From contig NZ_CP059067.1 of assembly GCF_017795745.1 (NCBI RefSeq), forward strand, positions 124,001 through 188,000: a stretch of 64,000 nucleotides of DNA, read 5' to 3'. Positions 1 through 64,000 of this stretch are shown piece by piece; position 1 is the stretch's first letter, and every line of letters begins with the position of its first letter. Below the pieces are notes generated by a model. The model was not told the DNA's origin, made no database searches, and was given only the letters and a program-made list of their open reading frames with translations. This DNA is from Rhizobacter sp. AJA081-3. Lineage in GTDB: Bacteria > Pseudomonadota > Gammaproteobacteria > Burkholderiales > Burkholderiaceae_C. Made by a program: the position numbers and the translations under genes.

Positions 1-459
1 GCAGTCCCCGCAGCCGGTGCAGGCGGAGGTGTCCACCTGCAATTGGGCGATGCCTCCGCGTGCCGGCGCGAAGCGCAGCGCGCGGGCGTCGCAGGCATCG
101 CCGCAGACGCGGCATTCGACGCCGCGCCGGTTCAGGCAGCGCTCGTCGATCCGCACGCGCCAGCTGAAGGCGACGGGGCTCGCCGCCGGATCGATCGCGC
201 CGCTGGCGCAGGCCTTCGCGCAGTCGCCGCACAGGCTGCAGCCGTTCGCCGCGAAGCTGATCAGCGGGAAGCCGCCATCGCCGTTGCCCAGCACGCCGCG
301 CGGGCAGGCGCGCACGCAATCGCCGCAGCGTGTGCAGTGGTCGGTGAAGTCGGTGTCGGGACGCAGCGACCACGGTGGCCGCGGCGAGGTGGAGGCATCG
401 CTGCTCATCACTGCGCGCACGTCACCGCGCAGAAATGAGCGTCGGCGCGGATCGACCAT
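1..459 (-). CDS. napF: NapF ferredoxin-type protein (partial, C-terminus outside window)
   Basis: This is a cytoplasmic Fe-S accessory protein of periplasmic nitrate reduction; in this family NapF interacts with NapA and helps its maturation. The reading frame is open to the window edge (153 codons seen). It begins MVDPRRRSFLRGD, the usual NapF opening, followed by ferredoxin-like clusters: CTRCGDCVRACP (about residues 41-52), CSLCGDCAKAC, a CRVCGDAC group, and the beginning of a further CTGCGDC motif at the edge. It is divergent from napDAGHBC. The FNR-like site at 474-487 lies only 15 bp before this start, too close to activate it classically, so a later start (Met at 408) or another promoter is possible. 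Confidence 0.9.
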   Translation of the reverse strand, partial: MVDPRRRSFLRGDVRAVMSSDASTSPRPPWSLRPDTDFTDHCTRCGDCVRACPRGVLGNGDGGFPLISFAANGCSLCGDCAKACASGAIDPAASPVAFSWRVRIDERCLNRRGVECRVCGDACDARALRFAPARGGIAQLQVDTSACTGCGDC

Positions 460-473
460 GACGGGGCTCCGGG

Positions 474-487
474 TTGATGCTTGTCAA
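474..487. promoter_or_regulatory. FNR/Anr-type box upstream of napD
   Basis: The sequence TTGAT-GCTT-GTCAA differs from the FNR consensus TTGAT-N4-ATCAA at one base. Its centre lies about 65 bp before the napD start, so activation from -41.5 would place the transcript start near 522 with a short leader. Oxygen-responsive control of nap by FNR is well established in other proteobacteria; here it is inferred from the motif. Confidence 0.6.
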
Positions 488-544
488 TCGGGCTGGGACT
501 CGGCAGGCCCACAGTGCGCACCGAAATGGAACAGGAGACAAGGC

Positions 545-892
545 ATGAGCATTCTCGGTGCAGTCGTGCGAGTCCGGCCGGAACATCTGTCTGCCGTGGT
601 GCCGCGCCTGGCGACCCTGCCCGGCGCGGACCTGGCATTGAACCCCGGCGATGGCCGGCTCGTGCTGGTGATCGAGGACGCGCAACTCGACGGCGTGGTG
701 CACGGCGCCGCGGCCACGCTGGCCTCCATCGCCTTGTGGCCCGAGGTGCTCAACACCTCGCTGGTCTACGAATACTCCGGCCCCGATGCGCCGCCCACCG
801 GCGGCGGAGCGGTGGAGGACTACCGCGCCTGGCGCGGCAGCCTGAAGGACTGGGCCGGATCCTCTGGCGCCGAACCGACGCCGGGTTCTTGA
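545..892 (+). CDS. napD: NapD, NapA signal-peptide-binding chaperone
   Basis: NapD is a small cytoplasmic chaperone that binds the Tat signal peptide of NapA and holds back export until the cofactor is inserted. The product is 115 aa and begins [15 protein letters not shown]. The ferredoxin-like fold region shows the family pattern VVRVRP, then [10 protein letters not shown], then a C-terminal LVYEY segment. The chosen ATG follows an AGGAGAC Shine-Dalgarno stretch and opens within the longer upstream frame. It is the first gene of napDAGHBC and lies 94 bp before napA, consistent with co-expression of chaperone and client. Confidence 0.88.
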
Positions 893-986
893 ACTGCTTC
901 AACGACAGCGACCTGCCCCTCGCGCAGCATGTGAAGCGAGCCAGAAGACGACCAGGCGCGACCTCGCGCCACATGGAGAACCGAAG

Positions 987-3533
987 ATGCAAGCCAATCG
1001 CCGTGAATTCCTGAAGACCCAGGCCCTGGCCGCCAGCGCCGCTGCGGCCGGCATCCCGATCGTGGCCGTCGGCGCGCCCGCGCCGGCACCCGCCGTCGAC
1101 ACCGCGGTGCGCTGGGACAAGGCGCCATGCCGCTTCTGCGGCACCGGCTGCGCGGTGATGGTCGGCGTGCAGGAAGGCCGGGTCGTCGCCACGCAGGGTG
1201 ATCCCGATGCGCCGGTCAATCGCGGCCTGAACTGCATCAAGGGCTACTTCCTGTCCAAGATCATGTACGGCAAGGACCGCCTGACCACGCCGCTGCTGCG
1301 CAAGAAGGACGGCAAGTACGACAAGAACGGCGAGTTCGTGGCGGTGAGCTGGGACGAGGCCTTCGACCTGATGGCCGCCAAGTGGAAGGAAACGCTGAAG
1401 AGCGACGGGCCGGCCGGCGTGGGCATGTTCGGTTCCGGCCAGTGGACCATCTTCGAGGGTTACGCCGCCGCCAAGCTGTGGAAGGCGGGCTTCCGCTCCA
1501 ACAACCTCGACCCGAACGCGCGCCATTGCATGGCCAGCGCGGTGGCCGGTTTCATGCGCACCTTCGGGATCGACGAGCCGATGGGCTGCTACGACGACAT
1601 CGAGCAGGCCGATGCCTTCGTGCTGTGGGGCAGCAACATGGCCGAGATGCACCCGGTGCTGTGGAGCCGCATCACCGACCGGCGCCTGTCGAATCCGAAC
1701 ACCAAGGTGGTGGTGCTGTCGACCTTCGAGCACCGCAGCTTCGACCTGGCCGACATGGGCATGATCTTCGCCCCGCAGACCGATCTGGCGATCCTCAACT
1801 ACATCGCCCACTACCTCATCACGAACAAGAAGGTCGACACCGAGTTCGTCAAGAAGAACGTCAACTTCAAGAAGGGCGCCGACGACATCGGCTACGGCCT
1901 GCGTCCGGCGCACGCGCTCGAGAAGGACGCCAAGAGCAACGGCTACGCCGGCGCGGACGGCAAGCCCAAGGGCAACCCGAACGACTCGACGCCGAGCAGC
2001 TTCGAGGAGTACGCCAAGTTCGTCTCGGAGTACACCGCCGAGAAGGTCAGCAAGCTCTCCGGCGTGCCGGTCAAGCAGCTCGAGGACCTGGCGAAGATCT
2101 ACGCCGACCCGAAGGTCAAGGTGATGTCGCTGTGGACGATGGGCTTCAACCAGCACACGCGCGGCACCTGGGCCAACAACATGGTCTACAACATCCACCT
2201 GTTGACCGGCAAGATCAGCCAGCCGGGCAACAGCCCGTTCTCGCTGACCGGCCAGCCCAGTGCCTGCGGCACCGCGCGCGAGGTCGGCACCTTCGCGCAC
2301 CGCCTGCCCGCCGACATGGTGGTCACCAACCCCGAGCACCGCAAGCACACCGAAGAGATCTGGGGCCTGCCCGAAGGCACCATCCCCGACAAGATCGGCC
2401 TGCACGCCGTGGCGCAGAGCCGCGCGCTCAAGGACGGCAAGCTCAAGTGCTACTGGACCAGCACGACCAACAACATGCAGGCCGGGCCGAACATCAACGG
2501 CGAGATCCTGCCCGGCTGGCGCAACCCGGCGACCTTCGTCGTCGTCAGCGATGCCTACCCGACTGTCAGCGCGATGGCCGCCGACCTGATCCTGCCATCG
2601 GCGATGTGGGTCGAGAAGGAAGGGGCCTTCGGCAACGCCGAGCGGCGCACGCAGTTCTGGCGCCAGCAGGTCAGCGCACCGGGCGAATCGAAGTCCGATC
2701 TGTGGCAGTACATCGAGTTCAGCAAGCGCTTCAAGGTCGAGGAAGTCTGGCCGGCCGAGCTGATCGCCAAGAAGCCCGAGCTCAAGGGCAAGACGCTGTT
2801 CGACGTGCTCTACAAGAACGGCAAGGTCAACAAGTACCCGATGGCCGACCTGACGAAGGTGAACGCCAAGTACATCAAGGACTACAGCAACGACGAGAGC
2901 AAGGCGCTGGGCTTCTACCTGCACAAGGGCCTGTTCGAGGAGTACGCCGAATTCGGCCGCGGCCATGGCCACGACCTGGCGCCCTTCGACGTGTACCACG
3001 AGGTTCGCGGCCTGCGTTGGCCGGTGGTCGACGGCAAGGAGACGCTGTGGCGCTTCCGCGAGGGCTACGACCCGTACGTGAAGAAGGGCGAGGGCGTGCG
3101 CTTCTACGGTTTCAAGGACGGCAAGGCGAACATCTTCGCGCTGCCCTACCAGCCGGCGGCCGAGGTGCCCGACAAGGACTACGACCTGTGGCTGTGCACC
3201 GGCCGCGTGCTCGAGCACTGGCACACCGGCTCGATGACGCGCCGCGTTGCCGAGCTGCACCGCGCCGTGCCCGAGGCGGTGGTCTTCATGCACCCCGACG
3301 ACGCCAAGGACCGCGGCATCCAGCGCGGCATGCAGATCAAGGTGGCCTCGCGCCGCGGCGAGATCACCGCGCACGTCGAGACCAAGGGCCGCAACAAGGT
3401 GCCGCGCGGGTTGATCTTCGTGCCCTTCTTCGACGAGGGCCGGCTGGTCAACAAGCTGACGCTGGATGCGACCTGCCCGATCTCCAAGGAGACCGACTTC
3501 AAGAAGTGCGCCGTCAAGGTCGTGCGCGCCTGA
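987..3533 (+). CDS. napA: NapA, periplasmic nitrate reductase catalytic subunit
   Basis: NapA reduces nitrate to nitrite in the periplasm using a bis-MGD molybdenum centre and one [4Fe-4S] cluster. The 848-aa length is normal for NapA. A Tat signal peptide is visible (NRREFLK at residues 4-10, then an Ala-rich hydrophobic stretch). The cluster ligands are C48, C51, C55 and C83, and C181 in the ARHCMAS motif is the expected Mo ligand. The molybdopterin-dinucleotide-binding C-terminal domain is complete. The downstream genes napGHBC supply the electrons, and mobB, immediately beyond napC, would make the guanine-dinucleotide form of the cofactor. Confidence 0.97.
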
Positions 3534-3549
3534 GGCCGTCCTTCGCATC

Positions 3550-4353
3550 ATGGACTTGTCCCGTCGCACGGTGCTGCAAGGCGCCGCCAGTGCCACGACC
3601 GCCGGGCTGATCGCCGGCGGCGCGGCGCTGCTCGGCCGGCCCGCCCTGGCGCGGCCGGCGCAGGCCTTGCGGCCTCCCGGCGCGATCGCGGAGGAGCGCT
3701 TTCTCGGCGCCTGCATCCGCTGCGGCCTGTGCGTGCGCGATTGCCCGCCGGGCAACCTGAAGCTGTCGACCTGGGGCGACGGCATCGCGCGCGACGTGGC
3801 CATCGGCACACCCTACTTCGAGGCGCGCCAGATCCCCTGCGAGATGTGCGAGGCCATCCCCTGCGTGAAGGCCTGCCCGACGGGTGCACTCGACCACGCG
3901 CTCACCGACATCAATCAGGCGAAGATGGGCGTGGCCGTGCTGATCGACGAGGAGAACTGCCTCAACTTCCTCGGCCTGCGCTGCGATGTCTGCTACCGCG
4001 TCTGCCCGGTGATCGACAAGGCGATCACGCTGGAGAAGTTCTCCAACCCGCGCAGCGACCGCCACGCGATGCTGCTGCCCACCGTACATGCGCAGGACTG
4101 CACCGGCTGCGGCAAGTGCGAGAAGAGCTGTGTGCTCGAGCAGGCCGCGATCAAGGTACTGCCGCTGGCGATCGCCCGCGGCGAGCTCGGCCACCACTAC
4201 CGCAAGGGCTGGGAGGCCGGCAACCAGGCCGGCCGGCCGCACTTCGACCAGCCGGTGCAGAACCTGCCCGAGCACGCCGTGCCGGGCGACCTGGTGCCGC
4301 TGCGCTCGGGGCGCGATCCCTACGCCGCGCCGGCTTCGGGGGCTTCGAAGTGA
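3550..4353 (+). CDS. napG: NapG ferredoxin-type electron transfer protein
   Basis: NapG is a periplasmic four-cluster ferredoxin that works with the membrane protein NapH to pass quinol electrons to NapC/NapB. The product is 267 aa and starts with a twin-arginine signal (SRRTVLQG, residues 4-11) followed by an Ala/Gly hydrophobic core. Four Cys clusters follow: [35 protein letters not shown], and [11 protein letters not shown]. The ATG at 3550 is preferred over upstream Met codons because it places the Tat motif at the N-terminus; it lies 16 bp after napA. Its TGA overlaps the GTG of napH. Confidence 0.93.
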
Positions 4354-5255
4354 GCAGTTCAGGCGTCACCAGCCGCTCGTTCGGGCTGCATCGCGCCAGC
4401 GCCGCCAAGATGCCTGGCCGCGATGCCGTGCGCGTCAAGGGCTGGTGGCTCGCCCACCGATTCCTCGTGCTGCGCCGGCTCGCGCAGTTGTCCATCTTCG
4501 CGCTGTTCCTGCTCGGCCCGCTGGCCGGGGTGTGGGTGGTCAAGGGCAACCTGTCGAGCAGCGTCACGCTGGGCGCGCTGCCGCTGACCGACCCCTTCGT
4601 GCTAGCGCAGACGCTGGCCACGCGTCACTGGCCCGAAGCGACCGCGCTGACCGGCGCGGCGATCGTGATCGCCTTCTACGCGTTCGTCGGCGGGCGTGTC
4701 TTCTGCAGCTGGGTGTGCCCGGTGAACGTGGTGACCGACACGGCCTCGTGGCTGCGCCGGCGTCTGCGCATCACCAGTGGGCGCGCTCCGCGCGGCGGCC
4801 TGCGCTACTGGCTGCTCGGCGCCGTGCTGGTGGCCAGCGCGATCGCGGGCCAAGCCGTGTGGGAGAGCGTCAACCCGGTGTCGATCACGCAGCGCGCGCT
4901 GATCTTCGGCGGCACGCTCGCCTGGGGCGCGGTGGCAGCGGTGTTCCTGTTCGACCTGCTGGTCGCGCCGCGCGGCTGGTGCGGCCACCTCTGCCCGGTC
5001 GGCGCGGCCTATGCGCTGATCGGCAGCAAGAGCCTGTTGCGCGTCAGCGCGGCGCATTCGAGCCGCTGCAACGACTGCGCCGACTGTTATGCCGTGTGCC
5101 CCGAGCCGCAGGTGATCGTGCTGCCGCTGAAGTGCAAGGACGGTGCGGGCCCCGTCATCACCGACCGCGAGTGCAGCAACTGCGGCCGCTGCATCGACGT
5201 CTGCGCTCCCGATGTCTTCCGATTCACCCCACGTTTCGACCCCCGAAGGGACTGA
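4350..5255 (+). CDS. napH: NapH, membrane quinol-oxidising ferredoxin
   Basis: NapH is an inner-membrane Fe-S protein proposed to oxidise quinol and deliver electrons through NapG. The predicted 301-aa product has four hydrophobic segments (beginning [17 protein letters not shown]) and the two conserved CxxxCP motifs facing the cytoplasm, CSWVCPVN and CGHLCPVG. Two C-terminal [4Fe-4S] sites follow, [12 protein letters not shown] and [13 protein letters not shown]. The GTG start overlaps the napG stop by four bases (GTGA), indicating translational coupling. The Met at about 4409 is an alternative start. Confidence 0.92.
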
Positions 5256-5257
5256 CC

Positions 5258-5716
5258 ATGAGAGTCCGTGATTTCCTCAAGTTCGCGCTGGCCATCGGCA
5301 TCTTCGCACTCGGCACCCAGCTCGCTCCGGCGGCCGACGAGGCGCCGGTGCAGATCAAGGCACTGCGCGGCGGCACACCGGTGAACCTGGACAACCTGCC
5401 GACCGCCTCGCACCAGGAGCGCGACCACCCGGTCTCCGACCGCGACTTCGTGCAGCAGCCGCCGCTGATCCCGCACACCACGTCGGGCTACCAGATCACG
5501 CGGAACTTCAACAAGTGCATGGACTGCCATGCCTGGCAGAAGGCGAAGTACTCCGGTGCCACCAAGGTCAGCGTGACGCACTTCCGCACCCGCGACGGCC
5601 AGGAGCTCGACAACATCAGCCCGCGCCGCTACTTCTGCACCCAGTGCCACGTGGCGCAGACGGATGCGAAGCCGCTGGTGGAAAACGGCTTCAAGCGCGC
5701 CCGCGGGCTGCAGTGA
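5258..5716 (+). CDS. napB: NapB, dihaem cytochrome c subunit
   Basis: NapB is the periplasmic dihaem electron-transfer partner of NapA. The product is 152 aa with an N-terminal signal sequence (RVRDFLKFALAIGIFALG, cleavage near residues 26-27) and two CxxCH haem sites at residues 87-91 (CMDCH) and 127-131 (CTQCH). The spacing between the haem motifs and the HPVSDRDFVQQPPLIPH segment are typical of NapB. It starts two bases after the napH stop, inside the nap operon. Confidence 0.95.
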   Translation: MRVRDFLKFALAIGIFALGTQLAPAADEAPVQIKALRGGTPVNLDNLPTASHQERDHPVSDRDFVQQPPLIPHTTSGYQITRNFNKCMDCHAWQKAKYSGATKVSVTHFRTRDGQELDNISPRRYFCTQCHVAQTDAKPLVENGFKRARGLQ

Positions 5717-5728
5717 GGGGCGAGCGAC

Positions 5729-6394
5729 ATGGCTGACAACAACAACAGGCAAGACACCCCCGCGGCTGGCCGCATCCGCCGTCTGGGCGTGTGGGTCTGG
5801 GGCGCCGCCACCGGAGCGCTGGGCATCGCCTTCGTGGTCGGCATCCTGTTCTGGGGCGGCTTCAACACCGCGATGGAATGGACCAACCGCGAGGCGTTCT
5901 GCATCTCCTGCCACGAGATGAAGAACAACGTCTACGTCGAGTACCGCAACACCATCCACTACCAGAACCGCACCGGCGTGCGCGCCACCTGCCCCGACTG
6001 CCACGTGCCCAAGGAGTGGGGGCCGAAGATCATCCGCAAGATCCAGGCGAGCAACGAGGTGCTGCACAAGGTGCTCGGCTCGATCGACACGCCGGAGAAG
6101 TTCAACGCCAAGCGCGCCACGCTGGCGCAGCACGAATGGGACCGCATGAAGCGGAACAACAGCCAGGAGTGCCGCAACTGCCACAACTTCGACTCGATGG
6201 ACTATGCGGAGCAGAACCGGCGCGCGGCCGACACGCACCAGAAGGCCTTCAATGCGGGCATGACCTGCATCGACTGCCACAAGGGCATCGCGCACACGCT
6301 GCCGCCGATCGAGCAGCACATCGGCGCCCCGAAGGACGAACCGGCGCAGCTGCCGGCGGCGTCGAACCCGGCCGCCTCGGCGGCCTCACGCTGA
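5729..6394 (+). CDS. napC: NapC/NirT-type tetrahaem quinol dehydrogenase
   Basis: NapC oxidises membrane quinol and passes electrons to NapB. The product is 221 aa with a single N-terminal membrane anchor (about residues 20-45) and four CxxCH motifs at 58-62, 88-92, 148-152 and 180-184. This pattern matches the NapC/NirT family. It is the last nap gene, 12 bp after napB. Having both NapC and NapGH suggests that both menaquinol- and ubiquinol-type electron routes are available. Its 3' end overlaps the convergent mobB by nine bases. Confidence 0.95.
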
Positions 6395-6898
6395 GGGCGG
6401 GTTCGCCCGGCCGAGCACGAAGTCGGCGATCGCGCCGATGTCGTGCAGATCGAGCCAGGCGGGCGGCACCTCGTCGCCGCCCGGCCGTGGCGCGTCCGAG
6501 GCGATGCCGGCGATGCCGGGCCACGTCGGCCACAGCATCGGGCGGCCGAGCGACGGGCGCCACACCTCGAGCTTGGGAAAGTCGCCCTGCTTGAATCCCT
6601 CGACGAGCACCAGGTCGCAGTGCTGCAGCCGGCTGAGCAGGTAGTCCAGCGGGGGCTCGCTCGCGCCGCGCAGCTCGTGCATCAGCGCCCAGCGTTCGTG
6701 GCCCAGCAGCAGCACTTCCTGGCAGCCGGCTTCGCGCAGGCGGTACGAGTCCTTGCCCGGCCGGTCGATCTCGATGGCCTTGTGGCTGTGCTTGACCAGC
6801 GAGATGCTCAAGCCGCGCGAGGTGAGTTCGGGCACCAGCCGCTCGAGCAGCGTGGTCTTGCCCATGCCGGAGTGGCCAGCGATGCCGAAGACGTTCAT
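6386..6898 (-). CDS. mobB: MobB, molybdopterin-guanine dinucleotide adapter protein
   Basis: MobB is a P-loop GTP-binding protein that assists MobA in making Mo-bis-MGD, the cofactor of NapA. The 170-aa product begins [16 protein letters not shown], with a Walker A motif (GHSGMGKTT) right at the N-terminus. It continues with ISLVKHSHK and [17 protein letters not shown], both conserved in MobB. The Met at 6898 is preferred because it brings the P-loop to the usual position; ten further in-frame codons lie upstream. The gene converges on napC and overlaps its stop, a genomic link between nitrate reductase and its cofactor. Confidence 0.92.
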
Positions 6899-6928
6899 GC
6901 CGCGATTGTGATCGGGGCCCAAAGACAA

Positions 6929-6954
6929 ACGGCGGCAGGTTGCCCTGCCGCCGT
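6929..6954 (-). terminator. Intrinsic terminator-like hairpin
   Basis: A perfect 11-bp inverted repeat (ACGGCGGCAGG / CCTGCCGCCGT) with a TTGC loop lies just after the stop of the 6975-7322 gene. In the minus-strand sense it is followed by a T-rich stretch (TTTGTCTTT). It also separates that gene from mobB. Confidence 0.7.
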
Positions 6955-6974
6955 CGAAGTGCCGTGGGGACGGC

Positions 6975-7322
6975 TTACTTCTTCTGCTTCTCCATCGCGT
7001 CGCTCTTGGAGAGCTCGCCCGACTTGACCGCGTCCTTGACTTCCTTCTTCACTTCGGCTCGGCTCTTCTCGGACTTGGCCGCCTGTGCAGGGCTGGCCTC
7101 GCACTCGCGGCTGGTGCCCTTGCCGGCAGCCTTCACCTCGGCACGGGTCTTGTCCGACTGGGCCTTGGGCATGGTGGCCGCTTCGGCGCATTCGGTCGAC
7201 TTGGTCGCGGCCTTGGCCTCGGCCTTCACTTCGGCACGGGTCTTGTCGTCGGCGGCGAAGGCGCCATGAGCGGCAAACGCGGCCAGCACCGCAACGATCA
7301 ACGAAGATTTCTTGAAAGACAT
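6975..7322 (-). CDS. Small exported repeat protein, function unknown
   Basis: The 115-aa product has a signal peptide (MSFKKSSLIVAVLAAFAAHGAFA, likely cleaved near residue 23). The mature part is Lys/Ala/Glu-rich and built from three repeats that begin DKTRAEVKA (26), DKTRAEVKA (57) and EKSRAEVKK (85). The first two units each contain one Cys, in TECAEA (C45) and RECEAS (C74), which could pair as a disulfide; the third unit has none. A strong Shine-Dalgarno sequence (AAGGAG) precedes the ATG. It is monocistronic with its own terminator. I do not recognise a characterised family; it resembles the short charged periplasmic proteins common in Burkholderiales. Confidence 0.72.
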   Translation of the reverse strand: MSFKKSSLIVAVLAAFAAHGAFAADDKTRAEVKAEAKAATKSTECAEAATMPKAQSDKTRAEVKAAGKGTSRECEASPAQAAKSEKSRAEVKKEVKDAVKSGELSKSDAMEKQKK

Positions 7323-7507
7323 ACCTATCTCCTTATGGTGGTGCATCGGCACACTCGCGTGCCTCGCCAAGCCATTGTTCGACATACCACCCTGGGCATG
7401 TTGACGAATCACAAGATCCAGGCGAGCCGGGGCCGGGTGATCACTCCACATCTCCGACTTGAAATCGCGCCCTTCGGCCGCATTGGCCATGGCTTAGAGT
7501 GATTGGC

Positions 7508-8125
7508 ATGTCGCCGGTCGAGACCTTCCTGTCCTCCCTGCTGATCGGGTTGTCGATCGCCGCGCCGGTCGGCCCGATCGGCTTGCTCACCATCCAGCGC
7601 AGCCTCGAACATGGCCCGCGCGCCGGCCTGGCCACCGGGCTGGGCGCGGCGGCGGCCGACGCGGTGTACGGGGCCATCGGCGCCTATGGCGTGAGCTGGC
7701 TGGTCGACGCCCTGGTGGCCGCGCGGGTGCCGCTGGCGCTGTTCGGCGGCGCGTTCCTGCTCTGGATGGCATGGCAACTGCTGCGTGCGCCGGTGGCTGG
7801 GCAGGCGGCGATGACTGCGCCGGCGCGCAACGGCTGGCAGTACTTCGCCAGCACCTTCGTGCTCACGCTGTCGAACCCGGCGACCATCTTCTCCTTCATC
7901 GCGATCTTCGGCTCGATGGCCGGCCGCGCGGGCAGCAGTTCGCCGGCGCTGATGGTGCTGGGCGTGCTGATCGGCTCGGCACTGTGGTGGCTGCTGCTCA
8001 GCAGCGCCGTGGGCCGGCTGCGCGAGCGCTTCGACGCCACCTGGCGCAGGCGCGTCAATCGGTTCAGCGCCGCCGTGCTGGCCGCGTTCGCGCTGTGGCA
8101 ACTGGCCTCGCTGGCCCGGGACTGA
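7508..8125 (+). CDS. LysE/RhtB-family exporter
   Basis: The product is a 205-aa inner-membrane protein with about six hydrophobic segments. It begins MSPVETFLSSLLIGLSIAAPVGPIG; the APVGPIG stretch is the hallmark of the LysE/RhtB amino-acid efflux superfamily. The NPATIFSFIAIF segment (about residues 120-131) is also conserved. Members export amino acids or related small molecules using the proton gradient; the substrate cannot be told from the sequence. A GTG three codons upstream (7499) is an alternative start. It stands alone, 185 bp after the divergent small exported protein. Confidence 0.85.
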   Translation: MSPVETFLSSLLIGLSIAAPVGPIGLLTIQRSLEHGPRAGLATGLGAAAADAVYGAIGAYGVSWLVDALVAARVPLALFGGAFLLWMAWQLLRAPVAGQAAMTAPARNGWQYFASTFVLTLSNPATIFSFIAIFGSMAGRAGSSSPALMVLGVLIGSALWWLLLSSAVGRLRERFDATWRRRVNRFSAAVLAAFALWQLASLARD

Positions 8126-8144
8126 GCCGCGGATCGGCCTGCGC

Positions 8145-8158
8145 TTGATCGGCGTCAA
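8145..8158. promoter_or_regulatory. FNR/Anr-type box upstream of nitronate monooxygenase
   Basis: TTGAT-CGGC-GTCAA has one mismatch to the FNR consensus and the same half-sites (TTGAT and GTCAA) as the site before napD. Its centre is about 55 bp before the ATG at 8207, so a -41.5 position gives a transcript start about 14 bp before the start codon. Confidence 0.55.
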
Positions 8159-8206
8159 CCGTTGCGCGCTCGCGGGCGACGACAGTCGCAGCCTGGAGGA
8201 TTGTTC

Positions 8207-9442
8207 ATGCTGCAGAGAACCGACGCCGCCGATGCCATCGACCCGCTGATGCGGCCGTTCTTCGAGCGCAGCGGGCTGGCGGCCCTGAGGCTGGGTGGCC
8301 GTGCGTTGCTGCCCATCGTGCAGGGCGGCATGGGCGTGGGCGTGTCCGCACACAAGCTGGCCGGCAGCGTGGCTTCGCTGGGCGGCGTGGGCACGATCTC
8401 TTCGGTCGACCTGCGGCGCCACCATCCCGACCTGATGGAGCGCACGCAGGGCCTGGCTTCGCGCCCCGGCATGGACGCAGACACCAAGGCGGTCATCAAC
8501 GCCGCCAACCTCGAGGCCATCGGCCGCGAGATCCGTGCGGCACGGGTGCTGTCCGAAGGCCGCGGCCTGCTGGCCATCAACGTGATGCGCGCGGTGGCCG
8601 ACTACGCCGCTTCGGTCAAGAAGGCGCTGGAGGCCGGCATCGACGCCGTGGTGGTGGGCGCCGGCCTGCCACTGGACCTGCCCGACCTCGCCTCCGACCA
8701 TCCCGATGCGCTGCTCGTGCCCATCCTGTCCGACGCGCGCGGCGTGCAGCTCATCGTCAAGAAGTGGGAGCGCAAGAAGCGCCTGCCCGACGCCATCGTC
8801 ATCGAGCATCCGCGGCTGGCCGGTGGCCACCTCGGCGCGGCGAAGATCGCCGACCTGAACGACCCGCGCTTCGATTTCGAGAACGTCATTCCGCAGTCGC
8901 GCGCCTTCCTGAAGAGCGCCGGCATCGAGCGCGAGATCCCGCTGATCGCCGCCGGCGGCATCCGCAGCTTCGAGGAGATCGCGCACCTGCAGTCGCTCGG
9001 CGCCGCCGGCGTGCAGCTGGGCACGCCCTTCGCGGTCTGCGAAGAAGGCGATGCGAGCGACGAGTTCAAGCATGTGCTGGCCTCGGCCAAGGACGAGGAC
9101 ATGATCGAATTCACCAGCGTTGCCGGCCTGCCGGCGCGCGCGGTGGGCACGCCCTGGCTGCGCGCCTACCTGAAGATCGAGGACAAGCTCCAGGCTGTGT
9201 CGCATGCCAAGACCCGCTGCACGAAGGCCTTCGACTGCCTGGCCCAGTGCGGCCTGCGCGACGGCTTGAAGGGCTGGGGCCAGTTCTGCATCGACAACCA
9301 GCTCGCCGCGGCGCTGCGCGGCGACGTCAAGAAGGGCCTGTATTTCCGCGGCGTCGGTGCGCTGCCCTTCGGGGAGCAGATCCGCAGCGTGCGCGAGCTG
9401 ATGGAGCGGCTGCTCACCCGCGTGGAGCTGCAGCCGGCCTGA
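8207..9442 (+). CDS. Nitronate monooxygenase-family FMN enzyme
   Basis: This 411-aa TIM-barrel flavoprotein belongs to the nitronate monooxygenase/2-nitropropane dioxygenase family, which oxidises alkyl nitronates to carbonyl compounds and nitrite. Conserved segments are LPIVQGGMGVGVS (FMN phosphate side), DAVVVGAGLP, AGGHLGA, LIAAGGIRSFEEIAHLQSLGAAGVQLGTPF and GLPARAVGTPW. A C-terminal Cys-containing tail (CTKAFDCLAQCGLRDG) is present. The ATG at 8207 follows a GGAGG ribosome site; an upstream in-frame start at 8162 is less likely. The FNR-type box at 8145-8158 suggests expression at low oxygen, which would fit nearby nitrate respiration. Some family members act on other substrates. Confidence 0.85.
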   Translation: MLQRTDAADAIDPLMRPFFERSGLAALRLGGRALLPIVQGGMGVGVSAHKLAGSVASLGGVGTISSVDLRRHHPDLMERTQGLASRPGMDADTKAVINAANLEAIGREIRAARVLSEGRGLLAINVMRAVADYAASVKKALEAGIDAVVVGAGLPLDLPDLASDHPDALLVPILSDARGVQLIVKKWERKKRLPDAIVIEHPRLAGGHLGAAKIADLNDPRFDFENVIPQSRAFLKSAGIEREIPLIAAGGIRSFEEIAHLQSLGAAGVQLGTPFAVCEEGDASDEFKHVLASAKDEDMIEFTSVAGLPARAVGTPWLRAYLKIEDKLQAVSHAKTRCTKAFDCLAQCGLRDGLKGWGQFCIDNQLAAALRGDVKKGLYFRGVGALPFGEQIRSVRELMERLLTRVELQPA

Positions 9443-9460
9443 GCTGCAACGCTCGCGTGC

Positions 9461-11434
9461 TCAGGCGGGCACCGGCAGCCACAGCGGCAAGTGCAGGGCC
9501 GCGTCCAGCGGCAGCGGCGTGGCGAACAGGAAGCCCTGGCCCTCGGCACAGCCGAGCGCGCGCAGGCTTTCCCATTGCGCGTTCGTCTCGATGCCCACGG
9601 CACTGACTGGCAGGCCCAGGTTGCCTGCGGTCTGCATCATCGATTCGAGCAGCAGGGCATGGCGCCCGCCGTGGCCGATGGCGGCGACGATGCCGCGGTC
9701 GATCTTCAGGCGCGACAGCGGCAGCTCCACCAGCATCGACAGCGGCGAGTGCCCGGCGCCGAAGTTGTCGAGCGTGATGCCGATGCCGGCCTCGCGAAGG
9801 CGCTGCAACTGCAGCATCACCCCGGGCAGCTGGGTGCGGTCGTCGAAACCGTCGATATCGACTTCCACGCGCGCCGGCGGCAGCCCGGCCATCGCGATCG
9901 TCTCGAGCATGTCGGCGGCAAACTCGCCGCGTGCCAGCTCGACGTGCGACACATTGATCACCAGACGCATCGGGCGCGGCGCGGCGGCCTGCAGCGTGAC
10001 GAGGTCCAGGCAGGCGCGGCGAAGCACCCAGTGGCCCACCGAGCCGATCTCGCCGCTGCCCTCGAGCCGGCGGATGAATTCGAGCGGCGCCACCTTGCCG
10101 CCGGGCTTGGTCGACAGGCGCAGCAGAGCCTCGAAGCCGAGCACGCGGCCGTCGGCCAGGTCCACCACCGGCTGGTAGCGCAGGCCGTAGCCGGCGGCCT
10201 CGCCATCGAAGTGCGGGTCGAAGCCCGGGTGGCTGGCGTGCAGCGGGTCGTCGAGCAGCGAGTGCGTCGGCGTGCCCGTCGGCGCCTCGGCCGCGAGCAG
10301 GCGGCGGCTGTGTTCGAGCTGGGCCGACAGGCGCGCGCGCTCGGCGGCCACGCGGCCATAGCGCAGGCGCACCGTCTGCAGCTCCACGCCGGCCTGCAGT
10401 GCCTTGAGCCGCCAGCCAAGTTGCTCGACGCTGGCTCCGCTGGCTCGTGAAGCCGCTGCGCGTTCGTGCCAGCCGGTGGCCGCGGCGGAGTCGTCGCACT
10501 GATCGGACCACTTCGCCAGCGCGTCCATCAGGGTCGGGTCGTCCGGGCGGCGGCCGCGCTGGGCGATGTCCAGGGCCTCCGTCAAGGCCGCGCCCGCCGC
10601 GTCGGGTCTGCCCGCAGCCAACTCGGCGCGGCCGAGAGTGAGCAGCAGATCGTAGGCGCCATGCGAGTGCCCGGCGACACTCGGCAGTGCGCGGCGAGCG
10701 CGCTGCGCCGCCTCGTCCGCCCTGCCCAGGCCGATCAGGGCCTCGGCGGCGGTGGCCTCGATATGCGCAAGCATCCAGTCGCTCTCCCGTGCGGCCTCGG
10801 CACTGGAGATGTCCGACAGGGCCAGCGCGATCGAGAAGCGCGACTGCACGTTGGCCAGGCAGGCCAGGTTGTGGCGCGCCTCGCGCGCCCGTTTGTCCAT
10901 GCGCAGCTGCGTGAAGGCGGCCAGTGCCTGCTCGAGCTGCTCGCGCCCGCGCTCGGCATGGCCAGTCTGTGCGAGCACGCCGCCCAGCAGCGACTGCACC
11001 AGCGCCACGCCGGGCGGATCGGCCGCGCCGGCGAGGTATTCGGACGCCGCCTCCAGGTGCGGCAGCGCCTGTTCGCCCATGCCGAGGCTGGCCCACATGC
11101 CGCCCAGCCCGGTGAGCACCTTGGCGCGCACGGCAAGGTTGCCGTCGCTCTCGGCGAGCGTCGCGGCGCGCTGCGTGAGCTGCAGCGCCTCGTCGATCGC
11201 CAGTTCATAGAAGCTCGCCTTGCCCTGGAACATCAGGCTCAGTGACAGCTCGCCGTTGGCACCCAGCTCGCGTGCCAGCTCCTCGGCCTGCAGCGCCAGC
11301 GCGCGCGCCTGAGGGGGGTCGACGTCGGCGGCCTGCTCGGCCTGGGCGTTCAGGCTGCGCAGGCGCCGAAGCCGGACATGCGCCGCCAGCCGAGAGGCGG
11401 CGTCGCCGGACAAGGCGCTGGGGAACGAGGACAT
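9461..11434 (-). CDS. TPR-EAL domain protein with degraded EAL motifs
   Basis: The 657-aa product has an Ala/Leu-rich helical-repeat N-terminal half (about residues 20-345, TPR-like, with several A-L-x-x-A-G-R units), a short coiled coil (about 350-400) and a C-terminal EAL domain (about 410-650). The EAL motif is present (E435-A-L-L-R), as are VINVS, LKIDRG and QGFLFATPL. However, the usual DDFGTG reads LDNFGAG, the E-x-T-E motif reads VDIDG, and AEGVET reads AVGIET. Loss of metal ligands suggests it may bind c-di-GMP without hydrolysing it, or may act through protein contacts. No membrane segment is seen. It converges on the nitronate monooxygenase gene. Confidence 0.85.
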   Translation of the reverse strand: MSSFPSALSGDAASRLAAHVRLRRLRSLNAQAEQAADVDPPQARALALQAEELARELGANGELSLSLMFQGKASFYELAIDEALQLTQRAATLAESDGNLAVRAKVLTGLGGMWASLGMGEQALPHLEAASEYLAGAADPPGVALVQSLLGGVLAQTGHAERGREQLEQALAAFTQLRMDKRAREARHNLACLANVQSRFSIALALSDISSAEAARESDWMLAHIEATAAEALIGLGRADEAAQRARRALPSVAGHSHGAYDLLLTLGRAELAAGRPDAAGAALTEALDIAQRGRRPDDPTLMDALAKWSDQCDDSAAATGWHERAAASRASGASVEQLGWRLKALQAGVELQTVRLRYGRVAAERARLSAQLEHSRRLLAAEAPTGTPTHSLLDDPLHASHPGFDPHFDGEAAGYGLRYQPVVDLADGRVLGFEALLRLSTKPGGKVAPLEFIRRLEGSGEIGSVGHWVLRRACLDLVTLQAAAPRPMRLVINVSHVELARGEFAADMLETIAMAGLPPARVEVDIDGFDDRTQLPGVMLQLQRLREAGIGITLDNFGAGHSPLSMLVELPLSRLKIDRGIVAAIGHGGRHALLLESMMQTAGNLGLPVSAVGIETNAQWESLRALGCAEGQGFLFATPLPLDAALHLPLWLPVPA

Positions 11435-11541
11435 GCAGGCGTTTCAGTGAAGCTGGGCGCACCCATTGTCGTGCGGCGCCGTCTCGCGTGCCCATCGGAT
11501 CAACCATGAGCGCCACGCGCCGGCCCGCGCCGTGCAAACGA

Positions 11542-13539
11542 TCACTGCGCTCGGACGATCGGCAGCGACAGCCGCACGCGGGTGCCTTCTCCCGGGCGCG
11601 AGTCGAACTCGACGCGCGCGCCGAGTGATTCCGCGCGCGCGCGCATGTTGCGCAGGCCGCGGCCACCGGGGTTGCTGCCGCTCGCGTCGCGGGCCTCGAA
11701 CGAGGCTGCCGGAGAGCCCACGCCGTCGTCGGCGATCTCCACCTGCACGTCGTCGCCCACGCGGCGCAGGCTCACGTGGACATGGTGCGCCCGGGCGTGC
11801 TTGAGCACGTTGGTGAACATCTCCTGTGCCAGGCGCAGCACCTGCAGCGCACTGGGCGGGTCGAGCCAGGCCAGCGGCGGCACGTCGTCGACCGCCCAGT
11901 GCAGTTGCAGCCCGGCGGCCGCGAGCCGGTCGCCCAGGCGCAGGCGCAAGGTACCCAGCAGCGTGGCGAGATCGTTCTCGATCGGTTCGAGCGAGTCGAT
12001 CACCAGGCGCAGATCGTCGATGCATTCGCGCAGCATGCCGGCCAGCGCCGGCTGCGAGAGCTCGCGTCCCTGCACCAGCGCCAGCGAACTCAGCAGCGCG
12101 GAGCCCAGGCCGTCGTGCATGTCGCGCATCAGGCGCTGGCGCTCGCGCAGCAGCGCCTGCTCGCGCTCGAAGCCGACCAGCGTCACGTGGTGCGCCTCCA
12201 GCTGAGCCTGCTGCGCGGCCAGGCGCAACTCCTGCTCGGCGTTGGCACGCGCCAGATCGGCGAAGGCCGCGGCATGCTGGCGTGCCAGCGCATGCTGGAA
12301 GGTGAACAGCAGCAGCAGGCAGGAGTAGGGCAGCAGGTAGAGATGCCCGGGCGGCAGCCGGCCCGACAGCAGCAGCAGGTCGTGCGTGGCGAGCACGATG
12401 CCGACGAACAGCGTGCCCACGAGCAGGCTGAACTCGGTGCCGGCGCCGCGCAGTGCCAGCACCGCGAGGAACAGGCACACGCCCAGCGCCACCGCCACGT
12501 TCAGCGCGTGCTGCATCACCAGCGCCTCGGCCTGCAGCGGCCACAGCGGAATGGTCAGCAGCGACAGCACCACGCAGAAGCCGAGCAGCGCGCGCTCCAG
12601 GGCGACGTAGCGGCGCGGCAGGAAGCGCAGTACGAACAGGTAGAAGAGCAGGGTCAGCCAGCTGATCGAGCTGTTGGTCGCCCACCAGAACCATTCGTAG
12701 GCCACCCGCTCGCCCGGCGGCGCAACGAAGTAGTGCAGGTTGCGCACCGCCCACACCGAGGTGATGGCCGCGAACAGCAGGTGCGAGCCGGGCTGCTGGC
12801 GGCGCCAGGCCAGCGCCAGCGCGAGAGCACCCAGCACGAGCCCGCTCAGGCTGAGCAACTGCATCGCCGTCACCTGCCAGAACTGGCGGCGCTGCTGTTG
12901 CCAGGCGACCGCGGACGCCGGGCCGATCAGCGGCGCGGCCAGCCCGTACTGCACGCCGTGCACCGTGGGCAGGCCGATGGCGACCTGCACGACGGCACCC
13001 GGCGTGGTCAGCTCCGGCGGCAGCGCCACGTACAGAGGCCGGTTCCATTGCGAGAGCCAGTCCGGGGTGTTGTCGAGCAGCAGCCGCCAGGGCGCTTCGG
13101 CGATGTCGCGCCGGGCCATCACGAGCACCGGGCCGCCGACGGCACGTGCGATGTGCAGCGCCTGCGGCAGCGGCTCGCCTTCGGCCACTCGGTGCTGCAC
13201 GCGGTACCAGCGCATCTCCAGGGCGTAGCGGCGGCCGCTTTGCAGCGCCGCCTCGCGTGTGGCGTGGTCGGGCAGCACGACCGGCTGCCAGGCCGCGCCG
13301 TCGGCCGGCGGCAGCTGCCGCTGCGCCGGCGGCAGCGCCAGGATGGCCGACTCCGGCAGATGGCGGCCGAGCTGCAGCTCCTGCTCGCCCAGCGGCGCGA
13401 TCGCCAGCATGGCCTCCTCATAGGCCACGGGCGCGGCCTGCTCGGCACGCTGCGGCGCGTTGAAGTCCAGCAGCAGCGTGGCCGACACCACCGCGGCGAG
13501 CAGCAGCGACAGGCCGAGCGCCAGCCAGCGTTCAGCCAC
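11542..13539 (-). CDS. 7TMR-DISM-type sensor histidine kinase
   Basis: The 665-aa membrane kinase starts with a signal/TM segment, then a periplasmic domain of about 180 residues, then seven closely spaced hydrophobic helices (about residues 205-405). A coiled coil follows, then a HisKA_3 segment (RQRLMRDMHDGLGSALL) with phospho-acceptor H475, then a HATPase domain (N box EMFTNVLKHA, G boxes DDGVGS and GGRGLRNM). This is the NarL/LuxR-type architecture with a DISM sensory module, often used for carbohydrate or other extracellular ligands. It starts with GTG two bases after the response regulator stop, so the two form an operon. Confidence 0.88.
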   Translation of the reverse strand: MAERWLALGLSLLLAAVVSATLLLDFNAPQRAEQAAPVAYEEAMLAIAPLGEQELQLGRHLPESAILALPPAQRQLPPADGAAWQPVVLPDHATREAALQSGRRYALEMRWYRVQHRVAEGEPLPQALHIARAVGGPVLVMARRDIAEAPWRLLLDNTPDWLSQWNRPLYVALPPELTTPGAVVQVAIGLPTVHGVQYGLAAPLIGPASAVAWQQQRRQFWQVTAMQLLSLSGLVLGALALALAWRRQQPGSHLLFAAITSVWAVRNLHYFVAPPGERVAYEWFWWATNSSISWLTLLFYLFVLRFLPRRYVALERALLGFCVVLSLLTIPLWPLQAEALVMQHALNVAVALGVCLFLAVLALRGAGTEFSLLVGTLFVGIVLATHDLLLLSGRLPPGHLYLLPYSCLLLLFTFQHALARQHAAAFADLARANAEQELRLAAQQAQLEAHHVTLVGFEREQALLRERQRLMRDMHDGLGSALLSSLALVQGRELSQPALAGMLRECIDDLRLVIDSLEPIENDLATLLGTLRLRLGDRLAAAGLQLHWAVDDVPPLAWLDPPSALQVLRLAQEMFTNVLKHARAHHVHVSLRRVGDDVQVEIADDGVGSPAASFEARDASGSNPGGRGLRNMRARAESLGARVEFDSRPGEGTRVRLSLPIVRAQ

Positions 13540-13541
13540 GC

Positions 13542-14198
13542 TCAGTCACGCAGCAGGCCGAGCAGGCGCGCCTCGTGCAGCGCCTCGGTTCGGGAGTGAA
13601 CCTGCAGCTTGCGGTAGCTGCGCTTCACGTAGGTCATCACGGTGTGCCGCGTCACGTCGAGCAGCCCGGCGATCTCGTCGTAGCTGAAACCCTTGGCGGC
13701 GTACTGCAGAACGTCGATCTCGCGCTGCGACAGGCCCGGGTCGCCCGCGGCCGGCTCGGGCGGGCTGCTGGGCGATGGCGCCAGGCGCGTCAGCAGCCGC
13801 CGCGCGATCACCGGGCTGATCGGGCTGCCGCCTTCGCGCAGCGCGCGCACCTGCGCCGACAGGTCCAGCGGCAGCCCGGTCTTGAGCAGGTAGCCGGTCG
13901 CGCCGGCTTCGATGGACTCGAGCACATGGCGCTCGTCGCCGAACACGGTGATCACCATCACGTCGCAGTCGGGCAGCGTGCGTGCCGCTTCGCGGATCAG
14001 CGCCAGCCCGCTGCCGTCGGGCAGGCCCAGGTCGACGAGCAGGACATCGGGACGCTCCCGCGCGAGCAGCGCCATGCCGCCGCGCACATCGGCCGCGCTG
14101 CCGGCCAGCTGCAGGCCGGTGTCGGCCTCGATGGCCTGCGCGAGCGCCTGGCGGAACGCCTCGTTGTCTTCGACGATGCCGATGCGGGGCGGTTGCAT
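13542..14198 (-). CDS. LuxR/NarL-family response regulator
   Basis: The 218-aa protein has an N-terminal receiver domain (acidic pocket E10-D11, phospho-acceptor D56 in LLVDLGLPDGSG, K at YLLKTG) and a C-terminal LuxR-type helix-turn-helix (about residues 152-213, LSQREIDVLQYAAKGFSYDEIA). The Met at 14198 gives MQPPRIGIVEDN, a normal receiver start; longer upstream readings have no domain support. It precedes its cognate kinase with a 2-bp gap. Targets are unknown; the divergent region to 14405 contains an inverted repeat that could be a binding site. Confidence 0.9.
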   Translation of the reverse strand: MQPPRIGIVEDNEAFRQALAQAIEADTGLQLAGSAADVRGGMALLARERPDVLLVDLGLPDGSGLALIREAARTLPDCDVMVITVFGDERHVLESIEAGATGYLLKTGLPLDLSAQVRALREGGSPISPVIARRLLTRLAPSPSSPPEPAAGDPGLSQREIDVLQYAAKGFSYDEIAGLLDVTRHTVMTYVKRSYRKLQVHSRTEALHEARLLGLLRD

Positions 14199-14299
14199 GG
14201 GGAGTCCCTGCGGAGCGGGGCCCCAGTCTATCGAGGCGCGGGCGCGGCGTGGGCACGACCTGCGACATGTGCACGGCCCATCCCCCACTTCGCGTGGTG

Positions 14300-14321
14300 C
14301 TGTCCCTCACGAAGGGGACAG
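14300..14321. promoter_or_regulatory. Inverted repeat in a divergent promoter region
   Basis: The arms CTGTCCC and GGGACAG face each other across eight bases, about 100 bp before the response regulator start and 84 bp before the 14405 gene. It could be an operator for one or both genes. No family consensus was recognised. Confidence 0.3.
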
Positions 14322-14404
14322 TGGTGCACCCCGCCGGCGCGCTGGCGTTCCTACGATGGCTTCGTGCCGGTGCGTGTCGTGCCGGACTCCGGGAGAGAAC
14401 GACC

Positions 14405-14896
14405 ATGAGAAAGCAGTTGTCGATCGGCGCGTTCGCCGCGCTGATGTCGCTGGCCTGCGCTGCGCAGACCGCGGTGCCCCTGCGCAAGCCGGGCCTGTGG
14501 GAGACGAAGACGGATGCCCGCCAGGGCGCCACGATGCGCCATTGCGTCGGCGCCGGTTCCGACGACCTGATGCAGGCGCAGCCCGGCGCCACCGGGCGCG
14601 GGCAATGCAGTGCTGCGCGGGTCACGCGCGAGGCGGCGGATCGTGTCGTGGTCGAGTCGAGCTGCCAGTCGCAGGGGCGCACGACGATCACGCGCGCGGT
14701 GTTCACCGGCAACTTCGAAACCAACGTCAAGGCCGACTTCAGCATGCGCATGGACCCGCCGCGCAAGGGCCGCAGCGAGGGCAGCTTCAGCATGGAGATG
14801 CGCTGGCAGGGTGCCTGCCCCGCCGGCATGCAGCCCGGCCAGATCCAGCTGCCCAACGGCATGGTGATCGACCCGCGGCAAGGCATGCCGCGCTGA
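14405..14896 (+). CDS. DUF3617-family exported protein
   Basis: The 163-aa product has a signal peptide (MRKQLSIGAFAALMSLACAAQ) followed by the DUF3617 pattern: a KPGLWET segment near the mature N-terminus, CVGAGSDD, and pairs of Cys (GQCSAARV, ESSCQSQGRTTITRAVF, GACPAGM). The family is periplasmic and of unknown function. The frame extends upstream but the ATG at 14405 places the signal peptide correctly. It lies 90 bp before the next exported protein gene, and the two may be co-transcribed. Confidence 0.8.
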   Translation: MRKQLSIGAFAALMSLACAAQTAVPLRKPGLWETKTDARQGATMRHCVGAGSDDLMQAQPGATGRGQCSAARVTREAADRVVVESSCQSQGRTTITRAVFTGNFETNVKADFSMRMDPPRKGRSEGSFSMEMRWQGACPAGMQPGQIQLPNGMVIDPRQGMPR

Positions 14897-14986
14897 TCCT
14901 GTCCGGCTCCGGCGGCGCCGCGCGCGCCGGGGCCGGTTCAAGTTCGCGCGCGGCAGCCTTCCCATTCACACCAAGAGAGGTTCGTC

Positions 14987-15451
14987 ATGAAGTCGATTCG
15001 TCTGAGCGCAGCGCTGCTGCTGGTCTTCGGCCTGCCCATCGGGGCGATGGCGCAACAGACGCCCCTGCCGGGCAAGCAGGGCGCGATGCCGACCGTCAGG
15101 GGCACCCAGGCAGGCCAGAGCGAGGGGGGCGGCCAGACCGAAGGCGCCGGGCAGGCCGGCCCCAAGGGCGGCGGCGCGCTGATGTTCAAGGAGAAGGAGG
15201 GCGGCGGCAAGAAGAGCTCGGCGCTGGCCTACAAGGAAGGCGGAGACAAGGGCGGCGGCAAGAAGAACTCGGCGCTGGCCTTCAAGGACGGCGGCGACAA
15301 GGGTGGCGGCAAGAAGGGCCTGGCGCTGGGCGCGCAGACCCAGGGCGCGGCGCTCAACCGCAACGGCATGGAGCGCAACGCCATCAACAAGGACATGGGC
15401 GCCTCGCGTGGCATGGAGCAGGCACAGCAGCTCAAGGGCATGCAGCGCTGA
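14987..15451 (+). CDS. Exported Gly/Lys repeat protein, function unknown
   Basis: The 154-aa product begins with a signal peptide (MKSIRLSAALLLVFGLPIGAMAQ). The centre is built from 17-residue units of the form GGGKKxSALAxKxGGDK, two full and one partial, preceded by Gly/Gln-rich sequence and followed by an Asn/Met-rich tail. The protein is very basic and probably disordered. A ribosome site (AAGAGAGG) precedes the ATG. It has no recognised domain. Possible roles are surface adhesion or binding of an anionic polymer, both speculative. Confidence 0.7.
   Translation: MKSIRLSAALLLVFGLPIGAMAQQTPLPGKQGAMPTVRGTQAGQSEGGGQTEGAGQAGPKGGGALMFKEKEGGGKKSSALAYKEGGDKGGGKKNSALAFKDGGDKGGGKKGLALGAQTQGAALNRNGMERNAINKDMGASRGMEQAQQLKGMQR
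15200..15331 (+). repeat. Tandem 51-bp coding repeat
   Basis: Units start at 15200, 15251 and 15302. The first two are full length and the third is cut after about 30 bp. They encode the 17-residue Gly/Lys units of the surrounding gene, and the DNA is nearly identical between copies, so copy number may vary between strains. Confidence 0.75.
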
Positions 15452-15473
15452 CCGGCGGGCGGGCAGGAGGAGT

Positions 15474-15487
15474 TTGACGCGCATCAA
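15474..15487. promoter_or_regulatory. FNR/Anr-type box upstream of chemoreceptor
   Basis: TTGAC-GCGC-ATCAA has one mismatch to the FNR consensus. It lies 124 bp before the chemoreceptor ATG, which would give a leader of about 90 bases if used at -41.5. Confidence 0.5.
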
Positions 15488-15552
15488 GTGGAGACATCTG
15501 GGCCGGTGACAGCGCTCAAGCACCATGTCGGTGCGGTCGATAAGGAGAAGCA

Positions 15553-15572
15553 GCGCCGCCTTGCAGCGGCGC
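15553..15572 (+). terminator. GC-rich hairpin without T tract
   Basis: A perfect 7-bp stem (GCGCCGC / GCGGCGC) with a six-base loop lies about 100 bp after the Gly/Lys protein gene and 40 bp before the chemoreceptor. The lack of a T run and its place downstream of the FNR-type box mean it may instead be part of the chemoreceptor leader. Confidence 0.3.
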
Positions 15573-15611
15573 GGGCCCACCCTGTCGTAACCCCTGCGAG
15601 AGAAACCGACG

Positions 15612-17660
15612 ATGTCCGCGATCCTCCTGCCCGGCGCCTCCGCCACCGTTTCCAATTCACCGCGCAGCGCGGCCGGCGATGCCGGCTTCTTTGCCCACCA
15701 CGGCGTCTGGGCGCCCGGTGTGCGCCTGTTCCGCACGCTGCGCTTCGCTTCCAAGGCCGCCATCATCTCGCTGGCCTTCGTGCTGCCGCTGCTCGGCCTG
15801 CTGGCCTGGCAGCTGAAGGTGCAGGCCGACCAGGCAAGGCATGCGCGGCAGGATTCGACGCGCCAGCATGTCGAGGTGGCGCACGGCATCGTCGTGTGGG
15901 CGCATGCGCAGGAAGCCTCCGGCAAGCTCGACCGCACCCAGGCGCAGCAGCTCGCGCGGCAGGCCATCGCCTCGCTGCGCTACGAGGGCAGCGAATACTT
16001 CTGGATCAACGACATGCAGCCGCGCATGGTCATGCATCCGATCAAGCCCGATCTGGACGGCCAGGACCTCGCCGGCTTCAAGGACCCGAACGGCTTCGCC
16101 CTCTTCAACGCCTTCGTGGCCACGGTGCGCCAGCACGGCCAGGGCTTCGTCGCCTACCAGTGGCCCAAGCCGGGCAGCGAGAAGCCGGTCGACAAGATCT
16201 CCTACGTGAAGGGATTCGAACCCTGGGGCTGGGTGGTCGGCTCGGGCATCTACATCGGCGACCTGCGCGAGGCGATGCTGCGCCAGATCGCCTGGGATGC
16301 CGGCGTCGTCGCGCTGGCACTGCTGCTGGCGGGCTACCTGTTCCTGAGCTTCTATCGCGTGATGGACGGTGGCCTGAGGGAAACACGCCGCCACCTGCGC
16401 GCGATGACCGACGGCGACCTGACGACCTCGCCCTCGCCCTGGGGCAACGACGAGGCCGCGCAGCTGATGCTGGAACTGCGCAACATGCAGGAATCGCTGC
16501 GCAACATGGTGCTGCGTGTGCGCCGATCGAGCGACGAGATCGTGCATTCGAGCAGCGAGATCGCCACGGGCGCGATGGACCTGTCGGCCCGCACCGAACA
16601 GGCCGCCGCGAACCTGGAGGAATCGGCCGCTTCGATGGAGGAGATCTCGTCGACCGTCAAGCACAGCGCCGAGCACACCGCCGAGGCCTCGCGCGTGGCC
16701 AGCCACAACGCCGAGGTGGCCAGCGAAGGCGGCCGCGTGATGCGCAACGTGGTGGCCACCATGGAGAGCATCCGCGGCTCGTCGGCGCGCATCAGCGAGA
16801 TCATCGGCACGATCGACGGCATTGCGTTCCAGACCAACATCCTGGCGCTCAACGCGGCCGTGGAAGCCGCGCGCGCCGGCGAGCAGGGGCGCGGCTTCGC
16901 CGTGGTGGCCAGCGAGGTGCGCACCCTGGCGCAGCGCAGTGCCGCCGCAGCGCGAGAGATCAAGGCGCTGATCGGCAGCAGCGTTGAGCAGGTCGAGGCC
17001 GGCACCGGCATCGTGCACAAGGCCGGCGCAACGATGGAAGAGATCGTCGCCGCGTCGCAGCGGGTCAACGAACTGCTCGGCGAAGTCGCCAACGGCGCAC
17101 GCGAGCAGAGCCTGGGCATCGGGCAGATCGGCGCCGCGGTGCAGGACCTCGACCGCATGACCCAGCAGAACGCTGCGCTGGTCGAGCAGACGGCCGCCGC
17201 AGCAGATGCGATGAAGGACCAGGCGCAGTCCCTGTCGCACGAGGTCGACCGCTTCCGCCTGCCGGCCGCCGCAGCGACGGCGGCCGTCGCCGAGACAGTG
17301 GTGTCGGACGATTTCGATTTCGACGCGGCGATCGGCGCACACCGGCAATGGAAGGTCAAGCTGCGCAAGGCCATCGCCGGCCACGAGACACTGGACGCGC
17401 AGACGATCTGCCTGGACGACCGCTGCCCGCTGGGGCGCTGGATCCACGGCCCGGGCGGAAAGCGCTGGGGCAGCCGCCCCACCTTCAGCGAACTGCTCGG
17501 CAAGCATGCCGAGTTCCACAGCGAGGCGGGCGCCGTGGCGCGCAAGATCAACGCCGGCGACTATGCCGACGCGGAGCGCTTGATCGGCTCGGGTTCGCGC
17601 TTCGCGAGCGTCTCCAACGAGGTCTGCACGCTGCTCACGCGCGCCAAGCGCGGGCTGTAG
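15612..17660 (+). CDS. Methyl-accepting chemotaxis protein with sCache and CZB domains
   Basis: The 682-aa receptor has a first TM helix (about residues 50-70), a periplasmic single-Cache domain (about 75-220, with [16 protein letters not shown] and [10 protein letters not shown]), a second TM, a HAMP region, and the conserved signalling tip ([29 protein letters not shown] in sense, split here only for description). The C-terminus is a CZB zinc-binding domain: [13 protein letters not shown], then [14 protein letters not shown], then HAEFH. CZB domains in chemoreceptors and cyclases respond to zinc or hypochlorous acid. sCache_2 receptors often sense small carboxylates. The FNR-type box upstream hints at expression under low oxygen. 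Confidence 0.92.
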
Positions 17661-17681
17661 CGGCCCGCGCCGCCGCGTCGT

Positions 17682-18899
17682 TCAGGCCAGCGTTTTCAGC
17701 GCTACCGCCGGATCGCAGGCCACGGCCGGCGCCGGGCTCTTGCCGGTTTCGAGCAGCTTGCGCGCCGCCATGTGATCGAGCGGCGCGTTGACGCTCTCCA
17801 CGCAGGCCAGGCGTTCGCCCACGTAGTGCAGGATCGAGAAGCTCGCCGGCGTGGCGCCGGTGCGGCGATGGCGCACGCCGTCGGCGGGCATCAGGCCGGC
17901 CATCTGCAGGCGCAGGCTGCCCTGCTCCGACCAGAACCACGGCAGCGCGCGGTAGGGCGCGGGCTGGCCCGTCAGCGTGGCCAGCGCAGTGCGCGCCTGG
18001 TCGTTGGCGTTCTGCACCGATTCGAGCCGCAGACGCCGGCCGCTGCCGTGCTCGGGGAAGCAGGCGCAGTCGCCGATGGCAAGGATGGTCGGGTCGGAAG
18101 TGCGCAGGTTCTCGTCCACCACGATGCCGTTGTCGCAGGCCAGGCCCGCGTCCAGCGCGAGCTGCGTGCGCGGCGCGGCGCCGATGCCCATCACCAGCAG
18201 CTCGACCGCGTGCGGCTGGCCGTCGATGTTCAGCGAGGCCAGCCGGTCGCCTTCGACATTGAAGTCGCCGACCTTCACGCCCAGGAGCAGATCGATGCCG
18301 CTGGCGCGGTGCGTGGCCAGCACGTGCTCGGCGATGTCGGGCGACACCGAGCGCGAGAGCAGCCGCGGCGCCGATTCGAGCACCGTGACCTGCTTGCCCA
18401 GCGCCCGCGCGGTGGCGGCGATCTCCAGGCCGATGAAGCCGCCGCCGAGCACGGTGACCTGCTGCGCCGTGTCGAGCAGGCCGCGCAGACGCAGCGCGTC
18501 GGTGGCGCTGCGCAAGGCGGCCACGTTGACCAGCGTGACCGGCAGTGCAGGCAGCGTGCGGGCGACGGCGCCGGTGGCGAGCACCAGTTGGGCATAGGGC
18601 AGCACGGCGCCGGAGCGCAGGCGCACGCTGTGCGCTGCGCGGTCGATGGATACCACGGCATCGCCGCGGTGCAGCGTGATGCCCGCCTCGGCGAACCAGG
18701 GCTCGGCGCGGTGCAGTTGCACCGCCTGCTGCGTGTCCTTCAGGAAGGCCTTGGACAGCGGCGGGCGCTGGTAGGGCAGCTCGTCCTCGTCGCACACCAG
18801 GTGCACCTGCGCACCGAGCCCGGCGCCGGCCAGCGCATGGCACAGCTGCGCGCCGGCATGGCCGCCGCCGACGATCACGATCGGTCCCTGCTCACTCAT
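17682..18899 (-). CDS. FAD-dependent ferredoxin reductase of the P450 system
   Basis: This is a 405-aa NAD(P)H-dependent flavoprotein of the putidaredoxin/palustrisredoxin reductase type. An FAD-binding GxGxxG sits at the N-terminus (VIVGGGHAGAQ, residues 8-18). The YQRPPLSKAFL motif is typical of this group. A second dinucleotide fold is seen (VTVLGGGFIGLEIA), and ILAIGDCACFP binds the FAD end. It is expected to pass electrons from NAD(P)H to the [2Fe-2S] ferredoxin at 19480-19803. It is the last gene of the nine-gene operon, and its start overlaps the MarR gene by eight bases. Confidence 0.9.
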   Translation of the reverse strand: MSEQGPIVIVGGGHAGAQLCHALAGAGLGAQVHLVCDEDELPYQRPPLSKAFLKDTQQAVQLHRAEPWFAEAGITLHRGDAVVSIDRAAHSVRLRSGAVLPYAQLVLATGAVARTLPALPVTLVNVAALRSATDALRLRGLLDTAQQVTVLGGGFIGLEIAATARALGKQVTVLESAPRLLSRSVSPDIAEHVLATHRASGIDLLLGVKVGDFNVEGDRLASLNIDGQPHAVELLVMGIGAAPRTQLALDAGLACDNGIVVDENLRTSDPTILAIGDCACFPEHGSGRRLRLESVQNANDQARTALATLTGQPAPYRALPWFWSEQGSLRLQMAGLMPADGVRHRRTGATPASFSILHYVGERLACVESVNAPLDHMAARKLLETGKSPAPAVACDPAVALKTLA

Positions 18900-19476
18900 C
18901 GTCCATGTCCTCTGGGCTGTCGGTGCGGCCGCGCCGTTTTGCCGCGGCGGCGGGATAACGCTGCGTCACGTAGCGTGCGGTGGCGGCCTCCACCTGGGGC
19001 AGATTCTCGTGCAGGCGCTTGAGCAGGCCGATCAACGTCTCCGTCTCGGCCGCATCGAGCACCGACAGGAAGGCCCGCTCGCGCTCCAGGGCGATGCCGC
19101 GGATCTGGTCGTGCAGCTCGCGGCCCTTCTTCGTCAGCGTGGCGATGCGCAGCCGGCCGTCGCCGGCATCCAGGCCGATCGTCACCAGGCCGCGCGACTG
19201 CATGCCCTTGAAGCAGCGGCTCACCGAGGCCTTGTCCATGCCGATGATGCGCGAGACCTGCTGCGCCGAGATCGAGCCGTGGATGGCCAGCAGCACCAGG
19301 CAGCGCCAGGTCTCGATGCCGACGTCGAACACGTTCAGGTAATGCTGCGACGCGCCGCGCGACAGCTTGTTGGCGATCCAGGTCAGGAAGGCCGGGACGT
19401 AGCGTTCGAGGTCGACGTTCTGCGGCGCTGGGTCCGCTGAAGTTGCCGAAACGGCCTTGCGCCTGGACGTGGCCAT
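18892..19476 (-). CDS. MarR-family transcriptional regulator
   Basis: The 194-aa winged-helix regulator has the MarR core at about residues 35-150. The recognition region is SISAQQVSRIIGMDKASVSRCFKGMQSRGLV and the wing is DAGDGRLRIATLTKKG. It lies between the ferredoxin and reductase genes (3-bp gap and 8-bp overlap) and is therefore co-expressed with the system it probably controls. The inverted repeats at 25580-25639, before the first gene of this operon, are the best candidate targets. MarR regulators usually repress and are released by an aromatic ligand; that ligand is inferred here, not shown. Confidence 0.88.
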   Translation of the reverse strand: MATSRRKAVSATSADPAPQNVDLERYVPAFLTWIANKLSRGASQHYLNVFDVGIETWRCLVLLAIHGSISAQQVSRIIGMDKASVSRCFKGMQSRGLVTIGLDAGDGRLRIATLTKKGRELHDQIRGIALERERAFLSVLDAAETETLIGLLKRLHENLPQVEAATARYVTQRYPAAAAKRRGRTDSPEDMDDE

Positions 19477-19479
19477 CGC

Positions 19480-19803
19480 CTACTGCTGCCGCTCCGGGAT
19501 GCGCACGATCAGCCCCTGCAGCGCGGCAGTCAGCTTGAGCTGGCATGACAGCCGGCTGGTCGGGCCGCGCTCGGCGGCAGTGCACTCCAGCAGCTCCAAC
19601 TCGTTGGCCAGCGGTGCCGGCAGCCGCTCGGCCCAGGCCGGGTCGACGTAGACATGGCAGGTGGCGCACATCGCCGAGCCGCCGCATTCGGCGACGATGC
19701 CCGGTACGCCGGCTCCGGTGGCCGCGGCCATGACGCTGACGCCCTCGGGCGCCTCGAGGCCGTGTTCGCTGCCGTCGGCCAGGATGAAGGTGATGTCGGG
19801 CAT
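19480..19803 (-). CDS. [2Fe-2S] ferredoxin of the P450 system
   Basis: This is a 107-aa adrenodoxin/putidaredoxin-type ferredoxin. The cluster ligands are C40, C46, C49 and C87 in the pattern C-x5-C-x2-C...C (ECGGSAMCATCH and SRLSC). The ATG at 19803 gives MPDITFILADG, the usual start for the family; upstream in-frame sequence has no ferredoxin similarity. It lies 22 bp after the P450 and would carry electrons singly from the reductase to the P450 haem. The pairing resembles palustrisredoxin with CYP199 enzymes. Confidence 0.93.
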   Translation of the reverse strand: MPDITFILADGSEHGLEAPEGVSVMAAATGAGVPGIVAECGGSAMCATCHVYVDPAWAERLPAPLANELELLECTAAERGPTSRLSCQLKLTAALQGLIVRIPERQQ

Positions 19804-19825
19804 GGTCGTCTGTCTCGAACGGTGA

Positions 19826-21025
19826 TCAGGCGGGAATGAGCCGCAGCGGCAGGGTGTCCAGTGCACGCAGGGTGTTGTTCAGGCGCCGGGTGTGCGGCCC
19901 GGCGACTTCGATGCGCTTGACGCGCCTGGCCAGCGCCGTCAGCACCACCTCGCCCTCGAGCCGCGCCACCGCCTGCCCCACGCAACCGTGGATGCCGGCA
20001 CCGAAGGCCACGTGCCCGCTCGGGCGACGCTCGATATCGTAGCGGTCCGGGTCCGGCCACTTGCGCGGGTCGCGGTTGGCGGCGGCGAGCATGCACAGGA
20101 TCTTGGTGTTCTCGGCCACCGGCAGCCCGGCGATCTCGCAGTCGCGCACGGCGGTGCGGAAGAAGGTCTGCGCGGTCGACTCCCAGCGCAGCCCTTCCTC
20201 GAAGGCAGGGCGGGCCAGCGAGGCATCGGCATGCAGCTTGGCGTACTGCTCGGGGTGGTGCGCCAGCGCGTAGAGCACATTGCCCAGGCCGTTGATGGTG
20301 GTGTCCACGCCGGCGGAGAGGAAGGAGCGCACCAGCAGCGGCGCCTGCTCGTGGCTGATCTCGCCGGCGTCGGCGGCCTGGTAGATCTGGTCGCCGAAGC
20401 CGCCGGGGCGCAGGTTCTCGCGCTGGCAGCGCGCCATGATCCACTGCGTCACCGGGCCCATGCGTTCGGCGGCCTTGGCCAGCAGCGCGTTGCGCGGTCC
20501 CATCGAGTTGAAGATCAGGTCGCCGTAGATCAGCAGGTTCTCGCGGCCCTCGTCACCCACGCCCACCGCGTCGGGGAAGACCTTCAGCGGGTAGATCTGC
20601 GCCAGGTCGTGGATGCCGTCGATGCTGCCTTTCTCGACGCAGCGATCGACCATCTGCTCGGCCACCGCGGTGAAGGTGGCACGGATCTGCATCACTGCCT
20701 TCGGGCTGAGGATGCGCGACAGCACGGTGCGCGTCTGCGTGTGCAGCGGCGGGTCGGCCTCGAGGATCAGGCTCTTCGGGCGGAACGGCGTCTCGAGGTT
20801 GAAGTTCGTGAGGCCCACGCCGGCGCCGGAGATGAAGGTGGCGTGGTCGTTGAACACCGCGTGCACCTGCTCGTGGCGTGCGCAGACCACCACGCTCGGG
20901 TAAGGCGTCAGGCGCACCACCGGCCCGGCCTCGCGCAGGCGTTCGTGCATCGGGTAGGGGTCGACGAGGTTCTCGGCCGAGTAGGGGTCGATGTCCAGTT
21001 CGGGGAGCTTCGCGGTCTCGTTCAT
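19826..21025 (-). CDS. Cytochrome P450, CYP199-like
   Basis: This is a 399-aa soluble bacterial P450. The haem-thiolate loop is FGAGIHGCVG (341-350) with C348. The I-helix motif is AGVDT (238-242) and the ExxR pair is E277/R280. The sequences around ETPFRPKSLILEADPPLHTQTRTVL and SFLSAGVDTTINGLGNVLY recall CYP199 enzymes, which oxidise para-substituted benzoates (for example O-demethylation of 4-methoxybenzoate); this subfamily call is from memory of the family. Ferredoxin, reductase, MarR regulator and an ABC importer are all in the same operon. The substrate is probably an imported aromatic acid, which is an inference. Confidence 0.9.
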   Translation of the reverse strand: MNETAKLPELDIDPYSAENLVDPYPMHERLREAGPVVRLTPYPSVVVCARHEQVHAVFNDHATFISGAGVGLTNFNLETPFRPKSLILEADPPLHTQTRTVLSRILSPKAVMQIRATFTAVAEQMVDRCVEKGSIDGIHDLAQIYPLKVFPDAVGVGDEGRENLLIYGDLIFNSMGPRNALLAKAAERMGPVTQWIMARCQRENLRPGGFGDQIYQAADAGEISHEQAPLLVRSFLSAGVDTTINGLGNVLYALAHHPEQYAKLHADASLARPAFEEGLRWESTAQTFFRTAVRDCEIAGLPVAENTKILCMLAAANRDPRKWPDPDRYDIERRPSGHVAFGAGIHGCVGQAVARLEGEVVLTALARRVKRIEVAGPHTRRLNNTLRALDTLPLRLIPA

Positions 21026-21045
21026 CGTTCGTCCTTTCGATTCGT

Positions 21046-21759
21046 TCAGTGCACGGCCATGCCGACCAGGCGTTCGAGGGTGGCGCTGTCGTGGCGCAGT
21101 GCCTGCGCGGCTGCGGCGTGCACCACGGCGCCGCGCTCCAGCACGAGGGCGCGGTCGGCATAACCGAGCGCCTCCTGCACCTGCTGTTCGACGATCACCA
21201 CGGTGATGCCGGTTTCGCGGCTCAGCCGCGCGAAGGCGGCGAGCAGCTCCTGGCGGATCAGCGGGGCCAGGCCTTCGAGCGGCTCGTCGAGCAGCAGCAG
21301 GCGCGGTTGGCCAAGCAGCGTGCGCGCCACCGACAGCATCTGCTGCTCGCCGCCGGAGAGTTGCGCGCCGCCGTTGCGCCGCCGCTCGGCCAGCCGCGGG
21401 AAGAGCGCGTAGGCCTCGTCCAGCGCGCTGCGCGGGCGGCGCTTGCAGCCGGCGAGCAGGTTCTCCTCGACCGTCAGCGTGGGGAAGATGTCGCGCGTCT
21501 GCGGCACCAGGCCGAGGCCGCGCTGCGCGCGCTGGTGCGGTGCGATGCCGGCGAGGTCTTCGCCGTCGAAGACGATGCGCCCGCGCGTGAGCTGCGCCAG
21601 GCCCATCACGGCGGCCAGCGTCGTCGTCTTGCCCACGCCGTTGCGGCCGATGATGGCGAGCTTCTCCTGCGGCATCACCGACAGGCTCAGGCCGTTGAGC
21701 ACGATGACCGGGCCGTAGCCGGCCACCACGTCCTGCAGTTCGAGCAGCGGCGTCGTCAT
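21046..21759 (-). CDS. LivF-type ABC transporter ATPase
   Basis: This is a 237-aa ATP-binding subunit of a branched-chain-type (HAAT) importer. Walker A is GRNGVGKTT, the signature is LSGGEQQMLSVART and Walker B is LLLLDEPLEGL. The Met at 21759 gives MTTPLLELQDVVAGYG, the usual LivF start. It begins 2 bp before the end of the LivG frame region and is followed after 20 bp by the P450 gene. HAAT systems in betaproteobacteria often import aromatic acids rather than amino acids. Confidence 0.9.
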   Translation of the reverse strand: MTTPLLELQDVVAGYGPVIVLNGLSLSVMPQEKLAIIGRNGVGKTTTLAAVMGLAQLTRGRIVFDGEDLAGIAPHQRAQRGLGLVPQTRDIFPTLTVEENLLAGCKRRPRSALDEAYALFPRLAERRRNGGAQLSGGEQQMLSVARTLLGQPRLLLLDEPLEGLAPLIRQELLAAFARLSRETGITVVIVEQQVQEALGYADRALVLERGAVVHAAAAQALRHDSATLERLVGMAVH

Positions 21760-21760
21760 C

Positions 21761-22504
21761 TCATTGCCCCAGGTAGGCGGCGCGCACACGCGGGTCGCTG
21801 CGGATCGCTTCGGGGGTGCCGTCGGCCAGCACCGCGCCATCGGCGAGCACGACGATGCGCTGCGCGAAGCGGAACACCAGGTCCATGTCGTGCTCGATGA
21901 TCAGCACGGCCAGCTCCTTCGGCAGGGCGGCCAGCGCGGCCAGCAGGCGCGCGCCTTCGCCTTGGGGTACGCCGGCCATCGGCTCGTCGAGCAACAGCAC
22001 GCGCGGGCGCAGCGCCAGCGCGAGCGCGAGTTCCACCAGCCGCTGCTCACCGTAGGCCAGCCGTTCGGTGGGCCAGCCGGCGTGCTCACCCAGCCCCAGT
22101 TCGCGCAGCAGAGCCTGGGCCTCGGCGGCGAGCACCGGGTAGCCGTCGATCGAGCGCCAGAAGCGGCCGGTCAGGCCCTCGCGCTCGAACAGCGCCAGCT
22201 CGATCTGGCGCTGCACCGGCAGGTGCGGCGCCAGCGTGGTGATCTGGAAGGTGCGTGCCAGGCCGGCACGCACGCGCTGCGACTGCGAACGCCGCGTCAC
22301 GTCCTCACCGGCCAGCCAGACGCTGCCCGAACTCGGCGCGACCGTGCCGCTGATCTGGTTGACCAGCGTGGTCTTGCCGGCACCGTTCGGCCCGATCAGC
22401 GCGAGCCGGTCGCCGGCGTGCAGCTGCAGCGAGACGCTGCGCGTGACGTGCAGGCCGCCGTAGTGCTTGTCGAGCGCGCGGGTCTCGAGGATGACGATGC
22501 TCAT
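21761..22504 (-). CDS. LivG-type ABC transporter ATPase
   Basis: This is the 247-aa second ATPase of the importer. Walker A is GPNGAGKTTL. The signature region is degenerate (AYGEQRLVELALALA), as usual for LivG proteins, and Walker B is LLLDEPMAG. The LARTFQI motif is typical. The ATG at 22504 overlaps the LivM stop by four bases, and the LivF start follows after one base, so translation is tightly coupled along the operon. Confidence 0.9.
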   Translation of the reverse strand: MSIVILETRALDKHYGGLHVTRSVSLQLHAGDRLALIGPNGAGKTTLVNQISGTVAPSSGSVWLAGEDVTRRSQSQRVRAGLARTFQITTLAPHLPVQRQIELALFEREGLTGRFWRSIDGYPVLAAEAQALLRELGLGEHAGWPTERLAYGEQRLVELALALALRPRVLLLDEPMAGVPQGEGARLLAALAALPKELAVLIIEHDMDLVFRFAQRIVVLADGAVLADGTPEAIRSDPRVRAAYLGQ

Positions 22505-23463
22505 GCCTTCGCCCCCCAGCGCGAGCGCAGCCAAGCCCAGGCCTTCTGCGGCGGCAGCAGCACCACCGCCATCAGCGCGGCACCGATGATGAAGAGCCAG
22601 TGGTACGGGTTGATCGAGGCCGCCGTGTGGTGCAGCAGCGTGAACACCACGGCGCCGATCAGCGCGCCGTGCAGGCGGCCTGCGCCGCCGAGGATGAGCA
22701 TGACCAGCGCCTCGGCGGAGAGCGCGAAGGACAGGCTGTCCAGGCCGACGATGGCATTGGTCTGCGCCGACAGCGCCCCCGCCGCGCCGGCCAGCGCGCC
22801 GGCCAGCGTGTACATCGCCAGCAGGCGGCGCAGCACCGGCGTGCCGAGTGCTGCCATGCGCGCGCGGTTCTCGTGGATGCCGCGCACCGCCAGGCCGAAG
22901 GGCGAGTCGACCACCCGGCGAGCGACGAAGAGGCCCAGCGCCAGCACGGCGATGGCGTAGAGCGCCGCCGTCCTGCCTTCGAGGTCGAAGGCGAAGCGGC
23001 CGAGCAGCGGGCCCATCGTGAAGCCGGAGAGGCCGTCGTCGCCGCCGGTCCAGTCGCGCGCCTTCTGCGCGAGGCTGGCGGCGATCTGCGCCACCGCCAC
23101 CGTGAGCATCAGGAAGGTGAAGCCGTGGTAGCGCAGCAGGAAGGCGCCCGAGGCCAGCGCGAGCAGCGCGCCGGCGCCGGCACCCACGGCCAGGCCGAGC
23201 AGCGGCTCGCCGCTGGCCTTCAGCGCGAACAGGCCGGCCGCGTAGGCACCGGCACCGAAGAGCGCCGCATGGCCGAGCGTGGCCAGGCCGGCGATGCCGA
23301 CGACCAGATCGAGCGAGAGCACGAACAGCGCCGTGATGGCGATGCGCGTGAGCAGGCCGAGCTGCTCGGGCAGCGCCCACCAGGCGATCAGGCCGATCGC
23401 CAGCACGAGCAGCGGTGCGCGCCAGGCCGGGGCCACGCGCGGTGCGGACGAATCGGTGCTCAT
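22501..23463 (-). CDS. LivM-type ABC transporter permease
   Basis: This is a 320-aa permease with about nine or ten hydrophobic helices and the family motif GLATLGHAALFGAGAYAAG (about residues 58-76). A conserved GIHENRARMAALG cytoplasmic loop contacts the ATPases. Its start overlaps the LivH stop by four bases. With LivH it forms the membrane channel of the importer. Confidence 0.9.
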   Translation of the reverse strand: MSTDSSAPRVAPAWRAPLLVLAIGLIAWWALPEQLGLLTRIAITALFVLSLDLVVGIAGLATLGHAALFGAGAYAAGLFALKASGEPLLGLAVGAGAGALLALASGAFLLRYHGFTFLMLTVAVAQIAASLAQKARDWTGGDDGLSGFTMGPLLGRFAFDLEGRTAALYAIAVLALGLFVARRVVDSPFGLAVRGIHENRARMAALGTPVLRRLLAMYTLAGALAGAAGALSAQTNAIVGLDSLSFALSAEALVMLILGGAGRLHGALIGAVVFTLLHHTAASINPYHWLFIIGAALMAVVLLPPQKAWAWLRSRWGAKA

Positions 23464-24317
23464 CGTTTCAGCAGGCCATTGGGCCGCCAGGCCAGCAGCA
23501 CGGCCATGGCGAGGAAGAAGAACAGCCCGCCCCAGTCGGAGGCGAGGTACTTGCTCGCCGTCTCGACGATGCCCAGCGACACCGCCGCGAGCAGCGAGCC
23601 GGGCAGGCTGCCCATGCCGCCCACCGCGACGACCACGAGTACCAGCACCAGGTACTTGAGCGCGTAGTAGGGCTCCAGCGGCATCAGCTCGGCTCCGAGC
23701 ACGCCGCCCAGGCCCGCCAGCGCCGCGCCGGCCGCGAAGCTGGCGCACTGCACGGTGCGGATCGGGATGCCCAGCGTGGCGGCGGTGTCCGGGTGGTCGA
23801 CGGCGGCGCGCAGCCAGATGCCGAAGCGCGTGCGCGTGACCGTCCAGGCTGCGGCGGCGGCGACCAGCAGCCCGGCTGCGATGACCAGCAGGCGCTGTGC
23901 CGGCAGCGTGCGAAAGCCCAGGTCCACCGATTGCGCGAGCAGCGGCGGCAGCACGATCAGCTGCACCTGCGGGCCGGCCAGTGCGTTGGTCAGCGCGATC
24001 AGGAAGAAGGAGAGGCCGATGGTGAACAGCACCTGCTCGAGTTCGGTGCGGCGGTACAGGTGGCGCAGCACCAGTGCCTCGATCAACGCGCCGAGCGCGG
24101 CGGTGCCGGCCACCGCCACCGGCACGGCGATCCAGAAGCTCCACGACGCCTCGCGCGTGAGCAGCGCCGCAGCGTAGCCGCCGATCATCGCGAAGGCGCC
24201 ATGCGCGAGGTTCACGAAGCGCATCAGCCCGAGCGTGACCGACAGGCCCACGGCGATGATGAACAGCACCATGCCGTAGGCCAGGCCGTCGATCAGCACG
24301 TTGGCCAGCAGTTGCAT
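23460..24317 (-). CDS. LivH-type ABC transporter permease
   Basis: This is a 285-aa permease with about eight hydrophobic helices. It begins MQLLANVLIDGLAYGMVLFI and has the family motif LGLMRFVNLAHGAFAMIGGY (about 29-48) and a VGGMGSLPGS loop. It is the first permease of the importer, 33 bp after the binding-protein gene, and its stop overlaps the LivM start. Confidence 0.9.
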   Translation of the reverse strand: MQLLANVLIDGLAYGMVLFIIAVGLSVTLGLMRFVNLAHGAFAMIGGYAAALLTREASWSFWIAVPVAVAGTAALGALIEALVLRHLYRRTELEQVLFTIGLSFFLIALTNALAGPQVQLIVLPPLLAQSVDLGFRTLPAQRLLVIAAGLLVAAAAAWTVTRTRFGIWLRAAVDHPDTAATLGIPIRTVQCASFAAGAALAGLGGVLGAELMPLEPYYALKYLVLVLVVVAVGGMGSLPGSLLAAVSLGIVETASKYLASDWGGLFFFLAMAVLLAWRPNGLLKR

Positions 24318-24350
24318 TGCAGCGCCCGGGGTGTCGACCTGTAGGCCGGC

Positions 24351-25535
24351 TTACTTGTCGAGGCCGAAGTCGATCTGGGGCCCGAAGTTCTGCACTTCCT
24401 TGTTGACCAGCAGCGCGCCGGCCTTCTCGACCTTGCGCAGGTAGACGTTCTGCACGATGTGGCGCGTCTTCGGGTCGATGCGCACCGGGCCGCGCGGGCT
24501 CTCCCACTGAAGCGAACGCGCCGCGGCGATCGCCTTCAGGCCGTCCTTCTGGCCGCCGGTGGCCTCGATCATCTTGTGGATCACGAACATGCCGTCCCAG
24601 GCACCCACGGAGGCATAGTTGGCGATGGCGTTCGGGTCCTTCTTCTTCAGCGCCTCGATGAACTTCTTGTTCGCCGGCGAGTCGTGCGCGGCCGAGTAGT
24701 GGAAGGCGGTGGTCAGGCCCAGCGCCGAGTCGCCGAACTTCTGCAGGTCGAACTCGTCCATCTCGGCGGTGCCGAGGAACTGCACGCCGGCCTTGGCCAG
24801 GCCGTTCTCGTTGTAGGCCTTCACGAAGCCGAGATTCGGTGGGCCGCCGGGCAGGAAGGTGTAGACAGCCTGCGCGCCGCTGGCCTTGATGCGCTGCACG
24901 AAGGGCGCGAAGTCGGTCGTCGAGATCGGCATGCGGATCGACTCCACCACCGTGCCGCCCTGCTTGGCGAACTCGCTCTTGAAGGCGGTCTCGGCGTCGA
25001 TGCCCGGGCCGTAGTCGGTGACCGCGGTGACGACCTTCTTGATGTTGTTCTTCGCCGCCCACTGCGCCATCGGCACGGTCACCTGCCAAAGCGTGTAGCT
25101 GGTGCGGATGAAGAACTCGCTCTTGTCGGTGATCGCCGAGGTGGCGGCGTTGAAGATCACCGTGGGCGTCTGCGACTGCTGGATCAGCGGCGCGACGGCG
25201 AAGGCGTTCGGCGTGAAGACGAAGCCGCCGAGGTAGTCGACCTTGTCCTTGACGATCAGCTCCTGCACCAGCGTCTTCGTCTGGCCGGGGTTGGGGCCGC
25301 CGGTGTCGCGATAGATCAGCTCGACCTCCTTGCCCGCGAGCTTGCCGCCCTGCGAGGCGATGTAGGCCTCGGCGCCGTTCTTGAACAGCGTGCCGTAGTG
25401 GGCGAAGGGGCCCGAGAACGGGCCGACGATGCCGATCTTGACGCTCTGCGCCGCGGCGCCGAACGGGGCGAGGCAAAGCGTGATGGCGGCGCTGACGGTC
25501 AGCGTCACCGCGGCGCGGCGGGGGCTGTGGCTCAT
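24351..25535 (-). CDS. Periplasmic ABC substrate-binding protein (Peripla_BP_6 type)
   Basis: This is a 394-aa exported binding protein and the first gene of the nine-gene operon. The signal peptide covers about residues 1-30 (SHSPRRAAVTLTVSAAITL ... AAAQ); the Arg pair is not a clear Tat motif. The mature protein starts SVKIGIVGPFSGPFAHYG, typical of branched-chain/aromatic-acid binding proteins. The Met at 25535 is chosen because it gives a normal signal peptide and follows a purine-rich stretch. The ligand is unknown; the P450 genes downstream suggest an aromatic acid. Confidence 0.88.
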   Translation of the reverse strand: MSHSPRRAAVTLTVSAAITLCLAPFGAAAQSVKIGIVGPFSGPFAHYGTLFKNGAEAYIASQGGKLAGKEVELIYRDTGGPNPGQTKTLVQELIVKDKVDYLGGFVFTPNAFAVAPLIQQSQTPTVIFNAATSAITDKSEFFIRTSYTLWQVTVPMAQWAAKNNIKKVVTAVTDYGPGIDAETAFKSEFAKQGGTVVESIRMPISTTDFAPFVQRIKASGAQAVYTFLPGGPPNLGFVKAYNENGLAKAGVQFLGTAEMDEFDLQKFGDSALGLTTAFHYSAAHDSPANKKFIEALKKKDPNAIANYASVGAWDGMFVIHKMIEATGGQKDGLKAIAAARSLQWESPRGPVRIDPKTRHIVQNVYLRKVEKAGALLVNKEVQNFGPQIDFGLDK

Positions 25536-25579
25536 GGGGGTGTCTCCGGTGGGTGCGCCGCAGGACGTCAAGGGCGCGT

Positions 25580-25639
25580 GTTGATCTGTCGCAATGGTCG
25601 TCAAAACAAGTTGATATGTCAACCAGTTGATATAGCAAC
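25580..25639. promoter_or_regulatory. Three related inverted repeats, candidate MarR operators
   Basis: Three GTTGAT-starting elements stand in line: GTTGATCTGTCGCAA (25580-25594, weakest), GTTGATATGTCAAC (25610-25623, arms GTTGA/TCAAC) and GTTGATATAGCAAC (25626-25639, arms GTTG/CAAC). They lie 45-104 bp before the binding-protein start of the P450/ABC operon. Short AT-rich palindromes of this size are typical MarR targets. The rest of the 263-bp gap up to nrdJ shows no further clear element. Confidence 0.5.
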
Positions 25640-25798
25640 CAAATGCGGGTTTCACCCGATGTGCCTTGCGCCAGTGGGGGTTTGCCGGGGATCAATCTTT
25701 TCTTCATCGGGCACCATGCACCCTGTTTTTTCATCCAGGTCAAACGCAGGTGGGATCCGCGCCGCTACCGTGCGCGCTTCCCACAGGAGACACGCAAC

Positions 25799-28711
25799 AT
25801 GCAAGAGACCCGCAAGACCCCCGCCGCCGAGCCCACCGCGCACAACCTGCCCGCCCAGCCGATCAGCGAAGAGGTGCTGATCGAGAAGTACGCCAAGGGC
25901 GACGAGCGCAGCATCGCCGCGGTGCATGCGCGTGTCGCGCGGGCGCTGGCGCAGGCCGAGCCGGCCGAGCAGCGCAAGGTCTGGGAAGAACGTTTCGCCG
26001 CCGCGCTCGACGCCGGCTTCGTGCCGGCCGGGCGCATCCAGTCGGCCGCGGGCACCGACCTGTCGGCCACGCTGATCAACTGCTTCGTGCAGCCGGTGGG
26101 CGACTCGATCGCGCAGGACGACGAGGGCCACCCCGGCATCTACACCGCGCTGACCGAGGCCGCCGAGACAATGCGCCGCGGCGGTGGCGTGGGCTACGAT
26201 TTCTCGCGCATCCGCCCGCGCGGCGCCTGGGTGGGCAGCACGCAGAGCAGCGCCTCCGGCCCGGTGAGCTATATGCGCGTGTTCGACCGCAGCTGCGAGA
26301 CGGTCGAAAGCGCCGGCGCGCGCCGCGGCGCGCAGATGGGCGTGCTGCGCTGCGACCACCCGGACATCGAGGAGTTCATCCATGCCAAGGACGCCGGCGA
26401 CCTGAAGAACTTCAACATCTCGGTGGGCGTGACCGACGCCTTCATGGAGGCCGTGCAGGCCGACACCGACATCGAGCTGGTGCACAAGGCCGAGCCCGGC
26501 GTGGCGCAGAAGGCGGCCGGCGCCTACCAGCAGAGCGTCGCCGGCGCGCACGGCAGCGGCCTGTGGGTCTACCGCAAGCTGCGCGCGCGCGACCTGTGGG
26601 ACCAGATCATGCGGTCCACCTACGACCACGCCGAACCCGGCGTGCTCTTCCTCGACCACATCAACCGCGACAACAACCTCTCGTACTGCGAGACCATCGC
26701 CAGCACCAACCCCTGCGCCGAGCAGCCGCTGCCGCCCTACGGCTGCTGCTGCCTCGGCTCGATCGACCTGACGCGCTTCGTGCGCGATCCCTTCGAGCCG
26801 AACGCCGCCTTCGACGAGGCCAGCTTCGCCAAGGTCTCCAAGGTGGCCGTGCGCATGCTCGACAACGTGCTCGACGTGACGGTGTGGCCGCTGCCGCAGC
26901 AGCAGCAGGAAGCGCGCAACAAGCGCCGCGTCGGCCTGGGCTTCACCGGCCTGGGCGACGCGCTGGTGATGCTCAACCTGCGCTACGACACGCCCGAGGC
27001 GCGTGCGATGGCGCGGCGCATCAGCGAGGTGATGCGCGACGCCTCCTACGAGGCCTCGGCGGACCTGGCGCGCGAGCGCGGCAGCTTCCCGCTGTTCAAC
27101 GCCGACCTGTACCTGTCGGGCAGCACCTTCGCCTCGCGGCTGCCGCAGCCTGTGAAAGACCGCATCCGCGCGCAGGGCCTGCGCAATTCGCACCTGCTGT
27201 CGATCGCGCCCACCGGCACCATCAGCCTGGCCTTCGCCGACAACGCCAGCAACGGCATCGAGCCGGCCTTCAGCTGGACCTACACGCGCAAGAAGCGCAT
27301 GCCCGACGGCAACTTCAAGGAGTACGCGGTCGAGGACCACGCCTGGCGCCTGTACCGCCACCTGAAAGGCGAGAAGGCGCCGCTCGGCAATGCCTTCGTC
27401 ACCGCGCTGGAGATGAGCGCGAAGGCGCACGAGGCGATGGTCGCGGCCGTCGCGCCGTGCATCGATACGGCGATCAGCAAGACCGTCAACGTGCCGGCCG
27501 ACTACCCGTACGAGGAATTCCAGCACCTCTACCTCGAGGCCTGGCAGTCGGGCCTGAAGGGCCTGGCCACCTACCGGCCGAACTCGGTGCTGGGCTCGGT
27601 GCTCAGCGTCACACCCGCGGCCGCGGCGCCGCTGCAGATCGACGACAAGAACCGCCGCCTCGCGCTGGAGCGCCTGCCGGCGCCGGTGCTGTCGTCGCTG
27701 CGCTGGCCCGGCCGGCCCGACCTGCCCGGAGGCAACCCGGCCTGGACCTTCATGGTCAACCACCCGTTCGGCAGCTTTGCGCTGTTCGTCGGTGAGCTCG
27801 CGCCGGAAAGTGGCGGGGCGCCGCAGCCCTTCGAGGTGTGGGTCAACGGCGCCGAGCAGCCGCGCGGGCTCGGTGCGATGGCCAAGACGCTGTCGATGGA
27901 CCTGCGTGCCAACGACCCGGCCTGGCTGCAGCTCAAGCTCGACGCGCTGGCCACGGTGGCCGAGGAGCGCGCCTTCGAGATGCCCTTCCCGCCGCACGGC
28001 GAGAAGCGCCTGTTCCCCGGCGTGGTGGCCGCCACCGCGGCCGTGGTGCGCTGGCGCTGCGAGCAGCTAAAGGCGCTGCCGCGCCTGGGCAGCAAGGCGC
28101 CCACGCCGGTGATCGACGCCATGTTCAGCCGCGATGAGCCGCACACCGGCCCGTCGGGCACGCTGGCCTGGGCGGTCGACATCGACAACCCGGCCACCGG
28201 CGAGGCCTTCACGCTCACGCTGAAGGAAGTCACGCTGCCCGGCCCCGACGGCAGCACCGTCACGCGGCCCTGCGCCGTCGGCTTCAGCGGCAACTACCCG
28301 CGCGCGCTCGACGGCCTGGCGCGGCTGCTCTCGCTGGACATGCGCGTCATCGACCCGGCCTGGATCGGCATGAAGCTGCGCAAGCTGCTCAACTACGCAG
28401 AGCCCTTGGGCCACTTCATGGCCTTCGTGCCGGGCCTGCCGCACGGCGAGCGCCGCCAGCAGACCTGGCCGTCCACCGTGGCCTACCTGGCGCGGCTGAT
28501 CATCCACCGCTACGCGATGCTCGGCGTGCTCGACGAGCAGGGTTTCCCGCTGCGCGACATGGGCGTGCTCGAGTCGCCCAAGGGCGGCGCCACCACCACG
28601 CCGGCGGTGCAGGCGGGCGCGGTGTGCCCGGAATGCGGCAACCCCACCGTGATCCACAAGGACGGCTGCGACTTTTGCACTGCCTGCGGCTACGTGGGGC
28701 AGTGCGGCTGA
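25799..28711 (+). CDS. nrdJ: Adenosylcobalamin-dependent ribonucleotide reductase (class II)
   Basis: This 970-aa enzyme reduces ribonucleotides to deoxyribonucleotides using coenzyme B12, with or without oxygen. The catalytic barrel shows [23 protein letters not shown] and the active-site NPCAE motif (N304, C306, E308). It is followed by two repeated C-terminal modules of the TSCPD type (about residues 640-760 and 795-920) and a Cys-rich tail (CPECGN ... [14 protein letters not shown]) that probably relays electrons. The ATG at 25799 follows CAGGAG; upstream in-frame codons have no family similarity. No cobalamin riboswitch was recognised upstream. Confidence 0.93.
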
Positions 28712-28824
28712 GCGGGAGCTGAACGCGCCTGGCCGCGGATCTCGCCTGAAACGTCGATTTCCGCATGCTGTTCGCCGCTTCGTGCGCGAATGCATGCGGT
28801 TCAATGCAGACATGGCATGGAGCT

Positions 28825-28847
28825 CGCTTGCCCCTTCGGGGCGAGCG
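28825..28847. terminator. Hairpin after nrdJ
   Basis: A ten-pair stem (CGCTTGCCCC / GGGGCGAGCG, one G-T pair) with a TTC loop lies 114 bp after nrdJ. No T run follows, so termination is uncertain. The rest of the 204-bp gap shows no other element. Confidence 0.35.
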
Positions 28848-28915
28848 CGTTCTGTATCCATGAGCAACAGCTGCGCTGCCCGCAGCCCATCGACGACTGA
28901 GGCCCCACCCGGACC

Positions 28916-29749
28916 ATGTGCCAGCTCTTCGCCCTGAACAGCAACACGCCGAGCGCAGCCACCTTTTCCTTCACCGGCCTGTCGGCCCGCGGCGGGGCCA
29001 CCGGCGACCATGTCGACGGCTTCGGCCTGGCCTTCCACGACGGCCGCTCCTGCCGGGTCTTCATCGACGAACAGCGCGCCAGCGACGCGGCACTGGCCGA
29101 CTTCCTGCGCCGCCACCCGATCCGTGCACGCACGGTGATGGCCCATGTGCGCAAGGCCACGCAGGGCCCGGTGACGCTGGAGAACTGCCACCCCTTCGTG
29201 CGCGAGTGGCAGGGGCGTCACTGGTCGTTCTGCCACAACGGCGACCTGAAAGGCTTCGCACCGCGCCTGAACGGCAGCCACCTGCCGGTGGGCGACACCG
29301 ACAGCGAGCGCGCCTTCTGCTTCCTGCTGCAGGAGCTGCGCCGCAACTTCCGCCGCCGCGCGGTGCCGCATTGGAGGCACGTCGCGCCGCTGCTGGCCGA
29401 ACTGGCCGGCGGCGTGGCGCGCTTCGGCAACTTCAACTTCCTGCTCTCCGACGGCGAGGTGCTCTACGCCCACGCGAGCACGCGTCTGCATGCCTTGCAG
29501 CGCCAGCATCCGTTCGCGCAGGCGCAGCTGGTCGACCACGACCTGGTGCTCGATCTCGCGCAAGCCAACGGCCCGGACGACCGCATGGTGCTCATCGCCA
29601 CCGAGCCGCTGACCCGCAACGAGCCGTGGCGGCCCTTCGCCGCCGGCGAGTTGCGCGTCTACGAGGCCGGCGAAGAAGTCTGGCGGCACACGCCGGCGCG
29701 CCGCGAGGCGCCGGCGGCCCACTTCGCCGCACGGCTGGCCGCGGCCTGA
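28916..29749 (+). CDS. Class II glutamine amidotransferase (YafJ-like)
   Basis: This 277-aa protein is of the Ntn-hydrolase glutaminase fold. The catalytic Cys is residue 2 (MCQLFALN), exposed after Met removal, and the oxyanion-site motif HNGDLKGF and the loop GDTDSERAFCFLL are conserved. YafJ-type proteins hydrolyse glutamine or related amides, but their physiological partners are not settled. The gene is 204 bp from nrdJ and appears to be independent. Confidence 0.88.
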   Translation: MCQLFALNSNTPSAATFSFTGLSARGGATGDHVDGFGLAFHDGRSCRVFIDEQRASDAALADFLRRHPIRARTVMAHVRKATQGPVTLENCHPFVREWQGRHWSFCHNGDLKGFAPRLNGSHLPVGDTDSERAFCFLLQELRRNFRRRAVPHWRHVAPLLAELAGGVARFGNFNFLLSDGEVLYAHASTRLHALQRQHPFAQAQLVDHDLVLDLAQANGPDDRMVLIATEPLTRNEPWRPFAAGELRVYEAGEEVWRHTPARREAPAAHFAARLAAA

Positions 29750-29773
29750 ACGAGCGCTCGATCCGCGACGCGG

Positions 29774-29787
29774 TTGACCGGCATCAA
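29774..29787. promoter_or_regulatory. FNR/Anr-type box upstream of the His/Cys-rich gene
   Basis: TTGAC-CGGC-ATCAA has one mismatch to the FNR consensus. Used at -41.5 it would start transcription near 29822, which fits the GTG start at 29841 and argues against the GTG at 29817. Confidence 0.55.
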
Positions 29788-29840
29788 CGGACGGCCATCA
29801 CGGCGCTCCGGACAGGGTGCGTGCTGACTATGCTGTGCCG

Positions 29841-30263
29841 GTGAGCGCGTTCCTCGATCTCCCCAGTGTCTTCGCCGGCCTCCGGTCGAACCGGTGGCGT
29901 GGATCGTCGCTCGTGGCGGGTCTGCTGGTGATGATGCTGGTGGTGAGCGCATCGATGGCCCAGGCGCGCTGCGTTCAGCCGGCAGGCGAGCCCCTCGCTG
30001 CCTTGACTCCACCCGCCGCGCACGCGGTTCACGCGGGTCATGCGATGCACATGGGCGACAACACGCCGGGCACGGCTGATGACGCCGAAGACCTCTCATC
30101 GCCAAGCTGCCCCGACGGCGCCTGCTGCAGTGCCTGCCTCGCGGTCGTGACGCCGCTCTTTCGCCTGGCAGGCGACGCCCACGGCCTGGCCTTCGCGGCT
30201 TGCGCCGTCGCCGTTCCGGCCGGGCGCGCCGCGGGGCCGGATAAGCCGCCGCCGAAGGCCTGA
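29841..30263 (+). CDS. Exported His/Cys-rich small protein, function unknown
   Basis: The predicted 140-aa product has a single hydrophobic segment (SSLVAGLLVMMLVVSASMAQA) that could be a signal peptide or anchor. It is followed by a His/Met stretch (HAVHAGHAMHMG), a Cys cluster (CPDGACCSACLAV) and a hydrophobic C-terminal region. These residues suggest metal (copper-like) handling, as in DUF2946-like proteins, but no family match is certain. The start is unclear: GTG at 29841 fits the FNR-type box, and GTG 29817 is possible. The DUF6803 gene follows after 118 bp. Confidence 0.6.
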   Translation: MSAFLDLPSVFAGLRSNRWRGSSLVAGLLVMMLVVSASMAQARCVQPAGEPLAALTPPAAHAVHAGHAMHMGDNTPGTADDAEDLSSPSCPDGACCSACLAVVTPLFRLAGDAHGLAFAACAVAVPAGRAAGPDKPPPKA

Positions 30264-30381
30264 CGCTCGCGGCGCGGCCCTGCCGCCGCCCCTTGCTGTC
30301 ATCTGCCGCGCTTCCTCGCGCCTCCATCGAACTCCGCCTGCGCGCCGCTGCGTGCGCTGCAGGCACGACCGAAAGTACATC

Positions 30382-30873
30382 ATGAACATGACCCACTACA
30401 TGCAACTGCTGGCCGACAACCAGCCGTGGAACCTGCTGCTCTTCATGGCCATCCCCGTGGTGCTGGCCGAGACCGTCGCCGTCTGCGAACTCTTCATCCT
30501 GCTGCGCCGCCCGAGCGGCGGCATGCTGCGCGCGGTCAGCCGCGTGGCCGGCATTCTGGTCGGGGCCTACTTCCTCGGCGTCTTCGTCTACCTGATGTCC
30601 AGCGCCGTCGTGCCGCTGACCACCTCGGGCCAGTGGCGCGGGCCGGCCGACGTGATCGCAGTCGGCTTCTACCTGGCCGGGGTGCTGCCGCTCGGTGCCA
30701 TCGCGCTGATCGATCTTCGCTGGGTGGGCGCCGCGTGGTCCGACGACACCCGGCTGACCTGGCACGCAATGGCGGTCGCCGGCTTCCTGGTCGTCGCGCA
30801 CGTGGCGATGATCTTCGGCATGCTCGACCCCGCCGTGATGGGCTTCGGCGGCATGCCGCACGCCGCGCACTGA
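30382..30873 (+). CDS. DUF6803-type membrane protein
   Basis: The 163-aa product has four hydrophobic helices (about residues 18-40, 55-75, 93-113 and 131-150) and starts MNMTHYMQLLADNQPWNLLLFMAIPVVLAE, which I recognise as the DUF6803 family of putative permeases. An Ala/His/Met-rich tail (MGFGGMPHAAH) might bind metal. Its function is unknown. It probably shares the transcript of the preceding His/Cys-rich gene, and hence the FNR-type control. Confidence 0.75.
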   Translation: MNMTHYMQLLADNQPWNLLLFMAIPVVLAETVAVCELFILLRRPSGGMLRAVSRVAGILVGAYFLGVFVYLMSSAVVPLTTSGQWRGPADVIAVGFYLAGVLPLGAIALIDLRWVGAAWSDDTRLTWHAMAVAGFLVVAHVAMIFGMLDPAVMGFGGMPHAAH

Positions 30874-30903
30874 TCGCGCCGCGGTCTGAGGCAGACTCCG
30901 GCC

Positions 30904-31488
30904 ATGGCTTTCGATCCGTCCCTGTCGCCCGCCCTGCAGGGCCTGCTGTCACGCCACTCCGTCGGGCTGCGCTGGATGGCCGAGCCCGGCCCGTCTGCAC
31001 AGCAGCTGCGCCTGGCCCTCCAGGCCGCGCTGCGCGCACCCGATCACCGCCGGCTCCTGCCCTGGCGCGCAGTGCTGATCGACGCGCATCAGCGCGACGC
31101 GCTGGCCGATCGTTTCGAGGCCTTCGCGCGTGCGGTCGGCAAGCCGGACGAGGAGGTGGCTGCCGAGCGCGAGCGTGCCTACAACGGGCCGGTGCTGGTG
31201 GCCTGGATCGTTCGCCTGACCGACGAGGCGCCCGAGGTGCCGCGGCACGAGCAGTGGATGAGCGCGGGCGGCGCCTTGACGAACTTCCTGACTGCGCTGC
31301 ACCTGATGGGCTTCGGCGCCAAGACCCTGGCCGGGCGCAAGTGCACGCACCCGAGCGTGCGCGAAGCCTTCTGCGAAGAGGGTGAGCAGCTCGCCGCCTT
31401 CATCTGCATCGGCACGCCCACGCGGGCACCTCAGCCGCGCGACGTCGACGACCCGGACGCCGCGCTGTCGCGCTGGAACGCGCCCTGA
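30904..31488 (+). CDS. Nitroreductase-family protein
   Basis: This 194-aa FMN-dependent oxidoreductase is of the YdjA-like branch. It has RHSVGLRWMAEPGPS (family RRSV/S-P region), PDHRRLLPWRAVLI, and the C-terminal GGALTNFLTALHLMGFGAKTLAG segment. Such proteins reduce nitro compounds or quinones with NAD(P)H; the substrate is unknown. It begins 30 bp after the DUF6803 gene and may be in the same transcript. Confidence 0.82.
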   Translation: MAFDPSLSPALQGLLSRHSVGLRWMAEPGPSAQQLRLALQAALRAPDHRRLLPWRAVLIDAHQRDALADRFEAFARAVGKPDEEVAAERERAYNGPVLVAWIVRLTDEAPEVPRHEQWMSAGGALTNFLTALHLMGFGAKTLAGRKCTHPSVREAFCEEGEQLAAFICIGTPTRAPQPRDVDDPDAALSRWNAP

Positions 31489-31509
31489 TCGCTGCCGCTT
31501 GACACCGGG

Positions 31510-31538
31510 CTGACCCGCCGCGGTCACGATCCGGCCAT
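31510..31538 (+). promoter_or_regulatory. Candidate Pho box before phoD
   Basis: Three heptamers stand with an exact 11-bp period: CTGACCC (31510), CGGTCAC (31521) and CGGCCAT (31532). The last two match the PhoB consensus CTGTCAY at 11 of 14 positions. The array ends 49 bp before the phoD ATG. Confidence 0.4.
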
Positions 31539-31587
31539 CTGCGCTTCCTACGCTCGGGGCCTGTCACCCCACGCAGGAGCGCACGCC

Positions 31588-33228
31588 ATGTCACGACCCA
31601 TCGTCCCATCCCGCCGCGACTTCATCCGCTTCGGTACCGCCGCACTCGGCGGCACCACCTTGCCGCATTGGGCCGTGGCCCAGTCGGCACCGGGCCTCAT
31701 CGCATCGGACGCCACGCGCCCCGCCGCCATGCAGGGCCTGCAGTTCGGCGACCCCTCGCAGGGCGCGACCCTGGTGTGGAGCCGCGCCGACCGGCCCTCG
31801 CGCATGGTCGTCGAGTGGAGCCTGGACCGGCAGTTCCAGCAGGCCACGCGGCTGCTCGGCCCCGATGCGCTGGAGGTCACCGATTTCACCGCGCGGCAGG
31901 ACATCACCGGCTTGCCCGAGAACCGCGAGGTCTTCGTTCGCGTCAGCTTCCAGTCGCTGGCCAACTCGCGCGCCCTGTCCGAGCCGGTCGTCGGCCGCTT
32001 CGTCACGCCGCCCTTCGGGCGCGAGGGCGACGAGGGCTGGCACCGCGGCCATCGCCACGCGACCGACCTGCGCTTCGTCTGGGGCGGTGATACCGCCGGG
32101 CAGGGCTGGGGCATCAACCCGGCTTTCGGTGGCATGAAGATCTACGAGGCGATGCGCCGCCGGCAGCCGCGCTTCTTCATCCACAGCGGCGACACCATCT
32201 ACGCCGACGGCCCGATCCGCGAGTCGGTCGTGGCCGAGAACGGGCAGCCCTGGCAGAACATCGTCACGCCCGAGGTCGCCAAGGTGGCCGAGACGCTGGA
32301 CGAGTTCCGCGGCCGCTACCGCTACAACCTGATCGACGACAACGTGCGCCGCTTCAACGCCGAGGTGCCGCAGATCTGGCAATGGGACGACCACGAGATC
32401 GTCAACAACTGGTCGGGCTCGAAGGACCTGTCGGCCGACACGCGCTACACCGAGAAGAACGTTCCGCTGCTGGTGGCGCGCGGCACGCGCGCCTTCCTCG
32501 ACTACGCGCCGATGCGGCCCTTCGATGCGCGCGAGGCGCAGCGTGTCTACCGCCGCTTCTCCCACGGCCCGCTGCTCGACGTGTTCGTGGTCGACATGCG
32601 CTCCTACCGCGGCCCGAACACCGACAACCTGCAGCCGGTGCCGGGCGCCGACACCGCCTTCCTGGGCCGCGAGCAACTCGACTGGCTCAAGCGCGGGCTG
32701 GACGGTTCGCGCGCCGTGTGGAAGGTGATCGCTGCCGACATGCCGATCGGCCTGAACATCGGCGACGGCAACACCCTCTCTGGCCTGCCGCGCTGGGAGG
32801 CCATCGCCAACGGCAACGCCAGCGGGCCGCTGGGCCGCGAGCTCGAGATCGCCGAGCTGCTGCGATTCATACGCCACCAGCGCGTGCGCAACACCGTGTG
32901 GCTGACCGCCGACGTGCACTACTGCGCCGCCCACTACTACGACCCGCAGCGGGCCGCCTTCAACGACTTCGAGGGTTTCTGGGAGTTCGTGTCCGGCCCC
33001 TTGAATGCCGGCAGCTTCGGGCCCAATACGCTGGACGGCACCTTCGGGCCGCAGGTGGTGTTCTCGAAGGCGCCGCCGGCCGGGCAGGTGAACCTGTCGC
33101 CGCTGGCCGGGCTGCAGTTCTTCGGCGAGGTCAACATCGACGCCCGCAGCGCCGCGCTCACCGTCGACCTGCGCGACTTGGGCGGGGCGTCGGTGTTCAG
33201 CAAGACGCTGGCGCCGCGATTCGGCTGA
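31588..33228 (+). CDS. phoD: PhoD-type alkaline phosphatase
   Basis: This 546-aa exported phosphodiesterase/monoesterase releases phosphate from organic esters; PhoD enzymes use Ca/Fe. A Tat signal is present (SRRDFIRFG, residues 8-16). The N-terminal PhoD_N domain is followed by the catalytic domain with RFVWGGDTAGQGWG, FFIHSGDTIYADGP, QWDDHEIVNNW and WLTADVHYCAAHYY, the metal-site motifs of the family. A ribosome site (GCAGGAG) precedes the ATG. It opens the phosphate-related region, and a candidate Pho box lies upstream. Confidence 0.92.
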   Translation: MSRPIVPSRRDFIRFGTAALGGTTLPHWAVAQSAPGLIASDATRPAAMQGLQFGDPSQGATLVWSRADRPSRMVVEWSLDRQFQQATRLLGPDALEVTDFTARQDITGLPENREVFVRVSFQSLANSRALSEPVVGRFVTPPFGREGDEGWHRGHRHATDLRFVWGGDTAGQGWGINPAFGGMKIYEAMRRRQPRFFIHSGDTIYADGPIRESVVAENGQPWQNIVTPEVAKVAETLDEFRGRYRYNLIDDNVRRFNAEVPQIWQWDDHEIVNNWSGSKDLSADTRYTEKNVPLLVARGTRAFLDYAPMRPFDAREAQRVYRRFSHGPLLDVFVVDMRSYRGPNTDNLQPVPGADTAFLGREQLDWLKRGLDGSRAVWKVIAADMPIGLNIGDGNTLSGLPRWEAIANGNASGPLGRELEIAELLRFIRHQRVRNTVWLTADVHYCAAHYYDPQRAAFNDFEGFWEFVSGPLNAGSFGPNTLDGTFGPQVVFSKAPPAGQVNLSPLAGLQFFGEVNIDARSAALTVDLRDLGGASVFSKTLAPRFG

Positions 33229-33246
33229 CGCAGCGCCGGCGCGACA

Positions 33247-33264
33247 GGGTCACACGGGCGTCAC
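33247..33264 (+). promoter_or_regulatory. Candidate Pho box before plcP-like gene
   Basis: GGGTCAC-ACGG-GCGTCAC has two heptamers 11 bp apart, matching CTGTCAY at 10 of 14 positions. It ends 24 bp before the ATG at 33289, or 45 bp before the in-frame ATG at 33310. Confidence 0.35.
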
Positions 33265-33288
33265 CTGCCGGCATCAGCATCCGGGCTC

Positions 33289-34164
33289 ATGCCGACCGCG
33301 AATGCCCGCATGGACCCCGACGACCCGCCCGGCCACCTGAACGTGCGCACGGTGTGGATCTCCGATCTGCACCTGGGCACGACCGGTTGCCAGGCGCGTG
33401 CGCTGATGGACTTCCTGCGCGATGTCGACTGCGAGACGCTGTACCTCGTGGGCGACATCATCGACGGCTGGCAGCTGCGCCGCTCCTGGTACTGGCCGCA
33501 GGCGCACAACGACGTGGTGCAGAAGATCCTGCGCAAGGCCCGCAAGGGCACGCGCGTGATCTTCGTGCCCGGCAACCACGACGAGTTCGCGCGGCGCTAC
33601 GTGACGCACAGCTTCGGCGGCGTCGAGGTGGCCGAGGAGTGCATCCACGTCACCGCCGACGGCCGCAGGCTCTGGGTCACCCACGGCGACCTGTTCGACG
33701 GCGTGATCCAGTGCGCCAAGTGGCTGGCCTACACCGGCGACGTGGCCTACGAGTTCACGCTCAAGCTCAATCGCTGGTTCAACCGCGCGCGGGCGCACCT
33801 GGGCCTGCCGTACTGGAGCCTGTCGCGCTACCTCAAGCTCAAGGTCAAGCGCGCGGTCAGCTACGTCGGCGACTTCGAGATGGCCGTGGCCCGCGAGGCG
33901 CGCAAGCGCGGCGTGCACGGCGTGGTCTGCGGCCACATCCACCATGCGGAGATCCGCGAGATCGACGGCATCCTCTACTGCAACGACGGCGACTGGGTGG
34001 AGAGCCTGACGGCGCTGGTCGAGCACGCCGACGGGCGGCTGGAGATCATCGATCGCGGCGACACGGTGTGGCGGCCGGCCTCGTCGGCGGCCGTGGAGCC
34101 GGCGCGTCGCCCTGAGCCGGTCGAGCTGCCCGAACCGGCCGTCGTCCGAAGCGCGCTCCCCTGA
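33289..34164 (+). CDS. plcP: Metallophosphoesterase, PlcP-like phospholipase C (LpxH-like fold)
   Basis: The 291-aa protein shows all calcineurin-fold metal motifs: ISDLHLG, GDIIDGW, PGNHDEF, VTHGDLFD and CGHIHHAEI. Proteins of this type are usually labelled UDP-2,3-diacylglucosamine diphosphatase. However, the YWPQAHNDVVQKILRKARKG and YWSLSRYLKLKVK segments resemble PlcP of rhizobia and marine bacteria, which cleaves phosphatidyl head groups to diacylglycerol in phosphate starvation. The neighbours (phoD, and a ugd/glycosyltransferase pair converging from downstream) favour PlcP over LpxH. The start is either 33289 or the Met at 33310, which would put it further from the candidate Pho box. 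Confidence 0.75.
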   Translation: MPTANARMDPDDPPGHLNVRTVWISDLHLGTTGCQARALMDFLRDVDCETLYLVGDIIDGWQLRRSWYWPQAHNDVVQKILRKARKGTRVIFVPGNHDEFARRYVTHSFGGVEVAEECIHVTADGRRLWVTHGDLFDGVIQCAKWLAYTGDVAYEFTLKLNRWFNRARAHLGLPYWSLSRYLKLKVKRAVSYVGDFEMAVAREARKRGVHGVVCGHIHHAEIREIDGILYCNDGDWVESLTALVEHADGRLEIIDRGDTVWRPASSAAVEPARRPEPVELPEPAVVRSALP

Positions 34165-34201
34165 CGGGGCTGCGTTCAGGGGGGGCTGCCGCCGAGTTTC
34201 C

Positions 34202-35575
34202 TCAGGCGGCGAGCGGCTCGTCGCGGGGTTCGATACGTGCCGCCAGACGGTTCTCGCCCCGGCCGATACCGAGGTACTCGAAGCCGTGGCGTGCCATCAG
34301 CTCCGGCTCGAAAAGATTGCGTCCGTCGAAGACTATAGGTGTCTGCATGGCGTGACGGAGCCGTTCGAAATCCGGGCTGCGGAACTCGCGCCACTCGGTC
34401 ACCACCAGCAGCGCGTCGGCACCGTCGGCTGCGGCGTAAGGCGAGTCGACCAGTTGGAGCCTTTCCGGCACGCCGTGGCGAGCCGCGTAGGCCGGCATGG
34501 CCACGGGATCGAAGGCCCTGACCACGGCGCCGCGTGCCAGCAGCTCATCGATCAGCACCAGGCTCGGCGCCTCGCGCAGGTCGTCGGTGCCGGGCTTGAA
34601 TGCCAGACCCCACAACCCGAAGGCGCGGCCGCGCAAGTCGGCGCCGAAGCGTGCGACGACGCGTTCCGACAGCAACCGGCGCTGGCCGTCGTTGACCGAC
34701 TTCACCGCGCCGAGCAGAGACATGTCCAAGCCGGCTTCCAGTCCCATGCGCTGCAAGGCCTTCACGTCCTTGGGCAGGCAGGAGCCGCCCCAGCCGCAGC
34801 CGGCATACAGGAAGTGCGTGCCGATGCGCGGATCGCTGCCGATGCCCTGGCGGACCAGCTCGATGTCGGCGCCCAGTCGCTCGGCCAGCGCAGCCATCTC
34901 GTTCATGAAGCTGATGCGGGTGGCCAGCATCGCATTGGCAACGTACTTCGTGAGCTCTGCGCTGCGTACGTCCATCAGGAACAGGCGCTCGTGGTTGCGC
35001 TGGAAGGGCGCATAGAGCGCACGCATCAGCAGGGTCGCCTGCTCGTCGTCCGCGCCGACCACGATCCGGTCGGGGCGCATGAAGTCTTCGATGGCCGCGC
35101 CTTCCTTCAGGAACTCCGGGTTCGACACCACGGCGAAGGGCAGCACGGCCGCGCGCCGGCGCAGTTCCGTTTCGATCGCAGTGCGTACGCGCTCGGCCGT
35201 GCCCACCGGCACCGTGCTCTTGTCGACGACCACCTTGTAGTCGTGCATGTGCTGCCCGATCGTCGCGGCAGCCGCCAGGACATGTTCCAGGTCGGCCGAG
35301 CCATCTTCGGCCGCCGGCGTGCCGACGGCGATGAACACGATCGTGCCGTGTTCGACCGCCATCGCTGCGTCGGTGGTGAACTGCAAGCGGCCGCTGGCCG
35401 CGTTGCGCTGCACCAGTTCGGCCAAGCCGGGCTCATGGATGGGCATCTCGCCGCGCTGCAGGCCGGCGACACGTTCTGCGTCGATGTCGAGGCAGGCGAC
35501 GCTGTTGCCCATCTCCGCCAGGCAGGCGGCCGTGACCAGACCGACGTAGCCGGCACCGAAGACCGAGACCTTCAT
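34202..35575 (-). CDS. ugd: UDP-glucose 6-dehydrogenase
   Basis: This 457-aa NAD-dependent enzyme oxidises UDP-glucose twice to UDP-glucuronate. The N-terminal Rossmann motif is [36 protein letters not shown] is present, and the catalytic C266 lies in [12 protein letters not shown] (family form GGSCFPKD). Its ATG overlaps the stop of the glycosyltransferase gene by four bases, so the two proteins are made together. This suggests the UDP-glucuronate is meant for that glycosyltransferase rather than for general polysaccharide synthesis. Confidence 0.95.
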
Positions 35576-36741
35576 GAGAGCGCTCCAGAGGGTTGGGGGA
35601 GGCTGGGCAGACGCTGCGGCACGGCAGCGTGCACCAGCAGAGACGACAGGATCTCGGGGACTTCGAACACCGCGCGGTTGTCGATCGCCCGCACACGCCG
35701 GCGCAGTTCAGGCAGCTCGGCGAGCACGGCATCCACCGCCGCCGGCAGGGCCGCCACCGAGCGCACGACGCGGCCCACACCCTGGTCGACGACCCAGCGT
35801 GTGTTGAAGCGCTCCTGCGGCATCGTCCAGGCATTCGAGAACGTGATGACCGGCAGGCCCATGTGCACCGCCTCGCTCAGGCTGCCCGGGCCGGGCTTGC
35901 CGATGAAGTAGTTCGCCAGCGCCATGTGGCGGCCCACCTCGGGCGTGAAGCCGACAACGGCGTGCGGGGCGCCGCGGCGCAGCTTGCGCAGGCGCTGCGC
36001 CAGCACCTCGTTGTGGCCGCACATCAGGATCAGCTGCTGCTCGCCGAGCAGCCGGGCGATCTTGAGGATCTGCATCGATCCCTGACCGCCGAACAGCACC
36101 AGGCCCGTGGGCCGCGACGGGTCCAGGCCGAGCGCGCCGAGTCCGGCCTCGCGATCGACCGGCGCGCCGCGGTAGAAGGCGGGGCGCAGGATCATGCCGC
36201 TGGTCAGCGAAAGCTGCGTGTCGCCGAATCCGGCCTCGCGGGCCTGCTGCAGCGCGCGCTCGCTGCCGCACACCAGGTGCTGCTGCTGGCCGGGTTCGAT
36301 CCAGAAATGCGGCGGGTGGTCCGCCATGTCGGTCAGCACCGTGACGAAAGGCACCCCGGGCAAGGTTGACGCCAGCGACTCGTACAGCGCGCGGTTGAAG
36401 TTCGGGATCAGCGAGACCACCAGGTCGGGCTCGCTGCACAGCCAGTGCTGCTGCAGCGTGCGCATCAGCGAGGCATGTGCCAGCCGGATCATGCCCTGCA
36501 GCAGCTTGAGCTCCTGCGCGAGGCCGAGCGTCCAGCCGCGCGCGAGCCGCTTGTTGTAGAGGTCTTCCGGGTCCATGCCGGTGACGCGGCGAAAGCGGCC
36601 GGCCGGATCGATCACCTCGGTCAGATTGACCAGGCGCACGGTCCAGGGTCTGCGCTGTTCACGGATGACCTCCTGCAGCGCCAGCGCCGCAGCGCGGTGG
36701 CCGCCGCCGGCGTTGAAGTACACGAGATCGATCGTCGTCAT
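35572..36741 (-). CDS. MGDG-synthase-like (GT28) glycosyltransferase, Agt-like
   Basis: The 389-aa product starts [23 protein letters not shown]; the NAGGGHRAA stretch is the start of MGDG-synthase-type lipid glycosyltransferases. Further features are [48 protein letters not shown] and the donor-site region [17 protein letters not shown]. The family adds sugar to diacylglycerol. In Mesorhizobium and marine bacteria Agt makes glucosyl- and glucuronosyl-diacylglycerol during phosphate limitation. Four-base overlap with ugd points to UDP-glucuronate as donor (inference). The Met at 36741 is preferred over 36780. It lies 66 bp after psd. Confidence 0.85.
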
Positions 36742-36807
36742 GGCGTGGCCGATGCTCGGTGCCGTGCATGACCCGGCCATGAAGTTCGCGCGACAGTCTC
36801 GTGACTC

Positions 36808-37680
36808 TCAGCGGACCGCCGGCATGCGCATCAGAGGCTGACCCATGCGGATGTGCGTGCCGCTGCCGATGCCTTCGGCCAGCAAGAAGCCCCGCGGGGC
36901 GAACACGATGATCGTCGAGCCGTGTTCGAACCAGCCCAGCTCCTTGCCCTTGGCGACGGCGGTGTCGCAGGGCATCTCGTTGGGCCCGCGGTAGCGCAGG
37001 TGCAGCAGCACGTCGAGAAAGTGCAGGCGCAGGCTCGCCACCAGGATGGCGGCCACCGGCACGATGGCGAGTTGATGCCCGCCGCGGGCGAGCCGCAGTC
37101 GCAGCACGGCGCGCTCGTTGCGGCAGAACAGCCGTTCCACCCGCGCCAGTGCGATGGGATTGACGTTCCAGGTGTCGCCGCTGAGGTAGGTGACATGCTC
37201 GATGCGGCCGTCGTGCGGCGCATGGAAGCGGTGGTACATCGCCGAAGTCAGGCGCAGCGTGACGTAGACGCCGTCGTGAAACGGCGTCGCGTCCTGGGTC
37301 GGTCCGAACAGCTCGCCGATCTCGTACGGGAAGCCCTTGGCCTGGAACACACGCGTGCCGGCCACCTCGCCGCAGGCGCCGACGATGGCGTCGCAGGGAC
37401 TGATCAGCACGTCCGGGTCCGTGGTGATCGGCCGCGCGCCCTCGACCAGTTCGCGGGTGAAGCAGTCGTGCAGGCTGTCGAAGCGCTGCTGCTTCGCCTC
37501 GCTCAGGTCGAGGTCAGTGAACAGGCGCCACACCGCGATCGACACGCGCGCCAGCCATCGGTTCTCGATGCGGCTGAAGCGGCCCGTCAGGCGAGTCAGC
37601 AGGATGCGCGGTACGCGGTTGGTGAGCAGGAAGTTGAGATCCTCCTGTTGAAAGAATCGGCGCAAGGCAGTCAGTTTCAT
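36808..37680 (-). CDS. psd: Phosphatidylserine decarboxylase
   Basis: This is a 290-aa membrane-associated pyruvoyl enzyme precursor that converts phosphatidylserine to phosphatidylethanolamine. The self-cleavage site is the GST motif at 254-256 (S255 becomes the pyruvoyl group), in FEHGSTIIVFAPRG; the usual leading Leu of LGST is His here. The proteolytic residues D97 (SPCDAIVG) and H153 (YHRFHAPHDGRI) are present. The Met at 37680 gives the family start MKLTALRRFFQQEDLNFLLTNRVPR. It heads the psd-GT-ugd operon. Whether it supplies bulk phosphatidylethanolamine or serves a special lipid pathway is not visible. Confidence 0.93.
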   Translation of the reverse strand: MKLTALRRFFQQEDLNFLLTNRVPRILLTRLTGRFSRIENRWLARVSIAVWRLFTDLDLSEAKQQRFDSLHDCFTRELVEGARPITTDPDVLISPCDAIVGACGEVAGTRVFQAKGFPYEIGELFGPTQDATPFHDGVYVTLRLTSAMYHRFHAPHDGRIEHVTYLSGDTWNVNPIALARVERLFCRNERAVLRLRLARGGHQLAIVPVAAILVASLRLHFLDVLLHLRYRGPNEMPCDTAVAKGKELGWFEHGSTIIVFAPRGFLLAEGIGSGTHIRMGQPLMRMPAVR

Positions 37681-37691
37681 GAACTTGTCAA
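37674..37691 (+). promoter_or_regulatory. Candidate Pho box before the aminotransferase
   Basis: GTTTCAT-GAAC-TTGTCAA has two heptamers 11 bp apart, matching CTGTCAY at 10 of 14. It overlaps the psd start codon and ends 41 bp before the ATG at 37733. It is a weaker match than the sites at 40051, 40095, 44577 and 57216. Confidence 0.3.
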
Positions 37692-37732
37692 TCAAGGCTG
37701 TTAGACAGGCACGGTCGCACCCGGACCCCACC

Positions 37733-39382
37733 ATGGACGAAACATTCGCTCTCTCCGCCCTCGCGCTCGGCGCGCTTGCCTGGACGCTGCCGCGCGCCAA
37801 ACGCCGGCTCGAACTCTCGCGTGCCAAGCACCGCTCGCTGGCCGGGCACTCGCGCATGGCCAAGCGCATTGCCGGGCTGATCCCCGGCTACGCCTACGAC
37901 GAGGAGCGCTTCTTCGGCTCCGACGACGCGCCGCTGGAGGTGCAGGCCAGCCGCCGCGCCGCCTTCCGCCGCCTCTGCGAGGACTTCGCGCAGCGTTTCG
38001 AACGCAGTGCGGCGATGACGGCGCAGGCGCGCGAGGGCCTGTCGGACCTGCAGTTCACCGGCAGCTACCGTGTGCCCTTTCAGTACAGCCCCTACCTGCG
38101 CGAGCACCTGAAGATCGGCGGCTTCCTGCAGTCCTCGTCGGGCGTGACGGTGCAGGACCTGGACGGCAACGTCTTCCACGACCTCACCGGCTCCTACGGC
38201 GTCAACGTGCTCGGCTACGACGCGTACAAGGAGTGCATCGCCCGCGGCGTGGCGGCTGCGCAGGCCCTCGGGCCGGTGCTCGGCGCCTACCACCCGGCGG
38301 TGCTCGACAACGTGCAGCGCCTGCGTGAGATCTCCGGGCTCGACGAGGTCTCGTTCCACATGTCGGGTACCGAAGCGGTGATGCAGGCGGTGCGGCTGGC
38401 GCGCTACCACACGAAGCGCACGCACCTCGTGCGCTTCACGGGCTCGTACCACGGCTGGTGGGAGGACGTGCAGCCCGGCCCGGGCAACCCGCTGCCGCCG
38501 CGCGAGACCTACACGCTCAAGGACATGGACGAGCGCAGCCTGCATGTGCTGCGCACCCGGCGCGACATCGCCTGCGTGCTGGTCAATCCGCTGCAGGCGC
38601 TGCACCCGAACGCCTCGGCCCCGGGGGACTCTTCGCTGGTGGACAGCACGCGCCGCGCCGGCTTCGAGCGCGCGCGCTACACCGAGTGGCTGAAGCAGTT
38701 GCGCGCGGTGTGCAGCGAACGCGGCATCGTGCTGATCTTCGACGAGGTCTTCGTCGGCTTCCGCCTGGCGATGGGTGGCGCGCAGGAGTACTTCGGTGTG
38801 CGCGCCGACATGGTCACCTACGGCAAGACGCTGGGTGGCGGCCTGCCGGTGGGCGTGGTGTGCGGCAAGCGCGACCTGATGAAGCGATTCCGCGAAGAGC
38901 GCCCGGTCGACATCTGTTTCGCGCGCGGCACCTTCAATGCGCACCCCTACGTGATGACGACGATGCGCGCCTTCCTCGAGCGCCTGCAGCGCCCCGAGGT
39001 GCAATCGCTCTACGACGGGCTGGACGAGCGCTGGAACGCGCACGCCGAAGGATTCAACCTTGCCCTCGCCGAAGCCGGCGTGCCGGTGCGCGTGGCCAAC
39101 CTGTCGTCGATCTGGACGGTGCTGTATACCAAGCCGTCGCGCTACAACTGGATGCTGCAGTTCTACCTGCGTGCGCACGGGCTGGCCCTGAGCTGGGTCG
39201 GGACGGGGCGGTTGATCTTCAGCCTGAACTTCAGCGACGACGACATGCGCAACGTGCGCCAGCGATTCGTCGACGCTGCGCTGGACATGCAGGCCGACGG
39301 CTGGTGGTGGGACGACCCCGCGCAGTCCGACCGCGGCATCCGGCGCGGCATCCTGCGCGAGATGCTGCGCCAGCGCTTCTGA
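37733..39382 (+). CDS. Class III PLP aminotransferase/aminomutase with membrane anchor
   Basis: The 549-aa product has a short N-terminal hydrophobic stretch (FALSALALGALAWTL, residues 5-19) and a basic helix. A fold-type I PLP domain from about residue 110 resembles glutamate-1-semialdehyde aminomutase: FHMSGTEAVMQAVRLAR, HGWW, FDEVFVGFR (D337-E338) and the PLP lysine K365 in YGKTLGGGLPVGVVCG. True HemL is about 430 aa and soluble, so this is probably another enzyme. Its place among lipid genes and a weak Pho box suggest a role in an amino-containing lipid or head group (inference). It diverges from psd and converges on the 39391 gene. Confidence 0.82.
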   Translation: MDETFALSALALGALAWTLPRAKRRLELSRAKHRSLAGHSRMAKRIAGLIPGYAYDEERFFGSDDAPLEVQASRRAAFRRLCEDFAQRFERSAAMTAQAREGLSDLQFTGSYRVPFQYSPYLREHLKIGGFLQSSSGVTVQDLDGNVFHDLTGSYGVNVLGYDAYKECIARGVAAAQALGPVLGAYHPAVLDNVQRLREISGLDEVSFHMSGTEAVMQAVRLARYHTKRTHLVRFTGSYHGWWEDVQPGPGNPLPPRETYTLKDMDERSLHVLRTRRDIACVLVNPLQALHPNASAPGDSSLVDSTRRAGFERARYTEWLKQLRAVCSERGIVLIFDEVFVGFRLAMGGAQEYFGVRADMVTYGKTLGGGLPVGVVCGKRDLMKRFREERPVDICFARGTFNAHPYVMTTMRAFLERLQRPEVQSLYDGLDERWNAHAEGFNLALAEAGVPVRVANLSSIWTVLYTKPSRYNWMLQFYLRAHGLALSWVGTGRLIFSLNFSDDDMRNVRQRFVDAALDMQADGWWWDDPAQSDRGIRRGILREMLRQRF

Positions 39383-39390
39383 GCGAGCGC

Positions 39391-40002
39391 TCAGGACGGG
39401 TGCCGCACGTGCGGCATCGGGTCGATCAGCTCGCCGCGCAGCAGGTGCAGCGGGGCCTTGTGGTAAAGCAGGATGTCGTGGAAGGGGTCGGTGAGGATCT
39501 TCGCCGCCCACACCAGCCCGGTGGCCAGGCTCTGCTGCATCCACAGCTGCAGCACGCGGAACAGCAGGCCGGTGACGCCCAGCGCCAGCCAGGCGATGCC
39601 GACGTCATGCACGAAGGCGTTGAAGCCCACCGCCGGCACGATCAAGCCGAACAGCGAGGGCTCGATCCACAGCACGGCCGGGATCAGCACCCACACGGCC
39701 AGCAGCACGATCTTGCGGCGGATGTTGTAGCCGACCTTGATCTCCTCCTTGTACTCGTCGCTTACCTGGTTGACCTGGTCGAAGCCGCGCGGCTCGAAGA
39801 AAAAATGTCCGGCCTGGCGGCTCGTCATCGACACGCACCAGGCGAGCAGGGCAGCCATCGCCGGATCGACGAAGAGCAGCGCGTAGGCGACCAGGAAGCT
39901 GATCGCGCTGAGCAGATGCAGGCTCTGGTTGATGCGGCTGTGGTGGTAGTAGCGGTGGTCGTCCCAGCGCTGGGTGCGGAGTTCCTGCAGGAAAGCGGTC
40001 AC
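39391..40002 (-). CDS. Small His-rich integral membrane protein, Mpo1/desaturase-like
   Basis: The 203-aa product has about four hydrophobic helices and clustered His residues (DDHRYYHHSRINQSLHLL near residue 14, RQAGHFFFEP near 62, DPFHDILLYHKAPLHLL near 172). The H-x-N-x3-H and GHFFFE pattern recalls the Mpo1/DUF962 family of membrane fatty-acid oxygenases, and in general di-iron membrane hydroxylases. That assignment is tentative. It starts with GTG and is transcribed away from the SqdX-like gene; a good candidate Pho box lies 48 bp upstream. A role in modifying lipid acyl chains during phosphate limitation is a reasonable guess. Confidence 0.68.
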   Translation of the reverse strand: MTAFLQELRTQRWDDHRYYHHSRINQSLHLLSAISFLVAYALLFVDPAMAALLAWCVSMTSRQAGHFFFEPRGFDQVNQVSDEYKEEIKVGYNIRRKIVLLAVWVLIPAVLWIEPSLFGLIVPAVGFNAFVHDVGIAWLALGVTGLLFRVLQLWMQQSLATGLVWAAKILTDPFHDILLYHKAPLHLLRGELIDPMPHVRHPS

Positions 40003-40050
40003 GTGTCACCTCGTTGGCGGATTTGGGTGACGGGATGGTGACCACCGTGC

Positions 40051-40068
40051 GTGAAAGCCGCGTGACGG
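40051..40068 (-). promoter_or_regulatory. Candidate Pho box (minus strand) before the His-rich membrane protein
   Basis: On the minus strand the sequence is CCGTCAC-GCGG-CTTTCAC: two heptamers 11 bp apart matching CTGTCAY at 12 of 14. It lies 48 bp before the GTG at 40002. Confidence 0.5.
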
Positions 40069-40072
40069 TGCG

Positions 40073-40112
40073 CCGACATCGCCGTGTCGCACCGCTGTCA
40101 TCGAACTGTTGC
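40073..40112 (+). promoter_or_regulatory. Candidate Pho box array before the GT4 glycosyltransferase
   Basis: The core is CTGTCAT-CGAA-CTGTTGC (40095-40112), with a perfect first heptamer and 12 of 14 in total. Two weaker units at the same 11-bp period precede it (CCGACAT at 40073, GTGTCGC at 40084). The array ends 22 bp before the ATG at 40135, or 82 bp before the ATG at 40195. Confidence 0.55.
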
Positions 40113-40134
40113 GCGAGCGCTTCACCATGCCACC

Positions 40135-41376
40135 ATGGATGCGACCACCGACAGCGATCTGATCGTCGACCACTTCCCGGCGGCGTGGCGCTCGATGCGC
40201 ATCGCCTGCGTGACGGAGACCTATCCGCCCGAGGTCAACGGCGTGTCGCTCACCGTGGCGCGCATGGTCGAAGGCCTGCACCGGCGCAACCACGACGTGC
40301 AGCTGGTGCGGCCGCGCCAGGCGGCCGAGGCGGACCCGGACAGCGCGGGCCGCTTCCAGGAGGTGCTGCTCAAGGGGCTGCCGATCCCTCGCTATCCCAG
40401 CCTGCGCATGGGCGTGCCATCCAAGCGAACCTTGATCCAGCTGTGGACGCACCACCGGCCCGACGTCGTGCACATCGCCACCGAGGGTCCGCTGGGCTGG
40501 TCGGCGCTGCAAGCCGCGCTGCAGCTCAAGCTGCCGGTGTGCTCGGACTTCCGCACCAACTTCCACACTTACAGCCAGCACTACGGCGTGGGCTGGCTGT
40601 ACAAGCCGATCATGGCCTACCTTCGCAAGTTCCATAACCGCACGCTGTGCACCATGGTGCCCACCGAGGCACTGCGGCGCGAACTCGCGCGAGCGGGCTT
40701 TCACAATCTGGCGGTGGTGACCCGCGGGGTGGATACCGTGCAGTTCGACCCGGCCCGCCGCAGCGAAACGCTGCGCAGCGCGTGGGGTGTCGACAGAGAT
40801 ACGCTCGTCGTCAGCTGCGTAGGCCGGCTCGCCCGCGAGAAGAACCTCGACGTGCTGCTCGCGGCCTTCGAGGCCATCGTGCGCGAACGGCCGCAGGCCC
40901 GCCTGCTTGTCGTCGGCACAGGGCCGCTGCGTGCCGAGCTCGAAGCCCGCTGCCCTGAGGCCATCTTTGCGGGGCAACGCACCGGCGACGATCTCGCCGC
41001 GCACTACGCCTCGTCGGACTTGTTCCTCTTCCCCAGCCTGTCCGAGACCTTCGGCAACGTTACGACCGAGGCATTGGCCAGCGGCCTGCCGATCGTGGCC
41101 TTCGACTATGCCGCTGCCGCGCAGGTGATCGCGGCCGAAGAGCAGGGCGTGCGCGTGCCGTTCGGCGACAGTGAGGCTTTCGTGCGAGCCGCCGTCGCCC
41201 TGGCGCTCGACGGGCCCCGCCGTCACAGACTCGGCCAGGCCGCCCGTGAGCGTGCCAAGGAGCTCGACTGGGAGTCGATCGTGCAGCGCTTCGAGGGCGT
41301 GCTTGCCGGTGCCATCCGCCAGGGTGCGGTGCCGAGCGGAGTGCCGCTCACCTCCGGACTGCGCCGCGCGGCCTGA
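40135..41376 (+). CDS. GT4 glycosyltransferase, SqdX/MgtA-like
   Basis: This 413-aa (or 393-aa from 40195) GT-B enzyme has TETYPPEVNGVSLTVARMVEGL at the start of the catalytic domain, SDFRTNFHTYSQHYG, VTRGVDTVQFDP, CVGRLAREKNLDVLL, and the donor-site SLSETFGNVTTEALASGLPIVAF. This pattern is shared by bacterial lipid glycosyltransferases SqdX (sulfoquinovose) and MgtA/GtfB-like mannosyl/glucuronosyl enzymes. No SqdB is in this window, so the donor is open. Its strong candidate Pho box and lipid-gene neighbours suggest it acts on diacylglycerol or on the glycolipid made by the coupled Ugd/Agt-like pair. Confidence 0.82.
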   Translation: MDATTDSDLIVDHFPAAWRSMRIACVTETYPPEVNGVSLTVARMVEGLHRRNHDVQLVRPRQAAEADPDSAGRFQEVLLKGLPIPRYPSLRMGVPSKRTLIQLWTHHRPDVVHIATEGPLGWSALQAALQLKLPVCSDFRTNFHTYSQHYGVGWLYKPIMAYLRKFHNRTLCTMVPTEALRRELARAGFHNLAVVTRGVDTVQFDPARRSETLRSAWGVDRDTLVVSCVGRLAREKNLDVLLAAFEAIVRERPQARLLVVGTGPLRAELEARCPEAIFAGQRTGDDLAAHYASSDLFLFPSLSETFGNVTTEALASGLPIVAFDYAAAAQVIAAEEQGVRVPFGDSEAFVRAAVALALDGPRRHRLGQAARERAKELDWESIVQRFEGVLAGAIRQGAVPSGVPLTSGLRRAA

Positions 41377-41396
41377 ATCGAGGCGCTCGGCTCGGC

Positions 41397-42662
41397 TCAC
41401 TCCGCCATGCGCCGGGTGCGACGCATCAGCAGCAGTATCGCCACGGCGATGAGGCCGCCGAAGCCGCACAACAAGGGGACGATGGGCACATCGGCCGCGA
41501 CCATCGCGGCATAGACGCCGAGCATCACCAGGATGCTGGCGTTCTCGTTGAAACCCTGCACGGCGATCGATCGGCCGGCGGAGAGCAGCTCGCAGCCGCG
41601 GTGCTGCAGCAGCGCGTTCAGCGGCACCACCATCAGCCCGCCCACGGCGCCGGCCAGCATCAGCAGTGGCACAGCCAGCCACACGCTGTTCGTCAGCGCC
41701 ACCACCGGCAGCAGCAGACCGAGCCCGACGCCGAAGGCGAGCATGCGTCGCGCACGGGCGAGCGGCACCCAGCGGCCGGCTGCCGCCGCGCCGGCGACGA
41801 CGCCGACCGCCACCGCCGCTTGCAGGTAGCTCGCCTGGTGCAGCGGCAGGCCGAGATGGTCCTGTGCCCAGCGCAGCACGGCGAACTGCAGCGTGGCCCC
41901 GGCGCCCCAGAACAGCGTGGTGGCGGCCAATGACAAGCCACCCTGCGCATCGCGCCACAGCGTGAGGTTGGCGCCGGCGAAGTCGCGCAGCATCGCGACC
42001 GGGTGGATGGAGCGCGCCGCATAACGCGCGCCGCTGTCGGGGATGCCCAGGTTGAGCGCCGAGGCGAGCGCATAGACGCCCAGCAGCATCAGCAACGCCG
42101 GTGCCGAAGCGCCCGCGGACACGACGCCGGCTTCCTGCGTGCCATCGGCCAGCAGGGCGTAAAGCGACGTGGCCTGCAGCGCCGGGCTGACCAGCGCGCC
42201 GCCCAGCACCGTGCCGAGCAGCACCGCGCACACCACGGTCACCTCCAGCCAGCCGTTGGCCGCGACGAGCTGGCCCGGCGTGACCATCTCGGTGACCAAC
42301 CCGTACTTGGCCGGCGCATAGGCGGCCGCGCCGAAGCCGATCACCGCGAAGGCGGCGATCGGGTTGATGCCCGCCAGCAGGCCGATCACACCCAGCACCT
42401 TGACGCCGTTCATCCACGCCATCAAGCGGGCCTTGGGCATGGCATCTGCCAGCGGCCCCACGAGCGGCGCCAGGAACACATACGACAGCGTGAAGCCGAA
42501 CTTGAGCAGCGGCGCCCACCAGGCCGGTGCGCCGCGGGCCTGCAGCAGGGCCATGGTGACGATGAGCAGCGCGTTGTCCGCCAGGGCCGAGAAGAACTGC
42601 GCCGCGATCAGGCGATGGAAGCCCGCCGGCATGCGGTCGGCTTGCTCCGGCGGGGCCTGCAC
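41397..42662 (-). CDS. lplT: LplT-type lysophospholipid transporter
   Basis: This 421-aa MFS protein has about twelve hydrophobic helices. It starts FHRLIAAQFFSALADNALLIVTMALL, the LplT signature (F-x-S-A-x-A-D-N-A-L), with FLAPLVGPLADAMPKARLMAWMNGVK after TM2. LplT flips lysophospholipids across the inner membrane for re-acylation. The partner acyltransferase Aas is not in the window. Start is GTG 42662 or the Met at 42632. It begins one base after the stop of the pyruvate-kinase-like gene, so the two form an operon. Confidence 0.88.
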   Translation of the reverse strand: MQAPPEQADRMPAGFHRLIAAQFFSALADNALLIVTMALLQARGAPAWWAPLLKFGFTLSYVFLAPLVGPLADAMPKARLMAWMNGVKVLGVIGLLAGINPIAAFAVIGFGAAAYAPAKYGLVTEMVTPGQLVAANGWLEVTVVCAVLLGTVLGGALVSPALQATSLYALLADGTQEAGVVSAGASAPALLMLLGVYALASALNLGIPDSGARYAARSIHPVAMLRDFAGANLTLWRDAQGGLSLAATTLFWGAGATLQFAVLRWAQDHLGLPLHQASYLQAAVAVGVVAGAAAAGRWVPLARARRMLAFGVGLGLLLPVVALTNSVWLAVPLLMLAGAVGGLMVVPLNALLQHRGCELLSAGRSIAVQGFNENASILVMLGVYAAMVAADVPIVPLLCGFGGLIAVAILLLMRRTRRMAE

Positions 42663-42663
42663 C

Positions 42664-44553
42664 TCAGCCGCGCACGCGGTTCCAGGATTTCAGCGCACGA
42701 AGCAGCGGGCGCTTCTTGGACTGATGCTCCTGCATCCGGTGCAGCACGTCGTCGAGCGTCCGCATCGCGTCGAGGATGTGCGGGCCCTTGTTGAGCATCA
42801 CGCACTCGGCACGCTCGCCCATCGCGGCGTCGGTGATCTCGGCGCGCGAAGGCAGCCCCTTCTTGGCCAGCGACTCGAGCACCTGCGTGGCCCACACCAC
42901 CGGCATGTGGGCTGCCTCGCAGGCCCAGAGGATCTCTTCCTGCACCTCCGCCAGGCGCTCGAAGCCGCATTCCACCGCCAGGTCGCCCCGCGCGATCATC
43001 ACGCCGGACGCCGGCGAGACCAGGGCCTCGAAGAGCAGTTCGGGCAGGTGCTCGAAACCGCGTCGCGTCTCGATCTTCAGGATCAACCCGAGCTGCGCTG
43101 CGTCGCGCCGCACAAGCTCCTCGCGCAGCATGCGCACGTCGGTGGCGGACTGCGCGAACGACAGGCCGACCAGGTCCGCATGGCGCGCCACCACGTCCAG
43201 GTCGGCGCGGTCCTTGTCGGTCAGCGCGGGCAGGTCCAGTTCGCTGTCGGGGAAGTTGATGCCCTTGTCGGCGCCGAGGTCCTGGCCGCCGTCGGCCACG
43301 TCGGTGATCTCCACGTCCACGCCGCGCGCCGCGACGCGCGTGATCACGCCGCCGATGCGGCCATCGTCGAACCAGACATGTTCGCCCTTGCTCACCTGCT
43401 TGAGCACCTGCGGCAGCGTGCAGGAGACGGTGGCCGGCGCCACCCGGCGTGCGTGCGAGCCATGGGTGGCCGCATGGCCGATGCCCTCGGGCGTGAGCCG
43501 CAGCGTGTCGCCGCGGAACAGCCGGATGCGCCCGCTCGTCGCGGGCAGGCCCCGAACCGCAGACTCCGGCGCCTCGACGTCGCGGCCGTTTAGTCGCAGC
43601 TTTGTCTCGGCGGTGAGGTAGGCGGTGCGGTTGCATTCGACGAGCACGCCGCCGGTGCGTTCGTCGACGACGGTGAGCCGCCGCGTCGCCGCACGCGCAT
43701 CGGTGAAATCGATGCGGTCACCGGGCCGCAGCTGCGCCAGCCAGTCCGGATCGACCTCGATCAGTTCGGCCGCACCGTCGACCGGCGCGCTCGAGCCGAG
43801 CGCGCGCAGGCCCAGCAGCGCCGGTGCCGTGACGAAGCCATACTCGTCGCGGGCCGGCTTCACCTTGAGCACGCCCGGCCCCGCCATGATGGCGCCGGTG
43901 CGGATCTTCGGCCCGGCCAGATCCATCAGCACCTGCACGGCGCGGCCGCTGGTTCCGCCAGCGCGGCGCACGTGCGAGGCCATCGCCGCCCAGGCCGGCG
44001 CTTCGTCGTGCGCGCAGTTGATGCGTGCCACGTCCATGCCGGCATGCACGAGGGCGCCGACCAGCGCCGCATCGTGGGCGGCCTCCGACGGCAGCGTCAC
44101 CATGATGCGCACGCGACGGTGCGGCGAGGGGGAGCCGAACAGGCGGGCACTGTGCCGCTCGAGACGCTCGCGGCCGCTGCCGAAGCCGGTCGGTTCGTCC
44201 GGGTCATGGTTGTCCCAGTGCCGGCCGGTCAGCACGTGCAGCAGGCCGAGCACCTTGTCGAGGTTGGCCATCACATGCGTCTCGGCGCGCCCCAGCGACG
44301 ACAGGCCCAGCCGCGAAAGGCGCTCCTGCAGCGCCCGCGCATCGATGCTGCGCATGGCCAGGTAGTGGGCCAGGTTGCGCGCGCTGGCGCTGCGCTCCGG
44401 GTGGGCCGCGGCGATCCACGGGGCGAGCGCGCTCTCGTGCGCGAGCATCGCGCTGCGCAGCGCCTGCAGCTCGTCGATGAGGGCGGTGCACAGCGGGGCG
44501 TCCCAGCCGGAGGCGGGCACGGCGTTCAGAGCAGGATCCATCAGCATGTTCAT
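42664..44553 (-). CDS. Pyruvate-kinase-like protein with N-terminal extension
   Basis: The 629-aa product has an N-terminal helical region (about residues 1-140) not found in ordinary pyruvate kinases, then a split barrel with RIMVTLPSEAAHDAALV (family TLGP region altered), VLMDLAGPKIRTG, a B-domain-like insertion, LILKIETRRGFEHLPEL (catalytic Lys), GVMIARGDLAVE and VVWATQVLESLAKKGLPSRAEITD. The usual MLSGETA is replaced by VMLNKGPHI, and the C-terminal allosteric domain is missing. This atypical family is probably still able to bind phosphoenolpyruvate, but its activity and partner pathway are uncertain. It is co-transcribed with lplT and has a good candidate Pho box. Confidence 0.8.
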   Translation of the reverse strand: MNMLMDPALNAVPASGWDAPLCTALIDELQALRSAMLAHESALAPWIAAAHPERSASARNLAHYLAMRSIDARALQERLSRLGLSSLGRAETHVMANLDKVLGLLHVLTGRHWDNHDPDEPTGFGSGRERLERHSARLFGSPSPHRRVRIMVTLPSEAAHDAALVGALVHAGMDVARINCAHDEAPAWAAMASHVRRAGGTSGRAVQVLMDLAGPKIRTGAIMAGPGVLKVKPARDEYGFVTAPALLGLRALGSSAPVDGAAELIEVDPDWLAQLRPGDRIDFTDARAATRRLTVVDERTGGVLVECNRTAYLTAETKLRLNGRDVEAPESAVRGLPATSGRIRLFRGDTLRLTPEGIGHAATHGSHARRVAPATVSCTLPQVLKQVSKGEHVWFDDGRIGGVITRVAARGVDVEITDVADGGQDLGADKGINFPDSELDLPALTDKDRADLDVVARHADLVGLSFAQSATDVRMLREELVRRDAAQLGLILKIETRRGFEHLPELLFEALVSPASGVMIARGDLAVECGFERLAEVQEEILWACEAAHMPVVWATQVLESLAKKGLPSRAEITDAAMGERAECVMLNKGPHILDAMRTLDDVLHRMQEHQSKKRPLLRALKSWNRVRG

Positions 44554-44576
44554 GCGCGCGAGTCTGGCGCATGGAT

Positions 44577-44594
44577 GTGGCAGCAGCGTGACGG
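44577..44594 (-). promoter_or_regulatory. Candidate Pho box (minus strand) before the pyk-like/lplT operon
   Basis: On the minus strand the sequence is CCGTCAC-GCTG-CTGCCAC: two heptamers 11 bp apart, matching CTGTCAY at 12 of 14. It lies 24 bp before the first ATG (44553). Confidence 0.5.
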
Positions 44595-44604
44595 TGATTC
44601 GATA

Positions 44605-44625
44605 TGGTATAAATCATTTACACCA
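44605..44625. promoter_or_regulatory. 21-bp palindrome before the Ala/Lys-rich protein gene
   Basis: The arms TGGT-n-TAAAT and ATTTA-n-ACCA are exact inverted copies around a central C at 44615, with only the two n positions not pairing. It is an AT-rich island in GC-rich DNA, 17 bp before the 44643 start and overlapping a TATAAA-like -10 element. It is a likely operator, possibly autoregulatory. Confidence 0.5.
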
Positions 44626-44642
44626 ATACAAGGAGCCCCTCC

Positions 44643-45047
44643 ATGGCCACCCGAACCCCTGCATCCAAGCCTCGTGCGGCGGCGAAACCGCCCGCCAAGC
44701 CCGCGCCCAAGGCGTCGGCCAAGCCGGCCGCGAAGAAGCCGGCACCTGCGCCGGCCAAGCGCGTCGCGGTGAAGATGCCCGCGCCCGCGCCGAAGGCCGC
44801 GGCACCCGCCAAGCCGCCCAAGCTGAAGGCCAAGCTGGTGCGCGACAGCTTCACGATGCCGCAATCGGACTTCGCCCTCATCGCCGTGCTCAAGGAGCGC
44901 GCGATCGGCTTCAAGCGACCGACCAAGAAGAGCGAACTGCTGCGCGCGGGCCTGCAGGCACTGGCCGGGCTCAACGACGCGTCGCTGCAAGCGGCCTTGA
45001 ACGCCCTCGCCCCGCTGAAGCCGGGCCGGCCGAAGAAGGCCGACTGA
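44643..45047 (+). CDS. Histone H1-like Ala/Lys/Pro-rich protein with conserved C-terminal domain
   Basis: The 134-aa product has an N-terminal half of AKPAPK-type repeats, like the basic tails of bacterial histone H1-like proteins, which bind DNA non-specifically. The C-terminal half (about residues 65-125, RDSFTMPQSDFALIAVLKERAIGFKRPTKKSELLRAGLQAL) looks like a ribbon-helix-helix-type fold, with a strand followed by two helices. AAGGAG precedes the ATG. The protein is probably a nucleoid or regulatory protein. The palindrome just upstream could be its own site. Confidence 0.7.
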   Translation: MATRTPASKPRAAAKPPAKPAPKASAKPAAKKPAPAPAKRVAVKMPAPAPKAAAPAKPPKLKAKLVRDSFTMPQSDFALIAVLKERAIGFKRPTKKSELLRAGLQALAGLNDASLQAALNALAPLKPGRPKKAD

Positions 45048-45056
45048 GCCAGCCTC

Positions 45057-46040
45057 TCAGGCCCGCAGGCCGACGCGATTGATCGCGTCGCCCGGGGCCA
45101 GGCCCTTGAGCACGGCCTCGACGTTGTCGACGGCGCGGTGCTCGATGGCTCGGCGAACGTCGGTGACGGCGGATCCGAGGTGCGGCGTGAACAGGGTTCG
45201 GTCGTGCGCGCGAAGTGCCACGCTCACCTCGGCCGGCCGCGCTGGCAAGCCCCAGTCCTCGCACTCGAACACATCGGCGGCGTAGCCGCCGGCCTGGCCC
45301 TTGGCCAGGTGCCGTGCCATGGCGGCCTCGTCGACAACGCTGCCCCGGCCGACGTTGACCCACAGCGCGCCGCGCCGCGCCCGAGCGATCTCGTGTTCGC
45401 CGATGAGGTGCAGCGTCGAGTCGGTCAGCGGCAAGGCCAGGATCAGCAGGTCGGCCTGGTCCAGCGCCGTGTCGAGCGTTGCGCCCTCGACGCCGGCTGG
45501 CATCGCGCTGATCCGGTCCACCCCCAGCAGGCGGCAGCCGAAGCCGCGCAGCCGCTCGGCGATGGCCCGGCCGACGCAGCCCATGCCGAGAACCGCCACC
45601 GTGCTGCCGGACAGGCCGTGCCCGTACAGAACGGGGCGCCAGCCGCGGAATCGGCCCTCGCGCACGAGTGTGTCGCCGTGGCGCAGGTGCCGGCCGAGCC
45701 CGATGGCCAGGCCGACGGCGAGTTCGGCGGTCGGCGCGGTCAGCAGGTCCGGCACGATCGACACCCAGACGCCGGCGCGCGTGCAGGCCTCCACGTCGTA
45801 GTTGTCGAAGCCCTTGAGTGCGCAGGCGACGACGCGAAGCTCGCGTGCCTCGCGCAGCACCGCCGCGTCGATGCGGTCGGTCATGAAGCCGATCACGGCC
45901 GTGGCGCCGACCAGGCGCTGCGCCAGCGCCTGCCGGCCGAGGGGCTCGGGGCCGGCATGCATGTCCAGCGAGCCGAGTTGGGCCAGCCGCTCGGCCACGT
46001 CCGCATGCACCGGCTGGGTGACGAGGATGCGGGGCCTCAT
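45057..46040 (-). CDS. ptxD: Phosphonate (phosphite) dehydrogenase
   Basis: This 327-aa D-2-hydroxyacid-dehydrogenase-fold enzyme oxidises phosphite to phosphate with NAD. The stretch FMTDRIDA ... LRVVACALKGFDNYDVEAC ... VPDLLTAPTAELAVGLAIGLGRHLR closely matches PtxD. The catalytic residues fall at the PtxD positions: K76, R232, E261 and H287. The NAD site is LGMGCVG, with D175 at the end of strand two favouring NAD. Its ATG overlaps the phnN stop by four bases, placing it last in a phnF-DUF1045-phnN-ptxD operon. It would let the cell use phosphite as phosphorus source; uptake may be through PhnCDE. Confidence 0.9.
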   Translation of the reverse strand: MRPRILVTQPVHADVAERLAQLGSLDMHAGPEPLGRQALAQRLVGATAVIGFMTDRIDAAVLREARELRVVACALKGFDNYDVEACTRAGVWVSIVPDLLTAPTAELAVGLAIGLGRHLRHGDTLVREGRFRGWRPVLYGHGLSGSTVAVLGMGCVGRAIAERLRGFGCRLLGVDRISAMPAGVEGATLDTALDQADLLILALPLTDSTLHLIGEHEIARARRGALWVNVGRGSVVDEAAMARHLAKGQAGGYAADVFECEDWGLPARPAEVSVALRAHDRTLFTPHLGSAVTDVRRAIEHRAVDNVEAVLKGLAPGDAINRVGLRA

Positions 46041-46612
46041 GGCAGCTGAACCGGCGCGGAAAGACCTTGCCACCAGCCGCCGAGCTGGGCGACAGCCGTG
46101 GCGAGATCTCCGTCGTTGCTGATGCGTTGGTCGAGGGACCCTGCGGGCACGCTGCGCTGCAGCCGATCCAGGATGCTCGCGCCGGCTTCCCGGGCGCGGC
46201 TCATCAGGCGCGCCTGGCGCACGACGTCGGCAGCGACGACTTCGATCACATGGGCCTGCGGTGCCGCAGCGCGCAGCGCGCCCAGGTGGGCGCGCGATCC
46301 GTTCATCGCCACCCAGCGGCCTTGGCCCAGGGGCGCGAGCTCGGACCAGCGCACGCCGTAATGCAGCCCATGCGCCTGCCACGCGAAGGCGAAGGCGTCG
46401 GCCGCCCGCGCCGCGCCGAAGCCGGCTTCGTCGATGGCCTCGTGGGCCTCGCTCGAATCGCCACCGGCGCGTGTGATGGTGCGCCGCGCGAGGTGCGGGC
46501 GGAGCTCCTGCGGCAGCGACGCGAGCCAGCCCCGCAGCACGCTGTCCTTGCCGGCGCCGGAGGCGCCGACGATCACCAGCAAGCGGTGCGAATGTCCTTG
46601 AAGCAGGTTCAT
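46037..46612 (-). CDS. phnN: PhnN, ribose 1,5-bisphosphokinase
   Basis: This 191-aa P-loop kinase phosphorylates ribose 1,5-bisphosphate to PRPP at the end of the C-P lyase pathway. Walker A is VIVGASGAGKDSVL (about residues 13-26). ARRTITR and HGLHYGV are conserved in guanylate-kinase-like PhnN. It overlaps both neighbours by four bases (DUF1045 upstream, ptxD downstream), so translation is coupled. Confidence 0.9.
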   Translation of the reverse strand: MNLLQGHSHRLLVIVGASGAGKDSVLRGWLASLPQELRPHLARRTITRAGGDSSEAHEAIDEAGFGAARAADAFAFAWQAHGLHYGVRWSELAPLGQGRWVAMNGSRAHLGALRAAAPQAHVIEVVAADVVRQARLMSRAREAGASILDRLQRSVPAGSLDQRISNDGDLATAVAQLGGWWQGLSAPVQLP

Positions 46613-47310
46613 GGGGTTCCCAGCGCGAAGCGATGGCGCAGTTCGAACGGTTCGCCCGGCGCGGGCTCGACGAAGACACACAAGTGCTCGCACATCAGGG
46701 GCTGCCCCAGCGCCGGCGCAAAGTGCCGCGAGGCCGAGGCACGCAGTGCCGCGATGCGGTCGGCATCGACCCCGGCCAGGCTGCTGCTCAGCGTCATGTG
46801 GAAGCGCCAGTCGTCGAGCACGAAGGCGTAGCCGAGCCGATCCAGGTTCTCGCGCTGGCGAGCGTCCAGCGGCGCGCGCGAGGGCCGCTCTCGCTCGGCC
46901 GCGGTGGCCGGCGCCCGCCACGGGTCCAGCGCGATCACGCAGTCGTCGGCCAGTTGCCTCAGCGGGTGCGAAGGCTCGAGCGGCTCGACCGGTCGCAAGG
47001 CAATGAAGTCCGACAGCAGCGCCACGCGCAGCGTCGGCATCTCGAACGGCGCGTGCCGCGCCGCCAGGGCGCGCACGGCCGCGAGCCAGTCCGATCCGCG
47101 CACGTTGGCCGCCAGCGCCATCGGCGCCTTCAGCGTCGCGTGGAAGCCGTAGCGCCACGGCGTGGCGACCAGCGAATGCGCTGGCGCGCCGACCGGGCCT
47201 GAATCGCTGTCGTTGCGGCCCAGCCAGCGGCAGCCCAGGCGCCACAGAGGATGCCCCGGCGGCGGCGCGAAATAGACCGCGTGGCGCGATGTCGCGGCGT
47301 CGATCGTCAT
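46609..47310 (-). CDS. DUF1045 2H-phosphoesterase-like protein of the C-P lyase locus
   Basis: This 233-aa protein carries two H-x-T/S motifs, FHATLKAP (about residue 57) and FHMTLSSS (about 170), the mark of 2H phosphoesterases, which open cyclic phosphates. DUF1045 genes are often found in C-P lyase operons. The metallo-beta-lactamase PhnP, which opens 5-phosphoribosyl 1,2-cyclic phosphate in E. coli, is not seen in this window, so this protein may do that step (inference). It overlaps phnF and phnN by four bases on each side. Confidence 0.85.
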   Translation of the reverse strand: MTIDAATSRHAVYFAPPPGHPLWRLGCRWLGRNDSDSGPVGAPAHSLVATPWRYGFHATLKAPMALAANVRGSDWLAAVRALAARHAPFEMPTLRVALLSDFIALRPVEPLEPSHPLRQLADDCVIALDPWRAPATAAERERPSRAPLDARQRENLDRLGYAFVLDDWRFHMTLSSSLAGVDADRIAALRASASRHFAPALGQPLMCEHLCVFVEPAPGEPFELRHRFALGTP

Positions 47311-48062
47311 GCTTCGTGCGAGACGGTGAGTTGCACGGCGTCCGCCGCAAAGAGGGTGCGGCCGGCCTCGACGGGCACGCCATCGCTGTCGACGCTGTGG
47401 AACTGCACGACCAGCACCGGCTCGGTGGCCGCGCGGGCGAGCGCATCCGCTTCCTGCGCGCTGGGCAGCCGACACGATACCGTGCTGCCGGCGCGTTGGT
47501 AATCGTGCACGCCCAGGCGCTGCAGGGCGCCGGTGATCGAACCGGCCTGTCGGAACGCATCGCCCATGCCGCGCAGGCGAGCCGCCGGGTAGGCGGTGGT
47601 GGACAGGCCGATCGGCCGGCCGCGCACCGTGGCCCGCGTGTGCAGCACCTCGACCTCGGCACTCGGCGACAGGCGCAGCGGATCGGACCATTCGCCGGCC
47701 AGCGTCGTCTCGTGGCGAAGCAGTTCACGCTGCGCACGCTCGCCCGCTTCGGCGAGGTTCTCGCTCAGGCGCGTGCGGCGCTTCAAGGCGTAGTCGAGCA
47801 CGAGCTCGCGCACGAAGGTGCCGCGGCCCTGCTCGACGCGCAGGTGCCCTTCGTGCACCAGTTGTCGCACGGCCTGACGCAGCGTGTGCCGGTGCACCCC
47901 GAAACGCTCCGCGAGCACCGATTCGTTGGGCAGGCGCGTGCCTGGCGCGAAGCGGCCGGCGGCGATGTCCGCGCGCAGCGCAGCGGCGATCTGCGACCAG
48001 CGTGCCGTCGGCGGGACAGGCACGTCGTGCGTGGTCAGCGAGAGGGTGTTGTCGTCGAGCAT
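47307..48062 (-). CDS. phnF: PhnF, GntR-family regulator of phosphonate genes
   Basis: This 251-aa protein has an N-terminal GntR winged helix (about residues 20-88, GTRLPNESVLAERFGVHRHTLRQAVRQLVHEGHL) and a C-terminal UTRA ligand-binding domain (RATVRGRPIGLSTTAYPAARL). PhnF proteins repress phosphonate or phosphate-uptake genes. It is divergent from phnG, and a partly palindromic TCTAGA-centred site lies in the shared 67-bp region, with a close copy before phnC. Confidence 0.9.
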   Translation of the reverse strand: MLDDNTLSLTTHDVPVPPTARWSQIAAALRADIAAGRFAPGTRLPNESVLAERFGVHRHTLRQAVRQLVHEGHLRVEQGRGTFVRELVLDYALKRRTRLSENLAEAGERAQRELLRHETTLAGEWSDPLRLSPSAEVEVLHTRATVRGRPIGLSTTAYPAARLRGMGDAFRQAGSITGALQRLGVHDYQRAGSTVSCRLPSAQEADALARAATEPVLVVQFHSVDSDGVPVEAGRTLFAADAVQLTVSHEA

Positions 48063-48079
48063 GGTCAACAAATTGTCAT
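48062..48079 (+). promoter_or_regulatory. Candidate Pho box before phnG
   Basis: TGGTCAA-CAAA-TTGTCAT has two heptamers 11 bp apart, matching CTGTCAY at 10 of 14; the second is 6 of 7. It overlaps the phnF start codon and lies 50 bp before phnG. Confidence 0.35.
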
Positions 48080-48109
48080 GGGTCCTGCAGACACTGGCCG
48101 TCATCTTGA

Positions 48110-48123
48110 GTCGTCTAGATGAC
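48110..48123. promoter_or_regulatory. Candidate PhnF operator, phnF-phnG region
   Basis: GTCGTCTAGATGAC is an inverted repeat around TCTAGA with one unpaired position per arm. On the opposite strand it shares the eleven bases TCATCTAGACG with the region before phnC (57200-57213). Another GTCATCT half-site lies just upstream (48100-48106). Confidence 0.5.
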
Positions 48124-48129
48124 ATCCGC

Positions 48130-48603
48130 ATGACCCACCCTCCCTCTTCGCCGCAGGCCCGCCGGGCCGACTGGCTGCGCGTCCTCGCGCGCGCACCATC
48201 CGCCGAACTCGCGCGGCTGGCGGCGCCGGTGCTCGGCGAGTACCGCTTCGAATGGCTGCGCGCGCCAGAGCAGGGGCTGATGATGGTGCGCGCGCGCATC
48301 GGCAATGCCGGCGACCGCTTCAACATCGGCGAAGCGACCGTCACGCGCTGCGCCGTACGGCACCGCGCCATCGGCGGCGAGCAGGTGGCCGGCGTCGGCC
48401 ACGTGCTCGGGCTCGACGCGCCGCGTGCCGAGCGCGTGGCGCAGCTCGACGCGCTGCTGCAGGTCGAGGCCCTGCACGCGCTGCTGTGCCGCAACGTGGT
48501 GGAGCCGCTGCGCGAATGCCGTGCGCAGATCGACCGCGACGAGCGGGCACGCACCGAAGCCAGCCGTGTGCGCTTCTTCACCTTGCAGCCGGAGGCCGCA
48601 TGA
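48130..48603 (+). CDS. phnG: PhnG, C-P lyase core complex subunit
   Basis: This 157-aa subunit belongs to the PhnGHIJ core complex, which with PhnI attaches phosphonate to the ribose of ATP. Family features are RADWLRVLARAP near the start, FEWLRAPEQGLMMVRARIGNAGDRFNIGEATVTRCAVR, and LDALLQVEALHALL. The ATG at 48130 is the first gene downstream of the divergent region. Its stop overlaps the phnH start (ATGA). Confidence 0.92.
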   Translation: MTHPPSSPQARRADWLRVLARAPSAELARLAAPVLGEYRFEWLRAPEQGLMMVRARIGNAGDRFNIGEATVTRCAVRHRAIGGEQVAGVGHVLGLDAPRAERVAQLDALLQVEALHALLCRNVVEPLRECRAQIDRDERARTEASRVRFFTLQPEAA

Positions 48604-49259
48604 GCGCGGTGCTGGGCCACCCCGCAGCGGATCGACTGGCCACCGTCGGCCGTGGCTTCGCGCAACCGGTGCACGCAGCGCAGCAGGCGTTTCGTGCGCT
48701 GCTCGAGGCCATGTCGAGGCCGGGTTGCATTCAGGCGCTGCCCGAGCCGGTGCTCGCAGGGATGGAGCCGCCGGGGCTGGCGCGCGGCATGACCGCGCTG
48801 CTGCTGACGCTGCTCGACGCCGAGACCAGCCTGTGGATCGATCCCGCGCTGGCCGGGGCCGAGGGCCTGAACTACCTGCGCTTCCACACCGGTGTGCGCA
48901 CGCTGGCCAACGTGGGCGACGCAGCCTTCGTGGTGTGTCCTGCCGACCGGGCACAGCCCGCGACCTGGTCGGCACTCAGCGCCGGCACCGACGAAGTGCC
49001 GCAGTCCGGCGCCACGCTGCTCGTCGAAGTGCCATCGCTGCAGGCGCAGGGCGCGGCGTCCTCGTCCACGCGCTTGCGACTGGCAGGCCCCGGCATCGAG
49101 AGCACGCAGGTGTTGGTCGTCAGCGGCCTGGACGCGCCGTTCTGGCGGGCTCGCGCCGCGATGGAGGCCGATTACCCGCGCGGCATCGACCTGATCCTGT
49201 GCTGCGGCGACACCCTCGCCGCGATCCCGCGCACCACGCGCGTCACCGTCGAAGGCTGA
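48600..49259 (+). CDS. phnH: PhnH, C-P lyase core complex subunit
   Basis: This 219-aa core complex subunit resembles PLP-fold proteins but has no known cofactor. Features are AQQAFRALLEAMSRPG, TLLDAETSLWIDP, FHTG, and GTDEVPQSGATLLVEV near 140, followed by the RGIDLILCCGDTLAAIPRTTRV C-terminus, all typical of PhnH. It overlaps phnG by four bases and lies 4 bp before phnI. Confidence 0.92.
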   Translation: MSAVLGHPAADRLATVGRGFAQPVHAAQQAFRALLEAMSRPGCIQALPEPVLAGMEPPGLARGMTALLLTLLDAETSLWIDPALAGAEGLNYLRFHTGVRTLANVGDAAFVVCPADRAQPATWSALSAGTDEVPQSGATLLVEVPSLQAQGAASSSTRLRLAGPGIESTQVLVVSGLDAPFWRARAAMEADYPRGIDLILCCGDTLAAIPRTTRVTVEG

Positions 49260-49263
49260 TCGC

Positions 49264-50343
49264 ATGTACATCGCAGTCAAGGGCGGCGAGCAGGCGATCG
49301 CAGCATCGCTGCAGTTGCTGGCCTCGGCACGCCGCGGCGACACCGAGGTGCCCGAGCTCGGTGCCGACCAGCTGCGCGAGCAGTTGCGCTTGGGCGTAGA
49401 CCGGGTGATGGCCGAGGCCTCGCTGTACGACCCGGACCTGGCAGCGCTGGCGCTCAAGCAGGCACGCGGCGACACCATCGAGGCCGTCTTCCTGCTGCGC
49501 GCCTACCGCACCACGCTGCCGCGCCTGGGCTTCAGCGTGCCGGTCGACACCGCCCGCATGCGCGTGAAGCGCCGGGTGTCGGCGATCTTCAAGGACGTGC
49601 CGGGCGGGCAGCTGCTCGGGCCCAGCTTCGACTACACGCAGCGCCTGCTCGACTTCGAGCTGGCCCGCGCCGGTACCGCCGTCGAGCCCGTGACACGCGT
49701 TGCCTTCGAGGCCGACCCGAATGCCCCGCTGCGCAGCCCGATCGACGAGCTCGCAGCACAAGGCCTGATCGAACCCTGTGTGCCCAGCGGCGGGGACCCC
49801 GAGCCGCCCGACATCACCCGCGACCCGCCCTCGCACCCGATGCCGCGAACCGCCCGGCTGCAGATGCTCGCCCGCGCCGACGAAGGCTGGGTGCTCGGCA
49901 TGGGCTACTCCACGCAGCGCGGCTATGCCTACACGCACCCGTTCGCCGGCGAGATCCGCCACGGCGCAGTGCCGCTGGAGATCGTGCCCGACGAACTCGG
50001 CTTCCCGATCGAGATCGGCGAGATCGAGCTCACCGACTGCCAGATGGTGAACCAATTCGCCGGCAGCGCCACGCAGCCGCCGCAGTTCACCCGCGGCCAG
50101 GGCCTGGTGTTCGGCCATGGCGAGCGCAAGGCGATGGCGATGTCGCTGGTGGACCGCGTGATGCGCGCAGACGAGTTCGACGAGCAGCTCACCAGCCCGG
50201 CGCAGGACAGCGAGTTCGTGCTCTCGCACGGCGACAACGTCGAGGCCTCCGGCTTCGTGCAGCACCTGAAGCTGCCGCACTACGTGACCTTCGAATCCGA
50301 ACTGCTGCTGGTGCGCGCGCTGCGCGAGGAGCGCTCACGATGA
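49264..50343 (+). CDS. phnI: PhnI, C-P lyase nucleosidase subunit
   Basis: This 359-aa subunit displaces adenine from ATP with phosphonate to give ribose-phosphonate triphosphate, together with PhnG, H and L. It starts MYIAVKGGEQAI, the near-invariant PhnI start, with FSVPVDTARMRVKRRVSAIFKDVPGGQLLG and DNVEASGFVQHLKLPHYVTFESEL near the C-terminus. The stop overlaps phnJ by four bases. Confidence 0.95.
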   Translation: MYIAVKGGEQAIAASLQLLASARRGDTEVPELGADQLREQLRLGVDRVMAEASLYDPDLAALALKQARGDTIEAVFLLRAYRTTLPRLGFSVPVDTARMRVKRRVSAIFKDVPGGQLLGPSFDYTQRLLDFELARAGTAVEPVTRVAFEADPNAPLRSPIDELAAQGLIEPCVPSGGDPEPPDITRDPPSHPMPRTARLQMLARADEGWVLGMGYSTQRGYAYTHPFAGEIRHGAVPLEIVPDELGFPIEIGEIELTDCQMVNQFAGSATQPPQFTRGQGLVFGHGERKAMAMSLVDRVMRADEFDEQLTSPAQDSEFVLSHGDNVEASGFVQHLKLPHYVTFESELLLVRALREERSR

Positions 50344-51170
50344 ACGGATACAACTTCGCCTACCTCGACGAGGGCACGAAGCGGATGATCCGCCGCGCGC
50401 TGCTGAAGGCCGTCGCGATTCCGGGCCACCAGGTGCCGTTCGGCTCGCGCGAGATGCCGCTGGCCTACGGATGGGGCACCGGCGGCATCCAGGTCACGGC
50501 AGCGGTGATCGGGCAGCACGACGTGCTCAAGGTGATCGACCAGGGCTCCGACGACACCACCAACGCCGTCAACATCCGCCGCTTCTTCGCCCGCACCACC
50601 GAGGCCCGGACCACCGAGCGCACGGCGGATGCGACGATCATCCAGACGCGCCACCGCATCCCGGAGCGGCCGCTGACCGAGGCGCAGATCATCGTCTACC
50701 AGGTGCCGCAGCCCGAGCCGCTGTTCAAGCTGGAGGCGCGCCGCCGCGAGACGCTCAAGCTGCACGCCTTCGCCGAGTACGGCCTGATGAACGTGAAGCT
50801 GTACGAAGACATCGCGCAGTGGGGGCGCATCGACACCACCTACGACTACCCGGTGCTGGTGCATGGCCGGCACGTGATGTCGCCCTCGCCGATCCCGAGC
50901 TTCGACAACCCGAAGATGCACCGCATGCCGGCGCTGCAGCTGTTCGGCGCCGGGCGAGAGAAGCGCCTGTATGCCGTACCGCCCTACACCGACGTGAAGA
51001 GCCTGGACTTCGAGGACCACCCCTTCCGCATCGAGCCGCAAGGGCATGCCTGCGAGCTGTGCGGCTGCACCACGAGCTACCTCGACGAGGTGGCGACCGA
51101 CGAAGGCACGACGCTGTGGACATGCTCCGACACCGACCACTGCCGCGAGCAGCAGGAGACGCGCGCATGA
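50340..51170 (+). CDS. phnJ: PhnJ, radical-SAM C-P lyase
   Basis: This 276-aa catalytic subunit cleaves the carbon-phosphorus bond by a radical SAM reaction, yielding 5-phosphoribosyl 1,2-cyclic phosphate and an alkane. The Cys pattern CELCGC (C238, C241) with C262 forms the unusual [4Fe-4S] site. C268 in CSDTDHC matches the E. coli thiyl residue C272, and G29 the glycyl position G32. It overlaps both phnI and phnK by four bases. Confidence 0.96.
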   Translation: MNGYNFAYLDEGTKRMIRRALLKAVAIPGHQVPFGSREMPLAYGWGTGGIQVTAAVIGQHDVLKVIDQGSDDTTNAVNIRRFFARTTEARTTERTADATIIQTRHRIPERPLTEAQIIVYQVPQPEPLFKLEARRRETLKLHAFAEYGLMNVKLYEDIAQWGRIDTTYDYPVLVHGRHVMSPSPIPSFDNPKMHRMPALQLFGAGREKRLYAVPPYTDVKSLDFEDHPFRIEPQGHACELCGCTTSYLDEVATDEGTTLWTCSDTDHCREQQETRA

Positions 51171-51970
51171 ACGAACTTCAGCCTCTGCTGCGCGTGCAGC
51201 AGCTCAGCCACCGCTTTGCCGGCGCTCGCGACGCGGCCGGCCAGACACCGTGGGCGGTGCGCGAGGCCTCGCTCGAGCTGCACCCCGGCGAGGTGCTGGC
51301 CATCGTCGGCGAATCGGGATCGGGCAAGTCCACGCTGCTGAACTGCATCGCCGGGCGGCTGCAGCCCACCGAAGGCCGCGTGCTCTACCGGCGCCGCGAC
51401 GGCCGCGAGTTCGACGTGCATGCCGCCGGCGAACGCGAGCGCCGCGAGCTGGCGCGCACCGAATGGGGCTTCGTCGCGCAGCATGCCCACGAGGGCCTGC
51501 GCATGAACGTGAGCGCCGGCGCGAACGTGGGCGAGCGCCTGATGGGGCAGGGCGAGCGGCGCTACGCCACGCTGCGCGACACGGCCATGCGCTGGATGGA
51601 CCGCGTCGAGCTCGACCCGGCGCGGCTGGACGACTCGCCGCGCGACTTCTCCGGCGGCATGCGCCAGCGCCTGCAGATCGCGCGCAACCTGGTGACGCGC
51701 CCGCGCCTGGTGCTGATGGACGAGCCGACGTCGGGGCTGGATGTCTCGGTGCAGGCCCGCCTGCTCGACTTGATCCGATTGCTCGTCGGCCGGCTGCACC
51801 TGTCGGCGCTGGTCGTGACGCACGACCTCGGCGTGGCGCGGCTGCTGGCGCACCGCACGCTGGTGATGCGCCAGGGCCGCATCGTCGAGCAGGGGCTGAC
51901 GGACCGGGTGTTCGACGACCCGCAGCATCCCTACACGCAGTTGCTCGTCTCGTCGGTGGTGTCGGCATGA
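51167..51970 (+). CDS. phnK: PhnK, ATPase subunit associated with the C-P lyase complex
   Basis: This 267-aa ABC-type ATPase docks on the PhnGHIJ core rather than on a membrane permease. Walker A is [16 protein letters not shown], the signature FSGGMRQRLQIARNL, and Walker B LVLMDEPTSGLD. The C-terminal DDPQHPYTQLLVSSVV resembles oligopeptide transporter ATPases, as is usual for PhnK. Its stop overlaps the phnL start. Confidence 0.93.
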   Translation: MNELQPLLRVQQLSHRFAGARDAAGQTPWAVREASLELHPGEVLAIVGESGSGKSTLLNCIAGRLQPTEGRVLYRRRDGREFDVHAAGERERRELARTEWGFVAQHAHEGLRMNVSAGANVGERLMGQGERRYATLRDTAMRWMDRVELDPARLDDSPRDFSGGMRQRLQIARNLVTRPRLVLMDEPTSGLDVSVQARLLDLIRLLVGRLHLSALVVTHDLGVARLLAHRTLVMRQGRIVEQGLTDRVFDDPQHPYTQLLVSSVVSA

Positions 51971-52725
51971 ACGGCGCCCCGATGGCCGCGCCCGTGCTCG
52001 AAGCCCGAGGCGTGCACAAGCACTTCACGCTGCACCTGCGCGACGGCCTGCGCCTGCCGGTGCTCGACCGCATGGACCTGCAGGTCCATGCCGGCGAGTG
52101 CGTGGCGCTGGTCGGCCCCTCGGGCCGCGGCAAGTCGACGCTGATGAAGTGCCTGTACGGCAGTTACGCCGTCGATGCGGGCGAACTCTGGCTGCAGCGC
52201 GAAGACGGGCAGCGCGTCGACCTCGCCGCCGCCGCGCCACGCGAACTGATCGCGCTGCGCCGGCGCGAGATCGCCTACGTGAGCCAGTTCCTGCGCGCGC
52301 TGCCGCGGCAGGCGGCGCTCGATGCGGTGGCCGAGCGGCTGCTGCAGGCGGAGCCCGCCGATCCCGAGGCCGATGCTGACCCGCTCGACGACACGCCGTA
52401 CATGGCAGCGCTTGAAGCCGCACGCGAACAGGTGCGCGCGCTGTTCTCGCGGCTGAACCTGCCCGCCGGGCTGTGGGGCCTGCCGCCGGCGACCTTCTCC
52501 GGCGGCGAGCAGCAACGCGTGAACATCGCGCGCGGCTTCATCCTGCCGGCGCGGCTGCTCTTGCTCGACGAGCCCACCGCCTCGCTGGATGCGGCCAACC
52601 GCCGCGTGGTGATCGAGCTGATCCGCGAGGCCAAGCAGCGCGGCAGCGCCATCGTCGGCATCTTCCACGACGAGGAGGTCCGGGACGCCGTGGCCGACCG
52701 CCGCGTCGATTTCGGCACCGCCTGA
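51967..52725 (+). CDS. phnL: PhnL, ATPase subunit of the C-P lyase system
   Basis: This 252-aa ABC-type ATPase binds with PhnK to the core complex. Walker A is GPSGRGKSTLMKCLYG, the signature FSGGEQQRVNIARGF, and Walker B LLLLDEPTASLD. IAYVSQFLRALPRQ and IVGIFHDEEVRDAVADR are typical of PhnL. It overlaps phnK by four bases. Confidence 0.93.
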   Translation: MNGAPMAAPVLEARGVHKHFTLHLRDGLRLPVLDRMDLQVHAGECVALVGPSGRGKSTLMKCLYGSYAVDAGELWLQREDGQRVDLAAAAPRELIALRRREIAYVSQFLRALPRQAALDAVAERLLQAEPADPEADADPLDDTPYMAALEAAREQVRALFSRLNLPAGLWGLPPATFSGGEQQRVNIARGFILPARLLLLDEPTASLDAANRRVVIELIREAKQRGSAIVGIFHDEEVRDAVADRRVDFGTA

Positions 52726-52743
52726 CCGGCCACGAAAGCCAGC

Positions 52744-53886
52744 ATGAACGAACAGATCTTCACCAACGCCCGTGTGGTGCTCGGCCACGAGGTCCTGCCG
52801 CGCGGCACGGTGCGCGTGGTCGACGGCGTCATCGCCTCGGTCGATGCCGGCGCCAGCCAGGTGGCCGGGGCGATCGATCTCGAGGGCGACCTGCTGCTGC
52901 CCGGGCTCGTCGAGGTGCACACCGACAACCTCGAGCGCCACGTGATGCCGCGCCCCAAGGTGAGCTTCCCGATGCGCGCGGCGATGCAGGCCCACGATGC
53001 CGAGCTCGCCTCGGCGGGCATCACCACGGTGCTCGACGCCATCGGCGTCGGCGACCCGTACGGCGACGGCTTCCGCTCGCGCGATCAGAGCGCCCTGCTC
53101 GAGGTGCTCGACCAGCTCGAGGCGGCCGGCGCGCTGCGCAGCCAGCACCTGATCCACGTGCGCTGCGAGCTGCCGGCACCGAATGCGCTGGAACTGTTCG
53201 AGCCCTTCGCCGGCCACCGCCGGCTGCGCCTGATCTCGCTGATGGACCACACGCCGGGCCAGCGCCAGTGGACCGACATCGAGCATGCGCGAATCTACTA
53301 CACCGGCAAGAAGGGCTGGAGCGACGCGAAGTTCGCCGAGGAGATGCGCATCGCCCCGCAGCGCCAGGCGCAGTATGCACAGCCGCACCGGGCCTGGTTC
53401 GCCGACTTCGCGCGCGAGCATGGCGTGGCACTGGCCACGCACGACGACACGACGCTGGCGCATGTCGACGAGGCACGCGAAATGGGGGCGTCGATGAGCG
53501 AGTTCCCGACCACGCTGGAGGCGGCGCGCCATGCGCATCGCCATGGCCTCAAGACGATCGCCGGCGCGCCGAACGTGGTGCGCGGCGGTTCGCATTCGGG
53601 CAACGTGGCGGCCATCACGCTGGCGCGTGAAGGCGTGCTCGACGGCCTGTCGTCGGACTACGTGCCGGGCAGCCTGCTGCAGGCGGCCTGGTGCCTGCAC
53701 CGCGACGCCGGGTTCTCGCTGCCGGAGGCGATGCAGGTGGTCAGCCGCGGGCCGGCCGAGGCGGCCGGCCTGCACGACCGCGGCCGCATCGAGCCGGGGC
53801 AACGCGGCGACCTGGTGCGCGTGCGCGAACTCGATGCGCACCCGGTGGTGCGCTCGGTCTTCGTCGCCGGCGAGCGTGTCGCCTGA
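52744..53886 (+). CDS. phnM: PhnM, ribose-phosphonate triphosphate pyrophosphohydrolase
   Basis: This 380-aa amidohydrolase-fold enzyme removes pyrophosphate from ribose-phosphonate triphosphate before PhnJ acts. Family features are LPGLVEVHTDNLERHVMPRP (metal ligands in HTDNLERH), LMDHTPGQRQW, ATHDDTTLAHVDEAREMGASMSEFPTTLEAA and GAPNVVRGGSHSGNVAA. It is the last gene of phnGHIJKLM and converges on the HD-domain gene with a 19-bp gap. Confidence 0.95.
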   Translation: MNEQIFTNARVVLGHEVLPRGTVRVVDGVIASVDAGASQVAGAIDLEGDLLLPGLVEVHTDNLERHVMPRPKVSFPMRAAMQAHDAELASAGITTVLDAIGVGDPYGDGFRSRDQSALLEVLDQLEAAGALRSQHLIHVRCELPAPNALELFEPFAGHRRLRLISLMDHTPGQRQWTDIEHARIYYTGKKGWSDAKFAEEMRIAPQRQAQYAQPHRAWFADFAREHGVALATHDDTTLAHVDEAREMGASMSEFPTTLEAARHAHRHGLKTIAGAPNVVRGGSHSGNVAAITLAREGVLDGLSSDYVPGSLLQAAWCLHRDAGFSLPEAMQVVSRGPAEAAGLHDRGRIEPGQRGDLVRVRELDAHPVVRSVFVAGERVA

Positions 53887-53905
53887 TCTGGCGACTGATC
53901 GAGGG

Positions 53906-54502
53906 TCAGGCGAGGTCGGTGGCGCCGATGCCGGTCAGCGAGTCGGTGAAGGGCCGCTCGCGCACGTCTTCCAGCAGCGCGAGGTAGTACGCCAGCGAGG
54001 GCGTCGGCTTGCCCGGCTGCTTGGCCAGGTCGTCCCAGCGGCGCAACTGCACCGCATCACGGGCGAAAGGCAGCGCCTCGAAGCGGTCGATCTCGTCGTC
54101 GCTCATCGCACCGCCCTGCAAGGCCAGCGAATGCAACGACGCGGGCGACAGCTGCCTGGCGTAGTGCGGGTCGACGCGAACGAGGAAACGCTTCGCCTCG
54201 ACGTGCAGGCGCACCGGCTCGGTCACTGACTCGTCGAAGCCCGCCGAGAGAAAGGGGATGGCCAGCAGCTCATGGCGGTCATCGACCCGGTCCGAGCGGG
54301 CGATCGCCTCGGCGGCGAGGAAGTGCCCCACGTCGTGCAGAAACGCGGCGGCCACCAGCGACTCGTCCGCATTCGCCCACTCGGCGAGCTGCGCGCACTG
54401 CAGCGCGTGCGCGAGTGCGCTGATGGCCTCGCGCCGCGCGCCCTCGTAGGGCACATGGCCATGGGCCGCGAAGAGCTGCTCGATGCGCCCGGTGAGATCC
54501 AT
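53906..54502 (-). CDS. PhnZ-like HD-domain protein of phosphonate metabolism
   Basis: This 198-aa HD-domain protein has SALAHALQCAQLAEWANADESLVAAAFLHDVGHFLAAEA (His-Asp pair near residue 53), then VRLHVEAKRFLV. This arrangement matches the phosphonate-operon HD family that includes the di-iron oxygenase PhnZ, which cleaves hydroxylated 2-aminoethylphosphonate. No PhnY dioxygenase is in the window, so the substrate may differ. It follows phnE by 17 bp as last gene of a phnC-phnD-phnE-HD operon. Confidence 0.82.
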   Translation of the reverse strand: MDLTGRIEQLFAAHGHVPYEGARREAISALAHALQCAQLAEWANADESLVAAAFLHDVGHFLAAEAIARSDRVDDRHELLAIPFLSAGFDESVTEPVRLHVEAKRFLVRVDPHYARQLSPASLHSLALQGGAMSDDEIDRFEALPFARDAVQLRRWDDLAKQPGKPTPSLAYYLALLEDVRERPFTDSLTGIGATDLA

Positions 54503-54519
54503 GGCCTGGCTCCTGAGGT

Positions 54520-55326
54520 TCAGATGAGGCGCTTGCGCACCTGCGCCGACAGCACGTCGATCACCGAGACCGACACCACCAGCATGATCAGCACCGCCGC
54601 GGTCTCGGCGTACTGGAAACCGCGGATCACGTCCCACAGCACCATGCCGATGCCGCCCGCGCCGACCATGCCCACCACCGAGGCCGAGCGCACGTTGGAT
54701 TCGAAGCGGTACAGCGCGTAGGAGATCCACAGCGGCATCACCTGCGGGATCACGCCGAAGACGATCTCGGCCAGCGGGTGCGCGCCGGTGGCGCGGATGC
54801 CTTCGACGGGCTGCGGGTCGATCGTCTCGACTGCCTCGGAGAACAGTTTGGCGAGCACCCCGGTGGTGTGGATCCACAGCGCCAGCACGCCGGCGAAGGG
54901 CCCGAGCCCGACCGCGACGACGAACAGCAGCGCGAACACCATCTCGTTGATCGCGCGGCAGGCGTCGAGGAGCCGGCGCACCGGCTGATGGATCCACCAG
55001 GGCGTGATGTTGCTGGCCGCCAGCAGCGCCAACGGCACCGAGCAGAGAATGGCCAGCGCGGTGCCCCACAGAGCGATCTGCAGCGTGATCACCAGCTCGG
55101 ACAGGTAGTGGCGCCAGTCGGCAAAGTCGGGCGGAAAGAAGCCCTGCGCGTACTGCGCCATGTTGCCGGCATCGCGCAGCAGGTCCAGCGGGCGCATGTC
55201 GGCGCCGCGCCAGCTGCCTGCCAGGATGGCCAGCAGAAGCCCCCAGCCGAGCAGCGCCGGCCACTGCGTTCCGGGCTGGGCGGGCGTGACGCTGCGCGGC
55301 AGCGTCGGCAGGCTGGTCGAACTCAT
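54520..55326 (-). CDS. phnE: PhnE, phosphonate ABC transporter permease
   Basis: This 268-aa inner-membrane permease has about six hydrophobic helices, the EAA-type loop ([34 protein letters not shown]) and [27 protein letters not shown], typical of PhnE. Only one PhnE is present, so the permease is probably a homodimer. The Met at 55326 is chosen, 13 bp after phnD. Confidence 0.92.
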
Positions 55327-55339
55327 GCTGGCCGCTGCC

Positions 55340-56314
55340 TCACTTCGCGGCGCTGGCCACCTGGCGGCCCAGTTCGGCCAAGCGGGCGTCGATGTCCTTG
55401 AGCTTGCGCGCCTTCTCCTCGGCCGAGATCGTCGTGTCGGCTTCCACCTTGCCGCGCTCGCCGGCCAGGGCGAGCTGGCGGATCGGCAGCAGCTGGTCGT
55501 TGCTGGAGGCGATGAAACCACCGATCGTCAGCTTGGCGAGGATCTCCTTCTCGCGCGCTTCCTTGCCGTAGGCGAGGAAGAAGTCCTTCACCTTCTGCTT
55601 GGCGTCGGCGTCGAGGTCCTTGCGCCAGGCCATCGGGTCGCTGGCGATCTGCGGCGAGCGCCAGACCACGCGCAACTCGGCGTGTTTCTCCGGCAGCTTG
55701 ATCTTCATGCGGTCGACGCCGTCGCTGGCCACGGTGGCCACGTCGATCTGCCGGCTGGCCACCGCGAGGATGTTGGTCTCGTGGTTGGCGCGCACGGTGC
55801 GCTTGAAGTCCTTCACCGGGTCGACGCCGTTCTGGGCGAAGGCGTAGTAGCCGGGCACCAGCGCGCCGCTGGTCGAGTTCGGATCGCCGAAGCCCAGCGT
55901 CAGCTGCTGGCGGTCCTTCAGCACGTCCTGCAGGGTCTGCAGCTTGCTGTCCTTGTGGACGATCATCAGGCTCCAGTAGCCGGTGCCGCCGTCGGGCTGG
56001 GTCATGCGGGCGAAAACTTCGGCGCCGGCGCGGTCCACCGCTTCCATGGCCGACTTGTTGCCGAACCAGGCCACCTGCACCTTGTTGAAGCGCATGCCTT
56101 CGATGATGCCGGCGTAGTCGGTCGAGAAGAAGGCGTTCACCTTGTAGCCGGTGACCTTCTGCATGTCGTCCAGCAGCGGCTGCCAGGTGCTCTTCAGGTT
56201 GGCCGACGACTCCGTCGAAATGATGCCGAAGCTGAGTTCCTTCTGCTGTGCTCCGGCGGTGCTGGCGAAGGCGAGCCCGGCCGCGAGGCCGAGCGTGGTG
56301 ATCCAGGTCTTCAT
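55340..56314 (-). CDS. phnD: PhnD, phosphonate-binding periplasmic protein
   Basis: This 324-aa exported binding protein has a signal peptide ([23 protein letters not shown]). The mature N-terminus is [35 protein letters not shown]. Family motifs [20 protein letters not shown] (ligand phosphonate contacts) and [13 protein letters not shown] are present. PhnD proteins bind 2-aminoethylphosphonate and sometimes phosphite. It follows phnC by 31 bp. Confidence 0.94.
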
Positions 56315-56345
56315 GTGGGACTCCTCGGGTTGTCTGGAAGCGGAT

Positions 56346-57173
56346 TCAGGCCGCGCGCAGCGCGGGCACGGCCAGCGGCAGCTGGCGTTCGGCGGGGGCG
56401 AACAGCTCGTCGCTCTGCGAGCCGTAAAGCGCGCGAAGGCGTTCCGCGCTCAGCGCGGTGGTGGGCCCGTCGTAGACGACCTCACCGGCGCGCAGCGCGA
56501 TCGTGCGCGGGCAGAAGGCGAACGCGTGTTCGACCTGGTGCAGCGAGACCAGCACGGTCACGCCCAATTCGCGGTTGAGTCCAGCCAGCAGCTCCATCAC
56601 GCAGCGGCTGGAGGCCGGGTCGAGCGATGCGACCGGCTCATCGGCCAGGATCAGCTTGGCTTCCTGCACCAGCGCGCGCGAGATGGCGGCACGCTGCTGC
56701 TGACCGCCGGACAGCGTCGAGGCGCGTTGCCAGGCGCAGCGCTCGATGCCCACGCGATGCAGGGCCTGCCAGGCGCGCTGGCACTCGGCGGGCGGGAAGC
56801 GCCGCGTCATCGCGCGCCACAGCGGCAGCCGGTGCAAGGCACCGGCCATCACGTTGACCATCACCGGCAGGCGATCGACCAGGTTGAACTGCTGGAAGAT
56901 GGCGGCCACGTCGGCGCGCTGTCGGCGAATGTCCGCGGCGAGCACGCCGCCGCGCTGCACCACGCGGTCGAGCACCCGCACCTCGCTGACCGAGCCGGCA
57001 TCGGCGCGATGCAGGCCGTTCAGGTGACGCAGCAGCGTCGACTTGCCGGAGCCCGAGGCGCCGAGCAGCGCCACCATCTCACCGTGCTCGACGCGCAGCG
57101 ACACGCCGCGCAGTGCCGGCTGGCCGCCGAAGCTCTTGCGCAGCGATTCGACCTCGATCGCACAGGGACCCAT
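56346..57173 (-). CDS. phnC: PhnC, phosphonate ABC transporter ATPase
   Basis: This 275-aa ATP-binding subunit has Walker [17 protein letters not shown], the signature [15 protein letters not shown] and Walker [40 protein letters not shown] is typical of PhnC. It is the first gene of the phnCDE-HD operon. A strong candidate Pho box and a PhnF-like site lie within 62 bp upstream. Confidence 0.93.
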
Positions 57174-57199
57174 GGCACGCTCCGTTGGTGGACGGAGCG

Positions 57200-57213
57200 A
57201 TCATCTAGACGTG
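57200..57213. promoter_or_regulatory. Candidate PhnF operator before phnC
   Basis: ATCATCTAGACGTG shares the eleven bases TCATCTAGACG with the phnF-phnG intergenic site read on the opposite strand. It lies between the candidate Pho box and the phnC start, a position suited to repression. Confidence 0.45.
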
Positions 57214-57215
57214 TC

Positions 57216-57233
57216 GTGACGGCCAGATGACGG
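57216..57233 (-). promoter_or_regulatory. Candidate Pho box (minus strand) before phnC
   Basis: On the minus strand the sequence is CCGTCAT-CTGG-CCGTCAC: two heptamers 11 bp apart, matching CTGTCAY at 12 of 14. A third, weaker unit TTGTCGC stands 11 bp upstream (57238-57244). It lies 43 bp before phnC. Confidence 0.55.
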
Positions 57234-57311
57234 TTGCGCGACAAGTCGGCGCGTGCCGGGCATCGAGGCAGCGCGCCGGCTTCAAGCGGGCGTACCCGCT
57301 CGCCGCTCGCC

Positions 57312-57635
57312 TCAGTGCGTGTGGCGCGGCGGGGCCTGCGTGAAGAGCTTGGCCGCGCGCCCCTTGAGTTCGAGCAGTTCGCTCGGCGTGACGGAGTAGG
57401 TGCCTGCCATCGCATCGACCTCGACGCGGAACTCCACCTCGCGCGTGCCGCTGCTCAGCACGCCCAGCGTGAACTCGTAGTCCTCGCGCTCGGCGGGCAG
57501 GCCCTGGGCCTCGAGGTCGTAGTCCTGGTACTGCACCTTGCGGATCTCGCCGCTGGCCAGGTCGAGTTCGCCGGTCGCGCGCACCTCGCCCTCGCTCAGC
57601 TCGCTGATGATGGTGATCGGTAGCTTCAGGTCCAC
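57312..57635 (-). CDS. Small conserved-looking cytoplasmic protein, function unknown
   Basis: The 107-aa acidic product (VDLKLPITIISELSEGEVRATGELDL at the start, with GTG read as Met) has alternating hydrophobic strands in its first 75 residues and a basic C-terminal tail (LKGRAAKLFTQAPPRHTH). It has no signal peptide or membrane segment. GGAATCC lies before the GTG. The frame is open much further upstream, but there it runs antisense to the 57732 gene. I recognise no family. Confidence 0.6.
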   Translation of the reverse strand: MDLKLPITIISELSEGEVRATGELDLASGEIRKVQYQDYDLEAQGLPAEREDYEFTLGVLSSGTREVEFRVEVDAMAGTYSVTPSELLELKGRAAKLFTQAPPRHTH

Positions 57636-57731
57636 GGCAGGATTCCATTCGTTCGAGGGCGTGCCCGGCAAAGGCCTTGCGATTCTAGGTGCGGCGACAA
57701 GCCGCGCGCAGGCAACGCAGAATGCGCCTCC

Positions 57732-58742
57732 ATGGACTCGCTCTCGCAGATCGCCCTGGGGGCCGCCGTCGGCGTGGCCACGATGGGCCGCCGCACGGCG
57801 GTGTGGAAGGCGGCGCTGTGGGGCGCGGTCGCCGGGACCTTGCCGGATCTCGACGTGCTCATCGACCACGGCGACCCTGTCCGCAACATGGTGCTGCACC
57901 GCGCCGAGACGCACGCGCCGTTCTGGCTGACGCTTTTCTCGCTGCCGCTGGCCGCCGGCATCGCCCGACTGCATGGCGAGTGGGCACAGTGGCGGCGCTG
58001 GTGGCTGGCCATCTGGCTGGCGCTGGTCACCCACCCGCTGCTCGATGCGATGACGGTGTACGGCACGCAGCTCGCATTGCCCTGGTCGAACCACCCGTTC
58101 GCCGTGGGCAGCGTGTTCATCATCGACCCGCTGTACACGCTGCCCTTGCTCGCCGGAGCGGGCTGGGCGCTGGCCACGCGCGGCACGGGCCGCGGCCTGG
58201 CAGCCAATGTTGCCGGCCTGGTGCTCAGCACGGCCTATCTGGCGTGGGGCGTCTTCGCGCAACAGCAGGTGGAGCGCGTCGCGCGCGCGTCGCTGGCGGC
58301 GCAGGGCATCCAGGCCGAGCGCGTGCTTGTCACGCCGGCGGCCTTCAGTTCGGTGCTGTGGCGCGTGGTGGCCGTTTCCGGCGATCAGTTCCACGAAGGC
58401 TTCCGATCGCTGCTCGACACGACGCCCCTGATGGCGTTCGACCGCTTCGAGCGCGGCGCCGCGCTGGCCGAGGAGTTGAAGGGGCTGGACGCGGTGCAGC
58501 GCATCGCCGCCTTCAGCAAGGGTTTCTACAAGCTGCGGCTCGAAGGCGACCGTGTGCTGCTCAGCGACCTGCGCATGGGCCAGGAGCCGAACTACATCTT
58601 CACCTTCGAAGTGGCGCGTCGGCACAGCGCGCCGGTGCCGACGATCCCGCCGGTGCAGGTGGGTACCCGCCTGGACCTGTCACGCGGCCTGCCCTGGCTG
58701 TGGCGGCGCACGCTCGGCGAGCCGCTGGCTCCGCCGCGCTGA
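57732..58742 (+). CDS. YdjM-like membrane-bound metal-dependent hydrolase
   Basis: The 336-aa protein starts MDSLSQIALGAAVGVATMG and has four to five hydrophobic helices in the first 200 residues with conserved polar motifs GTLPDLDVLIDHGD, LHRAETHAPF and LALVTHPLLDAMTVYGTQ. This is the DUF457/YdjM family of putative membrane hydrolases. The C-terminal 130 residues are soluble. The substrate is unknown. It stands divergent from the 57635 gene. Confidence 0.83.
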   Translation: MDSLSQIALGAAVGVATMGRRTAVWKAALWGAVAGTLPDLDVLIDHGDPVRNMVLHRAETHAPFWLTLFSLPLAAGIARLHGEWAQWRRWWLAIWLALVTHPLLDAMTVYGTQLALPWSNHPFAVGSVFIIDPLYTLPLLAGAGWALATRGTGRGLAANVAGLVLSTAYLAWGVFAQQQVERVARASLAAQGIQAERVLVTPAAFSSVLWRVVAVSGDQFHEGFRSLLDTTPLMAFDRFERGAALAEELKGLDAVQRIAAFSKGFYKLRLEGDRVLLSDLRMGQEPNYIFTFEVARRHSAPVPTIPPVQVGTRLDLSRGLPWLWRRTLGEPLAPPR

Positions 58743-58762
58743 GCGCGTATGCTCACAGCGCC

Positions 58763-59311
58763 ATGGTGTCGACGAAGGATCTGCTGCACAGCGCCCCGGC
58801 CGTCGGCTTCGAGCAACCCTTCGAGATGCTCGAGGCCTGCCACGACCGTGTGCGCCGCAGCCTCGACCTGCTCGCAAGGCTGCTCGTCCATGTCGATCGG
58901 CATGGCCACGACGCGCAAAGCCGCTCGGCGGCGCGCGACGTGCTGCGCTACTTCGACCTCGCCGCGCCACACCACCACGAAGACGAAGAGCAGCACGTGT
59001 TCCCGCGCCTGCTGGCCAGCGGCGACGACGCGCTCGTGCAGGCAGTGCAGCGCCTGCGCGCTGACCACGAACGCATGTCGCTGTGCTGGGCCGCGCTGAG
59101 GCCGGGCCTGGCCCCCTGGGCCGAAGCGGGTGCCACCGGCCCGGCCGGTGCGCCGATGCGTGCGCAGGCCGAGGCCTTCCTGGCGCTGTACGCCGCGCAC
59201 CTGCCCGTCGAGGAGGGACTGGTCTTTCCTGCTGCGCGTTCGCGCTGCGACGCGGCCGAGATCGACGCGATGGGCCGCGAGATGCAGCAGCGCCGGCGCG
59301 CTTCGCCCTGA
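58763..59311 (+). CDS. Hemerythrin-like HHE-domain protein
   Basis: This 182-aa helical protein has the di-iron pattern of hemerythrins: EACHDRVRRSLDLL, AAPHHHEDEEQHVFPRLL (about residues 72-89), RADHERM, and a C-terminal AHLPVEEGLVFP. Proteins of this kind bind oxygen or nitric oxide, or sense iron and redox state. It follows the YdjM-like gene by 20 bp and is probably in the same transcript as it and the next gene. Confidence 0.85.
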   Translation: MVSTKDLLHSAPAVGFEQPFEMLEACHDRVRRSLDLLARLLVHVDRHGHDAQSRSAARDVLRYFDLAAPHHHEDEEQHVFPRLLASGDDALVQAVQRLRADHERMSLCWAALRPGLAPWAEAGATGPAGAPMRAQAEAFLALYAAHLPVEEGLVFPAARSRCDAAEIDAMGREMQQRRRASP

Positions 59312-59351
59312 TGCCGGCGCGGTGTCGCGGCGCAGCGGCGAGAATCGCGCC

Positions 59352-59747
59352 ATGACGCCCGCGCCCGTACCGCACCGCCCGCTCTGGCAGCGTGCCGGCT
59401 GGACGGCCGCCGGGGCAGCCAGCCTGGCGCTCGGGGTGCTGGGCATCTTCCTGCCGTTGTTGCCCACCACCCCGTTCGTACTGCTCGCTGCGTTCTGCTT
59501 CTCGCGCGGCAGCGATCGGGTCGAGGCCTGGCTGCTCGCGCACCCGCGCTTCGGCCCGATGGTGGCCGACTGGCGGGCCCGCCGCGCCATCCCGATGCGC
59601 GCCAAGCAGCTGGCCTGGGTGATGATGGCGCTGGGCAGCAGCTGGTCGTGGTGGGTGATGCCATCGCCCTGGCGCTGGCTGCCGCCGCTGATCTGCCTGA
59701 TCGTTGCGACCTGGATGTGGCGCCTGCCGACCGCCGAACCCCGATGA
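59352..59747 (+). CDS. YbaN-family (DUF454) small membrane protein
   Basis: The 131-aa product has three hydrophobic helices and the conserved YbaN segment LGVLGIFLPLLPTTPFVLLAAFCFSRGSDRVEAWLLAHPRFGPMVADWRARRAIP. The function of the family is unknown. Its stop overlaps the start of the CDF transporter by four bases, so the two are translated together. Confidence 0.87.
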   Translation: MTPAPVPHRPLWQRAGWTAAGAASLALGVLGIFLPLLPTTPFVLLAAFCFSRGSDRVEAWLLAHPRFGPMVADWRARRAIPMRAKQLAWVMMALGSSWSWWVMPSPWRWLPPLICLIVATWMWRLPTAEPR

Positions 59748-60709
59748 GCACGCACGACAGCCACGCCCACGCCCACGACGATCACGATCACGATCACGAT
59801 CACGGGCACGGGCACGGGCATGATCATTCCCACGGCCATGCCCATGCGCCGGCCAACTTCGACCGCGCGTTCGCCATCGGCATCGCGCTGAACGCCGGCT
59901 TCGTCGCCATCGAGGCCTTCTACGGCTGGAAGGTCGATTCGCTCGCGCTGCTGGCCGATGCGGGCCACAACCTCAGCGATGTCGCCGGGCTGGTGCTGGC
60001 GTGGGCCGGCGCGGCCGCCGGCCGGTTGCGGCCCGATGTGCGCCACACCTACGGCTTCAAGCGCGCCAGCATCCTGGCCGCCTTCGCCAATGCGCTGCTG
60101 CTGCTGCTGGCGATGGGCTCGCTCGCCTGGGAGGCGATCGCCCGCCTGCAGGCACCGCACGCCACACAGGGGCTGACCGTCATCCTCGTGGCGGCCGTCG
60201 GCATCGTCGTCAACGGGGCTACCGCACTGCTGTTCCTGCGCGGCGGCAGCGACATCAATCTGCGCGGCGCCTTCCTGCACATGGCCGCCGATGCGCTGGT
60301 CTCGGCCGGCGTGGTGGTGGCAGGCCTGCTGACGCTGTTCTATGGATGGGCCTGGACCGACCCGGTGGCCAGCCTCGTCATCGCCGCCGTCATCGTCGCA
60401 GGCACCTGGAGGCTCTTCCGCCAGTCGCTGCACCTGATGTTCGACGGCGTGCCGGCGCACGTGAACCTCGTCGAGGTGCGCGAATGCCTGCAGTCCATGG
60501 CCGGGGTGGCGCAGGTCAACGATCTGCACGTCTGGGCCATGGGTACGTCGGAGGTGGCGCTCACCGCTCACTTGGTGATGCCGGACGGGCCGGCCGATGA
60601 CGACTTCCTGCGCCTGGCCGGCCAGACGCTCCAGGAGCGCTTCGGCATCGGCCACATCACGCTGCAGTCGGCGCGCCAGCCGCTGGCAGCGGGTTGCGGC
60701 GGGGCGTGA
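59744..60709 (+). CDS. CDF-family cation efflux transporter (ZitB/CzcD-like)
   Basis: This 321-aa inner-membrane antiporter exports Zn2+ or related divalent metals. The N-terminus (residues 1-35) is an almost pure His/Asp/Gly metal-binding tail. Six TM helices follow, with DSLALLADAGHNLSDVAGL in TM2 and HMAADALVSAGVV in TM5 carrying the transport-site His/Asp residues. The C-terminal cytoplasmic domain includes VNDLHVWAMGTSEVALTAHLV. It is translationally coupled to the YbaN-like gene. Confidence 0.92.
   Translation: MSTHDSHAHAHDDHDHDHDHGHGHGHDHSHGHAHAPANFDRAFAIGIALNAGFVAIEAFYGWKVDSLALLADAGHNLSDVAGLVLAWAGAAAGRLRPDVRHTYGFKRASILAAFANALLLLLAMGSLAWEAIARLQAPHATQGLTVILVAAVGIVVNGATALLFLRGGSDINLRGAFLHMAADALVSAGVVVAGLLTLFYGWAWTDPVASLVIAAVIVAGTWRLFRQSLHLMFDGVPAHVNLVEVRECLQSMAGVAQVNDLHVWAMGTSEVALTAHLVMPDGPADDDFLRLAGQTLQERFGIGHITLQSARQPLAAGCGGA
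59780..59827 (+). repeat. Hexanucleotide repeats coding the His-rich tail
   Basis: Four GATCAC units (59780-59803) are followed by GGGCAC twice, GGGCAT and GATCAT. The run codes for Asp-His and Gly-His pairs of the CDF transporter N-terminus. Its length may vary between strains by slippage without a frameshift. Confidence 0.8.
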
Positions 60710-60788
60710 TGTGGTTCCTACCCCGTTTCAGGGGATGGGCGGTAGAGTAACTTGTCGTTACTGTCCCGATAACCCTCAGGACACCGCC

Positions 60789-61007
60789 ATGCTGCCTCGC
60801 CCCACCGACACCGTGCACGCTTCCGTGGTCATCTCCGAACTGCCGGCCATGCGCCGCATGCCGGCGCCGACGCCGCTGCCCACGGTGCATGTGCCGCAGC
60901 CCGGGCTGCTGGCGCGCCTGGGTGACTGGCTGGCGCCGCGTCTGGCGCGGCGCGCCGCGCCGTCGCTGCCGAGGCACAGCGCGCAGGTGGTGTTCCTGCG
61001 CGCCTGA
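60789..61007 (+). CDS. Small protein of 72 aa, function unknown
   Basis: The ATG at 60789 follows CAGGACACCGCC and opens a 72-codon frame (MLPRPTDTVHASVVISELP ...) that is Pro/Arg/Leu-rich with a basic amphipathic C-terminal half (LARLGDWLAPRLARRAAP). No domain was recognised. The frame ends 16 bp before the convergent TonB-like gene. The preceding 79 bp contain a comparatively AT-rich stretch that may be its promoter. The gene is plausible but not certain. Confidence 0.45.
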   Translation: MLPRPTDTVHASVVISELPAMRRMPAPTPLPTVHVPQPGLLARLGDWLAPRLARRAAPSLPRHSAQVVFLRA

Positions 61008-61023
61008 TCGAAGAAGCTCGCGG

Positions 61024-62121
61024 CTACGAAGGCAGGAAGTCCAGCGGCCAGGTGACGACCATCTGGTCGACGTCCTTGGCGCCGAAGTCGAACTGGCGGA
61101 TTCGGGCCAGCAGCTTGCCTTCCAGGTCCGAGGCCTTCAACTCGCTCGACTCGATGCGCACGTCGGTCAACTGACCCGACGGAGCGATCGTCAGCTTGAG
61201 CACCACCTTGCCCTGCAGCGACGGATCGTCGCGCAGTGCGCGGTTGTAGATCGCGTAGATCGCGCCCTTGTTGCGCTCGAAGACGAGCTTGATGTCTTCC
61301 AGCGAGCGTGCGGCCTTGCCGCTGCCGCCCTTGGCGAGCGAGCCGCCGGAGCCGCCGCCACCGCCCACGCCGGTACCGGTGCCGCCCTTGCCCGAGCTGC
61401 CGCCGCCACCCGGGCCACCGCCGCCGCCGCCGCCAGCGACGCCTTCGACCAGCGTGGTCGCACGGCCCGCGAGGCCGCCGCCGCCGGTGTTGCGGCTGTA
61501 CGCCGCGGTGTTGATGCCACCGCTGCCGCCGGTGGCGTTGGAGGTGATCATGTTGCGTGCGGGCAGGCCGGGGTCGGTGCCGGCACCGACGCCCACGCCC
61601 ACGCCAGCGCCCACGCCGGGGCCGGCCTTGATGTTCTGGTTGAGCTGCACCGCGACCGGCGCGCCGCGCAGTTCGGCGAGCTGGTCCTTCATCGCCAGCA
61701 GGCCCACGCCCGCGGCCTTGCGGCGCGCGCCCTCGATCTCGCCCGGCGGCTTGCCGGCGATCGGCCGGCGGGCCTCGGGCGCGACTGCCTTGGGCAACGG
61801 CTTGGCGTCGGGCAGCGGCTTGGCCACTTCCGGCTTGGTATCCGTCTTGGCCTGCGTCTCCGCCTTGGCCTGCTCGGTCTTGGCCACCGGCTTGGGTGCC
61901 GGCGGCTCGCGTTGCTCCAGCACCAGCTTGGCCAGCCGCGGCGGCAGTTCCACCGGCGCGGCGCGGTCTTCCTTCGGCCGCGGCATCAGCAGCAGCACGA
62001 TGCAGACGATGGCGCTGAGCGCCAGCACGCTGCGCAGGATGCGCTTGAAGCGCGCCTCGTCCTCGGGCGAGATCGCCCAAGGCAGCACCGAGGCGCGGAA
62101 CGAGATGGCGGCGGCACTCAC
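61024..62121 (-). CDS. TonB/AgmX-like envelope protein with Gly-rich linker
   Basis: The 365-aa product has one N-terminal TM helix (about residues 28-46), a Pro/Lys/Ala-rich periplasmic stretch, a very Gly-rich linker (about 205-280) and a C-terminal TonB-like domain (ERNKGAIYAIYNRALRDDPSLQGKVVLKLTIAPSGQLTDVRI). The AIYAIYNRALR start of that domain is typical of the AgmX/PglI C-terminal family. It starts with GTG, overlapping exbD2 by four bases. Together with ExbB and two ExbD proteins it should form a proton-driven envelope machine; the outer-membrane partner is unknown. Confidence 0.82.
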   Translation of the reverse strand: MSAAAISFRASVLPWAISPEDEARFKRILRSVLALSAIVCIVLLLMPRPKEDRAAPVELPPRLAKLVLEQREPPAPKPVAKTEQAKAETQAKTDTKPEVAKPLPDAKPLPKAVAPEARRPIAGKPPGEIEGARRKAAGVGLLAMKDQLAELRGAPVAVQLNQNIKAGPGVGAGVGVGVGAGTDPGLPARNMITSNATGGSGGINTAAYSRNTGGGGLAGRATTLVEGVAGGGGGGGPGGGGSSGKGGTGTGVGGGGGSGGSLAKGGSGKAARSLEDIKLVFERNKGAIYAIYNRALRDDPSLQGKVVLKLTIAPSGQLTDVRIESSELKASDLEGKLLARIRQFDFGAKDVDQMVVTWPLDFLPS

Positions 62122-62612
62122 GCCTTGCTCGCTTTCTGCGAGACCGCGAAGGACACGTCGCTGAAGTTCGCGCGCGCCGCGGTGTACATCACCTTGCGCA
62201 GCAGGCTGTACGGGATGCTCTTGTCGCCCATGATGGTGACGGACTGGTTCTGCGGCTCGTTCTCCTTGCGCAGCACGGTGCGCGTGGCCTGCAGGTCGAG
62301 CTCGGCCTTCAGCGGCGCGATCAGGTCACCCTGAGTGGCCAGCGCCTCGGCCACCGTCGCCACCTTGCGGCCGCCCACCAGGATGTCGGTGGCGCTGACG
62401 GTCACGACGAGCATCTCGCGCGGGCTCTTCTCGGCGGTGGACTGCGGCAGCTTGACGGCCTGCGCGGTCGACAGGACCTCGACGCCGGTGCTGGACATCA
62501 GGAAGAAGATCAGGATCGTGAAGATGTCGATCAGCGCGACCAGATTCATGTCCAGGTCGGAGTGGTTGCGCGCCTTGCGTTCGGCGCGCTTCTGGATCGG
62601 GGTCAGTTTCAT
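62118..62612 (-). CDS. exbD: ExbD-type biopolymer transport protein (second copy)
   Basis: This 164-aa protein has one TM helix preceded by a basic cytoplasmic tail. The conserved Asp of the proton path is in LVALIDIFTILIFFLMSS (about residue 29). The C-terminal periplasmic domain includes VTIMGDKSIPYSLLRKVMYTAARANFSDVSFAV. It follows the first exbD by 9 bp. Confidence 0.88.
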   Translation of the reverse strand: MKLTPIQKRAERKARNHSDLDMNLVALIDIFTILIFFLMSSTGVEVLSTAQAVKLPQSTAEKSPREMLVVTVSATDILVGGRKVATVAEALATQGDLIAPLKAELDLQATRTVLRKENEPQNQSVTIMGDKSIPYSLLRKVMYTAARANFSDVSFAVSQKASKA

Positions 62613-62621
62613 GCAGACCGC

Positions 62622-63128
62622 CTATTTCTTGGCGACGCTGATGGGCGCGTCGCCGATCGAGATGTCGGGGAACAGCTCGGCCTGCGTTGGATTCGCAGGC
62701 GTGGCTGCACCGGGCACCTTGGTCTCGCGCACCGAGTCCATCACCTGCACCAGCACCTCGTACGAGGTGTCGGGCTGGGCGAGCACGGTGGCTGTCTTGG
62801 TCTCCGGGAACTTCGCCTTGACCTGCTGCATGAGCGTGGACAGCGAGGCCAGGTCGTAGCCCTGGGGCGTGTTCGGGATGTGCTGGATCAGCCCGCCGAT
62901 GCGGTCACCCACGTCCAGCGCGTCGGGGCGGATCACCACCTCGAGCTTGAGGTCGTCGACCTTGAGCTGCTCGACGCCGGAGTTCTGCGCCGGCAGCGAC
63001 AGCTCGATCACCGACAGGCGGGTGAACACCGCCGTCGACAGGAGAAACGGCACCAGCACCACGATCACGTTGATGAACGCGGTGACCTCCAGAGCCGCCG
63101 CGTGTTTGCGCAGGCGTCGGACGCGCAT
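62622..63128 (-). CDS. exbD: ExbD-type biopolymer transport protein (first copy)
   Basis: This 168-aa ExbD homologue has a basic N-terminus (MRVRRLRKHAAALEV) and one TM helix. In place of the usual Asp in the helix start, the segment reads VTAFINVIVVLVPFLLSTAVF, with Asn where the second copy has Asp. The periplasmic domain follows. Pairing of one Asp-bearing and one Asn-bearing ExbD suggests a heteromeric motor in which only one subunit carries protons (inference). It lies 6 bp after exbB. Confidence 0.85.
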   Translation of the reverse strand: MRVRRLRKHAAALEVTAFINVIVVLVPFLLSTAVFTRLSVIELSLPAQNSGVEQLKVDDLKLEVVIRPDALDVGDRIGGLIQHIPNTPQGYDLASLSTLMQQVKAKFPETKTATVLAQPDTSYEVLVQVMDSVRETKVPGAATPANPTQAELFPDISIGDAPISVAKK

Positions 63129-63134
63129 GGTGGC

Positions 63135-63791
63135 TTACCTCGCGGCCGGGGTGGATTCGGCCTTGATGCGCTGCACCAGGTTCAGGAAGCTGATCTTCGC
63201 GGCCTCCAGGCCGTCGACGATCTCGCTGGTGCGTGCCTGCAGGAAGGCGTGGATGAGCAGGAACGGGATCGCCACCGACAGCGCGAAGGCGGTGTTGTTC
63301 ATCGCGATCGAGATCGAGGCCGACAGCAGCTCGGCCTTCTCGGCCGGGTTGACGGCTGCCACCGCGGTGAAGCCCTTGATCAGGCCGATGATGGTGCCCA
63401 GCAGGCCGACCAGCGTGATCACGTTGGCCAGCGTGGCGATGTAGTGGGTGCGCTTTTCCAGGCGCGGCACGATTTCCATCATGCCTTCTTCCATCGCGTT
63501 GTCGATGTCCTCGCGGCGCGCCGGGCTCTGCATGCGCTCCAGTCCGTTGGCGACGATCTTGCCGATCGCGGCATCCGAGCCGGAGGCGACGTTGTGCACC
63601 TCCTTGAACTTGCCGCTCTGCAGCAGCGGCAGCACCTTCGCCCACAGCTTGCGGTTCTGGGCGCGGGCCTTGTTCAGGAAGACCCAGCGCTCGATGGCGA
63701 TGGCCAGGCCGACGGCCATGATCGCGATGCTGAAGTAAATGGCAACGCCGCTGTCCTGAAAGAACTTGACGGCGAAATCGAGGACGCTCAT
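63135..63791 (-). CDS. exbB: ExbB/TolQ/MotA-type proton channel protein
   Basis: This 218-aa inner-membrane protein has three TM helices (about residues 15-35, 105-130 and 148-172). The conserved segment is YIATLANVITLVGLLGTIIGLIKGF (TM2), with NTAFALSVAIPFLLIHAFL in TM3. It forms the motor stator with ExbD and energises the TonB-like protein at 61024-62121. It follows the partial gene to its right by 39 bp. Confidence 0.9.
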   Translation of the reverse strand: MSVLDFAVKFFQDSGVAIYFSIAIMAVGLAIAIERWVFLNKARAQNRKLWAKVLPLLQSGKFKEVHNVASGSDAAIGKIVANGLERMQSPARREDIDNAMEEGMMEIVPRLEKRTHYIATLANVITLVGLLGTIIGLIKGFTAVAAVNPAEKAELLSASISIAMNNTAFALSVAIPFLLIHAFLQARTSEIVDGLEAAKISFLNLVQRIKAESTPAAR

Positions 63792-63830
63792 GGGCTTCTC
63801 CTGTGACGACTGACTTGGGGTGATTCGGAT

Positions 63831-64000
63831 TCAGGGCCGCGCGGGTGCCGCAGCGGCCGGGGGGGCGCTGGTCTTCGACTGCAGCTGGGCGTCGTACTGC
63901 AACTGGCGGCGGAACACATCGCGGTCGACCGGCGCGAGCGCCTCGTCGAGGATGCTGGCGCCGGGCCGGCCGGCCAGGTCGCCGGGCAGCGGCTTCTTCC
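63831..64000 (-). CDS. C-terminal end of an unidentified protein (partial)
   Basis: The frame is open from the window edge to a TGA at 63831 (56 residues seen, including SILDEALAPVDRDVFRRQLQYDAQLQSKTSAPP and an Ala/Pro tail). It is the gene immediately upstream of exbB on the same strand and probably in the same operon. In related gene clusters a TPR or outer-membrane protein stands here, but nothing seen settles its family. Confidence 0.6.
   Translation of the reverse strand, partial: KKPLPGDLAGRPGASILDEALAPVDRDVFRRQLQYDAQLQSKTSAPPAAAAPARP

Follow-up and report, generated by a model that had tools for sequence, protein, structure and literature searches.

Phosphorylated PhoB binds two 11-bp repeats that replace the -35 element and recruits RNA polymerase to a -10 element about 10 bp downstream. 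PlcP-Agt lipid remodelling has been described in Pseudomonas aeruginosa, and in marine bacteria too. In the former (PA3219, PA3218, PA0842), the parts of the published account used here report glycosyltransferase genes preceded by Pho boxes of CTGTCATNNNNCTGTCAT type, together with a PlcP-type phospholipase, the sugars being donated by UDP-glucose and UDP-glucuronate (PMC8528852). Between 31.5 and 57.3 kb of the 64,000-nucleotide stretch analyzed here (the window), genes for scavenging scarce phosphorus stand together with genes apparently suited to replacing phosphorus-containing membrane lipids, and most of them are preceded by the same type of phosphate-starvation promoter. This island resembles the PlcP-Agt system in its Pho-boxed glycosyltransferase genes and would share the PlcP-type phospholipase and the UDP-glucose/UDP-glucuronate donors. 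It differs in that GT28 is paired with Ugd and GT4 stands separately; furthermore, its class III aminotransferase (AT3), second phosphatidylserine-decarboxylase-like protein (Psd2) and predicted membrane protein (MPO) are absent from the parts of that account used here (PMC8528852). With a classical Pho regulon containing a phn operon, the island shares a Pho box before phnC and phnG, a phnF-type regulator and the phnGHIJKLM order, whereas ptxD is here joined to phnF-DUF1045-phnN, the genes form three separate units, and lipid genes adjoin them. No described product was found for the conserved lipid-type gene set at the island center. We consider it probable that the island is a PhoB regulon and that its core encodes a pathway, not previously described, to a nitrogen-bearing replacement lipid.

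Gene content and grouping of the island

The gene names given in the initial annotation agree with family scans across the island, at the level of families. Outside the central block, the genes are:

31588-33228, plus strand: phoD-like phosphatase (PF09423 6.5e-94, PF16655 6.3e-14)
33289-34164, plus strand: plcP-like metallophosphoesterase (PF12850 5.3e-14, PF00149 6.8e-13)
34202-35575, minus strand: ugd, UDP-glucose 6-dehydrogenase type (TIGR03026 442 bits, over cut-off; TuaD equivalog model 477 bits, under its cut-off of 700)
35572-36738, minus strand: GT28-like glycosyltransferase (NF010135 4.7e-19, PF04101 3.1e-7)
41397-42662, minus strand: lplT, lysophospholipid transporter (NF008397 485 bits, over the cut-off of 297)
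42664-44553, minus strand: pyruvate-kinase-like protein (NF011314 783 bits, over the cut-off of 642)
45057-46040, minus strand: ptxD, phosphite dehydrogenase (4e5n, 8.4e-94)
46037-46612, minus strand: phnN (TIGR02322 1.6e-39, 135 bits against a cut-off of 156)
46609-47310, minus strand: DUF1045 phosphonate-operon protein (PF06299 168 bits, over cut-off; TIGR03223 229 bits, cut-off 249)
47307-48062, minus strand: phnF, GntR-type regulator (TIGR02325 213 bits, over cut-off)
48130-53886, plus strand: C-P lyase operon phnGHIJKLM, by profile models (phnG 48130, phnH 48600, phnI 49264, phnJ 50340, phnK 51167, phnL 51967, phnM 52744)
53906-54502, minus strand: phosphonate HD-domain oxygenase, PhnZ-like (TIGR03276 1.2e-63, 213.9 bits against a cut-off of 214.6)
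54520-57173, minus strand: phosphonate ABC transporter (phnE 54520-55326, phnD 55340-56314, phnC 56346-57173)

PhnG, PhnH, PhnK, PhnL, PhnM (TIGR02318), PhnE and PhnD exceed their NCBIfam cut-offs, PhnI and PhnJ match PF05861 (3.5e-150) and PF06007 (6e-139), and phnC, matched as an ABC ATPase only, takes its name from its position. PtxD is closest to the solved phosphite dehydrogenase (8e-94, against 9e-50 for the next kind matched, glyoxylate reductase), and its alignment keeps K76, R237, E266 and H292, which we take, numbering included, to be the active-site residues. The phoD-like protein carries near its N terminus an RRDF that looks Tat-like by eye; another PhoD is encoded elsewhere in the same genome. 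The designation "plcP-like" rests on general metallophosphoesterase models together with context, because no PlcP-specific model was matched; broadly, families and promoters fit a remodelling of the PlcP type, and family scans gave no match to PlcP- or Agt-specific models. A plcP match (E of 1.2e-34 or better) occurs in 105 of 150 family genomes. For GT28, which probably starts at 36738 (the longest frame starts at 36780), the closest model is diglucosyl-diacylglycerol synthase, under cut-off.

The joining of both gene sets in 26 kb may itself be an accident, with two independent Pho modules as chance neighbors, and we regard the chances of this as evenly balanced. With roughly 9 kb of flank per relative locus, only 3 of the 96 loci (L093, L107, L158) have at least three phn genes next to the lipid block, and the full grouping is therefore mostly local; L086 has the HD gene alone and L098 an ABC ATPase match, and the one same-genus genome sampled is without close AT3 and plcP matches. 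On the other hand, the neighborhood does recur in those three other loci, and shared regulation could favor such grouping. The PhoB regulon that we propose would thus be physically joined mostly in this locus.

The conserved lipid-type block

At the center of the island stand four genes:

36808-37680, minus strand: psd2, second phosphatidylserine-decarboxylase-like gene (PF02666 1.8e-53)
37733-39382, plus strand: AT3, class III aminotransferase (PF00202 4.9e-33)
39391-40002, minus strand: MPO, predicted all-helical membrane protein, distantly Mpo1-like (PF06127, weak)
40135-41376, plus strand: GT4 glycosyltransferase (NF053787 2e-42, 145 bits against a cut-off of 480)

This block is conserved in Betaproteobacteria-type genomes, mostly with Pho promoters, and was present in all 20 relatives fetched, drawn from 37 having AT3. 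Among 17 distant loci, AT3, psd2 and MPO stay linked in 16; the contig of the remaining one is too short. In the family, plcP was matched in 37 of 37 AT3-bearing and 68 of 113 AT3-lacking genomes (Fisher 2e-7, relatedness not corrected for). Five relatives (L077, L095, L137, L139, L143) have a second GT4, 32-34% identical, beside plcP in the block's locus; in L139, the block GT4 is not among the listed genes. Relatives of GT4 in the PDB include PimA (4.6e-27).

We tentatively propose, as a possibility rather than a probability, that AT3, Psd2 and MPO form an undescribed three-enzyme route to a membrane lipid of a new class, free of phosphorus and bearing an amine, which may stand in for phosphatidylethanolamine (PE), or for phosphatidylcholine (PC) where a PmtA-like enzyme is present; GT4 would add a sugar or make a parallel glycolipid. 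The route would occur in Betaproteobacteria-type genomes and, beyond these, in genomes of a further class of the phylum, probably the Alphaproteobacteria. An OlsB-family gene is found in the own genome, in 36 of 37 AT3 genomes and in 95 of 113 others, so that a phosphorus-free aminolipid route may already exist in them. MPO resembles the Mpo1 family (2-hydroxy-palmitic acid dioxygenase) through a weak PF06127 match in 21 of 21 orthologues (best 1.9e-5), but the window protein stays under the Pfam cut-off (19.4 against 24 bits) and has 203 residues against a 95-position model. Its predicted structure (pLDDT 89.7) would contain six helices of 18 or more residues, and the model has no match among PDB folds.

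Rather unlikely, in our estimation, is that the trio takes part in the ordinary turnover of aminophospholipids (PS/PE/PC), with Psd2 refilling the PE consumed by PlcP and lysophospholipid enzymes, AT3 and MPO degrading the released head groups or acyl chains to recycle phosphorus, and no new lipid made. Psd2 keeps the motifs of true phosphatidylserine decarboxylases (all 21 of 21 aligned rows show the GST processing site and MYHRxHAP), lplT is a neighbor in 45 of 96 loci, a lysophospholipase-L2-like gene lies in L184, and PmtA is the best NCBIfam model for the methyltransferase neighbor in 4 of 4 distant loci scanned, always under cut-off, all of which would suit turnover. Nonetheless, the genome already has another psd (C1:1504998-1505645), a GT4 match is found with the trio in 92 of 96 loci, as well as in several of the distant ones, and AT3 is closest to the aminotransferase domain of mycosubtilin synthase.

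That likeness could also mean that the products of AT3 are 3-amino fatty acids destined for a lipopeptide-like or signalling compound, phosphate control being secondary, since the MycA domain (PDB 6kfm) is the nearest solved relative of AT3 by both sequence (profile 7.1e-62) and fold (5.5e-30), K365, presumably the PLP lysine by motif, is invariant in 30 of 30 sequences, and aminotransferase chemistry of the mycosubtilin line yields 3-amino fatty acids. We judge this improbable: the neighbors of AT3 recurring across the 96 loci are psd, MPO, GT4, lplT, plcP, ugd and GT28, with other gene groups reaching at most 11 of 96, and AT3 is strictly linked to psd and MPO and, in the genome, to plcP. 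In contrast to the MycA domain, AT3 (28% identity) stands alone as a protein, and an N-terminal stretch of about 125 residues precedes the region aligned to solved aminotransferases. An aminotransferase of the MycA (beta-keto-acyl) type would act on a 3-ketoacyl chain bound to a carrier; family scans found no carrier or ligase gene among the window neighbors scanned.

Promoters of the PhoB type

Two heptamers like CTGTCAY at an 11-bp period had been noticed before eight units (31521, 33247, 37674, 40051, 40095, 44577, 48062, 57216), and they are present at all eight sites, four of which (40051, 40095, 44577, 57216) indeed reach 12 of 14 matches to the doubled heptamer. Scored with box and -10 together, six are firm, 44577 is borderline and 31521 is unsupported; sites before phnF and GT28-ugd had been overlooked:

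31521-31538, plus strand: Pho-like site before phoD, 4.1 bits with the -10, unsupported
33247-33280, plus strand: Pho box 33247-33264, -10 CAGCAT 33275-33280, before plcP, 18.7 bits, firm (box alone, 7.0 bits)
36752-36785, minus strand: Pho box 36768-36785, -10 GAGCAT 36752-36757, before GT28-ugd, 17.1 bits
37674-37707, plus strand: Pho box 37674-37691, -10 TAGACA 37702-37707, before AT3, 26.7 bits, firm
40035-40068, minus strand: Pho box 40051-40068, -10 CACCAT 40035-40040, before MPO, 26.8 bits, firm
40095-40128, plus strand: Pho box 40095-40112, -10 CACCAT 40123-40128, before GT4, 25.4 bits, firm
44561-44594, minus strand: Pho site 44577-44594, -10 CAGACT 44561-44566, before pyk-lplT, 11.9 bits, borderline
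48062-48095, plus strand: Pho box 48062-48079, -10 GACACT 48090-48095, before phnG, 18.9 bits, firm
48103-48136, minus strand: Pho box 48119-48136, -10 CAAGAT 48103-48108, before phnF, 25.0 bits
57200-57233, minus strand: Pho box 57216-57233, -10 GATGAT 57200-57205, before phnC, 20.3 bits, firm

Additional repeat units were observed at 40084 (GT4 box) and 57227-57244 (phnC box). Only 6 nt separate the -10 of GT4 from its ATG, so its mRNA may be leaderless. The AT3 box overlaps the ATG at 37680 where psd2 probably starts, in a frame open to 37869.

The expected enrichment above background is not borne out by a plain count over the whole window (CTGTCAY twice, up to 3 mismatches, 100 shuffles as control), which gave 13 sites against 12.73 expected, with 53 of 100 shuffles reaching 13; 11 of the 13 fall inside the island. 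It does appear with matrices. One built from the general Pho-box consensus, with 381 kb of the same genome as background, found 8 island sites above 12 bits and none elsewhere in the window, where 0.41 per 25.8 kb would be expected. A second, learned from relatives' promoters only, separates the island weakly when restricted to the box (above 12 bits, 7 in the island, 1 in the rest of the window, 1.08 expected); extended with the -10 at +11 to +16, it finds 8 island sites scoring over 16 bits and none elsewhere in the window (0.27 expected per 25.8 kb). Eight transcription units (plcP, GT28-ugd, AT3, MPO, GT4, phnF, phnG, phnC) have upstream sense TGTCA-type repeats 11 bp apart, standing about 10 bp ahead of a -10, where a -35 would be expected. 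A at +12 occurs at all eight of the previously noticed sites, and A+12 with T+16 at seven, against 39 of 798 box-like background sites; the AT3 version is T+11 A+12 A+14. The -10, at positions unused by the box matrix, is seen in five promoter families of relatives (pooled, A+12 85%, T+16 62%). In the 381 kb sampled, box plus -10 exceeds 16 bits at 4 sites, of which two belong to the spacer of pstS and the other two fall within predicted frames, the top match being at pstS. A search of 5.40 Mb for the strict pattern TKTCAYNNNNYTKTCAH gave 3 matches: one is the AT3 promoter, another lies 30 bp away from a DUF47/PhoU-like gene, and the last is at a third, unassigned place. The reversed control gave 0.

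In relatives, a sense box of at least 12 bits precedes AT3 in 83/94, MPO in 75/93, GT4 in 71/88 and lplT in 22/45, against 17 of 480 random stretches. The corresponding counts are 7/93 for Psd2, 1/11 for GT28, 7/36 for plcP (19/36 at 10 bits), 0/2 for pyk and 2/8 for algP, a neighbor without expected Pho link. Pho sites also recur before both phnC genes seen in relatives. As the training sites were picked with the general Pho-box consensus, there is some circularity in the relatives' box scores for AT3, MPO and GT4. It does not affect the test of the -10, those of lplT, plcP and ugd, or the window phn sites. In distant loci, the AT3 site is below 12 bits in 10 of 17 (6.8 or less in L180-L184), and the trio is therefore not tied to PhoB everywhere.

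The proposal of one PhoB regulon joining lipid replacement to phosphonate and phosphite use is supported at the sequence level, the promoter evidence being strong: phoB (TIGR02154, 345.8 bits, cut-off 296.2) and phoR (TIGR02966, 402.3 bits, cut-off 334.2) lie beside pst, the sites follow the pstS promoter pattern, and those of the lipid genes recur elsewhere. Membership of phoD, whose site is not above background, is unsupported, and pyk-lplT is a borderline member. That a different regulator binds the repeats, or that they are functionless remnants, is very improbable: other response regulators of the OmpR/PhoB class do bind tandem repeats, but the top sampled genome match is the pstS promoter, the -10 spacing agrees in five promoter families, and the sites recur before lplT, plcP and two phnC genes of relatives.

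Proposed mechanism and significance

Under low phosphate, phosphorylated PhoB would occupy the island boxes and bring polymerase to the -10. A supply arm would take up phosphonates, process them by C-P lyase and oxidize phosphite by PtxD, and a saving arm would cleave phospholipids by the PlcP-like enzyme to diacylglycerol, from which GT28, with UDP-glucuronate from Ugd, and GT4 may make phosphorus-free lipids. For the conserved heart (AT3, Psd2 and MPO, here with GT4), which would build or modify a nitrogen-bearing, phosphorus-free lipid, we infer substrates, step order and product: AT3 may place an amino group onto a keto- or aldehyde-bearing lipid intermediate, Psd2 may decarboxylate an amino-acid-type intermediate to the amine, MPO may oxygenate a carbon of the acyl chain or of the head group, and a PmtA-like enzyme may methylate the amine in some of the distant genomes.

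Membrane remodelling under phosphate stress sets the minimum phosphorus on which a cell can live and alters the cell surface. In high-GC relatives, Pho-regulated genes could be sought with the matrix of box plus -10. If the trio does make an unknown lipid, AT3 would serve to mark that lipid in genomic and metagenomic data, and its nature would be directly approachable in genera that can be cultivated, such as Curvibacter, Limnohabitans or Hydrogenophaga.

Pho-type sites against background

The initial annotation had proposed that Pho-box-like repeats precede eight transcription units of the island (~31.5-57.3 kb of the window), where genes for phosphorus supply and lipids are grouped. Counting a plain consensus did not set these repeats above background, with 13 matches at up to three mismatches in the window vs. 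12.7 expected; weighted matrices were therefore adopted, and with them the repeats did rise above it. With a first matrix built from the consensus, and a background of 381 kb sampled across the same genome, eight sites exceeded 12 bits in the island, where 0.41 would be expected, and the remaining 38 kb of the window had none. The top background site (L009:6079-6096, in a locus of the same genome) overlaps the beginning of the longest pstS frame; 56 bp further downstream is an inner ATG, the likelier start. To depend less on this consensus, a second matrix was learned from 158 sites of relatives, the window excluded; on the box alone its separation was weak (seven sites above 12 bits in the island, one in the rest of the window, 1.08 expected).

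When the promoters of relatives were aligned on the box, omitting sites below 10 bits here and in the combined matrix, a -10 element appeared at +11 to +16 from the box in five promoter families: A+12, A+15 and T+16 before plcP and the genes for a GT4 glycosyltransferase and a predicted Mpo1-like membrane protein (MPO), A+12 and T+16 before lplT, and T+11, A+12 and A+14 before that for a class III aminotransferase (AT3). All eight sites initially proposed carry A at +12, and seven also T at +16, a pair found in 39 of 798 box-like background sites. Above 16 bits, the learned matrix of box and -10 element found eight sites in the window, all of them within the island, and four in the 381 kb sample, two of them in the pstS spacer in opposite orientations and two within predicted frames. 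Scans with the 34-position matrix covered these 381 kb of the 5.40 Mb genome together with the window, which spans bases 124001-188000 of its single contig. A strict pattern, searched through the whole 5.40 Mb, occurred three times (before AT3, near a DUF47/PhoU-like gene, 30 bp away and on the strand opposite to it, and at one further place), and its reversed control had no occurrence in the same 5.40 Mb.

Promoter scores in the island (box plus -10 element)
MPO promoter: 26.8 bits
AT3 promoter: 26.7 bits
GT4 promoter: 25.4 bits
phnF promoter: 25.0 bits
phnC promoter: 20.3 bits
phnG promoter: 18.9 bits
plcP promoter: 18.7 bits
GT28-ugd promoter: 17.1 bits
pyk-lplT site: 11.9 bits, borderline

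The site formerly assigned to phoD scored 4.1 bits on the same scale and is unsupported. The plcP box is weak alone (7.0 bits), yet its -10 element is complete, and its position is that kept in relatives (median 24 bp upstream of the start, from 26 relatives whose best site reaches at least 7 bits). Since only 6 nt (GT4, window 40123-40137) and 8 nt (plcP, 33275-33291) separate the -10 element from the ATG, both mRNAs may be leaderless; comparable box-to-start distances were seen again in relatives. Elsewhere in the genome, a fasciclin-domain gene divergent from pstS (L009:5484-5960, PF02469, 3.8e-38) has a Pho-type promoter of its own (L009:6005-6038, 18.2 bits), and a second PhoD (L011:7536-9131, 5.1e-100) lies near two genes that are fasciclin-like by eye.

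Promoter sites among relatives

A best site of at least 12 bits was found in 67 of 86 spacers between AT3 and psd, a second phosphatidylserine-decarboxylase-like gene (15/430 random stretches, 16/430 shuffles), and in 75 of 88 MPO/GT4 spacers (27/440 and 23/440), spacers longer than 700 bp or non-divergent being omitted. Counted gene by gene, and leaving aside those that scored low in tblastn or lay too close to contig ends (as also in the plcP-position, -10 and matrix counts), sense-direction sites at this threshold precede AT3 (83/94), MPO (75/93) and GT4 (71/88), whose sites overlap those used to train the matrix. Sites of the other genes are independent of it: lplT 22/45, ugd 6/14, GT28 1/11, psd 7/93, phnC 2/2, phoD 1/2, pyk 0/2, and plcP 7/36, or 19/36 at 10 bits. 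For comparison, algP gave 2/8 and random stretches 17/480. Among 17 more distant loci, seven have such a site before AT3, and L180-L184 have none.

Together with the presence of phoB-phoR, the sequence pattern and its conserved spacing lead us to predict regulation by PhoB. A Pho box ahead of plcP or of a glycosyltransferase gene is ordinary and already known; PMC8528852 describes such boxes in Pseudomonas aeruginosa.

Gene families and conservation of the lipid block

Family scans of the window proteins bore out the gene names first given; plcP is identified by general phosphoesterase models and context, phnC at the level of an ABC ATPase only, and ptxD as a phosphite dehydrogenase because it is distant from the next kind of enzyme. 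In window 1-31400 and 58800-64000, coverage consisted of automatic ORF calling, matrix scanning and a small number of family scans. The membrane protein first described as His-rich shows a distant relationship to Mpo1 (MPO); its fold search gave nothing at E < 0.001, and its single match among PDB sequences is at chance level (E 0.65). The nearest relative of AT3 is the aminotransferase domain of mycosubtilin synthase, both by profile (7.1e-62, next kind 4.5e-46) and by fold (5.5e-30, next kind 3.8e-25). A membrane-anchored AT3 was dropped, as Kyte-Doolittle analysis shows 0 transmembrane stretches. Among the lipid genes, a long pyruvate kinase of the PRK14725 type (window 42664-44553) precedes lplT. 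The phnCDE unit contains a gene for a PhnZ-like HD oxygenase (window 53906-54502), with no PhnY-type partner among the adjacent genes scanned.

No identity value falls between 60% and 33%, which sets AT3 orthologues apart; 37 of 150 family genomes carry one, as do 24 of 398 genomes from a sample of the whole phylum. Among named records, of which the 80 best of 578 or more were covered, the closest (~77-78% identical) are Burkholderiales, including Paucibacter, Scleromatobacter, Piscinibacter and Rubrivivax. The block of psd, AT3, MPO and GT4 is complete in all 20 relatives fetched from those 37. Among 96 distinct loci, matches were found for psd in 93, MPO in 95, GT4 in 92, lplT in 45, plcP in 38, ugd in 14 and GT28 in 11, some gaps being contig ends and a few GT4 matches other GT4s; no further partner recurred in more than 11 of these loci. 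The 96 are 100 loci minus four on contigs already represented (L081, L087, L134, L114), removed likewise from the partner-gene, spacer, sense-site, plcP-position, -10 and matrix counts and kept in the 100-locus table.

plcP is present in 37/37 genomes with AT3 vs. 68/113 without it (Fisher 2e-7, phylogenetic kinship ignored). The block as a replacement for ornithine lipids was rejected, since OlsB-family matches occur in 36/37 genomes with AT3 and in 95/113 without it, so that the association is weakly positive (p 0.04). Several family genomes have plcP within ~1 kb of a gene for an OlsB-family acyltransferase (e.g., G054:C1:569098-570677, G145:C10:425701-427193), which suggests a plcP-ornithine-lipid unit there. 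A second GT4 (32-34% identical) adjoins plcP in L077, L095, L137, L139 and L143, resembling PlcP-Agt pairs, with aminotransferase, psd and Mpo1-like genes present there as well.

Linkage of AT3 to psd and MPO holds in 16 of the 17 distant loci, the remaining contig being 4.4 kb long. GT4 is 50% identical in L179 and 23-34% in others, has no match in L181-L184, and near the three genes in L189:2719-5382 and L191:6010-8883 is fused behind ~500 residues without a Pfam match (the 517-residue part in L189 had no match among PDB sequences). Most of the genomes with these distant loci are probably Alphaproteobacteria, since they have only the phylum in common with the window, and L175-L178 appear Bradyrhizobium-like because record L146 has an identical layout. 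A methyltransferase gene adjoins MPO in all four distant loci scanned (L176, L180, L182, L184), its best NCBIfam model being PmtA (1e-44, 3.7e-40, 7.3e-39, 2.5e-36), every match under the curated cut-off. L184 and L182 contain an additional hydrolase, lysophospholipase-L2-like in L184.

Predicted lipid and the conserved unit

AT3 is nearest to enzymes working on beta-keto or beta-amino substrates, decarboxylation of amino-acid groups is the reaction of Psd-type enzymes, and those of the PmtA type add methyl groups to amines; taken together, and judged from gene families and neighbours, these chemistries point to a nitrogen-bearing lipid as the predicted product, the order of steps being a guess. 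Amino- and glycolipids in phosphate-poor fluids are reported in PMC10667739, where the term "glycosyltransferase" is absent from the text. For the aminotransferase-psd-Mpo1 set, no description was found in the portion of the open-access literature covered.

The initial annotation had suggested that lipid replacement and the use of phosphonate and phosphite belong to one PhoB regulon. At least three phn genes accompany the block in 3/96 loci (L093, L107, L158), with a flank of ~9 kb at most, and the single genome sampled from the same genus has no close AT3 or plcP match. Given this rare phn neighbourhood, the conserved unit is the lipid block, and its position beside the phn genes is for the most part peculiar to this genome.
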